From the NCBI GenBank assembly GCA_021792835.1, contig JAJYTY010000009.1:1-40634 (forward strand): a stretch of DNA of 40,634 bases. The letters are read 5' to 3'. Made by a program: the position numbers and the translations under genes. Below the pieces are notes generated by a model. The model worked only from the letters and a program-made list of their open reading frames with translations. It had not been told where the DNA came from and did not search any database. Positions 1 through 40,634 of the stretch are shown piece by piece. This DNA is from Pseudomonadota bacterium (GTDB lineage Bacteria > Pseudomonadota > Gammaproteobacteria > Burkholderiales > Burkholderiaceae_C). Position 1 is the first letter of the stretch; every line of letters begins with the position of its first letter.

Positions 1-568
1 GTGGTCGGTGCTGCGCCGGAAATGGGTGTGGGTCGGCGCGGCCGCCATCTTCGGCGACCTGTTCGCGATCTCCGCGGTCTCGACCTGGGTCGTGCCCATG
101 TACATCGAGGTGCAGAAGATGGCCGTTGCCGACGCCGCCGTGGTCGGCTCGACGATGGGCCTGGCGCAGGTGGTCGTGCTGCTGGCCGGAGGCTGGCTCG
201 CCGACCGCGTCTCGCGCACCGCGATGCTCAAGACCGGCGCGCTGCTTGCGCTGCTGGCCGCGCTGGGCTTCACCTTCGCCGCGACCACCTCGCTGGGCTG
301 GGGCATGATGCTCGCGCTGGCCGCCTTCAGCGGCATCGTGGTGCTCAGCGGCGGGGCGATCTTCAGCCTGGTCAGCCAGGCCTACGGCGAGACCCTGGCG
401 CCGACCGCCATCGGCTTCGCCGAACTGGGGGGCATCGCTTCCAGTTTCGTGGCTCCGGCGCTGATGGGGCTGATCATCGGCGAGACCCACTCCTTCGCGC
501 AGGCCTTCGGCGCCTTTGCCGCGGTCGAGGCGGCGGTGCTGGTGGTGCTGCTGTGGATCGCCAACTGA
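1..568 (+). CDS. MFS transporter, C-terminal part (5' end outside window)
   Basis: The reading frame is open from the first bases, so this is the tail of a longer gene; the stop is TGA at 566-568. About 189 residues are visible and form five or six hydrophobic helices separated by short loops. One loop, LADRVSRTA, is the charged cytoplasmic loop (D-R-x-x-R type) typical of the major facilitator superfamily between paired helices. The protein would be an inner-membrane permease. It lies 31 bases upstream of the next gene on the same strand and probably shares its operon, so uptake of the aromatic substrate or export of an intermediate is a fair guess. Substrate specificity cannot be read from the fragment. 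An apparent GTG start at 8 is internal, because hydrophobic sequence continues upstream to the window edge. Confidence 0.8.
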   Translation, partial: WSVLRRKWVWVGAAAIFGDLFAISAVSTWVVPMYIEVQKMAVADAAVVGSTMGLAQVVVLLAGGWLADRVSRTAMLKTGALLALLAALGFTFAATTSLGWGMMLALAAFSGIVVLSGGAIFSLVSQAYGETLAPTAIGFAELGGIASSFVAPALMGLIIGETHSFAQAFGAFAAVEAAVLVVLLWIAN

Positions 569-599
569 GGCGCCGACGCGTGGCGGGGAGCATCGTTCG

Positions 600-1235
600 A
601 TGAATGCGCCGACGGTTGCGCTGCGCGACACCGCGGTGCTCGCCCTGCACCTGCAGAACGAGGTGCTGCACGCGCAGGGCAGGATCCGCGTGGGCCTCGG
701 CGAGCACGATCCGCGCCGCGACGCGGTGATGTCCAGCGCCCGGCGCCTGCTGGCGTGGGCACGCGTGCATGATCTGCCGATCGTGTTCGTGCGCATCGCG
801 TTTCGCCCCGGCCACGTCGACGTGATCCAGAACTGCAGGGTGTTCCGCGAGGTGGTGCGCCTGGACGCCATGGTCGAGGGATCCTGGGGCGCCGAGTTCG
901 TCGACACGCTGGCGCCGCTGCCAGGTTCGGAGCGTGAGTTCGTGGTGACCCACCAGCGCATCAGCGCATTCCATGGCACCGGGCTGCGCGACCTGCTGAC
1001 CGCGCTGCGCATCCGCCACCTGGTGGTCGCGGGCGTGTCGACCCATTCGGTGGTCGCCACCAGCGTGGCCGCCGCCGCCGACGCCGGCTACGAGGTGACG
1101 GTGATCGGCGACGCCTGCGCCAGTGCCGACCCGGCGATGCACGAGGCCGCGCTGCGCAGCATGCAACTGGTGGCCGAGGTGCGCGGCATGCGCGAACTCG
1201 ACGCCGACACCGCGCAGGGGGACATCGGTGGCTAG
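600..1235 (+). CDS. Isochorismatase-fold (cysteine hydrolase family) protein without the catalytic triad
   Basis: This 211-residue protein has the isochorismatase/nicotinamidase fold throughout: beta-1 LALHLQNEV (residues 14-22), the SAFHGTGL block (122-129), VVAGVSTHS (142-150) and VTVIGDACAS (166-175). In the family beta-1 carries Asp (DxQN), a Lys precedes the SAF block, and a Cys follows GVxTxx. Here these positions are His17, His118 and Val151, so all three catalytic residues are replaced while the scaffold is intact. Some isochorismatases naturally lack the Cys but keep Asp and Lys. The start is ATG 600; the 3' end overlaps the next gene by 8 bases, which implies translational coupling. 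Hydrolysis of an amide or enol ether would be the default family role, but this copy may be a non-catalytic or re-purposed member. Alignment was done by eye. Confidence 0.85.
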   Translation: MNAPTVALRDTAVLALHLQNEVLHAQGRIRVGLGEHDPRRDAVMSSARRLLAWARVHDLPIVFVRIAFRPGHVDVIQNCRVFREVVRLDAMVEGSWGAEFVDTLAPLPGSEREFVVTHQRISAFHGTGLRDLLTALRIRHLVVAGVSTHSVVATSVAAAADAGYEVTVIGDACASADPAMHEAALRSMQLVAEVRGMRELDADTAQGDIGG

Positions 1236-2043
1236 GGACGTGCGATTCGACTATGGCGGGCGCGTGGCGCTGGTCACCGGAGGCGCCACCAGCCTGGGCG
1301 CGGCGATCGCGCAGGCGCTGCACGGAGCCGGGGCGCAGGTGTGCATCGCCGACGTCGACGCCGCGTCGGGGCAGGCGCTGGCCGACTCGCTGAACCGCGC
1401 GCGCCCGCGCAGTGCCTGGTTCGAGGCCACCGACGTGTCCGACGATGCGTCGATCGCCCGCTGCATCGAGGCGCTGGGCTCCCGCCACGCGCGCCTCGAC
1501 GTGCTGGTCAACAACGCCGTGGTGTACGACGACGGCGGGATCGGCTCGGCGCGCCAGACCTGGCTGAAGGGGCTGGGCGTGAACCTGGTGGGCGGCGCGC
1601 AGGTGCTGGCGCAGGCGCTGGAACTGCTGGCCGCGTCGCCGTCGCCGGCGGTCGTCAACCTGTCCAGCGTGGCCGGCAAGTTCGGCCAGCGCGGGCGCGC
1701 GGTGTATCCGGCGTGCAAGGCGGCGATCCTGCAACTCACGCGGAATCAGGCGGTGGAACTGGCGCCGCGCAACATCCGCGTCAATGCGATCACGCCAGCC
1801 TGGACCTGGTCGGCGGCGCTGGCGCGCCAGGCGGCAGGCAGCCGCGAGCGCGCCGACGCGATCGGCGCCCGGCTGCATCCGCTGGGACGCGTCGGCGACC
1901 TCGCCGACGTCGCCGACGCGGTGCTGTTCCTGTGCTCGGACGCCGCCGCCTTCATCACCGGCGTCGACTTGCCGGTGGACGGGGGATTCAGCGCCCTCGG
2001 CCCCGACCAGGGACATCCTCCCGCGCATTGGTGGAGCGCTTGA
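1228..2043 (+). CDS. Short-chain dehydrogenase/reductase (SDR)
   Basis: A 271-residue classical SDR. It shows the nucleotide-binding TGGATSLG near residue 17, an acidic residue after beta-2 (CIADVDA) that favours NAD(H), NNAVV in place of the usual NNAG, and a catalytic Ser (NLSSVAG) with YPACK as the YxxxK pair. The C-terminal PVDGGF is the usual SDR ending. The start is GTG 1228, chosen because AGGGGG at 1216-1221 is well spaced and because it overlaps the preceding stop; longer frames upstream are shadows of the isochorismatase-like gene. It sits between that gene and the Rieske dioxygenase, so it probably oxidises a hydroxylated intermediate, perhaps a cis-diol or a secondary alcohol. The substrate is not determinable here. 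Confidence 0.88.
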   Translation: MARDVRFDYGGRVALVTGGATSLGAAIAQALHGAGAQVCIADVDAASGQALADSLNRARPRSAWFEATDVSDDASIARCIEALGSRHARLDVLVNNAVVYDDGGIGSARQTWLKGLGVNLVGGAQVLAQALELLAASPSPAVVNLSSVAGKFGQRGRAVYPACKAAILQLTRNQAVELAPRNIRVNAITPAWTWSAALARQAAGSRERADAIGARLHPLGRVGDLADVADAVLFLCSDAAAFITGVDLPVDGGFSALGPDQGHPPAHWWSA

Positions 2044-2188
2044 GACGGGCGCGATGCGCCGCTTGCGCGATGTGGATAGGCGATGCCGCGGCTGGCTAGT
2101 GGTCGGCGAGCGGCTCTGTCAACATGGGCAGACGTCGCCACGCAGCCCCGCGCCGCGCGCGACACGCACGAGGAGGAGGAGCACACGC

Positions 2189-3538
2189 ATGAGCATCTCG
2201 GAAACCACGCTCGCCGGACTGGTCCGACCGGACAGCGTGCACAAGGCGGTCTACACGGATCCGGGGATCTTCGAACTGGAGATGCAGCGCATCTACGGGC
2301 GCGCGTGGGTCTACGTCGGGCACGAAAGCCAGGTTCCGCGGGTCGGCGACTACGTGACCGCGCGCATCGGCGACCAGGAGGTGGTGCTGGTGCGCGCGGC
2401 CGACGGGCAGGTCAGGGTCGTCTACAACCGCTGCCCTCACAAAGGCGCGAAGATCGTCCCCGACGGCGCCGGCAACGCCGGCAAGTTCTTCCGCTGTTCC
2501 TACCATGCCTGGACCTTCAAGCTGGACGGCAGCCATCTGGCTGCGCCGTTGAAGATGGGACTGGAGGGAACCTCGTTCTGCGCCGGGGACCCGCAGTTCT
2601 CGATGGCGCCGCTGGCGCGGGTGGAGTCCTACCGCGGTTTCGTGTTCGCCAGCCAGTGCGCATCGGGGCCGGACCTGCGCAGCTTTCTCGGCGGGGCGAT
2701 CAGTTCCCTGGACAATTTCTGCGACCGCTCGCCCGAAGGCGAGGTCGAGGTCGCCGGCGGAACCTTCCGCGTGCTGCAGCGCTCGAACTGGAAGGTGTTC
2801 TACGAGAACCTGCACGACACGATGCATGCTCGGGTGACCCACCAGTCCTCGGTCGAGGCCGCCCGCGCCGAATGCGAGGCGCTGGGCGAAAAGCCCTTCG
2901 AGCTGCTGATCATGGACGGAAACGGCGAACCCTACGAGTTCTGGGAGAAGCTCGAACTGCGCGCCTACCACTTCGGACACGGCTACATGGAGGGGATCTT
3001 CGATCCGGCCGCGGCGACCCGCGACCCGGTGTCGAAGGCCCACTTCGAGGTGCTCGCGGCGGCTCATGGCGAGCAGCGCGCGCGCGAGATCCTGGGCATG
3101 AACCGCCACAACACGGTGATCTACGGCAGCGGATCGCCGCACACGGTGTTCCAGCAGTTCCGTGTGATCCGCCCGCTTGCGGTGGACCGCACGATGGTCG
3201 AGATCCAGTTGTTCAGGCTCAAGGGCGCGCCGGACGCGGTGTTCGATCGGGCGCTGACCTACACGAACCTGATCAACTCGCCGTCGTCGAACGTGATGCC
3301 CGACGACGTGGAGGTCTACGCGCGCTGCCAGCAGGGCAACGCCACGCGCGGCGGCGACTGGGTCAGCATGCACCGCTACCACGGCACGGACCGCGAACTG
3401 CCCGACGGCATGGTCTCGAGCAACGGCACCAGCGAGCTGCCGATGCGCAACCAGTTCGCCGCCTGGAAGCAGTGGATGCTGGACACCGGCGCGACCGCGC
3501 CGCTCGCACCGCAGGAGGCCCGCCGTGCAGCTGCTTGA
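2189..3538 (+). CDS. Rieske aromatic ring-hydroxylating dioxygenase, alpha (large) subunit
   Basis: A 449-residue oxygenase alpha subunit. The Rieske [2Fe-2S] site is Cys82-x-His84 (RCPHKG) and Cys103-x2-His106 (CSYHAW). The mononuclear iron site is in NWKVFYENLHDTMHARVTH: bridging Asp210, ligands His213 and His218, and a C-terminal Asp in MPDDVEVY as likely third ligand. It would insert both atoms of O2 into an aromatic substrate, with electrons from the reductase encoded at 22701-23678. Start ATG 2189 follows AGGAGGAGGA at 2170-2179, the strongest ribosome-binding site in the region. The beta-subunit gene overlaps its end by 14 bases. The closest recognisable families are anthranilate-, benzoate- and indoleacetate-type dioxygenases; the exact substrate is open. 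Confidence 0.95.
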   Translation: MSISETTLAGLVRPDSVHKAVYTDPGIFELEMQRIYGRAWVYVGHESQVPRVGDYVTARIGDQEVVLVRAADGQVRVVYNRCPHKGAKIVPDGAGNAGKFFRCSYHAWTFKLDGSHLAAPLKMGLEGTSFCAGDPQFSMAPLARVESYRGFVFASQCASGPDLRSFLGGAISSLDNFCDRSPEGEVEVAGGTFRVLQRSNWKVFYENLHDTMHARVTHQSSVEAARAECEALGEKPFELLIMDGNGEPYEFWEKLELRAYHFGHGYMEGIFDPAAATRDPVSKAHFEVLAAAHGEQRAREILGMNRHNTVIYGSGSPHTVFQQFRVIRPLAVDRTMVEIQLFRLKGAPDAVFDRALTYTNLINSPSSNVMPDDVEVYARCQQGNATRGGDWVSMHRYHGTDRELPDGMVSSNGTSELPMRNQFAAWKQWMLDTGATAPLAPQEARRAAA

Positions 3539-4061
3539 TCGCCGATTCGACGTCAGCGTGCGTCCGGTGTCCGGCGCACGTCTCGCGCCCGAGGCGCAGC
3601 GCTCGGTCGAACAGTTCCTGTTCCGCGAAGCCGCACTGCTGGACGACCGCGAGCTCGACGCCTGGCTCGAGCTTTGGGACCCCGACGGCCGCTACTGGGT
3701 GCCGCGCTTCGCCGGACAGTCCGAGCCGTTCACGCAGATCTCGCTGTACTGGGAGGACCGGATCCTGCGCGAAACGCGCGTGCGGCGCCTGGCCAACCCG
3801 CGCAACTGGTCCCAGCAGCCGCCGACCCGCTGCTCGCACCTGGTCGGCAACGTCGCCGTGCAGGGGCTGGACAGCGACGGGCACCTGATCGTGCGCTCGG
3901 CGCTGGTCTACACCGAATGGCGCCTGGAACAGCGCCAGTTCGCCGCGACCGTGCACCACAAACTCGCCGCGCGCGACGACGGCACATGGAGCATGCGCCT
4001 CAAGCGCGTGGACCTGGTCAGCTGCGACGCCGTGCTCGGCAGCCTCGAGCTGTTCATCTGA
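3525..4061 (+). CDS. Rieske dioxygenase, beta (small) subunit
   Basis: A 178-residue SnoaL/NTF2-like subunit of ring-hydroxylating dioxygenases. The N-terminal helix EQFLFREAALLDDRELDAW, then WDPDGRYWVPR, and the later SHLVGNVAV and YTEWRLEQRQFAATVHHKL segments match the family order. It has no metal or cofactor site and plays a structural role in the alpha/beta oligomer. The start is GTG 3525, preceded by AGGAGG at 3512-3517 and overlapping the alpha stop, which is typical for this pair and supports matched expression. A perfect 17-bp hairpin begins 10 bases after the stop, so the transcript probably ends here. Confidence 0.94.
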   Translation: MQLLDRRFDVSVRPVSGARLAPEAQRSVEQFLFREAALLDDRELDAWLELWDPDGRYWVPRFAGQSEPFTQISLYWEDRILRETRVRRLANPRNWSQQPPTRCSHLVGNVAVQGLDSDGHLIVRSALVYTEWRLEQRQFAATVHHKLAARDDGTWSMRLKRVDLVSCDAVLGSLELFI

Positions 4062-4071
4062 CACGGGGGCC

Positions 4072-4109
4072 GGCATCCGATCCGGTGCACGCGCACCGGA
4101 TCGGATGCC
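4072..4109 (+). terminator. Perfect 17-bp hairpin after the dioxygenase genes
   Basis: Two exactly complementary 17-base arms (4072-4088 and 4093-4109) flank a 4-base loop. The stem starts 10 bases beyond the beta-subunit stop. There is no T-run after it, so it is either a weak intrinsic terminator or a 3' stabilising structure. Confidence 0.6.
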
Positions 4110-4198
4110 ACAGGGCACCATGGGCGGGACGGCGCGCCCGCGATCGCCCTGCCGGGGAAGGCCGGCCTGCGGAGTCGCCTGGCACGCAACGTGCTTAT

Positions 4199-4257
4199 CG
4201 CGCAAATACCTAATTGCGCGTCCGCGATTCCTGAAGTATTTTAGATATAAAGAAAAA
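4199..4257 (+). promoter_or_regulatory. Candidate operator and promoter upstream of the AraC-type regulator
   Basis: An inverted repeat CGCGCAA-N8-TTGCGCG spans 4199-4220. It runs into an unusually AT-rich stretch to about 4257. TTGCGC at 4214-4219, then 17 bases, then TATTTT at 4237-4242 is a plausible sigma-70 promoter overlapping the repeat. The regulator start codon lies about 120 bases further on. Autoregulation by the AraC-type protein is the simplest reading; binding is not shown. Confidence 0.4.
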
Positions 4258-4362
4258 GCGAGCCTTGGGGCTTGCGGCGGTGAGGCGGGCGTCGCGGGCA
4301 TCGTGCCCGGACAGCGCGCAGCCGGCGCCAGGGTGTGTTCAGGCGAATCGCCGGAGCATGAG

Positions 4363-5409
4363 ATGGAAAGGTATTCACACCCCGATGGCCGGGGGGCCGA
4401 TGTCGTCGACGCATCCAGGATGTACGGGCATCCGGTGTTTCGCTGCGCCGACCTGCGTGAGTCGCAGCCTTACCTGCGCAGTGCGATCTCCGACCACGAG
4501 CTTCGCTGGGGCGACGGCGACGTCGACGCGGCGCTGTTCACGATCGAGACCCCGCGCCTGCGCCTGATGCTGCTGCGCTACGGCCCCGAGGTCGAGGTCG
4601 AGCCGCATCACTTCGACGATTTCTCGCTGGTGCAGGTTCCGCTGCGAGGCGAGACCGAGATCGACTGCGACGGACATCGCGCGCGCCTCGTTCCGGGGCA
4701 ATCGGCACTCGTGTCGCCGCGCCAGCGCCTGCGCGTGCTGTGGAGCCGGGGCTGCGAGCAGCTCATCATCCGCGTGCCCAACGCGCTGCTGCGCCACGCG
4801 GCCATCGGCGCATGGCGCGGGCCTGGCTTCGAGCGCTCCGGAATCCCGGCGCCGATCACCCGCATCGACGGTGCGCCGAGCCGGACCTGGAACAGCCTGC
4901 TGCGCGCGATCATCGACGTCGCCGGGGACCGCGGGACTCCCGACGAGGCCCATCCCGCCTGGCAGGAATACAACGAACTGGGGATCGCCGTGTTCCTGCT
5001 CACGCTGCAGCACGGCGCGACCCAGGAGCCGCTGCCGCGTTGCCCCGCGCTGCCGCTGCGTCCGGCCTGCGCGCGGGCCGACCTGCTGCCGACCGTGGAA
5101 CACTATGCGCGCTCGCGCATCTGCGCGCCGATCGCGCTGGAGGATCTGGCGCGCGCAGCCGGCGTCAGCCCGCGCACGCTGCATCTGTACTGGAGACGCC
5201 ATTACGGGCTGGGCCCGATGGCCTGGCTGCGCAACCTGCGGCTGGACGTGGCACGCCAGCGCCTGAGCGGGCGTGACGACGCGTCGATCACCGATGTCGC
5301 GCTGGAATGCGGATTCGGCCACCTCGGGCGCTTTTCCGCGTACTACCGGCAGCGATTCGGCGAACTGCCGCGCGACACCGCGGCCATGCGCATGCGCAGC
5401 GGCGCCTGA
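4363..5409 (+). CDS. AraC-family transcriptional regulator
   Basis: A 348-residue regulator. The N-terminal half resembles the AraC_binding_2 ligand domain of activators of aromatic catabolism (FDDFSLVQVPLRGETEI; PGQSALVSPRQRLRVLW). The C-terminal 95 residues carry two helix-turn-helix motifs: LEDLARAAGVSPRTLHLYWR, and ITDVALECGFGHLGRFSAYY followed by RQRFGELP, the standard AraC signature. Start ATG 4363 is chosen because the sequence upstream is AT-rich non-coding DNA carrying a promoter-like element. It lies downstream of the dioxygenase pair on the same strand and converges with the iorB gene (22-bp gap). It probably activates the dioxygenase operon, the iorAB operon, or both in response to an aromatic acid. 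Confidence 0.9.
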   Translation: MERYSHPDGRGADVVDASRMYGHPVFRCADLRESQPYLRSAISDHELRWGDGDVDAALFTIETPRLRLMLLRYGPEVEVEPHHFDDFSLVQVPLRGETEIDCDGHRARLVPGQSALVSPRQRLRVLWSRGCEQLIIRVPNALLRHAAIGAWRGPGFERSGIPAPITRIDGAPSRTWNSLLRAIIDVAGDRGTPDEAHPAWQEYNELGIAVFLLTLQHGATQEPLPRCPALPLRPACARADLLPTVEHYARSRICAPIALEDLARAAGVSPRTLHLYWRRHYGLGPMAWLRNLRLDVARQRLSGRDDASITDVALECGFGHLGRFSAYYRQRFGELPRDTAAMRMRSGA

Positions 5410-5431
5410 GGCAGCCGCCGGCGGGGGTACC

Positions 5432-7009
5432 TCAACCCAGGGCCCGCAAGGCGTCGTCGAAGCGCGAGCCGCCGGCCTCGGACAACGCGATCCGGCGCAG
5501 CTCGGCCACGCGCTGCGCCGCCTGCGCACTGCCATGCAGCCCGCGGGCCGCCGCGAGCAGGCGGTCGAAGCGCCCGCTGCCGCGCGCGTGAGTGTCCGAG
5601 TATCCCTTGACCAGGCGCCGGCAGCGCAGCATCTCCACCGCCAGCGCATAGTCGTCGCGCGCCACGCGCTGCACGCTGTCCAGCCACTGTTGCAGGTGCT
5701 CGCACTCCTGCGCGTGGCGAAGGCTCGCGCGGCGCCAGCGCCGCATTCCGGCAAGCAGGCGCAGCTGCAGGTAACCCCACAACTGCGAGCTGCGCAGGCG
5801 GCGTCCCTTGCGCAGCAACGCGCCGGCCACGCGCTGCGCCGCAGGCGACTCCAGCACGCGACCGCCCAGGCGCCGCGGCAGCAGCCCGCAAAGCTCCTCC
5901 AGCCGCGGATGCAGGAAATCCTCGACGCCCACCGGCTCGTGCGCGCCGACCCCCACCTCGCCACGAATGCGCGCGAAGCGTTCCTCGCGCGACTTCAGTT
6001 CGGCGACGCGGATGACGTCGTCGTAGGCCATCGCCACCGCGATCCACTGCGCGGCCTCGCGGGTCAGCGCATGGTCCGCCTGGCGCGCCGCATCCCCGGT
6101 GTCGAGCGCGGCGATGTGGGCGACCCGCTGCAGGTACTGCCGACCGTAGTCCAGGTCCTGGAAGTCGACGACGCGCTGCAGGCCCTCACCAAGCATGTCC
6201 CAGGCCGGAGCCGGAAAGTCCCGGCGGATATGCTCGAGCAGCGGCTGCAGCAGCGGGCTGGCCGCGCGTTCGGGTAGCGCGCGCGGCGCGGTGACCATGC
6301 GATCCGGCCCGAGCACCCGCGGCGGCGCGGCCGCGGCGGCCGCGTCGCGCCCGGCGCGCAGCGCGCGCAGGCTGGCTTCGACGCCGACCCCGCTGTCGCG
6401 CACCACGATCTCGAAGTCCGCGGCCGCGAACGGCAGCGCGCCACTGCCGGCGAGCGCCCCGAACAGGCTCGCCGAGATCACGCTGGAGGCCGCCACCGCC
6501 AGCGCCTGCATGTCGGCCGCGACGAGGCGCCGCGCGCTGGCGCGCACCTGCTCGAGCACGCGTTCGCCGTCGGCCACGCCGTTGCCGGCCACGGTCTTCT
6601 CGTCCACGGAGAAGGCGCGGTGCGTGCTCGTGATCACCGTGGTCCGCGCCGGCGTCACGAAACCGCGCAGCGCGGCGCGGCCTGCCTCCATCAGTTCGGC
6701 CGCGATCAGCACGTCGACATCACCCGGCACGGGCATCTGCGCCAGCACCGGCGTGCGCCCCTGCGGATCGGGCGGCACCAGTTCGAGGTAGTAGATCGTC
6801 GCGCCGGTGCGCTGCGCGACGCCGGCCACCGACGTCGCCTGCGCGATCCAGCCGCGCGCCTCGGCCAGCGCGACGATCCAGTCAACCAGCACACCGCCGC
6901 CCTGGCCGCCCAGGGCCATCACGGCGATGTTGATCGGCGCGCCGCGCGGCGACTCCGTGCCTGGCGCGCTCGCCTGTTCGCTCGCCTGTCCGCTCGCTTG
7001 CGCACTCAT
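5432..7009 (-). CDS. iorB: Indolepyruvate:ferredoxin oxidoreductase-type protein, IorB (gamma domain plus C-terminal extension)
   Basis: A 525-residue protein. After a short Ala/Ser/Gln-rich leader, residues from about 30 to 220 form the pyruvate:ferredoxin oxidoreductase gamma domain, starting INIAVMALGGQGGGVLVDW and continuing through SVAGVAQRTGATIYYLELV. The remaining 300 residues are helical and Arg-rich and match the extension (DUF6537 type) found in long IorB proteins. Start ATG 7009 overlaps the iorA stop as ATGA, so the two are translationally coupled. With IorA it would oxidatively decarboxylate an aryl-2-oxoacid such as indolepyruvate or phenylpyruvate to the aryl-acetyl-CoA, passing electrons to ferredoxin. 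The gene ends 22 bp from the AraC gene. Confidence 0.88.
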   Translation of the reverse strand: MSAQASGQASEQASAPGTESPRGAPINIAVMALGGQGGGVLVDWIVALAEARGWIAQATSVAGVAQRTGATIYYLELVPPDPQGRTPVLAQMPVPGDVDVLIAAELMEAGRAALRGFVTPARTTVITSTHRAFSVDEKTVAGNGVADGERVLEQVRASARRLVAADMQALAVAASSVISASLFGALAGSGALPFAAADFEIVVRDSGVGVEASLRALRAGRDAAAAAAPPRVLGPDRMVTAPRALPERAASPLLQPLLEHIRRDFPAPAWDMLGEGLQRVVDFQDLDYGRQYLQRVAHIAALDTGDAARQADHALTREAAQWIAVAMAYDDVIRVAELKSREERFARIRGEVGVGAHEPVGVEDFLHPRLEELCGLLPRRLGGRVLESPAAQRVAGALLRKGRRLRSSQLWGYLQLRLLAGMRRWRRASLRHAQECEHLQQWLDSVQRVARDDYALAVEMLRCRRLVKGYSDTHARGSGRFDRLLAAARGLHGSAQAAQRVAELRRIALSEAGGSRFDDALRALG

Positions 7010-9234
7010 GATTTCGGCGCCTCCGCGGGGTACAGCTCGAGGCGCATGCGCCGCGCCCTCGCACGGCGCTGCAGCCAGCCCACGAGCGCCGCCTGCGCGC
7101 GCCGCCAGCGCGCCTCCCAGGCTCCCGGGTTGTGGACCTTGTAGGCCCGGTAGAAGGACGGGCACAGGATCGCCGCGTCGGCCACCTCGCCGCAATGGCC
7201 GCAGGCCACGCACTGTTCGTCGACATGTGCCACCGGATCGGGCTTGAGCGCATCGCCGCTGGGTGCCAGCGTCAGGCTCGGGCATCCGGACACCCGCATG
7301 CATGCGTGGTCGCCGCTGCACACCGCGGCATCGACACCGAATCGCTCGTGCAGCGTGCGCCGGCCCTCGCGGATCGCCGCCGCCTTGCGCGGACGCTCGC
7401 GACGCTGGCGGTTCAGCATGCACTCGCTTTGCGCGATGACCACCTTCGGGCCCTTGTAGTCGGTGCTCAGCGCCTCGCGCAGGACGTCGCGCATGCGTGC
7501 GACGTCGTAGGTGCGCTGCACCGTGCGCACCCATTGCACGCCGACGCCGCGCACCGCCTGCTCGATGGCGTGCATGGTGCTGCGATGCGGGTTCTGCGCC
7601 CGCGACGACAGGATGTCCTGGCCTCCGGTGGCTGCCGAATAGTTGTTGTCGACGATCACGAACACGTTGTCGTGCTGGTTGAACACCGCGTTGCCGATGC
7701 CCGAGGCCAGCCCGTTGTGCCAGAAACCGCCATCGCCCATGAACGCCACCGCGCGCTTGCCCGCCGCCAGCAGCTTGCCGGCATTGAACGCCGAGGCGCT
7801 GCTGGCGCCGAGCCCATAACCCATCGTCGTCGCGCCGATCGAGAACGGCGGCATGATCGAGAACAGGTGACAGCCGATGTCGGCCGATACGTGGTGTTCC
7901 CCGAGCTCGCGCTCGACCAGCTTGTACGAGGAGAAGATCGGCCGTTCCGGACAGCCCACGCAAAGTCCCGGGGGGCGCTGCGGCAGCAGGCTCCAGTCGC
8001 TTGCCGCAGGCGCTTGCGCTTGCGCTGGCGCAGGCGGCTGCGCCGAGGCGGGCTCGGCGTCGGCGCGCCGCGGCATGCCCAGCGCCACCGCGGGCGCGAA
8101 GGCTGCCGGGTGGTGGCGCTCGACGAACTGGCGCAGCCCGGCCTCGATCACCGCGACCGTGTAGTCGCCGCTCGGCGGCAGCACGTCCTTGCCGTGCACC
8201 GCGACGTCCACGCCCCGGCGACGCACGATGGCGTGCAGGTTCTGCTCCAGATAGTCGGGCTGGCCTTCCTCGACCATGCACACGGCACGCTTGCCACGGC
8301 AAAAGCGCAGCACTTCCTCGTCGACCAGCGGATACGCGACATTGAGCACGTACAGCGGGACCCGCGTGCCGCCCCACAGGTCGGCCAGCCCCAGGCGCTG
8401 CAACGCGCGCACCGTGTTGTTGTACAGCCCGCCCAGCACGATCACGCCGATGTGCTCGATGTCGCCGTCGAAGAATTCGTTGAGGCCGCGCTGTTCGATG
8501 AAGCGCACCGCGGCGGGCCAGCGCCTGGTGACCTTCTCCTTCTCGTGCAGGAACGACGCCGGCGGCAGCACGATGCGGTCGAGGTCGCGGCGCGGCTGCT
8601 CCAGCGCCTGCTTGAGCGAGAAGCCCGGGCGGCGGTTCTCCGACGTGACGAAGCTGCCGTGCAGGTGGCACGAGCGGATGCGCAACTGCAGGAACACCGG
8701 CGTGTTGCTGGCCTCGGACAACTCGAAACCGTCGTGCACCGCCTTCACGATCGAAGGAAGGTTCGGTCGCGGGTCGAGCAGCCACATCTGCGACTTCATC
8801 GCGAAGCCGTGGGTGCGCTCCTGCATGATCGAGGACCCTTCGCCGTAGTCCTCGCCGACGATGACCAGCGCACCTCCGGTGACTCCCCCGGAGGCCAGGT
8901 TCGCCAGCGCGTCGCTGGCCACGTTGGTGCCGACCGTGGACTTCCAGGTCACCGCGCCGCGCACCGGATAGTGCACCGACGCCGACAGCGCGGCGGCCGC
9001 ACCGGCCTCGCTGGCCGCCGGCTCGAAGTACACGCCCATTTCCTCGAGCAGCGGCTGCGCGTCGGCCAGCACGTCCATCAGGTGCGAGATCGGCGAACCC
9101 TGGTAGCCGGTGACGTAGCCGACACCGGCCTCCAGCAGCGCCTTCGTGACGGCCAGGATGCCCTCGCCGCGGAAGGTGCTGCCGGCCGGTACGCGCAGTT
9201 GCTCGACCTCGCGAGCGAACGACCTTTCAGCCAT
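7006..9234 (-). CDS. iorA: Indolepyruvate:ferredoxin oxidoreductase-type protein, IorA (TPP and Fe-S subunit)
   Basis: A 742-residue subunit. The N-terminal pyrimidine-binding domain includes GYQGSPISHLMD (43-54), an EAAS-like EPAASEAG (71-78) and GEDYGEGSS. LCVGCPER (424-431) precedes the TPP domain, whose GDG-to-NN motif runs from MGDGGFWHNG near 499 to VDNNYSAATGGQ near 528-539. The C-terminus carries two [4Fe-4S] sites: CSGDHACMRVSGCPS and CVACGHCGEVADAAILCP. The reaction is CoA- and ferredoxin-dependent oxidative decarboxylation of aryl-pyruvates. Such enzymes are best known from anaerobes and archaea, but long homologues also occur in aerobic betaproteobacterial aromatic clusters. It is followed by iorB with ATGA overlap and preceded by the outer-membrane protein gene with only 16 bp between them. 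Confidence 0.92.
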   Translation of the reverse strand: MAERSFAREVEQLRVPAGSTFRGEGILAVTKALLEAGVGYVTGYQGSPISHLMDVLADAQPLLEEMGVYFEPAASEAGAAAALSASVHYPVRGAVTWKSTVGTNVASDALANLASGGVTGGALVIVGEDYGEGSSIMQERTHGFAMKSQMWLLDPRPNLPSIVKAVHDGFELSEASNTPVFLQLRIRSCHLHGSFVTSENRRPGFSLKQALEQPRRDLDRIVLPPASFLHEKEKVTRRWPAAVRFIEQRGLNEFFDGDIEHIGVIVLGGLYNNTVRALQRLGLADLWGGTRVPLYVLNVAYPLVDEEVLRFCRGKRAVCMVEEGQPDYLEQNLHAIVRRRGVDVAVHGKDVLPPSGDYTVAVIEAGLRQFVERHHPAAFAPAVALGMPRRADAEPASAQPPAPAQAQAPAASDWSLLPQRPPGLCVGCPERPIFSSYKLVERELGEHHVSADIGCHLFSIMPPFSIGATTMGYGLGASSASAFNAGKLLAAGKRAVAFMGDGGFWHNGLASGIGNAVFNQHDNVFVIVDNNYSAATGGQDILSSRAQNPHRSTMHAIEQAVRGVGVQWVRTVQRTYDVARMRDVLREALSTDYKGPKVVIAQSECMLNRQRRERPRKAAAIREGRRTLHERFGVDAAVCSGDHACMRVSGCPSLTLAPSGDALKPDPVAHVDEQCVACGHCGEVADAAILCPSFYRAYKVHNPGAWEARWRRAQAALVGWLQRRARARRMRLELYPAEAPKS

Positions 9235-9250
9235 CGAGTCTCGTCCGGGC

Positions 9251-10243
9251 TCAGAACGGATGGACCCAGTGCACGTTCAGCACGGTGCCCCGGGGGCGAT
9301 TCTTCGCCTGCACCTGATCGTACAGGTTCACGTACCACATGTTCTTCGCGCTGGCCTGCCAGAACAGGCCGGGGCCGATCGCCAGCACCTCGGACTTTCC
9401 GGTATCGCCGTAGGTTACCGCCGGCGGGGTCGAACCGGGCGCCCAGCTGTAACTGTCGCTGGTCAGCTGCTGGAACCAGTAGCCGTTCAGGCCCACGTGC
9501 AGTTGCGGGTTCACCGCGTACGAGGCCGTGAAGTTCACCCACGCCGCCTGTCCGGCCTTGCTGCTCGTCAGCCCCAGGTGCGCCGGGTCGCGCGGATTGT
9601 TGTTGGAAAAGTTGTACAGGTAGTTCAGGCGCCAGCTGATCTCGGTCTTCGGCGTCGGCAGCACCGTGCCCGACCAGTACGGGTTGATCGACCAGAAGCC
9701 CGAGCCCGGGTTGATGTCGCTCGACGAGCTGTACTGGCCGCTCGGCACGATCACGTCCAACTCCACGCGCTGCGAGTACACCGGACGCCCGCCGCTGATC
9801 ACCGGGTTGAACTGCAGGTACGCACCCAGCGTGAGGTCGCCCACGCCGTCCTGCGTGCTCAGCTTGTTCGGCGAGTTCGCGGCGAAGGAACTGTTGAAGT
9901 GCAGCAGCGGCAGCAGCCCGGTGAAACCCAGGTGCGCGCTGCCGTCGAAGAAGGTCTTGTTGGTCGTGTAGGCCAGCTGGTTGAGCATCAGGAACACGTC
10001 GATGTTCGGGTTCGTGAACCCCCCCGACGCATTGCCGCTGTTGTCGTCGATGCGGTTGTAGTGCTGGTACTGGTAGTAGCCCAGGTAGGCCAGACCCGGC
10101 TTGGTCGCGCCGAAACCGTCGAAAAAGCTCGTGCCCCCCAGGTTGATCCCCGCGGGCTCCAGGTTGCCCGCCTGCGCCGTCGGCACGGCCAGACCGCACG
10201 CGAGCGCCGCGCACACCACGGCAAGCTTGGTCTTCATGGTCAT
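9251..10243 (-). CDS. SphA/MetA-family outer-membrane protein (phenol-degradation meta-pathway type)
   Basis: A 330-residue exported beta-barrel. It has a signal peptide (MKTKLAVVCAALACGLAVPT, cleavage near AQA/GN), then NLEPAGINLGGTSFFDGFG, which is the N-terminal signature of the COG4313/Phenol_MetA_deg family. Alternating aromatic strands follow, ending in WVHPF with the C-terminal Phe typical of outer-membrane proteins. Members are found in hydrocarbon and aromatic catabolic operons and are thought to aid uptake of hydrophobic substrates. Start is ATG 10243 or ATG 10237 (MTMKTK), with AGGGAGA upstream. Its place between the cyclase-family gene and iorA suggests it brings the operon's substrate across the outer membrane. 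The substrate is unknown. Confidence 0.85.
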   Translation of the reverse strand: MTMKTKLAVVCAALACGLAVPTAQAGNLEPAGINLGGTSFFDGFGATKPGLAYLGYYQYQHYNRIDDNSGNASGGFTNPNIDVFLMLNQLAYTTNKTFFDGSAHLGFTGLLPLLHFNSSFAANSPNKLSTQDGVGDLTLGAYLQFNPVISGGRPVYSQRVELDVIVPSGQYSSSSDINPGSGFWSINPYWSGTVLPTPKTEISWRLNYLYNFSNNNPRDPAHLGLTSSKAGQAAWVNFTASYAVNPQLHVGLNGYWFQQLTSDSYSWAPGSTPPAVTYGDTGKSEVLAIGPGLFWQASAKNMWYVNLYDQVQAKNRPRGTVLNVHWVHPF

Positions 10244-10317
10244 GTCCTTGTTCTCCCTGTCTGGTCCTTGTATCGGTTCGACGCTGACCCTGCCGCGCCC
10301 GGGTCAGGTAGGTGATT

Positions 10318-11100
10318 TCATGACTGCACCAGCGCCAGCACGCGCAAGGGCGAGCCCGAGCCCTGCTCGATCTTCAGGGGCGCGCTGAGGATCATTGCGC
10401 CCCGCGGCGGCAACTGCTCGAGGTTCTTCAGGCACTGCAAGCCGTATTTGTTGGCCCCATGCATCAGCGTGTGGCAGGGATAGGGCACAGGCCATGCGTA
10501 GGACTGGCCCGCGTCGGTGTTGATGGTCTCCACGCCGAATCCCTGCACGTCGCGCTCGTGGATCAGCCATTCCACGGTCTGCTGGGTCGGCCCGGGGGTA
10601 TGGGCTCCGTCCTCGCGCATGTTCAGGAAGGACGCCGGATCGCTGACGCGGCGCGACCAGTCGGTGCGAAAGATCAGCCAGGAGCCCGCGGCGATGCGCC
10701 CGTGCCTGGACTCCCAGGCCTGCAGGAATTCGACGGTGAGCAGCCAGTCCGGATTGGCGGCGACCTCGGCGCTGGCGTCGACCACGCAGGCCGGCGCGAG
10801 AAAGCGCTGCGGCGGGATGGTGTCGACGGTATTGGCGGCGTGGTCCTTGCCGGTGACCCAGTGGGCAGGCGCGTCGAAGTGGGTGCCCGTGTGTTCGCCG
10901 CAGGAGAAGTTGTTCCAGTACCACGCGGGGCCCTGCTCGTCGTAGTGGCTGATGCGCTCGCGCTTGAATCCCCAGACCTGGCCGAACTGCGGGGGCAGTT
11001 GCAGCGGCGGGAAGGACTCGTTCAGGGTCTGCGTCAGGTCGACGACGCGGATCGTGCCGGATGCCAGCGCTGCGGCAAAGTCCTGGAGTTGGTTGTTCAT
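10318..11100 (-). CDS. Cyclase-family metal hydrolase (isatin hydrolase / kynurenine formamidase type)
   Basis: A 260-residue protein of the cyclase family (PF04199). The metal-binding motif is HTGTHFDAPAHW, giving His70, His74, Asp76 and His80. The family also has the N-terminal VVDLTQTLNESFP and the later VDASAEVAANPDWLLTVEFL segment. Known members hydrolyse cyclic or formylated amides: kynurenine formamidase (KynB) and isatin hydrolase, which gives isatinate. In an operon with an indolepyruvate oxidoreductase and near an anthranilate-type CoA ligase, an isatin- or oxindole-ring hydrolase is attractive, because isatinate lies close to anthranilate. This is inference; motif data cannot separate the substrates. 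Start ATG 11100 has GAGGAG 7 bases upstream. Confidence 0.85.
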   Translation of the reverse strand: MNNQLQDFAAALASGTIRVVDLTQTLNESFPPLQLPPQFGQVWGFKRERISHYDEQGPAWYWNNFSCGEHTGTHFDAPAHWVTGKDHAANTVDTIPPQRFLAPACVVDASAEVAANPDWLLTVEFLQAWESRHGRIAAGSWLIFRTDWSRRVSDPASFLNMREDGAHTPGPTQQTVEWLIHERDVQGFGVETINTDAGQSYAWPVPYPCHTLMHGANKYGLQCLKNLEQLPPRGAMILSAPLKIEQGSGSPLRVLALVQS

Positions 11101-11170
11101 GCTGCTCTCCTCGTTCGGATGGTGTCGATGATTCGGATGCGGTGGCTCGTCGCCGCGGCCGGCGCGCGGC

Positions 11171-12772
11171 TCAGGCCCGCCCCAGCAACTGCGCCACGTG
11201 GAATCCCGAGGTGCCGCCCAGCCCCGGCCCCGGGTGCGTGGACGCGCCGATGTGCCACAGGCGCTCGATCGGGGTCTGGTGGTTGCGGGTACCGCGAAGC
11301 GGGCGCCACAGGAAGGACTGGTCGAGGCTGCAGTCGCCGCCGTAGGGATCGCCGCCCACCAGGTTGATGTTCAGCCGCTCCAGGTCGGCGGGCGACAGCA
11401 CGCGGCGTCCGAGGATGCTGTCCTGCAGGTTGGGGGCGTGCCGCGCGATCGCGGCGATCACGCGATCGGCGTAGCGCTCGCGCAGCGACTCGCTCCAGCC
11501 GGCCTGCGCATCGACCGCGATCTCGCCGGCAGCGTCGCCCAGCGGGATTCGCGGGCATTCTGGCAACTGGATCCACAGGATGTGCCGGCCCTGCGGCGCG
11601 CGTCCGGGATCGACCGCCGTCGGCTGCGCCACGCAGATGGTGGGCTGCGCCGGCAGCAGGCCGCGATCGGCCTCGTTGACCGCGCGCGACACCGCGTTGG
11701 CGCCGCCGCTCAGGTGCAGATAGGTCGCGTTGCCCAGCGCGGCGTGCGGCCAGCGCGGTGCCTCCGACAGCGCCAGGTGGATCTGCATGTTGCCCTTGCC
11801 GTAGCGAAACGCCCGCGCCTGCTCCACCAGTTCGGGCGGCAGGGCCTGTTCCGACAGCAGGCGCAGGTACAGCTGCGTCGGCGTGACGTTGCACACGACC
11901 TGCGCGGCCTCGATCTCGCGCCCGCCGCGCAGGCGCACGCCACGCGCCCGCCCGCCTCGCACCAGCACCTGCTCGACGTCGGCGCCGGTTTCCAGCGTGC
12001 CGCCGGCCTGCTCGATCAGCGCGCGAAGCGCGCGCACGGTGCCGGCGTTGCCCCCCTTGACCAGCGGCATGCCCACGGCCTCCAGCGTGAAGGCCACGAC
12101 CTTGTCCATCAGGGCCGAGACCGGCGAGTCGGGACCGAGACCCGTGTGCAGGGTCCAGGGCGCCAGCAGCGCGGCCACCGGGGAATCGGCATCGCCGAAG
12201 GCGCGCTGCAGCCAGGCCCGGGCCGGCTCGAGCGACGCGCCCAGGAAGCCGGCCAGCGGATGCGCGCCCTGCTTCCAGGCGCGCCGCGCGAGCACCTTGG
12301 CGGTCGGCCAGCGCCAGAGCTCCTGCCCCAGGAGCGCGAACACCAGCTCGGCGTTGTCCTGCACCTCGGCCATCGCGGCGGCGTAGGCGGCGCCGGCGCC
12401 GGGACGGCATGCGTCGAAGGCCTGCACGTTGCGCTCGCGCGAGGTCGACAACAGCAGGTGACGACCGTCGGGCATCAGCACGCCGGTGGGCGTGTCGTTG
12501 TTGCAATACTCCAGCCCGGCTCCGCGCAGCGCGTCGCCGAGCGCGGCGTGCGCCGGGCCGACGACGAACAGCGGGTGCGCGGTCGACAAGGTATCGTGCG
12601 CGAAGCCCGGCAGCGTCAGCTCGTCGGTGCGGATGCAACCGCCCAGCACGTCCTCGCGCTCGAGCACGTGCACGCGCCGTCCGTCGCGCGCCAGCAGCGC
12701 CGCGCAGACCAGGGAGTTGATGCCGCTGCCTACAAGCAGCACGTCGACGCCGGCGATGGAGTGGTTTGGCAT
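11171..12772 (-). CDS. FAD-dependent oxidoreductase, phytoene desaturase-like (COG1233)
   Basis: A 533-residue flavoprotein and the first gene of the minus-strand operon. The N-terminus has the dinucleotide-binding motif VLLVGSGINSLVCAALLA followed by HVLEREDVLGGC, where Glu at the end of beta-2 binds the FAD ribose. The C-terminus has LWHIGASTHPGPGLGG (approximately 507-522), the second FAD contact seen in phytoene desaturases and related amine oxidases. The fold argues for dehydrogenation or desaturation of a small organic substrate rather than carotenoid synthesis, since no carotenoid genes are nearby. Spacing to the cyclase gene is 70 bp. A role in oxidising an indolic intermediate is possible but not shown. 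The start ATG 12772 faces a divergent promoter region. Confidence 0.88.
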   Translation of the reverse strand: MPNHSIAGVDVLLVGSGINSLVCAALLARDGRRVHVLEREDVLGGCIRTDELTLPGFAHDTLSTAHPLFVVGPAHAALGDALRGAGLEYCNNDTPTGVLMPDGRHLLLSTSRERNVQAFDACRPGAGAAYAAAMAEVQDNAELVFALLGQELWRWPTAKVLARRAWKQGAHPLAGFLGASLEPARAWLQRAFGDADSPVAALLAPWTLHTGLGPDSPVSALMDKVVAFTLEAVGMPLVKGGNAGTVRALRALIEQAGGTLETGADVEQVLVRGGRARGVRLRGGREIEAAQVVCNVTPTQLYLRLLSEQALPPELVEQARAFRYGKGNMQIHLALSEAPRWPHAALGNATYLHLSGGANAVSRAVNEADRGLLPAQPTICVAQPTAVDPGRAPQGRHILWIQLPECPRIPLGDAAGEIAVDAQAGWSESLRERYADRVIAAIARHAPNLQDSILGRRVLSPADLERLNINLVGGDPYGGDCSLDQSFLWRPLRGTRNHQTPIERLWHIGASTHPGPGLGGTSGFHVAQLLGRA

Positions 12773-13084
12773 GGCGGTGATGCTGCCGGGTCTTGGGCCT
12801 GCGCACTATCCGCAAAACGCGGCCATGCATGCGCCTTCCATCCGAATCGCGCAGGAATCCACTTCGGCCGAACCTGGCCTACGGGATAACACCTAGGAAC
12901 CCGGTCTGCCGCTGGCCTGCGCGTGGACGATGCGTCGACATCGGCGACCCGGATCGCGATGGTGCACGGGTACCGCACCGCCCCGATTGGCACGGAGCTA
13001 TGTAGTTTAGTTATAAATTGTTCTTGACTAATGCAGATGTGCGTGCTCCACTGTCGCCGTGACTGCGACTTGGAGACCGAGCGC
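12773..13084. promoter_or_regulatory. Divergent promoter region between the upper and lower catabolic operons
   Basis: This 312-bp gap has no convincing gene. On the plus strand TTGGCA (12987-12992), 18 bases, then TTATAA (13011-13016) forms a good sigma-70 promoter for the ligase operon. An inverted repeat TTAGT (13007-13011) ... ACTAA (13027-13031) overlaps the -10 box, a position suited to repression by the nearby MarR protein. The AT-rich block 13001-13035 stands out from the local GC content. No clear promoter for the minus-strand operon was picked out. Confidence 0.5.
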
Positions 13085-14674
13085 ATGATGGACGATTTCG
13101 TACGGCGCAACCTGCCCCCCGAGGAGCAGTGGCCGCGCTTTGTGTTCGACGCGCCGGGGCTGCGCATGGCGCCGCGCCTGAACGCCGCCGCCGAACTGCT
13201 CGACCGCGCCGTGGCGCAGGGCCATGGCGAGCGCATCGCGATCCACGGTGACCACCAGAGCTGGACCTATCGCGACTTGCAGCGCAACGTCGACCGCCTG
13301 GCGCGCGTGCTGCGCGAGCAGCTGGCGCTGGTGCCTGGCAACCGCGTGCTGCTGCGCGGCGCCAACTCGCCATGGCTGGCCGCCTGCTGGCTCGCGGTGT
13401 GGAAGGCCGGCGGCGTGGCCGTCGGCACGATGCCGCTGCTGCGTGCGAAGGAGCTGCGCCAGGTCCTGCAGCGCGCACAGGTGTCGCACGCGCTGTGCGC
13501 GGCGCCGCTGACGGCCGAACTCGCTGCCGCCGGTGCCGACAGCCCCTCGCTGCGCCACGTGCTGGTTTACGGCGACGAAGCCTTCGACAGGCGCATCGCG
13601 GACACCGCCGAGTCCTTCGAGGCCTACGACAGCGCCGCCGACGACCCCGCGCTGATCGCGTTCACCTCGGGCACCACCGGCGTGCCCAAGGGCTGCGTGC
13701 ACATGCACCGCGACGTGCTGGCGATGTGCGAGGTGTTCCCGCGCCATTGCCTGAAGCCGGCCGAGGACGACATCTTCGTCGGAACGCCTCCGCTGGCCTT
13801 CACCTTCGGGCTGGGCGGCCTGCTGTGCTTCGCGCTGCACGCGCGTGCCGCGACCGTGCTGCTGGAGTCACCGACGCCGCAGCGCCTGCTGCAGGCCATC
13901 GAACGGCACCGGGCCACCATCTGCGTGACTTCCCCGACCGGTTACCGCCAGCTCGGCGCGCTGGCCGAGCGCGGCCGGCTGCACAGCCTGCGCAAGTGCG
14001 TCTCGGCGGGAGAGCCACTGAGCCTTGCGACGCGCCAGCAATGGCTGGCCGCCAGCGGCGTGGAAATCCACGACGGCGTCGGCGGCACCGAGATGATGCA
14101 CATCTACATCGCATCGTCGCCGGAGGACTTCCGCGAGGGGGCGATCGGGCGCGTGCTGCCCGGCTACCAGGCACGGCTGGTCGACCGCGACATGCGCGAC
14201 GTCGAGCCGGGGCAGATCGGCTACCTGGCCGTTCGCGGCCCCACCGGCTGCCGCTATCTCGCCGACGAGCGCCAGTCGCAGTACGTGCGCGACGGCTGGA
14301 ACCTGAGCGGCGACACCTACCGCGTCGACGCCGACGGCTACTACTACTACCAGGCTCGCGTGGACGACATGATCGTCACCTCCGGCTACAACGTCGCGGG
14401 TCCGGAGGTCGAGTCGGTGCTGCTCGAGCACCCCGCGGTAGCCGACTGCGCGGTGATCGGACCTCCCGACGAGGCGCGGGGTCAGATCATCAAGGCCTTC
14501 GTCGTGCTGCGCGCCGGTCACACGCCCGACGAGCGCATGGCCGGCGAGCTTCAGGACTTCGTCAAGCGCAACGCGGCTCCCTACAAGTATCCACGTGCCG
14601 TTCGCTTCGTCGACGAGCTGCCCCGCACGGAAACGGGCAAGCTGCAGCGATTCCGGCTCTCGCAACTGCCATGA
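13085..14674 (+). CDS. Benzoate/2-aminobenzoate-type CoA ligase (AMP-forming)
   Basis: A 529-residue acyl-adenylate-forming enzyme. The P-loop is TSGTTGVPKG (194-203), the A5 region is GVGGTEMMHIY (331-341), the hinge is DDMIVTSGYNVAGPE (427-441), and the catalytic Lys519 lies in RTETGKLQR. VSAGEPL is a feature shared with benzoate-CoA ligases. It would activate an aromatic acid with ATP and CoA. The adjacent fused monooxygenase/reductase argues for 2-aminobenzoate (anthranilate), or less likely salicylate. Start ATG 13085 (with a second ATG at 13088) follows GGAG at 13073-13076; an upstream in-frame start at 13031 would lie inside the promoter region and is less likely. The MarR gene follows directly. 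Confidence 0.92.
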   Translation: MMDDFVRRNLPPEEQWPRFVFDAPGLRMAPRLNAAAELLDRAVAQGHGERIAIHGDHQSWTYRDLQRNVDRLARVLREQLALVPGNRVLLRGANSPWLAACWLAVWKAGGVAVGTMPLLRAKELRQVLQRAQVSHALCAAPLTAELAAAGADSPSLRHVLVYGDEAFDRRIADTAESFEAYDSAADDPALIAFTSGTTGVPKGCVHMHRDVLAMCEVFPRHCLKPAEDDIFVGTPPLAFTFGLGGLLCFALHARAATVLLESPTPQRLLQAIERHRATICVTSPTGYRQLGALAERGRLHSLRKCVSAGEPLSLATRQQWLAASGVEIHDGVGGTEMMHIYIASSPEDFREGAIGRVLPGYQARLVDRDMRDVEPGQIGYLAVRGPTGCRYLADERQSQYVRDGWNLSGDTYRVDADGYYYYQARVDDMIVTSGYNVAGPEVESVLLEHPAVADCAVIGPPDEARGQIIKAFVVLRAGHTPDERMAGELQDFVKRNAAPYKYPRAVRFVDELPRTETGKLQRFRLSQLP

Positions 14675-14760
14675 GCGACAGGCCCTGCACGCCGCGGGAG
14701 CGGTGCGAGCTTATACACTACCGGCGTTCCGGCGGGGTCGCGTCGCGGCCGGCCCGGACG

Positions 14761-15300
14761 ATGGACGCAGCCATGCCGAAGAAGCCGAAGACGCCGAACC
14801 ACGCATCCAGCCACGCCAGCCACGCGGACCCCAGACCCGACGTCGCCCTGCCCGGCAGCCACGTGGCGCTGCGCCTGTGGCTTCGGCTGCTGGCCTGCCA
14901 CAACCTGCTGGAGGCCGGGCTGCGCACTCGCATGCGCGAGGTGTTCGACACCTCGCTGGCGCGCTTCGACCTGATGTCGCAGCTCTACCGCTACCCGGAC
15001 GGGCTGCGCATGCGCGAGGTGTCCAAGCTGCTGATGGTCACCGGGGGCAACGTCACCGGACTGGCCGACCGCCTGGTCGCCGAGGGCCTGGTCGAGCGCC
15101 GCGACGATCCCACCGATCGCCGCGCCTACCACCTGTGCCTGACGCGCCAGGGGCGCGCGCAGTTCGCGAAGATGGCGGCGCAGCACGAGCAATGGGTGGT
15201 TTCGCTGCTCGAGCCGCTCGGCGAGCCGCAGATGCACGAACTGCATGAACTGCTCGGGCGCCTGAAGAACCAGCTGGCCCCAACGATGCCCCCGGGGTGA
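14761..15300 (+). CDS. MarR-family transcriptional regulator
   Basis: A winged-helix regulator of about 179 residues. The helix-turn-helix reads LRMREVSKLLMVTGGNVTGL, then ADRLVAEGLVERRDDPTDRRA forms the wing, the standard MarR arrangement. MarR proteins of this sub-type usually repress aromatic-CoA pathways and release DNA on binding the CoA thioester or free acid. The start is uncertain: ATG 14761, ATG 14773, or ATG 14671, which would overlap the ligase stop as ATGA but adds a poorly protein-like 30 residues. A TTATACACT element near 14710 could be its own promoter. A strong terminator follows, so the monooxygenase operon is a separate transcript likely under this regulator. Confidence 0.88.
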   Translation: MDAAMPKKPKTPNHASSHASHADPRPDVALPGSHVALRLWLRLLACHNLLEAGLRTRMREVFDTSLARFDLMSQLYRYPDGLRMREVSKLLMVTGGNVTGLADRLVAEGLVERRDDPTDRRAYHLCLTRQGRAQFAKMAAQHEQWVVSLLEPLGEPQMHELHELLGRLKNQLAPTMPPG

Positions 15301-15309
15301 ACGGCCGCC

Positions 15310-15339
15310 GCGGGCGCGCGACGCCCGCCGCTTTTTTTT
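15310..15339 (+). terminator. Rho-independent terminator after the MarR gene
   Basis: A 7-bp GC stem (GCGGGCG at 15310-15316 with CGCCCGC at 15322-15328) and a 5-base loop are followed by eight T (15332-15339). It lies just after the MarR stop. Confidence 0.85.
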
Positions 15340-15350
15340 CGGCCTGTGCT

Positions 15351-15380
15351 TTAGTCTTGAATTAGTTACTGCTGAATTAC
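15351..15380 (+). promoter_or_regulatory. Candidate MarR operator/promoter of the monooxygenase operon
   Basis: An AT-rich block holds TTAGT twice (15351-15355 and 15362-15366), 11 bp or one helical turn apart. TGAATTA also occurs twice (15358-15364 and 15373-15379). The TCTTGA core and the TTAGT/ACTAA units recur in the ligase promoter at 13007-13031, so the same regulator may bind both. The monooxygenase start is 43 bp downstream. Confidence 0.45.
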
Positions 15381-15422
15381 ATACCGGTGGCCGCGACGGC
15401 GACCGGCCATGGAGGAACGACG

Positions 15423-17726
15423 ATGCGCATCGCATGCCTGGGCGGCGGACCCGCCGGACTGTATTTCTCGATCCTGATGAAAAAGGCCGACCCGTCGCAT
15501 CGGATCACGGTGATCGACCGCAACCCCGCCGACAACACCTTCGGCTGGGGCATCGTGTTCTCCGACCAGACGATGGACGGGTTCCGCGACGCGGACCCGC
15601 AGGTGGTGCGGCAGATCGAGGAGCACTTCCACCACTGGGACGACATCGACATCCACTTCAAGGACCGCAGGATCACGTCCAGCGGCCACGGCTTCTGCGG
15701 GATCGCGCGCATCAAGCTGCTGCAGATCCTGCAGCAGCGTGCGCAGGAACTCGGAGTGGAGATGCGCTGGGAGCAGGAATTCTCCGACCCCGACGTCCAC
15801 GCCCGCGACCACGACCTGGTGGTCGGCTCCGACGGCGTGTTCTCCGCGACCCGCGCGCGCCACGAGGCGCACTTCAATCCGCGCATCGACGTCGGCCGCT
15901 GCCGTTACATCTGGCTGGGCACCCGCAAGCGCCTGGACGCCTTCACCTTCGCGTTCAGGCAGACCGAGTGGGGCTGGTTCAACCTGCATGCCTACCGCTT
16001 CAACGAAGAGTGGTCGACCTTCATCGTCGAGACGCCGGAGCAGACCTGGCTGAACGCCGGACTCGACAAACTCGGGAAGGAGCAGTCGCTGGCGTTTTGC
16101 GAGCGCCTGTTCGCCGACCAGCTCGACGGCCACGAACTGGTGTCGAACGCGCGCCACCTGCGCGGGTCGGCGATCTGGCAGAAGTTCAACCGCGTGCTGT
16201 GCGAGAGGTGGTTCAAGGACAACATCGTGCTGATCGGCGACGCCGCGCACACCGCGCACTTCTCGATCGGCTCGGGTACCAAGCTGGCGATGGAGGACGC
16301 GATCGCGCTGGTGAAGGTGCTGGGCAGCTCCCAGGGCACGGTTTCCGAGCGCCTGGCGCGCTACCAGGCCGAGCGCGAGGTCGAGGCCCTGAAGCTGCAG
16401 AGCGCGGCGCGCAACCGCATGACCTGGTTCGAGAACATCGGCACCTACGCGCGCATGGAGCCCGAGCAGTTCGCGTTCTCCCTGCTGACCGGCAGCCAGC
16501 GCGTGGGTCACGCGAACCAGAAGCTGCGCGACGCGGCCTACGTGGAAGGCTACGACCGCTGGTTCCAGCGCCGCGCGGGACTTGCCGACGACGCCTCGCA
16601 GCCGCCGGCTCCGCCGATGTTCACGCCGCTGCAACTGCGTTCGATGACCCTGCACAACCGCGTCGTGGTCTCGCCGATGTGCACCTACTCGGCGGTCGAC
16701 GGCATGCCCGGCGACTTCCACTTCCAGCACTACGCGGCGCGCGCGCTGGGCGGTGCCGGGCTGGTGCTGACCGAGATGACCTGCGTGGCTCCCGACGCGC
16801 GCATCACCCCGGGTTGCACCGGGATCTGGAGCGACGCGCAGGCGCAGGCGTGGAAGCGCCTGGTCGACTTCGTGCACGCGGCCACCGGCGCGAGGATCGG
16901 ACTGCAGATCGGGCATGCCGGCAGGAAGGGCTCGACGCGCCTTTCGTGGGACGGCGCGGACCAGCCGCTGCCGCAGGGCAACTGGCCGCTGATCGCGCCG
17001 TCGGCGCTGCCGCTGATCGAGGGCGTTTCGCAGGTGCCGCGCGCGATGACCGCCGCCGACATGCAGCGCGTGCTCGAGGAATTCGTCGCCGCGACGCGGC
17101 GCGCCGACGCCGCCGGCTTCGACATGGTCGAGTTCCACGCCGCCCACGGCTACCTGATGTCCTCGTTCATCTCACCGCTGACCAACCTGCGCGACGACGA
17201 CTACGGAGGCAGCCTGGGGAACCGGTGCCGCTTCCCGCTCGAGGTGTTCGCGGCAATGCGCGCGGCCTGGCCCGAGCGCCGGCCGATGTCGGTGCGCATC
17301 TCGGCGCACGACTGGGTTCCCGGCGGCACCACGCCGGACGATGCGGTCCACATCGCCCGCCTGTTCAGGCAGGCCGGCGCCGACATCATCCACGTCTCGT
17401 CGGGCCAGGTCAGCAAGGAGGAGAAGCCGGTCTACGGGCGCATGTTCCAGACGCCTTTTTCCGACAAGATCCGCAACGAGGCGGGCGTCCCGACCATCGC
17501 CGTCGGCAACATCTTCGAGAGCGACCACGTGAACACGATCATCGCCGCCGGGCGCGCGGACCTGTGCGCGCTGGCGCGCCCGCACCTGTCGGATCCGGCG
17601 TGGACCCTGCACGCCGCGGCCGAGCAGCGCTACTCCGGAGTCGCGTGGCCCCGCCCTTACGTGGGCGGCAGGACGCAACTCGAGCGCAACCTGGAACGCG
17701 CCGCGCAGATGGCGCTCAACGCCTGA
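15423..17726 (+). CDS. Fused flavin monooxygenase / Old Yellow Enzyme: 2-aminobenzoyl-CoA monooxygenase-reductase (salicylyl-CoA 5-hydroxylase family)
   Basis: A 767-residue two-domain flavoprotein. Residues 1-390 are a class A flavin monooxygenase: [17 protein letters not shown] at 5-21, [15 protein letters not shown], and [20 protein letters not shown] near 270. Residues 399-767 are an Old Yellow Enzyme barrel: [20 protein letters not shown], then [10 protein letters not shown] and [18 protein letters not shown]. This fusion is the hallmark of 2-aminobenzoyl-CoA monooxygenase/reductase, which hydroxylates at C5 and then reduces the ring, and of salicylyl-CoA 5-hydroxylase/oxidoreductase. 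The neighbouring CoA ligase and beta-oxidation genes fit a dearomatising CoA-thioester pathway. Start ATG 15423 has GGAGG at 15411-15415. The next gene begins 7 bp after its stop. Confidence 0.92.
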
Positions 17727-17733
17727 GCCCGGG

Positions 17734-18546
17734 ATGCCGACGATGCCCGCGAATCCGACATCCAATCAGACCGAGGGCCTTGCCCTGCAGGGCCGCCACG
17801 CGGTGGTCACCGGAGCCAGCGGCGGCATCGGCGCGGCGATCTGCGCCGAGCTGGCCCGCCACGGCGCCGTGCTGAGCCTGCTCGGCACCGATGCCGGGCG
17901 GCTGCAGCGCGCCCGCGACGCGCTGCCCGGAAACGGCCACGCGATCGCCTGCGTCGACGTGCGCGAGCACGCCGCGGTGGCCGCCTGCCTGGCCGACGCG
18001 GCCGCCGCGCGCGGCACCATCGACATCCTGGTGAACAATGCCGGAATCGCGCGCAGCGCCCCGCTGACGCGCACCGATCCGCAGCTCTGGAACGACATGC
18101 TGGCCGTCAACCTCGGCGGAACCTACCACTGCACCCACGCGGTGCTGGAAGGCATGCTGCGCGCGCGCTGGGGGCGCATCGTCAACGTCGCCAGCACCGC
18201 GGGACTGACCGGCTACGCCTACGTCAGCGCCTATTGCGCGGCCAAGCACGGTGTCGTCGGCTTCACCCGCGCGCTGGCCCTGGAAGTGGCGGCCAAGGGC
18301 ATCACGGTGAATGCCGTGTGCCCCGGCTACACGGACACGCCGCTGCTCGATGAGGCCCTGGACAACATCGTCGCGCGCACCGGGCGCGACCGCGACGCGG
18401 CGCGCGCCACCCTTGCGGCGGGCAATCCGCAGGGCCGGCTGGTGACCCCGGGGCAGGTCGCCAACGCGGTGGCCTGGCTGTGCCTGCCAGGCTCCGACGC
18501 GGTGCACGGCCAGGCCATCGCGGTGGCCGGCGGCGAGGTCATGTAG
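17734..18546 (+). CDS. SDR family dehydrogenase (3-hydroxyacyl-CoA dehydrogenase-like)
   Basis: A 270-residue classical SDR with TGASGGIG near residue 27, NNAGIARSAP, the catalytic Ser in NVASTAGLTG, YCAAKHG as YxxxK, and the substrate-loop VCPGYTDTPLL. It is of the type used as 3-hydroxyacyl-CoA or acetoacetyl-CoA-like dehydrogenases. Placed directly after the fused monooxygenase/reductase and before a crotonase, it most likely oxidises the hydroxyl (or reduces the keto group) on the alicyclic CoA intermediate. Start ATG 17734, or ATG 17743. It is distinct in sequence from the SDR at 1228-2043. Confidence 0.9.
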   Translation: MPTMPANPTSNQTEGLALQGRHAVVTGASGGIGAAICAELARHGAVLSLLGTDAGRLQRARDALPGNGHAIACVDVREHAAVAACLADAAAARGTIDILVNNAGIARSAPLTRTDPQLWNDMLAVNLGGTYHCTHAVLEGMLRARWGRIVNVASTAGLTGYAYVSAYCAAKHGVVGFTRALALEVAAKGITVNAVCPGYTDTPLLDEALDNIVARTGRDRDAARATLAAGNPQGRLVTPGQVANAVAWLCLPGSDAVHGQAIAVAGGEVM

Positions 18547-18579
18547 CCGGACCACCGACACGCATTGAGGAGACCCCCG

Positions 18580-19425
18580 ATGAGCGACAACCCGATGAGC
18601 GCGCACAAACGGCCTATGAAGCCGTACCGCGCGAGGCATTTCGACTGGACGTGCAGCGACGACGGGCGCGTCGGCACGATCACGCTGAACCGCCCGGACA
18701 AGAAGAACCCGCTGACCTTCGAGTCCTACGCCGAGCTGCGCGACCTGTTCCGCGATCTCGTGTACGCGCAGGATGTGCGCAGCATCGTGATCACCGGCGC
18801 CGGGGGCAATTTCTGCTCCGGCGGCGACGTGTTCGAGATCATCGAGCCGCTGACGCGCATGCGCGCGCCCGAGCTGCTCGCCTTCACGCGCATGACCGGC
18901 GACCTGGTCAAGGCGATGCGCCGCGCCCCGCAACCGGTGATCGCCGCGATCGACGGCGTGTGCGCCGGCGCCGGCGCGATGATCGCGCTGGCGGCCGACC
19001 TGCGCCTTGCGACCCCGGCGGCGAAGACCGCGTTCCTGTTCACCCGCGTCGGGTTGGCCGGCGCCGACATGGGCGCCTGCGGCCTGCTGCCGCGGGTCAT
19101 CGGCGCCGGCCGCGCCAACGAGCTGTTGATGACCGGCCGCTCGATGCGCGCCGACGAAGGTCTCGCCTGGGGCTTCTTCAACGCGCTGCACGACGCCGGC
19201 TCGCTGCTCGACAAGGCGCACGAACTGGCGCGCGAGCTCGCCGACGGCCCCTGGTTCGCGCATACGATGACCAAGACCATGGTCAACCAGGAATGGTCGA
19301 TGGGGCTCGACGAGATGATCGAGTCCGAAGCGCAGGCACAGGCGCTGTGCATGATGACCGGGGACTTCCGCCGCGCCTTCGAGGCCTTCGCCGCGCGCCG
19401 CAAGCCGGCGTTCGAGGGCGACTGA
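18580..19425 (+). CDS. Enoyl-CoA hydratase/isomerase (crotonase) family protein with atypical active site
   Basis: A 281-residue crotonase. The oxyanion-hole region is [11 protein letters not shown] (77-87) and the second loop [20 protein letters not shown] (125-144). By eye against classical enoyl-CoA hydratase, the two catalytic Glu positions fall on Met134 and about Thr155, so neither acid is kept; Asp163 in GADMGACG is a nearby acidic candidate. That suggests a non-hydratase crotonase, such as a ring-opening hydrolase or an isomerase acting on the alicyclic CoA ester. Start ATG 18580 follows GAGG at 18567-18570. It lies between the SDR and the acyl-CoA dehydrogenases in one tight operon. 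Confidence 0.88.
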
Positions 19426-19438
19426 GGACATCGCCGCC

Positions 19439-20596
19439 ATGGACCGAAGCCATCTCGAACTTCCGTTCTTCGACGACACGCACCGCCGCCTTGCGCGCGG
19501 ACTCGCCGACTGGACCACGCGGGCCGCGCCGATCGACCACCACGACGCCGACGCCGCCTGCCGCGCGCTGGTGCGCGAGCTGGGCGACGCCGGCTGGCTG
19601 CGCTGGTGCGTGCCGGCCGCCTTCGGCGGCGCGTTGCCCGAACTCGACTCGCGCAGCCTATGCGTGGCGCGCGAGACCCTGGCCTACCACGACGGCCTGG
19701 CCGACTTCGCGTTCGCGATGCAGGGCCTGGGAAGCGGCGCGATCACGCTGGCCGCGAGCCCCGAGCTGCAGCGACGGGTGCTGCCGAAGGTGGCCAGCGG
19801 TGCATGGATCGCGGCCTTCGCGCTGACCGAACCGCAGGCCGGCTCGGATGTAGCGGCGATGCAGTGCACGGCCACGCGCGACGGCGACTCCTGGCTGCTG
19901 CACGGCGAGAAGACCTGGATCTCCAACGGGGGCATCGCCGATGTCTACTGCGTGTTCGCGCGCAGCGGCGAAGCGCCGGGAACGCGTGGCATCTCGGGCT
20001 TCGTGGTGACGCCGGACATGCCGGGATTCGAGGTCGCCGAGCGCCTGCACGTGATGGCCCCGCATCCGCTGGCGCGCCTGCGCTTCGACGGCCTGCGGGT
20101 GCCGGCATCGAACCTGCTGGGCGCACCGGGCGAAGGCTTCAAGCTGGCGATGCGCACGCTGGACATCTTCCGCGCATCGGTCGCGGCCGCCGCGCTCGGC
20201 TTCGCGCGCCGCGCGCTCGACGAGGCGCTGCGCCACAGCCGTGAACGGCGCATGTTCGGGCAGACGCTGGCCGACCTGCAGCTCACGCAGGCCCGCCTCG
20301 GCGAGATGGCCGCCGACATCGACGCGGCGGCGCTGCTGACCGCGCGCGCCGCGTGGCGCCGCGACGTGCAGCGCCTGCCCACCACGCGCGAGGCGGCGAT
20401 GGCGAAAATGACGGCGACCGAGAATGCGCAGCGGGTCATCGACTCGGCGTTGCAGCTGCACGGAGGCCGCGGCGTGCAGTGCGGCCAGGTGGTCGAACGC
20501 CTGTACCGCGACATCCGCGCGCTGCGCATCTACGAAGGCGCCACCGAAGTGCAGAAACTCATCATCGCGCGCGAACTGCTCAAGTCCGCGTCCTGA
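19439..20596 (+). CDS. Acyl-CoA dehydrogenase
   Basis: A 385-residue FAD acyl-CoA dehydrogenase. [16 protein letters not shown] and [12 protein letters not shown] are the two family signature regions that line the flavin; [19 protein letters not shown] and LQLHGGRGV follow. The catalytic base is Glu366 in [10 protein letters not shown]. It would introduce a double bond alpha-beta to a CoA thioester and pass electrons to ETF. The gene starts 14 bp after the crotonase stop and precedes glutaryl-CoA dehydrogenase. Substrate is probably the alicyclic CoA ester or the opened C7 dicarboxylyl-CoA, by analogy with other aromatic-CoA pathways. Confidence 0.92.
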
Positions 20597-20615
20597 CCCC
20601 CTCTCCGGAGCCCCC

Positions 20616-21797
<1,182 letters not shown>

Positions 21798-21808
21798 CGG
21801 GGCCGGCG

Positions 21809-22258
21809 ATGCAGGCCACGCACCCGACGTCCCCCGCCGAGGGCGAACCCTTCGTCGCGCAGCGCCTGATCCGCTTCGGACATTGCGACCCCGCGGGGAT
21901 CGTGTTCTTCCCACGCTATTTCGAGCTGCTCAACGGCGTCGTCGAGGACTGGTGGGGCCACATCGGACTGCCGTGGACCGAGCTGATCACCGAGCGCCGC
22001 GTCGGCATGCCGACCGCGCAGCTCGACACCGCATTCGTCGCGCCGTCGCGCCTGGGCGAGACCCTGCGCTTCGAGTTGCGCGTGGCGCGCCTGGGCTCGA
22101 GCTCGCTGCACCTGGACCACCGCGTGGTCGGCGAACGCGGCGACGAGCGCGTGCGCTTCGCGCAATGCCTCGTCGCCACCTCGCTGGACACGCATCGCCC
22201 GATCCCCTGGCCCGCGGACCTGCGCGAGGCCATCCACCGCTTCAAGGAGACCGCATGA
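21809..22258 (+). CDS. 4-Hydroxybenzoyl-CoA thioesterase-family hotdog thioesterase
   Basis: A 149-residue hotdog-fold protein. RFGHCDPAGIVFFPRYFEL (22-40) carries the catalytic Asp27 of the 4-hydroxybenzoyl-CoA thioesterase family of the Pseudomonas type. It would hydrolyse aromatic or alicyclic CoA thioesters. In a CoA-dependent aromatic pathway such enzymes are thought to release CoA from dead-end thioesters rather than carry main flux. Its last codons overlap the next start as ATGA, and it begins 11 bp after gcdH. Start ATG 21809. Confidence 0.9.
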   Translation: MQATHPTSPAEGEPFVAQRLIRFGHCDPAGIVFFPRYFELLNGVVEDWWGHIGLPWTELITERRVGMPTAQLDTAFVAPSRLGETLRFELRVARLGSSSLHLDHRVVGERGDERVRFAQCLVATSLDTHRPIPWPADLREAIHRFKETA

Positions 22259-22653
22259 GCATCAAGACCGTTCAGCCCGAGGGCTGGATCCAGCCCAGGG
22301 GCTACGCCAACGGCGTCGAGGCGCGCGGCCGCCAGGTGTATGTCGGGGGCCAGATCGGCTGGAACACGCAGGGCTGCTTCGAGACCGACGACCTCGTCGA
22401 GCAGACCCGCCAGGCGCTGCGCAATTGCGTCGATGTGGTGCGCGCCGCCGGCGGCGACGCGCACCACATCGTGCGCATGACCTGGTACCTGCGCGACAAG
22501 CGCGAGTACCAGGCCCGGCTGAAGGAGATCGGCGCGGCCTACCGCGACATCGTCGGGCGCCACTACCCGGCGATGAGCGCGATCCAGGTCAGCGACCTGA
22601 TCGAGGACCGGGCCAAGGTCGAGATCGAGGTCACCGCTGTGCTTCCCGACTGA
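22255..22653 (+). CDS. RidA/YjgF-family protein lacking the RidA arginine
   Basis: A 132-residue YjgF-fold protein with VYVGGQIGWNTQG (28-40), EQTRQALRNCVDVVRAAGGD and the ending KVEIEVTAVL. In enamine/imine deaminase RidA the active-site Arg lies in a PAR-S segment; here the same segment is YPAMSAI, placing Met107 at that position. The Glu-rich strand is kept. Rid-superfamily members without the Arg generally lack 2-aminoacrylate deaminase activity. In this cluster, where dearomatisation of an aminobenzoyl-CoA would give an enamine, a deaminase would make sense, so the substitution is notable. It is the last gene of the operon and converges with the reductase gene (47-bp gap). Confidence 0.88.
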   Translation: MSIKTVQPEGWIQPRGYANGVEARGRQVYVGGQIGWNTQGCFETDDLVEQTRQALRNCVDVVRAAGGDAHHIVRMTWYLRDKREYQARLKEIGAAYRDIVGRHYPAMSAIQVSDLIEDRAKVEIEVTAVLPD

Positions 22654-22700
22654 CGCTGCGCGCGCAGACGCGATGTCCGGAAGCCGCGCCATGCGCCGGC

Positions 22701-23678
22701 TCACAGGTCCAGCACGAGGCGCTGGCCCAGGGCACGCGATATGCAGATCTGGATCACCTTGCCGCAGGCCCTCTCGGCGGCGCCGAGCACGTGGTCGCGG
22801 TGGTCGATCTCGCCTTCGAGCACCGGGACCGCGCAGACGCCGCAGTCGCCGCGGCGGCAATCGAACAGCGGATCGTGGCCGTGTTCCAGCAGGCAATCGA
22901 GTATCGTCTGGTCGGCGGCGACCGTCAGCGTCCGGCCGGACTGCGCCAGCACGACGTCGAAGGCACGGTCCTGCGCCTGGGGGACGGCCGCCGTGAAGCT
23001 CTCGAAGCGCAGCCGGTCGGCCGGCCATCCCTGCGCCTCGGCCGCCGCCCGCGCCGCGTCGAGCATCGCTGCGGGACCGCAGAGGTACACCTGTTCGTGC
23101 GGCGCGCAGGCGCCGAGCAGCCTGCCCAGGTCGAGCGCCGCCCCGGCCTGCTCGTCGACATGCAGGTACAGCGAACCGCCCAGCAGGCGTTGCAGTTCAG
23201 GCACGAAGGCCATCAGCGCCCGGCTGCGCCCCGCATACACCATGCGCACCGGGATCCCGGCGCCGCGGCAGCGCGCGGCCATCGCAGTCAGCGGCGTCAC
23301 GCCGATGCCCCCGGCGACGAGCAGCACGCCCTGCCCGGCTGCGGGCTGCAGTTCGAAATCATTGCGCGGCGCCTCGATATGCAGCAACTCGTCGTGCTGC
23401 AGCGCGTGCATGAAACGCGATCCCCCGCGCCCGGGCTGCTCCAGGCGCACCGCGATGCGGTAGCTCGACTGCGCCTGCGTGGTGTCGACGTCGGGGCCCA
23501 GCTCGACCAGCGAATAGGCGCGCCAGTCGCTTGCGCCGTCGGCCAGACGCACCTGCACGCGAACATGGGATCCGGCCGTGTATCCGGGCAGGGTCGCTCC
23601 CTGCAACGGCTGCAGCGTGAAGCAGCGCACCAGCTCGTTGCAGACCTCGATCCCGGCGACCCGCACATCGATCATCAC
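22701..23678 (-). CDS. Phthalate dioxygenase reductase-type flavin/[2Fe-2S] reductase
   Basis: A 325-residue oxygenase reductase. The flavin-binding RAYSLVE is near residue 53, the NAD domain has VAGGIGVTPLTAM and YLCGPAAML, and the C-terminal plant-type ferredoxin has Cys274, Cys279, Cys282 and Cys312 (CRRGDCGVC ... QICISRA). This domain order (FMN, NAD, ferredoxin) is that of phthalate dioxygenase reductase and VanB. It would carry electrons from NADH to the Rieske dioxygenase encoded about 19 kb away at 2189-4061, since no other oxygenase reductase is in the window. Start ATG 23678 (a second ATG follows at 23675) has GGAGG just upstream. Confidence 0.93.
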   Translation of the reverse strand: MMIDVRVAGIEVCNELVRCFTLQPLQGATLPGYTAGSHVRVQVRLADGASDWRAYSLVELGPDVDTTQAQSSYRIAVRLEQPGRGGSRFMHALQHDELLHIEAPRNDFELQPAAGQGVLLVAGGIGVTPLTAMAARCRGAGIPVRMVYAGRSRALMAFVPELQRLLGGSLYLHVDEQAGAALDLGRLLGACAPHEQVYLCGPAAMLDAARAAAEAQGWPADRLRFESFTAAVPQAQDRAFDVVLAQSGRTLTVAADQTILDCLLEHGHDPLFDCRRGDCGVCAVPVLEGEIDHRDHVLGAAERACGKVIQICISRALGQRLVLDL

Positions 23679-23701
23679 CCGGCCTCCGGCAGCATCCTTG
23701 G

Positions 23702-23890
23702 ATGACTCGGACTATCCACCGGGCCGTGCAGACCGGCGGCCTCTCGATCGGCGAGGTCGCGCGCTTCGCGCTGGGCATGCAGCCGACAGTCACGCGCCTG
23801 CTCGACCGCATGGAGGCGCGCGGCGACCCTGGCCGCCCCCGGAATGCAGATTTCCATGTCGATCCCTCGCGCACCGACCGCGCCCGCGCC
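23702..23890 (+). pseudogene. Possible remnant of a MarR-type helix-turn-helix
   Basis: On the plus strand, GLSIGEVARFALGMQPTVTR followed by LLDRMEARGD reads like the recognition helix and start of the wing of a MarR protein. No N-terminal dimerisation helix precedes it, and the reading after it is only weakly wing-like before turning to non-coding AT-rich DNA. It lies immediately upstream of the divergent reductase gene, where a regulator would be expected. It may be the scar of a deleted regulator gene, or a chance reading frame in GC-rich DNA. A 60-codon minus-strand frame overlaps it and ends at the reductase start; I see no family in that one. Confidence 0.3.
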
Positions 23891-24011
23891 GTGCGCCGAT
23901 ACAGTTTATACACGAATAATTTAGCGATGATCTTATGCAGAGTCGTGGATTCGACGGCCAGGAATTACCCTAGGTGCGCGGCGCCCGCGGCGGCGTCGCG
24001 GGCGCCGCGTC
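23891..24011 (-). promoter_or_regulatory. Upstream region of the reductase: AT-rich promoter candidate and 13-bp hairpin
   Basis: The stretch 23900-23970 is AT-rich relative to its surroundings and is the likely promoter of the reductase gene on the minus strand. Exactly matched 13-base arms at 23977-23989 and 23997-24009 enclose a 7-base loop. This hairpin lies 2 bases beyond the stop of the GGDEF-EAL gene, so it is probably that gene's terminator, although no T-run follows on the minus strand. Confidence 0.5.
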
Positions 24012-27000
24012 TCAGGTCTCGCCCAGCCGGGCGAGCAGCCATTGCGTGCAGCGTTCGTGGTCGGCGCGCGACGACGTACCCGGCGCCGCGGCCGCGTAGT
24101 AGCGGTGGATGTCGCTGCCCTGCATGTGCGGGCTGCGCAGGTAGCGCAGCATCGCGCCGCGCGCCGCGTTGCGGCCGGGCAAGGCGCGCCCGGGCGCCAG
24201 CAGCCAGTGCTGCGCCAGCGCGCCCAGCACGCTGCTGATGTTCTGGCGCGGCGGGACCGTCGAGAAGGCTTCCAGCCAGGTGGGCAGATCGGACGGCGGC
24301 ATCGGTCGCGCGAACACGTAGCCCTGCGCCCAGCGCGCGCCCAGGATACGCACCGCCTCGGCGATGCCGGGATCCTCCACCCCCTCGACGATCACCACGC
24401 GCCCGAGGTCATCGGCGAGCTGCACGATGGCACGGATCACCCCGAAGGTCTGCAGGGGCTGGCGGCGCAGCGTCGAGGTCAGCCCCTGGTCGATCTTGAT
24501 GGTGTCGAAGGGCAGCACCGACAGGCGCTGCAGGCTGCTGTATCCGGCTCCCAGGTCGTCCATGGCCAGCCGCACGCCCACGGACTTCAGCGCGTCGATG
24601 GCGCGTGTCTGCGCGGCGCTGTCGAGCTGCTGCGACTCCAGCAGCTCCAGGGTCAGGCGCGAGGCGTCGATGTCGTACTTCGCCAGGGCCTCGCGTACCC
24701 AGTGCGTGCATTCCGGATCGAGCAGGGTCGAGGGCGGCAGGTTCAGCGCCGCGTCGACACGCAGTCCCCCGCGATCCCAGGCGCGAAGTTGCGCGCACAC
24801 CTGTTCCATCCCGCTGCGAAACAGATGATCGAGTTCGGCGTCACCGAGAATCGGCAGGAAGGACCCCGGGCCGACGATGCGCCCGTCGCCCATGCTCAGG
24901 CGTGCCAGCGCCTCGACCTTCAGGCAGCTTCCATCCAGCAGATTCACCACCGGCTGCACGTACATGCGCAGGCCGTCGCTGAAAAGGCGGTCGCGGCAGG
25001 CGTTGGCGACCTGCTGCGGGACGATCCCGCCAGGCATCGAGATGCGGCTGAACTGCCACAGCCGTGCCGCGTGCTGCTGCAGCGCCTGCATGGTCTGCGT
25101 CATCCAGGCCGATTCGAACTGGTTGGGGAAGGCCCCGTAGATCGCCAGCACGAAGCTCGGCTTGGCCTGCGTGTCCAGCACCGGCAGCGCGACCAGGCTG
25201 CGCACCCCGAGATCGAGCATCGGCTCGCGCCAGTGCGCCACTCGCGGGTCGCGCGCGTATGACGCCACGCTTTGCGGCTGCCCACCGCGCCAGGCCAGCG
25301 CGATCGGCCCGCGCCCGGTGAGCTCGCCCGGATCCAGGCGGGTGGCGTAGCGCGAGTCGGACAAAAGGGCTGCGATCTCCTCGGCACGCGGTCCGCTGGC
25401 CGCCTCGACCGCGAACTGGTTGCTCGCGTTGGGGCGCATGACCTCGCAGGCGAGCACTCCCGGCAGCGCGCCGATCGGCTCGATCAAGGCACGCAAGGCA
25501 TCGCTCCACAGCGCCCCCGCCGCGCCGGCCTGCGCCAGCAGGACCTTCTGGTAGGCGCGCATGGCCTGCGTCAGTCCGCGCAACTCGTGCTGCAGGTCGT
25601 CCTGCAACCGGTCCTCGATGATGCGCACGATCCGGCGCCGGGCCACCGCCGAGATGCGCGCCGTGCCGAGGCTCTCGACGACACTGCGCCGGAACGCCGC
25701 CATCGGCCGGATCAGCAGCGGCGGCTCGATCCCCAGCAGCGCCTGCTTGGTTCCCAGGCGCTCCGAGCGCACGGCCAGCTCGTCGCGGGTCTGCGCCGCG
25801 CCGAGCAGGTGGCGCAGGTGCCTGGCGTGCAGCTCGCGCATCGTCGCCAGTTCCTCGCCCGACAGCGAATCGACGACGAAGCGCGCATCCGCGTCCTGCG
25901 GGATCACCGCGTAGAACTCATCGACGAAATGCGCCGTCGCGTCGTCCAGGTGCTGAGCCACCTCGCTGAGCAGGGCCGCGGCATGCGCGCCGTAGGGGTC
26001 GGGATGGCTGTCGTGCACGTCATCGACGACGCCCTGCGCCCCCAGCTGCCACCAGCGGATACGCGCGGACTTGCGCGCCTTGACCTGATACAGCGCGGCA
26101 TCGGCGTTGCGCAGCAGCGTGTCCGCGTCCAGGCCGTCGTCAGGAACCATCGCCAGCCCCATGGTCATGCCGACGCTGGCGAGAACGCCCCCGGCGAGCG
26201 CGAACGGCGTGTCCACCGCGACGTGCAGTCTGCGCATGATCTCGTCGAGCTCGCGCAGCAGCGTGGCCTGCTGCAGATCCTCGAGCACGACGACGAATTC
26301 GTCGCCCCCCATGCGCGCCAGGAAGTCGCTGCCGCGCAGCAGGCCGCGCATGCGCTGCGCGAATTCGCGCAGCAGCGCATCTCCCGCCTCGTGCCCGAAC
26401 TGGTCGTTCACAGGCTTGAAGTCGTCCAGATCCAGGATGCCGACGGCCAGCGCGGTCTCGCGGCGCCTGGCGCGCGCCAGCGCCCCCTGCAGGTGCTGCT
26501 CCAGCGCGCGCCGGTTCGGCAGATCGCTCAGCGGATCGTGCAGCGCCTCGTAATGCAACCTGCGCTGCAGCCGCGCCCGCTCCGTGACGTCCTGCACGGT
26601 CCACACGTACATCGAGCCGTCGCCGTCGCTGGGCAGTCCGAGCGAGCCGTCGCACAGGATCTCGCGCCCGTCACTGCGCATCAGGCGCATGTCCATCACG
26701 GTGACGGCGCCCTGGCTGCTGGCCTGTGCATACAAGGCGCCGACGCGATCGAAATCGGCGTCGCTGGCGAAGAAGCTGCGCCCCGGAAGGCCCTCGACGG
26801 CCTGCGGGGACTCGTAGCCCATCATCTGCGCGAAGCGCTGGTTCGCGCTGACCACGCGGCGCTCGCGGACCATGACGATCCCGGCCAGCGTGTTGTCGAG
26901 CAGCACACGCTGCATGCTGAGCAATTCGCGCTCGCGCGCGCGGATGTGCAGGCGGTCGAGCCCGCGCGCGATGTTCGCGGCGAGTTCCACCATCAACCCC

Positions 27001-27971
27001 TGCATCTCCGGGTCGAAGGCGTCGGCATCGGCGTGCAGCGCCGCCAGCACGCCCCAGACGACGCCGTCGCGCACGATCGGCACCGTCGCGTTGGCCTTCA
27101 TCGCGCCGCGCAGGTGCGCGCGCGAGTTCCACGAACGCAGCACTTCCTCGTCCGGATTCCACGAGGTGTAGTGCGGCGTCGCGTTGCGCCACACCCACCC
27201 TGCAGGGCTTCGGCCCTCGATGGTGTTGCCGTCGGTGCTCAGCCGCAGGCTCCCCAGGTGCACATCGTTGCCGGCGGAAGCGAGGAAGCCGAACAGCCCC
27301 GCGGCGTCGGGCCGCGCCACGTAGGCCAGCGCGAAGCCGCCCCGCCGCACGGCGATCTCGCAGATCGACTGCAGCAGCTGCTGCTGGTCGGAGGCCACCG
27401 CGATGGCCTCCGACGACTGCGCGAGCATCGCATTGAAGTCGGCCGCGCGGCGCAGCTGGCGCTCGGTCTGCGCCAGGCGCCGGGCGACCTGCCGCGCCTC
27501 CAGCGCGTACATGGTCTGCTCGGCCAGCACGCGCAGGTTGTCGCGCTGCGCCTGGCTCAGTTCGCGCGACTTGAAGTCGAGCACGCAAAGCGTGCCCACG
27601 TTGTGGCCGCTGGAGGTGCGCAGCGGGACCCCGGCGTAGAAGCACACATGGGGCGAGCAAAGGACCAGCGGATTGCCCCGGAAGCGCTCGTCGCGACGGG
27701 CGTCGCGGATCTCGAGCAGGTCGTCCTGCGTGATCGCGTGGGCGCAGAATGCGATATCGCGCGGAATCTCCTTCAGATCGACCCCGACACTGCTCTTGAG
27801 CCACTGGCGCCGGGCGTCGATCAGCGAGATCGCGGCCACCGGCGCATCGAGCAGGCGCGCGGCCGCTGCCGCCAGCCGATCGAACACCTCCTCGGGATCC
27901 GAGTCCAGCACGCCCAGCGCGTGCAGCGCGGCGAGTCGCCTCGCCTCGTCCTCGGGCAGCGGCGCGCTCAC
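24012..27971 (-). CDS. Multidomain GAF-GAF-PAS-GGDEF-(globin-like)-GAF-EAL cyclic-di-GMP protein
   Basis: A 1319-residue soluble sensor with no membrane segments seen. The order is GAF (about 10-165), GAF (190-340), PAS (350-465), GGDEF (470-640), a helical domain resembling sensor globins (655-805), GAF (825-975) and EAL (990-1240), then a short C-terminal tail. The cyclase motif is intact (GGDEF 555-559) with an RxxD inhibitory site RGSD (546-549). The EAL domain keeps EALAR (from about Glu1020), NLPPS, LELLES, DDLGAGYSS, KIDQG and VEGVE. Both synthesis and hydrolysis of c-di-GMP are therefore possible. Start GTG 27971 is chosen over ATG 28022 because GAGGAGGAGG lies 8 bases upstream and the GAF domain begins directly after it. 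Confidence 0.92.
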   Translation of the reverse strand: MSAPLPEDEARRLAALHALGVLDSDPEEVFDRLAAAAARLLDAPVAAISLIDARRQWLKSSVGVDLKEIPRDIAFCAHAITQDDLLEIRDARRDERFRGNPLVLCSPHVCFYAGVPLRTSSGHNVGTLCVLDFKSRELSQAQRDNLRVLAEQTMYALEARQVARRLAQTERQLRRAADFNAMLAQSSEAIAVASDQQQLLQSICEIAVRRGGFALAYVARPDAAGLFGFLASAGNDVHLGSLRLSTDGNTIEGRSPAGWVWRNATPHYTSWNPDEEVLRSWNSRAHLRGAMKANATVPIVRDGVVWGVLAALHADADAFDPEMQGLMVELAANIARGLDRLHIRARERELLSMQRVLLDNTLAGIVMVRERRVVSANQRFAQMMGYESPQAVEGLPGRSFFASDADFDRVGALYAQASSQGAVTVMDMRLMRSDGREILCDGSLGLPSDGDGSMYVWTVQDVTERARLQRRLHYEALHDPLSDLPNRRALEQHLQGALARARRRETALAVGILDLDDFKPVNDQFGHEAGDALLREFAQRMRGLLRGSDFLARMGGDEFVVVLEDLQQATLLRELDEIMRRLHVAVDTPFALAGGVLASVGMTMGLAMVPDDGLDADTLLRNADAALYQVKARKSARIRWWQLGAQGVVDDVHDSHPDPYGAHAAALLSEVAQHLDDATAHFVDEFYAVIPQDADARFVVDSLSGEELATMRELHARHLRHLLGAAQTRDELAVRSERLGTKQALLGIEPPLLIRPMAAFRRSVVESLGTARISAVARRRIVRIIEDRLQDDLQHELRGLTQAMRAYQKVLLAQAGAAGALWSDALRALIEPIGALPGVLACEVMRPNASNQFAVEAASGPRAEEIAALLSDSRYATRLDPGELTGRGPIALAWRGGQPQSVASYARDPRVAHWREPMLDLGVRSLVALPVLDTQAKPSFVLAIYGAFPNQFESAWMTQTMQALQQHAARLWQFSRISMPGGIVPQQVANACRDRLFSDGLRMYVQPVVNLLDGSCLKVEALARLSMGDGRIVGPGSFLPILGDAELDHLFRSGMEQVCAQLRAWDRGGLRVDAALNLPPSTLLDPECTHWVREALAKYDIDASRLTLELLESQQLDSAAQTRAIDALKSVGVRLAMDDLGAGYSSLQRLSVLPFDTIKIDQGLTSTLRRQPLQTFGVIRAIVQLADDLGRVVIVEGVEDPGIAEAVRILGARWAQGYVFARPMPPSDLPTWLEAFSTVPPRQNISSVLGALAQHWLLAPGRALPGRNAARGAMLRYLRSPHMQGSDIHRYYAAAAPGTSSRADHERCTQWLLARLGET

Positions 27972-28274
27972 GGCTGCATCCTCCTCCTCACCGCTGGCCG
28001 CGCTGAAGCTCGTCCATCGCATGCACCCGACCGCGTGACCATGGCTGTCTCCCGCACCGGAGTGATTCCACGCGTGGCATGGCGCTGCGGCCATGCCCGT
28101 CGCGGCCCTGTGCCCCGGGCGCGACAGACCGCATGATGTGCCGCGACATCTTTCGCGGTCCACCAATCATTTCACGAAATCGCGGGAAATTCCCGCGCCG
28201 CCCCCCGGAAGACGCTCCTGCCGCGCAACCAGATGTGACGCCTGCACCGCGCTCGCGGCGCAGGCTCGGCAGAT
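27972..28274. other. Intergenic region with a 17-bp palindrome
   Basis: This 303-bp stretch between the GGDEF-EAL start and the aldo/keto reductase stop has no credible gene. It should hold the promoter of the GGDEF-EAL gene on the minus strand. A perfect palindrome CGCGGGAAATTCCCGCG lies at 28181-28197, followed on the minus strand by ATTTCGTG. It may act as a terminator for the aldo/keto reductase transcript or as an operator. An AT-richer patch lies at 28165-28185. Confidence 0.45.
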
Positions 28275-29309
28275 TCAGGCCGGCCGTGCCGGCCCCGAAC
28301 CGGCGCCCGTGGACTCGATGGCCGCGGCGATCTCGGCCATGTCCGCGGCTTCGAGCTGCAGCGTCGCGGCCTCGATCCAGCCGTCGACCTGCTGCGCGCT
28401 GCGCGCGCCGACAATGGCTCCGGTGACCCCGGGCCACGCCAGGGTCCAGGCGATCGCCACGGCCGCGCTGCCGACGCCGCGGCGCTCGGCCACCGCGCGC
28501 ATGGCGTCGGCCAGGCGCAGGTTGCGCTGCAGGCGCTCGCCGGAGAACTCGGCGCTGCGCGAGCGCCAATCGTCCTGCGGCAGCGCATGCGCCCGCTCGG
28601 CGCTGAAGCGCCCACTCAGCAATCCGGCTTGCATCGGGCTGTAGACGATGACCCCGGTGTCGTGGGCGGCGCACCACGGCAATTCGCGTGCCGCGGCATT
28701 GCGCCGGATGGCCGAGAACGGCGGTTGCAGCGTGTCGACGTGACCGATGGACTCGGCCCGCTCGAGTTGCTGCGCGTCGTGGTTGGACAGCCCCACGGCG
28801 CGCACCTTGCCCTCGCGCTTGAGCTCCAGCAGGGTCTGCCAGTACTCCTCCAGCGGCGTGCCGTCCTCGGCCGGCCAGTGCATCTGGTAGAGATCGATGC
28901 GTTCGACTCCCAGCCTGCGCAGGGAGTCGTCGACCTCGCGGCGCAGGCTCGCGCCCGCGCCCACGCGGCTCGGCATGGCCTTGCGGTCCTGCGGGTTCCA
29001 CACCAGGCCGCACTTGGTGAACACGTAGGGCCGACGCGACGCCGGGATCGGTTGCAGCGCGCGCCGCACCACCTCCTCGGAGCGGCCGAGTCCGTACACC
29101 GCGGCCGTGTCGATCCAGTTCACCCCGCGCGCCACGGCGTGGCGGATGGCGTCGATCGACGCATCGTCGTCCTGCGCGCCCCAGCCCACCGCCCAATCGC
29201 CGCCACCCACGGCCCACGAGCCGAAGCCGACGCGGGTGATCCGCATGTCGGTGCGGCCGAGCCGGCGCTGCGGCAATGCGCCATCGGGCGTGGAGGAACT
29301 TTCGGTCAT
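28275..29309 (-). CDS. Aldo/keto reductase
   Basis: A 344-residue (alpha/beta)8 NAD(P)H-dependent oxidoreductase. The catalytic tetrad is visible: Asp67 and Tyr72 (NWIDTAAVYGLGRSEE), Lys99 (VFTKCG) and His144 (YQMHWP). SNHDAQQLERAE and IVGARSAQQVD are the later family motifs that bind substrate and cofactor. It resembles the large aldo/keto reductases that act on sugars and aldehydes. It follows an OprB-type porin gene by 68 bp on the same strand and may act on the imported compound. Start ATG 29309 has GGGAG upstream. Confidence 0.92.
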   Translation of the reverse strand: MTESSSTPDGALPQRRLGRTDMRITRVGFGSWAVGGGDWAVGWGAQDDDASIDAIRHAVARGVNWIDTAAVYGLGRSEEVVRRALQPIPASRRPYVFTKCGLVWNPQDRKAMPSRVGAGASLRREVDDSLRRLGVERIDLYQMHWPAEDGTPLEEYWQTLLELKREGKVRAVGLSNHDAQQLERAESIGHVDTLQPPFSAIRRNAAARELPWCAAHDTGVIVYSPMQAGLLSGRFSAERAHALPQDDWRSRSAEFSGERLQRNLRLADAMRAVAERRGVGSAAVAIAWTLAWPGVTGAIVGARSAQQVDGWIEAATLQLEAADMAEIAAAIESTGAGSGPARPA

Positions 29310-29377
29310 CGCGGATCTCCCTTCAGCTGAAGCGAGCATTGTTGCGCATCCGCCCGCAGTCGTCAGGGAGCCCGGCT

Positions 29378-30517
29378 TCACTCCATTTCCATGTGCAGTC
29401 GCAGCATTGCCACCGTGGCGTCGGGAAGCCGGCCTGCCGGGTGCCGCAGGTACTGCAGGTCCGGCTGCAGCCATGCACGGCGCGAGATCGCCACGCGGTA
29501 GCCGAGTTCGTACACGGTCTCGTGCTCGACGCCGCGCAGCGCGGCGCGTGCCACGCCGGCGCTGATGCGGTCGGCGGCGCGCAGCGGCGAGCGCACCAGT
29601 ATCCCGGCCTGCAGATCGTGGGGAACGACCGAGCGACCCGACGAACTCCAGCCTGCGCGCACGAAGGCCCCGGGGCTGCCGTCGTCGCCGGGCCCGCGCT
29701 CGAGCGCGACCCAGCCACCCCACGCCGGGCTCGGCAGGTCGGGATCCGGGATTCCGTGCCCGCGCCAGCCCCACAGCCCGAGCTTGACGCTGGCGCCGTG
29801 CCGCGAGCCCCATGCCGTTTCGCCAAGCAGCATCGGGCCACGCCGCAACACGCTGGAGCGGTCCCCCGGATCGGCCTGGAACAGCCCGGCGCGCTGGGTC
29901 CATGCACCCTGGCTGTGGCTGGCCATGACACCGACGCCCGAAGCCGGATAGAACAGCGACAGGCTGTTGGCGGCCCAGCTCGGCTGCGCGCCGAAACTGC
30001 TGTTGAGCAGGAGCTGCGCGCTGTCGACGGTGTCGAAATGCGCGTCGGCGGCGATCAGCCCGGCCCGCAGATCCCAGCCGGCGCCGACGCGTTGCCCGTA
30101 CCACAACTCGGACAGGCGGCTTCGCGCGTCGGCCTCGATGTTGCTGACGCTCTGCACGGCTCCGATGCGCGAGGCCGAGGCGCTGCCGCCCTGCACGCGA
30201 TCGAAGGCCGCGCGGATGCGCGAGCCGGCCGGCAGCCCGATGGCACGGCCGTCGACACGGATCGCGCCACGCAGCAGCGCGTCGCCGGTGACCCCCGGCT
30301 CGATTCCGCCATGCAGCTCGTCGATGGCCTCGGCATCCAGGCTCAGCGAGGCCCGCAGCGGGGGCTCGATGTCGGGTGGCGCGGACGGTGCCGCGGCCGC
30401 ATCCGCTGCATGCAACGCCAGGGCCAGCACTGCGCCGCGGCCCATCGCGCGACCACTGCGCAGTGCGCGGCCGGGACGCCGCGGGGGTGCATCGAGTTTC
30501 GGCAACGGGCTGCCCAT
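29378..30517 (-). CDS. OprB-family carbohydrate porin
   Basis: A 379-residue outer-membrane barrel. An Arg-rich N-terminus leads into a hydrophobic signal (AVLALALHAADAAAA, cleavage near residue 43). SRLSELWYGQRVGAGWDLRA followed by GLIAADAHFD, then SWAANSLSLFYPASGVGVMA, and the later YELGYRVAISRRAWLQPDLQ are typical of OprB, as is the near-C-terminal DLQYLRHPAG. Start ATG 30517 is favoured by AAAGGAAA upstream; ATG 30445 would give a shorter signal peptide. OprB proteins admit sugars passively. It lies 103 bp downstream of hemP and just upstream of the aldo/keto reductase gene. Confidence 0.82.
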   Translation of the reverse strand: MGSPLPKLDAPPRRPGRALRSGRAMGRGAVLALALHAADAAAAPSAPPDIEPPLRASLSLDAEAIDELHGGIEPGVTGDALLRGAIRVDGRAIGLPAGSRIRAAFDRVQGGSASASRIGAVQSVSNIEADARSRLSELWYGQRVGAGWDLRAGLIAADAHFDTVDSAQLLLNSSFGAQPSWAANSLSLFYPASGVGVMASHSQGAWTQRAGLFQADPGDRSSVLRRGPMLLGETAWGSRHGASVKLGLWGWRGHGIPDPDLPSPAWGGWVALERGPGDDGSPGAFVRAGWSSSGRSVVPHDLQAGILVRSPLRAADRISAGVARAALRGVEHETVYELGYRVAISRRAWLQPDLQYLRHPAGRLPDATVAMLRLHMEME

Positions 30518-30620
30518 GGCGTTTCCTTTCCGCTTCGCGGGAAGGTCGCGGGGCTGGCTGCGGCCGCGGCGCGCCGTTGCGCGCCACGCCGGATCGGCTG
30601 GCTGACGACCGGGGTTCGAA

Positions 30621-30809
30621 TCACTTGCTCAGGATGAGCTTTCCATTGCGGGTCAGGCGCAACTGGTAGCGCTCTCCGGCATGCTCTATCACGCGAACCG
30701 TGGCGCCCGCCAGCAGCGTCTCGCTGCGCAGCGCCGGCTGCACGCCGGGGCCGCGCGGCGCGCCCGACGCCGCATCGGCGGGACGCGGCGGCTTGCTGGG
30801 AGGGTTCAC
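30621..30809 (-). CDS. hemP: Hemin uptake protein HemP
   Basis: A 62-residue protein whose C-terminal half, LRSETLLAGATVRVIEHAGE then RYQLRLTRNGKLILSK, is the HemP (PF10636) core. The N-terminal half is Pro-rich and probably disordered. HemP is induced by iron limitation in betaproteobacteria and supports heme uptake gene expression. Start GTG 30809 is chosen because AAGGAAC lies 7 bases upstream and no ATG exists between it and the promoter. A Fur-box-like site lies about 35 bp upstream. No TonB receptor or heme ABC transporter gene is adjacent, which is unusual for hemP. Confidence 0.85.
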   Translation of the reverse strand: MNPPSKPPRPADAASGAPRGPGVQPALRSETLLAGATVRVIEHAGERYQLRLTRNGKLILSK

Positions 30810-30843
30810 GTCGGTTCCTTCATGCCGGAAGCTGATGAATGGG

Positions 30844-30862
30844 AATGATAACCGCTCGCATT
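30844..30862 (-). promoter_or_regulatory. Candidate Fur box upstream of hemP
   Basis: Read on the minus strand the 19 bases are AATGCGAGCGGTTATCATT. Thirteen of 19 positions agree with the Fur consensus AATGATAATNATTATCATT, and the ends AATG/CATT are palindromic. It lies 35-53 bp before the hemP start. Confidence 0.55.
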
Positions 30863-31054
30863 TCCGACAAAAATATATCCCTTTCCGGGTTGCGGATCGC
30901 CGCGGGCCGCCGGGCACCGGACCGGCGTGTCGCCCGGCGTGTCGCGCGAACCGACCGATAATTCGCGCTACAGCCGCGGCGCTACAGCCACGACAGCCAC
31001 GCGCGCCACGCTCCAACGCCTGCCCGATCATCACCTCTGCATGACCCTACCCCG

Positions 31055-31486
31055 ATGAACATCCCGACGCTCTCACTGCGGCAGGCCCGCGACCTGCTCG
31101 ACGCGGCCCTCGCCCGCGCGCGGCACGACAAGCTGCGCCCGATGGGGATCGCGGTACTCGACGCCGCCGGGCAGCCGCTGGCCCTGGCGCGCGAGGACCT
31201 GGCGCCGGCGCTGCGCCTGGAAATCGCCTGGGGCAAGGCAGCGGCGGCCGTCGCAATGGTCTCCAGCACGCGCGCGCTGGCGCAGCGGGCTGCTGCCCAC
31301 CCGCCCTTTTTCGCCGCCATCGCGGCCTTGCCCGGACAGCGCTTCATCCCCTACCCGGGCGGCGTGCCGGTGTGCGATGCCGACGGCGCGGTGCTGGGCG
31401 CGATCGGCGCCAGTGGAGCGTCGGCCGACGAGGACGAGGCGGTGTGCCTGGCCGCCATCGACGCGATCGACCTGCGCCCGCTGTAA
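31055..31486 (+). CDS. GlcG/HbpS heme-binding family protein
   Basis: A 143-residue protein of the GlcG/HbpS family (PF03928). The pattern is LSLRQARDLLDAALARARHD, then MGIAVLDAAGQPLALAREDL, then ALPGQRFIPYPGGVPVCDADG and GAIGASGASADEDEAV. HbpS homologues bind heme and can be redox sensors or heme scavengers; others with GlcG names have no set function. No signal peptide is seen, so it is probably cytoplasmic. It is divergent from hemP (245 bp between starts) and followed 28 bp later by a Fur-family regulator, which supports an iron/heme role by context. Confidence 0.8.
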   Translation: MNIPTLSLRQARDLLDAALARARHDKLRPMGIAVLDAAGQPLALAREDLAPALRLEIAWGKAAAAVAMVSSTRALAQRAAAHPPFFAAIAALPGQRFIPYPGGVPVCDADGAVLGAIGASGASADEDEAVCLAAIDAIDLRPL

Positions 31487-31513
31487 CCCGGACTCGAGCC
31501 CCCGGAGCACCCC

Positions 31514-31939
31514 ATGCCGCGTCCCGCCCGCGTCCCCGAGCAGGTGATCGAACTGCTGCAGCGCGGCGGACGCCATGCCTGGACCATGGAGCAGATCGCC
31601 GGCGGCCTGCAGGCGGCCGGGCACCAGGCCGATTTCTCCTCGGTATACCGCGCCGTGGAGCGGCTGTTGCGCGCGCAGCGCCTGGCGCGCGTGCCGCTGG
31701 GCGACGGCGCCGCGCAGTACGAACTCGCGGGGGAACACCACGACCATGTGCGCTGCGTACGCTGCAAGGCGCTGGCGGCGCTGGAGTGCGTGCTGCACGA
31801 CAGCGACCTGCGCGCCGCCGAGCGCGCCAGCGGCTGGTCGATCCTCGAACATCGCGTGGTGCTCGACGGCCTGTGCCCGCGCTGCCGCGCAGAGCAACAA
31901 GGCGGCACGCGGCGGAGCCACGGCCACCCGCCGGACTGA
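31514..31939 (+). CDS. Fur-family transcriptional regulator
   Basis: A 141-residue Fur-superfamily protein. The N-terminal winged helix ends with the recognition helix ADFSSVYRAVERL (39-51). The metal sites are visible as EHHDHVRCVRC (74-84) with the CxxC pair Cys81/Cys84, and CPRC (Cys121/Cys124) as the second structural zinc pair. Overall layout is Fur/Zur-like; the sequence is too divergent to say iron, zinc or peroxide. The ribosome-binding site is GGAG 9 bases before ATG 31514. It probably shares a transcript with the HbpS-like gene and may control hemP across the intergenic region. Confidence 0.88.
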   Translation: MPRPARVPEQVIELLQRGGRHAWTMEQIAGGLQAAGHQADFSSVYRAVERLLRAQRLARVPLGDGAAQYELAGEHHDHVRCVRCKALAALECVLHDSDLRAAERASGWSILEHRVVLDGLCPRCRAEQQGGTRRSHGHPPD

Positions 31940-31966
31940 AGACCGGCGCCCCTTCCGCAGCGGCGC

Positions 31967-34333
31967 CTAGGCCTGCGCCTGCGGTTGCGCCAGCTGCCAC
32001 CAGCGCAGGCGTTGCTGCTTGGCGGCCTTGACCTGGTACATCGCCATATCGGCGTGGCGCAGCAAGGCGGCGGCATCGTCGCCGTGCCCGGGATGCACCG
32101 CCAGGCCCATCGACATGCCGATGCAGCCGATGCGGTCCTGGCCGAGGTCGAAGCCGGTCTCCACCGCACGGTGCAGCCGGCGCAGCGCGATGTCGAGCTG
32201 CAGCACGGCCTGCCCGGCGTCGAGGTCCTCGATGACCACGACGAATTCATCCCCGCCCAGGCGCGCGATGAAATCGCCGGCGCGCAGCAGGCGCCGCAGA
32301 CGCTGCGCCAGCTGCTGCAGCAGCTGGTCGCCGGCCGCGTGGCCGAAGCTGTCGTTGACCGGCTTGAAGTCGTCGAGGTCGATCAGTCCCACGGCCAGCG
32401 CCGTGGAACGCCTGGCCGCGCGCGCCATGGCCTGCGGCAGGTGCTGCTCCAGCGCGAAACGGTTGGGCAGCGCGGTCAACGCATCGTGACGCGCACGATG
32501 TGCCTCCTCCGCCTGCATGCTGCGCAGGCGCTGCTTCAGATCCAGCTCGTCGAGTCCGTGGCCGAGCAGCTGGCAGACCTGCTCGCAGGTCTGCAGGGTG
32601 CGCGCGTCGAAGGCCTCGCGCACCGGCGCGGCGAACACCAGCACCGCCCACACGCTCCCGGCACGGCGCACCGGAACCGCGAGCGCCGACTCCCAGCCCT
32701 GGCTGCTCATCAAGCCCCGCCAGGCTTCATCTCCCGGAACGTGCAGGTTGGCGTTGCGCAGCACCGCCCGGCCGCTGCGCCAGGCCTCGGCGGCGGGGGA
32801 AAACGCATCATCGACGCGCACCCGCAGCACCTCCATCACCGCGCTGCCGTGTCCGGCCTTCGCCAGGGTCTGCAGCCAGCCCTGCGCATCGGGGCGGCGC
32901 AGTGCCGCGGCGTGGAACGGCGTGTCCTGCACCAGGCGCTCGCAGGTCTGTTGCAGCATCTGCCCCTCGTCGCGCGCGCGCAGCACCACGTCGCCCTCGC
33001 TCAGCAGCGCCCGGTACAGGCGCTGCAGCTGCTCCGATTGCACGCGCTGCGACTCGCGCGCGCTGACGTCCAGCGCCGTCCAGACCGAGCGCTGCGCGTC
33101 CAGGCGCACCCCGATGAGGTCGCAGCACAGCAGCGTGCCGTCGCGCCGGCGCATCGGCACTGCCTGCAGGCGCACTTCGCGCGCCGCCGGCTCCATCGAC
33201 ACCGCACGCTCCCAGAACGTGTCGTCGGCGAAAGTCTCGCGCATCGACACCCCCACCAGTTGCGCCGCATCGGCATATCCGAACAACTGCGCCATGCGCG
33301 AGTTGGCGAACAGGCAGCGCCCCTGCTGCACCACCGCCACCGCGGCGTCGGTGTGGTCGACCAGCACCTTGTTCATCTGGCGCAGCTGCAGATGGTCGAG
33401 CCCGCGCTCGATGTCGTCGACCAGCTCCAGCAGCAACTCCTGCAGCGACGCATCGAAGTAATCCGGCTCGTCGCTGTACAGCAGCAACACTGCCAGCATC
33501 GCCTGGCCGCGGCGGATCGGCAGCACCGCGCTGGCCTGCAGCCCGTGCGCCTCGCCGCGTTCGCGCCATGCATGAAGCAGGGGATCGGCGGCGAAGCTGA
33601 GGTTGAAATAGGCCCGGGCCTCGCGCCAGCAACGTCCGGCCGAGCCCTGGCCGGACACCTGCTGCGGATCCACCGACACCTCGATGCCGTCCAGGTAGCC
33701 CAGCGCCGGTCCGGCGCCGCCCACCACCTGCATGCGCAAGGCCGCGTCCGGCATGCCGACCCACGCCAGCCGCACCCCGGCGTGGTGCACCGCCAGATCG
33801 CACACGGCGCGCAGCAGCTCGGTGTCCGAGCTCGCGCGCGCCATGGTCTGGCTGACCTGCGCCAGGAAACTGCGGTACGCCGCCAGGCGAGAACTCAGGA
33901 GCGCCAGTCGCGACTGCTCGCTGATGTCCGTGCCGATGGCGACCAGATAGGCGGGCTTGCCATCGGCATCGTCCAGGATCGTGTTGCTCCATCGCAACAA
34001 ATGGCGTCGGCCATCGGCGCCGATCCAATGGTTGCTCGCATCCGGTGGAATGCTGCGGCTGCGCATCGCGTCGAACCAGCCGCGCACCCGCCCGAGTTCC
34101 TCCGCGGGGATGAAACGCGTCCAGTAGAAGGGCTCCCGGCAAGCCTGTTCGCTGCTGTGCCCGCTCAGCCGCTCGGCGGCCCGGTTCATGCGCACGATGC
34201 GTCCGTGCGCGTCGATCACCAGCGCGACCGCGCCGAGCGCGTCGAACAGCGCATCGGTGAAGGCCGGCCCGCGATCCGCGGGGCCTGCGGGAACGGCGCC
34301 CCCGGGAGGGGGGTCGGAAGTCGCATCGGGCAT
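31967..34333 (-). CDS. PAS/GAF sensor diguanylate cyclase (GGDEF)
   Basis: A soluble protein of 788 residues. A PAS domain at 20-150 (FDALGAVALVIDAHGRIVRM, DISEQSRL) is followed by a GAF-like domain to about 330, a second PAS (NKVLVDHTDAAVAVVQQGRC to about 450), a second GAF (470-620) and a C-terminal GGDEF domain. The cyclase motif is at 693-697 and RAGD at 684-687 forms the RxxD inhibitory site. There is no EAL domain, so it should synthesise c-di-GMP. It closely resembles the other GGDEF protein in this window, including the RLRWWQL tail. It sits 89 bp downstream of cheB. Start ATG 34333 is preferred, but ATG 34381 is possible; ribosome-binding sites are weak. Confidence 0.88.
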   Translation of the reverse strand: MPDATSDPPPGGAVPAGPADRGPAFTDALFDALGAVALVIDAHGRIVRMNRAAERLSGHSSEQACREPFYWTRFIPAEELGRVRGWFDAMRSRSIPPDASNHWIGADGRRHLLRWSNTILDDADGKPAYLVAIGTDISEQSRLALLSSRLAAYRSFLAQVSQTMARASSDTELLRAVCDLAVHHAGVRLAWVGMPDAALRMQVVGGAGPALGYLDGIEVSVDPQQVSGQGSAGRCWREARAYFNLSFAADPLLHAWRERGEAHGLQASAVLPIRRGQAMLAVLLLYSDEPDYFDASLQELLLELVDDIERGLDHLQLRQMNKVLVDHTDAAVAVVQQGRCLFANSRMAQLFGYADAAQLVGVSMRETFADDTFWERAVSMEPAAREVRLQAVPMRRRDGTLLCCDLIGVRLDAQRSVWTALDVSARESQRVQSEQLQRLYRALLSEGDVVLRARDEGQMLQQTCERLVQDTPFHAAALRRPDAQGWLQTLAKAGHGSAVMEVLRVRVDDAFSPAAEAWRSGRAVLRNANLHVPGDEAWRGLMSSQGWESALAVPVRRAGSVWAVLVFAAPVREAFDARTLQTCEQVCQLLGHGLDELDLKQRLRSMQAEEAHRARHDALTALPNRFALEQHLPQAMARAARRSTALAVGLIDLDDFKPVNDSFGHAAGDQLLQQLAQRLRRLLRAGDFIARLGGDEFVVVIEDLDAGQAVLQLDIALRRLHRAVETGFDLGQDRIGCIGMSMGLAVHPGHGDDAAALLRHADMAMYQVKAAKQQRLRWWQLAQPQAQA

Positions 34334-34422
34334 GGACGTGGATTTTCGTACAGGCGGCAGGCTGTGGCGCCTCCGGAGCATCCCGCAGCCGCGCGGCCGC
34401 GCCGGGATTCGTTCACCGCGGA

Positions 34423-35541
34423 TCAGCGCCGCGCGTACTCCACCATCGCCGCGGGAATGTCGGCCAGCGCCAGCACGCTGTCGGCCGCGCCCAGCCGGAT
34501 GGCCTCGCGCGGCATGCCGAACACCACGCTGCTGGCCTCGTCCTGGGCGACGGTACGCGCGCCGGCCTCATGCATCAGCAGCAAGCCGCGCGCGCCGTCG
34601 TCGCCCATGCCGGTCATCAGGATTCCCAGCGCGTTGCGCCCGGCGCACTGCGCGACGGAACGGAACAGCACGTCCACCGAGGGTCGGTGCCGGTTCACCG
34701 GCGGACCGTCGCGCACCTCGGCGTGGTACTGCGCCCCGCTGCGGCGCACCTGCATGTGACGCCCCCCGGGAGCGATCAGCACCATGCCCGGAAGCAGCCG
34801 GTCGCCGTCTCGAGCCTCGCGCACCTGCAGCGCGCACAGCCGGTCCAGGCGCTCGGCGAAGGCCGCCGTGAATTTCTCCGGCATGTGCTGCACGACGGCG
34901 ATCGCGGGCAGCGTGGCGGGCAGCGCAACCAGCACGCGCTCCAACGCGGTGGTGCCGCCGGTGGACATGCCCATCGCGATGATCTTCTCGGTGCTCTCGT
35001 GCAGCGCCAGCGGCGCATGCAGGCCCGGTGCCGCGGCGTTCGACGCGGTACCGGGCACGGGACGCGCGGCCGCGGCTCCGGAGCCACGCGCGGCGCGCGC
35101 CAGGTGGGAGGCATTGGCGCGGGTCGCCGCGCGGATGGTCTGGCCGAACTCGGCCGTGTGCTCGAGCAGGAAATCCTTCAGCCCGACGCGGGGCTTCGTG
35201 ACCACGCTGAAGGCGCCGGCCGCCAGCGCGTCCAGCGTCAGCTGCGCCCCCTTCTCGGTCAGGGTCGAGCAGATGATCACCGGCAGCGGGTGCTCCTGCA
35301 TCAGCTTGCGCAGGAAGGTGATGCCGTCCATGCGCGGCATTTCCACGTCGAGCACCAGCACGTCGGGCCAGCCATCGCGCTGCATGCGCTGCAGCGCGAA
35401 CAAGGGGTCCGGGGCGACGCCGACGACCTCGATTCCCGGCTCGCGCGCCAGCACGGCCTGCAGCACCTGGCGCACCACCGCCGAGTCGTCGACGATGAAG
35501 ACTCGGATGGGCGCGCTGCGCGCGCCAGGGCTCGTGTTCAT
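34423..35541 (-). CDS. cheB: Chemotaxis protein-glutamate methylesterase/deamidase CheB
   Basis: A 372-residue response regulator-methylesterase. The receiver domain has VDDSAVVRQ (17-25) and the phospho-acceptor Asp65 in [11 protein letters not shown], with TKPR as the switch Lys. An Ala/Pro-rich linker (about 148-178) leads to the methylesterase domain with catalytic Ser193 ([10 protein letters not shown]), His219 (VQHMPEKF) and Asp315 ([10 protein letters not shown]). It removes methyl groups from chemoreceptors. Start ATG 35541 overlaps the cheD stop by one base, with GGAG 9 bases upstream. The gene is the third of cheR-cheD-cheB. Confidence 0.97.
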
Positions 35542-36125
35542 CAGCTTGTCTCCAGAGGACCGAGTTGTGCGCCATGCCCCGAAAACCGCAGGTAGACGTC
35601 GCCGCTCCACAACTCGAAGAACAGGTTGCGATGCCCCTGGCCGCCCAGGTGCTCGGCACGCAGTCGCAGGCCGTGCTGATGCACCAGCGCGCGCCCGGCC
35701 GCGACATTGCGATGCGGCACGTCGGAGCCGGCCGTTGCGTCGCCGTACATGCGCCCGCCCCCGAACAGCTTGGCATCGAACTCCTGCGGCCGCGCGCCGG
35801 CGGCACGCATGCCGCGCAGCAGCAGATACATCGCCTCGTCGGCGTAACGTCCGTCGAGTTGTCCGCCGTGCCCGGCGTGGCCATGACCGGCATGCCCCTT
35901 GCGCGAATGCATGTTGCGGGTCGGCAGCATGTAGTGGCACAGCCCGCCCACGCGCAGCTGCGGGTGCCATACGGCGATCGCCACGCAGGAACCGAGCAGC
36001 GTGCGCACCCGCGTGCGTCCACCGCCGAAATACCATTGCCCGGGCTGCAGGTACACGTCGAGCGTGTCATCCAGCACCGCGCCGGGTTGCACGAGCACCG
36101 GCGCGCCCGGCTTCAAGGCATGCAT
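35541..36125 (-). CDS. cheD: Chemoreceptor glutamine deamidase CheD
   Basis: A 194-residue CheD. The catalytic Cys47 is in [13 protein letters not shown] and His64 in GLCHYMLP, with Thr42 nearby; [13 protein letters not shown] and [15 protein letters not shown] are also family features. It deamidates receptor glutamines and can act with CheB/CheC. Unusually, residues 73-86 contain five His within 14 positions ([14 protein letters not shown]), an insertion next to the catalytic core that could bind metal. Start ATG 36125 has AGGAG 8-9 bases upstream. Confidence 0.95.
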
Positions 36126-36142
36126 GCGGGCGTCTCCTGCGC

Positions 36143-36943
36143 TCAGGTCCCGACGCGGCGATACACCGCGGGCTGCACCGCCTGCAGCTCGCTGTCGAGT
36201 CCGCTCAGGCTCTCGGAGTGGCCGACGAACAGGTGCCCGCCGGGACGCAGCGCCTGCGCGAGCCGCGCCACCAGCGTGCGCTTGGTCGAGGCATCGAAAT
36301 AGATCATCACGTTGCGCAACCAGATCAGGTCGAAGCTGCCGAGCTGCGGCCAGGGCCCGTTCAGGTTGATGCACTCGAAGCGCACCTTGTCGCGCAGCCC
36401 CGGCTGCACCGCCAGGCGCCCCTGCTGCTCGCCGACCCCGCGCAGGCAGTAGGCCTTCAGGTAGGGCTGGGGAATGCGCTGCGCGCGCTCCATCGGATAC
36501 ACCCCGGCGCGAGCCTGCTGCAGCACGCGGGTGCTGATATCCGATGCCACCAGTTCCCACGGGCGCGACCCCATGCGCTCGGCCAGCACCATCGCGATGC
36601 TGTAGGGCTCCTCGCCGCTGGAGCAAGCCGCGCTCCACACGCGCAGCGGGCGCGAACCGTCGGCGGCCGGAAGGATGCGTTCGGCCAGGTAGGCGAAGTG
36701 GCCGGGTTCGCGGAAGAAATAGGTCTCGTTCGTCGTCAGCAGGTCCACCGCGCGCTGCCTCTCGGCGCCATCGCGGCGCAGGAGATCGAGGTACTGGGCG
36801 TAGCTGGCGCAGCCCATGGCCTGAAGTCGCCGCGCGAGGCGGCTGCCGACCAGGGCCTTCTTGGACCCTGGCAGCGATATGCCCGCGGCTTCGGCCATCA
36901 ACCGGCTGAAACCCTGCAATTCCTGATCGGTGAGTTCTTGCAT
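36143..36943 (-). CDS. cheR: Chemotaxis protein methyltransferase CheR
   Basis: A 266-residue S-adenosylmethionine-dependent methyltransferase. The N-terminal helical domain (about 1-75) contains TTNETYFFREPGHF, and the SAM-binding motif WSAACSSGEEPYSIAMVLAE is near residue 103. SDISTRVLQQARAGVYP and FDLIWLRNVMIYFD are the remaining motifs, and the C-terminal LFVGHSESLSGL is the usual CheR ending. It methylates receptor glutamates. It is first of the cheR-cheD-cheB run, 17 bp before cheD, and is divergent from the HDOD-GAF gene. Confidence 0.97.
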   Translation of the reverse strand: MQELTDQELQGFSRLMAEAAGISLPGSKKALVGSRLARRLQAMGCASYAQYLDLLRRDGAERQRAVDLLTTNETYFFREPGHFAYLAERILPAADGSRPLRVWSAACSSGEEPYSIAMVLAERMGSRPWELVASDISTRVLQQARAGVYPMERAQRIPQPYLKAYCLRGVGEQQGRLAVQPGLRDKVRFECINLNGPWPQLGSFDLIWLRNVMIYFDASTKRTLVARLAQALRPGGHLFVGHSESLSGLDSELQAVQPAVYRRVGT

Positions 36944-37035
36944 CCAGGGGTCGTCGCATCGCGGGCCGGGGGCCTGCCGTGGACCGAAAGACTAGCATCA
37001 AGCGCATTCCCAGCACGCCGATTGCGCCGACCCCG

Positions 37036-38469
37036 ATGAATCCGCCCGCATCGCCCGCCCCGTCCGCCCCCGGCGCCGATGGATTCCGCGAACTGGCGCG
37101 GCAGATCGTCGAGCGCGACCTGCCAGCCTTCGGGCTCACGCTGCGCGAACTGTTCCAGGCCACCGAGAGCGCCAGCACCTCGGGCCAGCAGGTCGCCGCA
37201 ATCGTGCTGCGCGACCCGGCATTGACCTCGCGCGTGCTGCGCGCGGCGAACGCCGCGCATCTCGGGCTGACCGGCCGCGCACGCGTGGTCACGGTCAGCC
37301 GCGCCGTGGTCGTGCTCGGGCTCAATCCCATCCGCTCGCTGTGCGTCTCGGCGCTGACGGTGGAGGCGATGGCCTCCGGGACACGGCAGACCCAGCGCGT
37401 GCAGCAGACCCTCGGGCGCGCGCTGCACGCCGCGGTGCAGGCACGCGACATGGGGCTGCGCCGCGGTCTCGGCGACCCCGCGGCGGAGCAGCTGTTCGTC
37501 GAGGCCCTGCTGAGCAGCATCGGCGAACTCGCGTTCTGGTGCTTCGGGGGTGCGCACGCCGAACGCCTGGACGACCTGCTGCGCGCCGGCGAGCCGGCCG
37601 ATGCCGCCGAGGCGGCCGTGCTCGGGACCTCGCTGCGCGCCTTCGGGCGCGAGTTGCTGCGCGCGTGGAACCTGGATGGCCTGCTCGGCGACAGCCGCGA
37701 GGTGGTGCTGGCGCGGCGCCTCAGCCATGCCGCCGGACCCGGCAATTCCCCTGGGGGAGGCTGGGCCGCGCCGGCCATGCGCGACGCCGTGCATGCCGTT
37801 GCGCAACTGCTCGGCCAGGGCGACGCGGACACGCTCGCGCGATTGCGCGACAACGCGCGCGAGGCGCTCGAACTGTCGCGTGCACTCGGCGCCCATGACG
37901 CTGCCACGAGCATCCCGGCGAGCAGCGCCGGCACCGAGTCCTGCATGCCGCCGGGGACACCGGCGCAGGACTACGCCGAGCCCGACCTGCAGCAGCAGCT
38001 GCGCGTGCTGACCGAGATGGGCCAGGTCGCGCGCTCGCGCAAGGAACTGCCGTTGCTGCTCGAGACCTGCCTGGAGGGCCTGCACCGCACCGTCGGGCTC
38101 GACCGCTGCGCACTGTGCCTGCTCAACCCCGCGCGCAGCCGGCTCGCCGCGCGCATGGTCATCGGCCCCGACAGCGACAACTTGCGCCAATGCCTGCAGT
38201 GGGACTGGAGCGCCGATGCCGAATCCCGCACGGGGCTCGACGCGCCGCGCTGGTGCATCTCACCCGACGAACCCGCCGATTTCATGCTGCGCGCCAGCGC
38301 CGCGCGGCAGGCCTTCGTCGCGCCCTTCGTCGTCGACGGCCAGCTGCGCGGACTGTTCTACGCCGACCGCGCGCCGTCGGCGCGCGAACTCGACGCCGCG
38401 CAGTTCGAGAGCTTCCAGAGCTTCGTCTCGCTGGCGCAGGTGATCGTGCGCTCGCTGCCGCGGGCCTGA
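37036..38469 (+). CDS. HDOD-GAF signalling protein
   Basis: A 477-residue protein. The HDOD domain occupies about 15-230 (IVERDLPAFGLTLRELFQAT, VAAIVLRDPALTSRVLRAAN, VVVLGLNPIRSLCVSALTVE). A GAF domain follows at about 315-470 (LQQQLRVLTEMGQVARSRKE ... GLFYADRAP). HDOD proteins are non-catalytic relatives of HD-GYP and act as adaptors in signalling, often beside chemotaxis or c-di-GMP genes, as here. The start is uncertain: ATG 37036, or GTG 36979 19 codons earlier. The downstream one leaves a 92-bp divergent region with cheR, enough for two promoters, so I prefer it; neither has a clear ribosome-binding site. Confidence 0.85.
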   Translation: MNPPASPAPSAPGADGFRELARQIVERDLPAFGLTLRELFQATESASTSGQQVAAIVLRDPALTSRVLRAANAAHLGLTGRARVVTVSRAVVVLGLNPIRSLCVSALTVEAMASGTRQTQRVQQTLGRALHAAVQARDMGLRRGLGDPAAEQLFVEALLSSIGELAFWCFGGAHAERLDDLLRAGEPADAAEAAVLGTSLRAFGRELLRAWNLDGLLGDSREVVLARRLSHAAGPGNSPGGGWAAPAMRDAVHAVAQLLGQGDADTLARLRDNAREALELSRALGAHDAATSIPASSAGTESCMPPGTPAQDYAEPDLQQQLRVLTEMGQVARSRKELPLLLETCLEGLHRTVGLDRCALCLLNPARSRLAARMVIGPDSDNLRQCLQWDWSADAESRTGLDAPRWCISPDEPADFMLRASAARQAFVAPFVVDGQLRGLFYADRAPSARELDAAQFESFQSFVSLAQVIVRSLPRA

Positions 38470-38796
38470 GCCCCGCGCGCGGCGGCCTGCCGCGCGGCGA
38501 ACACTCCGGCCAGTTCATGACAAGACGATGTCGACGACGCGGCGACGCCGCGCCGACGTCGAGTCTTGTCGCTTCGAAGCAACAAGCGACAGTTGCAAAG
38601 GCCCCACGGCGCAAGCGCACCGCGCAATCACCGGGCTTCGGAAGTCCCTGAAAGTGAAGGATCTTGTTGCAGCTGCAATGCTTCGAAGGATGCTCTGGCC
38701 CCATCAAACGCCCTCAGCTGGATCTACGCAAGCCCGAATCGGCCTCACTATATTTGCCCGCACCATAATGCAGATCCCGTTGGGAGGATGATTCGA
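38470..38796. other. 327-bp intergenic region: hairpin and porin promoter
   Basis: No gene seen. A large imperfect inverted repeat (38519-38570) lies 50 bp after the HDOD-GAF stop; its outer 8-base arms GACAAGAC/GTCTTGTC match exactly and the inner part is mostly paired. A palindrome GCTTCGAAGC follows at 38571-38580, and TGCTTCGAAGG recurs near 38680. TATATT near 38750 and CATAAT near 38764 are promoter-like and lie shortly upstream of the porin ribosome-binding site GGGAGG at 38782-38787. Confidence 0.5.
38519..38570 (+). terminator. Long imperfect hairpin after the HDOD-GAF gene
   Basis: Two arms of about 25 bases enclose a minimal loop near 38545. Pairing is perfect over the outer 8 bases and nearly complete over the inner CG-rich part. 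No T-run follows, so termination would be inefficient or Rho-assisted. Confidence 0.45.
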
Positions 38797-39939
38797 ATGA
38801 AGAAATCTCTGATCGCTCTCGCAGTGTTCGGCGCCTTCTCGGGCGCGGCGATGGCGCAAGGCTCGAACGTGCAGCTGTACGGCATCATCGACATGGGCCT
38901 GACCCATTTCACCGGCATCAGCAACGGCGCCGGCGGAACCACCTCGTCGACCGGCCTGAGCTCGGGCGTGGACAACGCCTCGCGCATCGGCATCAAGGGC
39001 AGCGAGGACCTGGGCAACGGCCTGAGCACCATTTTCGACGTCGAGACCGGCTACTGCGCGGCCGGCCTGAGCCAGGGCGCCACCACCACGGGCAGCGGCG
39101 AGCAGACCTACTGCACCGGCGGCGGCTTCATGCAGCGCCAGGCCTGGGTCGGGCTGAAGGGCGACTTCGGTACCGTGACCGCGGGCCGCCAGTACGTTCC
39201 GGCCTTCCTCAACGAAGCCAACGCCGACCCCTTCGGCTACGGCATGACCGGGCAATCGGCCAACCTGTCGCTGACCCTGAACACCCGCTCGCCCTTCGAC
39301 CTGCTGCTGCTGCGCTGGAACCAGGACGTCCAGTACTCGACGCCCAACCTGTCGGGCTTCACCGGCCACGTCGCCTATTCCTTCGCGCCGTTCTCCGGCG
39401 GCACGGTGCCGACGGCGACGACCCCGGACGTGACCCGCGCCATGGCGCTGGACGGCGGCTACGCCAACGGCCCGGTCGCGGTCTCGCTGGACTACACGCA
39501 GATCAAGAACCTGGCCACCATTGCGTCGACGGCGACGGCGACCCAGGGCGACCTGAAGTTCTGGCAGGCCACCGGCACCTATGACTTCGGCGTGGCCAAG
39601 CTGGGCGCGGCCTACGAGCACGTCACGCAGGACAGCGTCCCGGGCAATGCGCAGAGCTGGTTCCTGGGCGTGACCGTGCCGGTCGGCGCGGGCGCGGTGC
39701 TGGCCTCCTACGGCCAGAACAAGAACACCATGGTCTATTCGAGCAACGCGACCGCCAAGCAGTACGCGGTGGGCTACACCTACGCGCTGTCGAAGCAGAC
39801 CACGCTGTACGCGACCTACGCCCACATCAGCAACGACAGCAATACCGCCTACACCGTCGGCGACTCGACCGACGGTTTCTCGGGCGTGGCAGGCCAGAGC
39901 GCCAGCGGCACCACCGTCGGCATCGACGTGATGTTCTGA
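38797..39939 (+). CDS. General porin (Porin_4 / OmpC-type), first of a tandem pair
   Basis: A 380-residue trimeric-porin-type barrel. The signal peptide MKKSLIALAVFGAFSGAAMA is cut before QGS. Mature sequence starts SNVQLYGIIDMGL and has SRIGIKGSEDLGNGLSTIFD, RQAWVGLKGDFGTVTAGRQY and a C-terminal VMF, all standard for betaproteobacterial porins. It contains two Cys, near 83 and 103, in a loop after beta-strand 3 (TGYCAAGLS and TYCTGGG), likely an extracellular disulfide. Start ATG 38797 is chosen because GGGAGG is 9 bases upstream; ATG 38788 abuts it. The second copy begins 353 bp later. Confidence 0.95.
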   Translation: MKKSLIALAVFGAFSGAAMAQGSNVQLYGIIDMGLTHFTGISNGAGGTTSSTGLSSGVDNASRIGIKGSEDLGNGLSTIFDVETGYCAAGLSQGATTTGSGEQTYCTGGGFMQRQAWVGLKGDFGTVTAGRQYVPAFLNEANADPFGYGMTGQSANLSLTLNTRSPFDLLLLRWNQDVQYSTPNLSGFTGHVAYSFAPFSGGTVPTATTPDVTRAMALDGGYANGPVAVSLDYTQIKNLATIASTATATQGDLKFWQATGTYDFGVAKLGAAYEHVTQDSVPGNAQSWFLGVTVPVGAGAVLASYGQNKNTMVYSSNATAKQYAVGYTYALSKQTTLYATYAHISNDSNTAYTVGDSTDGFSGVAGQSASGTTVGIDVMF

Positions 39940-40004
39940 TTACTTGCGGCAAAATCGCCAGAACGGCCGTCTTGTACGGAAGTTTTTGGCGAAATGTCGG
40001 AACA

Positions 40005-40028
40005 GCCGCCTTCGGGCGGCTTTTTTTT
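40005..40028 (+). terminator. Rho-independent terminator after the first porin
   Basis: GCCGCC-TTCG-GGCGGC (40005-40020) is a six-bp stem with a UUCG tetraloop, followed by eight T at 40021-40028. It lies 65 bp beyond the porin stop. This is a textbook intrinsic terminator, so the two porins are separate transcripts. Confidence 0.92.
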
Positions 40029-40085
40029 GTGCAAGCGGAATGACCGCGACATCTGCATGGCGAGAGCCCGAGGCCTTACGGCTCG

Positions 40086-40105
40086 TTGTTGTGGTGTTAC
40101 AACAA
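40086..40105. promoter_or_regulatory. Inverted repeat upstream of the second porin
   Basis: TTGTTGT (40086-40092) and ACAACAA (40099-40105) are exact complements separated by 6 bases. It lies about 190 bp before the second porin start, in a region with no gene. It could be a regulator site or a weak stem-loop. Confidence 0.4.
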
Positions 40106-40292
40106 TCGCCCACCAGGCACCCGCCCATGGGAGTCTTTGCCGGGGCTCTGCGCTTAGCATTGTCCTGTCTGGCATTTGGTCGTCCCTGCTTTTCGAGGGC
40201 CGGACAAGGCAGTCGTCCGCCGGCGTGGCATCGATTGGCGGACTCGAGCATCAAAACGATCCCCAAGGATCACAACTCTGGAGATGTTCACG

Positions 40293-40634
40293 ATGAAAAA
40301 ATCCCTGATCGCGCTGGCCGTGTTCGGCGCTTTCTCCGGTGCCGCGATGGCCCAAGGCAGCAACGTGCAGCTGTACGGCCTGATCGATGCCGGCGTCACC
40401 CACTACACCGGCCTCAGCAACGGCGCGGGCGGCACCACCAGCTCGACCGGCCTGAGCTCCGGCGTGCAGTCCGGTGACCGCATCGGCCTGAAGGGCACCG
40501 AGGACCTCGGCGGTGGCCTGAACGCCATCTTCGACGTCGAGACCGGCTTCTGCGGCACCGGCACCAGCCAGGACGTCGCGACTTCCGGCGGCACCGCGCA
40601 GACCTACTGCACCGGCGGCGGCTTCATGCAGCGC
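40293..40634 (+). CDS. General porin (Porin_4 type), second of a tandem pair (3' end outside window)
   Basis: The first 114 codons of a second porin. The signal peptide is identical in protein sequence to that of the first porin (MKKSLIALAVFGAFSGAAMA) and the mature part shares most positions, including the two loop Cys (TGFCGTG and TYCTGGG). Many codons differ at the third base, so the copies are paralogues under protein-level constraint rather than a fresh duplication. The mature part differs at LIDAGVTHYTGLSNG and SGVQSGDRIGLKGTEDLGGG. The start ATG 40293 has GGAG 9 bases upstream. The window ends before the C-terminus. Confidence 0.93.
   Translation, partial: MKKSLIALAVFGAFSGAAMAQGSNVQLYGLIDAGVTHYTGLSNGAGGTTSSTGLSSGVQSGDRIGLKGTEDLGGGLNAIFDVETGFCGTGTSQDVATSGGTAQTYCTGGGFMQR

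Follow-up and report, generated by a model that had tools for sequence, protein, structure and literature searches.

The gene island at positions 1–23,678 of the window (the whole 40,634-nucleotide stretch of DNA analyzed here) comes from a bacterium related to Thiomonas and on balance probably encodes a catabolic pathway for indole, or for a closely related indole that has no acetate side chain. In step 1, a Rieske oxygenase (2189–4061) with an IadC-type reductase would form indole-2,3-dihydrodiol, which a PRK08265-type SDR would convert to dioxindole (step 2) and a CrtO-like flavoenzyme to isatin (step 3). Isatin hydrolase (IH) would then give isatinate (2-aminophenylglyoxylate, step 4), and since isatinate is an aryl-glyoxylate, we propose that IorAB forms 2-aminobenzoyl-CoA from it directly, by oxidative decarboxylation with CoA (step 5). 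In step 6, a fused monooxygenase/reductase, an SDR, a crotonase, and dehydrogenases would move 2-aminobenzoyl-CoA toward glutaryl-CoA, while a CoA ligase could channel free anthranilate into 2-aminobenzoyl-CoA. We infer the substrate, steps 1–3, and step 5, which is new. The route given in the initial annotation was largely right in leading an indolic substrate through the isatin or anthranilate level into a 2-aminobenzoyl-CoA block; indoleacetate, one of the substrates it suggested, and its arylpyruvate role for IorAB are not supported.

Gene Content and Order

Pfam and NCBIfam profile searches located all island genes previously named within 1–23,678, together with an isochorismatase-like hydrolase, an SDR, AraC and MarR regulators, and a partial MFS transporter. 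The enzyme families and conserved gene order are established by sequence, with the features as follows (strand in parentheses):

2–568 (+), MFS transporter, 3′ part, truncated by the contig start (PF07690; 87% to Thiomonas)
597–1235 (+), isochorismatase-like hydrolase (PF00857)
~1228–2043 (+), SDR, start uncertain, proposed indole-2,3-dihydrodiol dehydrogenase (NF006121/PRK08265, 329 bits, cutoff 294)
2189–3538 (+), Rieske oxygenase alpha, sister clade of IadD, N251/H322 pocket (best PDB matches 9o71/7yls)
3525–4061 (+), Rieske oxygenase beta (PF00866)
4105–5409 (+), AraC regulator, start codon uncertain (PF14525, PF12833)
5432–7009 (−), IorB, POR gamma plus DUF6537 (profile matches)
7006–9234 (−), IorA, ThDP 2-oxoacid oxidoreductase, proposed to convert isatinate to 2-aminobenzoyl-CoA (profile matches; clade)
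9251–10243 (−), MetA/SphA-type outer-membrane channel, superfamily of iifE/ipoC (PF13557)
10318–11100 (−), isatin hydrolase (PDB 5nmp, E 7.3e-143)
11171–12772 (−), CrtO/CrtI-like FAD oxidoreductase, proposed to convert dioxindole to isatin (profile matches; predicted structure)
13031–14674 (+), aryl-CoA ligase, start uncertain, likely 2-aminobenzoate-CoA ligase (benzoate-CoA ligase family, 355 of 375 bits)
14761–15300 (+), MarR regulator, overlooked in the initial annotation (PF12802)
15423–17726 (+), fused 2-aminobenzoyl-CoA (or salicylyl-CoA) monooxygenase/OYE reductase (NF006101, 1271 bits, cutoff 1078)
17734–18546 (+), lower-pathway SDR (profile match)
18565–19425 (+), enoyl-CoA hydratase family, crotonase (NF006107)
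19439–20596 (+), acyl-CoA dehydrogenase (profile match)
20616–21797 (+), acyl-CoA dehydrogenase, likely glutaryl-CoA dehydrogenase (GlutCoADH_Des, 215 of 470 bits)
21809–22258 (+), 4HBT thioesterase (PF13279)
22255–22653 (+), RidA family protein (PF01042)
22701–23678 (−), Rieske reductase, IadC type (best PDB match 7ylr, E 1e-113)

The window is one entire contig (G000:C302) of a 323-contig assembly, and the island is thus truncated at its left end. It is not a chance arrangement, as positions 2–22,653 align in the same order with Thiomonas sp. FB-6 at 80–84% nucleotide identity, the exception being a CrtO–ligase interval that is ~0.8 kb longer in FB-6. The lower block carries both the fused FAD monooxygenase/OYE reductase, whose assigned type is upheld by a score above the NF006101 cutoff and whose sequence fits either 2-aminobenzoyl-CoA or salicylyl-CoA as substrate, and the aryl-CoA ligase. 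The gene earlier named gcdH does encode an acyl-CoA dehydrogenase, but its profile score falls below the cutoff, such that the specific name is likely only.

Isatin Hydrolase and the Proposed Route to Isatin

The cyclase-family protein with the HTGTHFDAPAH metal site is, by its sequence, an isatin hydrolase. Its top PDB match is the R. solanacearum enzyme, and in alignment to isatin hydrolase A it keeps seven active-site residues (H70, H74, D76, H80, D196, H210, and Q222); the Mn site and catalytic residues of LaIHA are given as His69, His73, Asp75, His79, Asp193, His207, and Gln219 in the accessible text of PMC6117287.

Upstream of isatin, the SDR of an Azospirillum indole-monooxygenase locus clears the same NF006121/PRK08265 cutoff as the window SDR, and PF13557 is also the Pfam family of the channel in the Azospirillum indole locus. 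The closest structure to the reductase is listed as "Ferredoxin" and is one that we take to be Variovorax IadC; the reductase is 72% identical in amino acids and 78% in nucleotides to that of a Thiomonas iad-type locus. The Rieske alpha subunit keeps seven of the nine IadD residues listed for the indole-3-acetate (IAA) pocket in the accessible part of PMC10374108, with F251 replaced by N and K322 by H.

The CrtO-like enzyme was present in all 10 loci seen that combine IH with a styrene/indole monooxygenase (SMO), one of which was retrieved via its CrtO. In two genomes of the same family (G256 and G372), an indole-oxygenase module (SDR, SMO, and flavin reductase) is followed directly by CrtO–IH–SphA–IorA–IorB, which is the order of the window. 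An IorA match lies within 5 kb of 12 of the 20 plasmid CrtO matches listed, many being near copies, and CrtO relatives also occur in other settings (S. indolifex, Mesorhizobium, and G595). At the class level, CrtO was found in 2 of 369 genomes, the window's own and G595, where it sits on a 6.3-kb contig with no further panel match, which lends no support to the CrtO–IH link. In structural comparison, the predicted model (pLDDT 82.2) is closest to carotenoid desaturases, followed by nicotine and amine oxidases, which does not settle the substrate.

It is conceivable, if clearly less probable than a single pathway, that two independent neighbors are present, with the Rieske/isochorismatase/SDR operon acting on another anthranilate precursor and CrtO–IH–IorAB on isatin from elsewhere. 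The Rieske module and CrtO–IH–IorAB are separate operons in the window, and the former occurs without nearby IH or IorAB on pCAR1 (beside antA) and in B. arboris, Variovorax 2u118, and G138; moreover, the isochorismatase-like gene, which adjoins the Rieske genes in 7/7 N/H-type loci seen, has no slot in the indole scheme. Five proteins taken from beside the Rieske genes in B. arboris and Variovorax 2u118 give no substrate hint, and the accessible part of the pCAR1 transcriptome paper does not mention the Rieske block. Against two pathways, however, stand the shared SDR subfamily described above, the failure to find an SMO-type indole oxygenase in the window's genome (the control, G204, has SMO), and Agrobacterium, the only case of Rieske and CrtO genes in one row, as Rieske–SDR–CrtO, a row with no IH match.

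We consider it unlikely that the island instead degrades IAA in the manner of iad loci, with IorAB acting on indolepyruvate to supply it. In favor of this, the window has IorAB and IH as well as an IadC-type reductase and a Rieske oxygenase whose nearest relative is IadD, and in Thiomonas FB-6 the contig with the island also bears an iad-type locus. However, IadF and IadH have no match in the window, IadH gave no match in the 95% complete genome while being present in three control genomes, and F251/K322 is found in 24/24 rows of the IadD clade where the window's clade has N/H. In addition, the nine genes of the IAA region as published are designated iadC–K2, leaving iadAB outside. The earlier proposal of indoleacetate as substrate is thus not supported, given the missing IadH and the two changed pocket residues.

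IorAB as a Candidate Isatinate Oxidoreductase

IorA and IorB are two overlapping genes, a single frameshifted fusion having been ruled out. The frame holding IorB scores 659 bits against PRK08312 (cutoff 348), while IorA reaches 267 bits against the indolepyruvate ferredoxin oxidoreductase profile TIGR03336, below its cutoff of 651; its GDG motif and ten Cys are conserved across the rows counted, and residues such as D529, G538, P596, and N608 are specific to its clade. In the IorA tree, 59/59 IH-linked rows fall inside one 65-row clade, separated with an SH-aLRT of 100 from 20 rows without IH, and the order-level rows taken by themselves give 5/9 versus 0/20 IH-linked (p 0.001); four order-level members of the clade (G039, G070, G240, and G210) have no nearby IH match. 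With a profile score this low and a clade that tracks isatin hydrolase, the arylpyruvate role previously assigned to IorAB is probably wrong here, and the enzyme usually labeled "indolepyruvate oxidoreductase" probably does a different, bridging job. No PDB relative of IorA was found at E 1e-5 with the single protein or a six-sequence profile. The 50 Foldseek matches listed for its weak AlphaFold model (mean pLDDT 66.7) are ThDP enzymes, some of them benzoylformate decarboxylases, and at TM ≤0.50 and rmsd ~20 they support no finer assignment than a ThDP enzyme.

The association with IH extends to gene neighborhoods. Among the loci of the best 80 of 582 IH relatives, near relatives of each other included, IorAB shares the locus (up to 20 kb) in 59/80 (49/59 for loci of at least 20 kb), on the same strand in 58/59, and within 1 kb in 18 of the 28 non-iad loci having both; 21/80 have no IorAB match, 10 of these spanning at least 20 kb. 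At the order level, IorA occurs in 8/10 IH genomes and 25/240 others (p 1.5e-6, uncorrected for kinship). One of these eight genomes, G180, has an IorA of the other clade on a different contig.

The lower block also joins this association, with IorAB in 10 of the 12 AbmA-carrying loci from the same best 80 of 582, and IorB, TE, and AbmA as consecutive panel matches in six loci. Azospirillum thermophilum has an iad + abm operon, and Tsukamurella and Caballeronia unite IH, IorAB, and AbmA, such that upper and lower blocks do co-occur outside the window, as also in FB-6, contrary to the condition under which the initial annotation would have been refuted. An anthranilate-type ligase (at least 45% identity) was found within the locus in 0/5 IH loci with AbmA and cupin/FAH/nitrilase genes. 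One of the five, L161, has an IadF-type ligase. Ligase and IorAB are both present in Tsukamurella, and an AbmA locus with ligase and without IorAB also exists (L146).

Phenylglyoxylate:acceptor oxidoreductase converts an aryl-glyoxylate and CoA to aroyl-CoA and CO2, the same chemistry as proposed for step 5, although its subunit makeup differs from that of IorAB. The island's ligase counts against step 5, as it offers a free-anthranilate route independent of it. Alternatively, IorAB might decarboxylate isatinate nonoxidatively to 2-aminobenzaldehyde, with oxidation to anthranilate and ligase activation to follow, a reading we regard as improbable: beyond the ligase and the benzoylformate decarboxylases noted above, C7H7NO is seen in the iad pathway (the assignment to 2-aminobenzaldehyde being our own), but the POR subunit and conserved Cys point to an oxidoreductase, no aldehyde dehydrogenase is among the island genes, and the 34-kb Caballeronia stretch has no aryl-CoA ligase.

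For isatin loci generally, we see an even chance that IorAB is an isatinate:acceptor oxidoreductase, that indole (auxin in iad bacteria) is mineralized without free anthranilate, and that, with a CrtO-type dioxindole dehydrogenase, this forms a widespread, undescribed isatin branch. In the accessible texts, IAA induces Bradyrhizobium IorA 30.7-fold (PMC3788728), and Pseudomonas LY1 iadA, iadB, and iadE mutants do not grow on IAA (PMC8383072). The latter paper uses its own gene scheme, iadHABICDEFG, and we do not equate its iadA and iadB with iorAB.

Relation to Known Pathways and Implications

IH and the iad, iif, and 2-aminobenzoyl-CoA pathways are already known. The iad loci of Variovorax, Achromobacter, and Bradyrhizobium (IAA to isatin to anthranilate) share IorAB (IadAB), an IH-type hydrolase, Rieske alpha/beta, and an IadC-type reductase with the window, which in contrast lacks IadF/IadH, has an altered Rieske pocket and an additional CrtO-like enzyme, and is joined to the 2-aminobenzoyl-CoA block. 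The iif/ind/WHOP indole loci (Acinetobacter O153, Cupriavidus SHE, and P. savastanoi) share an SDR and MetA-type channel, alike at the family level only (NF006121, PF13557), and an AraC regulator, whereas the window has a Rieske enzyme in place of the flavin indole oxygenase, as well as isatin hydrolase and IorAB; the CrtO–IH–channel–IorAB row recurs in SMO-type relatives from the window's family. The Rieske–isochorismatase–SDR block beside the pCAR1 ant genes has the same gene neighbors and a 77% identical Rieske alpha, but that stretch lacks IH, CrtO, and IorAB and adjoins anthranilate dioxygenase. The aerobic 2-aminobenzoyl-CoA pathway of Azoarcus/Aromatoleum (abm genes) comprises ligase, fused monooxygenase/reductase, SDR, crotonase, and dehydrogenases, to which the window attaches an isatin-forming upper block.

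Published iad and iif loci closely resemble the upper half of the island (PMC9613470, PMC12633357, PMC6221969, and PMC12538310, as far as accessible), and isatin has been suggested to be a dead-end product in one iif strain. Within the open-library literature searched, we found no cluster with exactly this gene set, in line with the initial annotation, and no paper that describes the IorAB bridge or the CrtO-like step or that names both "isatinate" and "2-aminobenzoyl-CoA".

In its accessible text, an indole review (PMC6221969) names two open points: whether the indole pathway includes isatin at all, and which gene serves the gentisate route. The first could be tested with loci that unite an indole oxygenase, CrtO-like enzyme, IH, IorAB, and aminobenzoyl-CoA monooxygenase. 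For the second, a possible answer comes from a cupin encoded next to AbmA whose closest relative is gentisate dioxygenase. If true, our proposal would explain what iadAB (iorAB) does in auxin-degrading iad loci, a function missing from published accounts as far as accessible, and would correct the common "indolepyruvate oxidoreductase" annotation.

Organization and history of the island

The window is one entire contig (G000:C302) of an assembly with 323 contigs and 95% completeness, and the aromatic-catabolism island spans positions 2-23678, arranged as four units:

Unit 1, + strand: MFS (cut)-isochorismatase-SDR-Rieske alpha-Rieske beta-AraC
Unit 2, - strand: CrtO (CrtO/CrtI-like FAD enzyme)-isatin hydrolase-MetA channel-IorA-IorB
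Unit 3, + strand: CoA ligase-MarR-fused monooxygenase-SDR-crotonase-two acyl-CoA dehydrogenases-thioesterase-RidA
Unit 4, - strand: single reductase, standing alone
14761-15300: MarR regulator, following the ligase and preceding the fused monooxygenase
24012-39939 (beyond 23.7 kb): two large GAF/PAS/GGDEF proteins, GGDEF/EAL, OprB-like and general porins, HbpS, FUR, CheR, HDOD

The MarR gene, absent from the initial annotation, shows 88-91% identity to Thiomonas over 14895-15195, and the genes to the right of 23.7 kb do not look part of the island. The cyclase-family protein matches the PDB isatin hydrolase 5nmp of Ralstonia solanacearum with an E value of 7.3e-143 across 253 residues. The fused monooxygenase (AbmA type) scores 1271 bits to NF006101 (cut-off 1078), and the reductase matches PDB 7ylr, taken as IadC, at 1e-113. 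Isatin hydrolase structures from Ralstonia and Labrenzia are named in the available portion of PMC6117287, and the seven catalytic residues of the window hydrolase align with the residue list given there for Labrenzia isatin hydrolase A.

In Thiomonas sp. FB-6, the island is collinear from MFS to RidA at 80-84% DNA identity, and a second locus, of the type for indole-3-acetate (IAA) degradation (iad), lies 8 kb past it. This locus holds two pairs of Rieske alpha and beta genes along with a reductase, an SDR and a further isatin hydrolase, and it encodes an IadF-like ligase (36%) and IadH (65%); IorAB gave no match there. As this iad-type reductase has 78% DNA identity to the window reductase, either iad was lost from the window lineage with the reductase alone retained, or iad was gained by Thiomonas; retention would be explained by the island Rieske pair having no adjoining reductase in either genome. 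Isatin hydrolase had no match in the same-genus genome G280, and the island thus looks accessory.

Distribution of isatin-hydrolase loci

Genome contigs were scanned with an isatin-hydrolase alignment, and the best 80 of 582 loci, thus biased to close relatives, were searched with a panel of reference proteins. Among these best 80, 59 carry IorAB and 43 carry iad genes; AbmA is present in 12 (10 of them also with IorAB), CrtO in nine, and a styrene/indole monooxygenase (SMO)-type indole oxygenase in five, all with CrtO. CrtO is found in 8/37 non-iad loci vs 1/43 iad loci (p 0.01), the latter being L165, which carries SMO too.

Sixteen of 150 genomes in the window's family, that of the window included, have isatin hydrolase, and flanks were examined in the seven most alike of the other 15. 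SDR, SMO, flavin reductase and CrtO occur with isatin hydrolase in four (G204, G391, G256 and G372): the row goes on as CrtO-isatin hydrolase-SphA-IorA-IorB, the window's order, in G256 and G372, isatin hydrolase stands ahead of CrtO in G391, and IorAB lies on a separate contig in G204, in a row with thioesterase and AbmA. The remaining three (G390, G360, G353) have isatin hydrolase-IorAB without SMO. No family stretch shares >1 kb at >93% with the 80 loci. SphA matches in these stretches reach just 26-28% identity and are thus weak; membership of the Pfam family was confirmed in the window and the Azospirillum SMO locus only. Pseudomonas savastanoi ipoC, an iifE orthologue, belongs to this channel superfamily by its description in PMC12538310.

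CrtO in plasmids has an IorA match within 5 kb in 12 of the 20 records listed (27 in all), and a thirteenth, from Azospirillum, adjoins isatin hydrolase. The link to isatin hydrolase is not universal, as CrtO has other contexts in S. indolifex and Mesorhizobium. CrtO relatives lie close to cupin-Ldh-RidA-FAH genes in L259 and L128 (Mesorhizobium, Agrobacterium).

IorAB and the proposed isatinate step

The substrate of IorAB is probably isatinate, an aryl-glyoxylate (a 2-oxo acid), which with CoA would undergo oxidative decarboxylation to 2-aminobenzoyl-CoA, on which the fused enzyme is expected to act. The IorA score is under the IOR_alpha cut-off (267/651 bits), although all IorA rows counted (63-65 in its own clade, 20 in the other) retain the GDG motif and the ten cysteines. 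In the IorA tree, which leaves out fragmentary matches (G204, G059, G126 and the G049 place on contig C3), the clade of isatin loci holds 65 rows, 59 with isatin hydrolase nearby, vs 20 rows without it. When only rows found regardless of isatin hydrolase are considered, it is nearby in 5/9 clade rows (one, G237, judged from two contig ends) vs 0/20 others.

IorB, thioesterase and AbmA are successive panel matches in six loci. The Caballeronia order is IorA-IorB-thioesterase-AbmA-cupin-FAH-nitrilase-racemase-MarR-isatin hydrolase, and an aryl-CoA ligase was neither annotated nor matched in this 34-kb stretch; the Azospirillum operon of iad and 2-aminobenzoyl-CoA (abm) genes combines IorAB and AbmA with a ligase of IadF type only. 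A role in an isatin pathway also fits the induction by IAA of Bradyrhizobium iorA (30.7-fold) and iorB (7.6-fold) reported in the available part of PMC3788728. Against isatinate as substrate, however, a ligase stands alongside IorAB in Tsukamurella and the window, and IorAB had no match in 21 of the best 80 loci, including 10 of the 59 of at least 20 kb. Furthermore, the nine-gene Variovorax region iadC-K2 is described as yielding anthranilate without the remainder of the iad locus, such that the IorAB step is not essential for decarboxylation.

The Rieske oxygenase and the fate of isatin

The Rieske alpha subunit matches the PDB IadD entries 9o71 (E 1e-114) and 7yls (9e-114), the following PDB entry reaching only 8e-42. 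The available part of PMC10374108 gives nine residues lining the IAA pocket; the window protein keeps seven, with Phe251 replaced by Asn and Lys322 by His. In a 54-row tree, F/K at these two positions marks one clade (24 rows, including IadD of Variovorax, Achromobacter and Aromatoleum), N/H another (seven rows: window, Thiomonas, B. arboris, pCAR1, G138, Variovorax 2u118 and Agrobacterium), and F/Q a third (15 rows). Judged by sequence, the window enzyme is not IadD. An isochorismatase-like gene and an SDR adjoin the N/H-type genes in 7/7 loci, and the window's isochorismatase-like hydrolase (597-1235) fits nowhere in the proposed indole scheme. An anthranilate-level lower route lies near N/H genes in four of the seven loci (abm in window, Thiomonas and G138; antA in pCAR1), and the stretches from B. 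arboris, Variovorax and Agrobacterium yielded none. F/Q-clade oxygenases in G103:C86, G052:C1 and G180:C4 are some 6-11 kb away from genes of AbmA type.

SMO was not found in the window's genome, G280, Thiomonas or G138, the control G204 being positive, and the window SDR and that of the Azospirillum SMO locus both exceed the NF006121 cut-off. The Rieske pair may replace SMO as indole oxygenase; this is our least certain suggestion, because the Rieske operon is separate from CrtO-isatin hydrolase-IorAB and elsewhere occurs without them.

A second lower module around AbmA (thioesterase, cupin, FAH and nitrilase, whole or in part) lies near isatin hydrolase or IorAB in L131, L109, L152, L159, L161, L163 and L191. 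At 330 of 442 bits, the cupin of L131 comes closest to gentisate 1,2-dioxygenase, making it a candidate for the "gentisate" branch.

Isatin hydrolase, iad, the Acinetobacter-type indole cluster iif and the 2-aminobenzoyl-CoA pathway are already known kinds; novelty lies in how the genes are combined, in the proposed IorAB bridge and in the proposed CrtO-like step, from dioxindole to isatin. According to PMC6221969, the iif cluster had no known isatin gene, and isatin had been suggested to be a dead end. The loci described here reach from Betaproteobacteria as far as Soonwooa (L191, Bacteroidota) and speak against isatin being a dead end in a set of bacteria.
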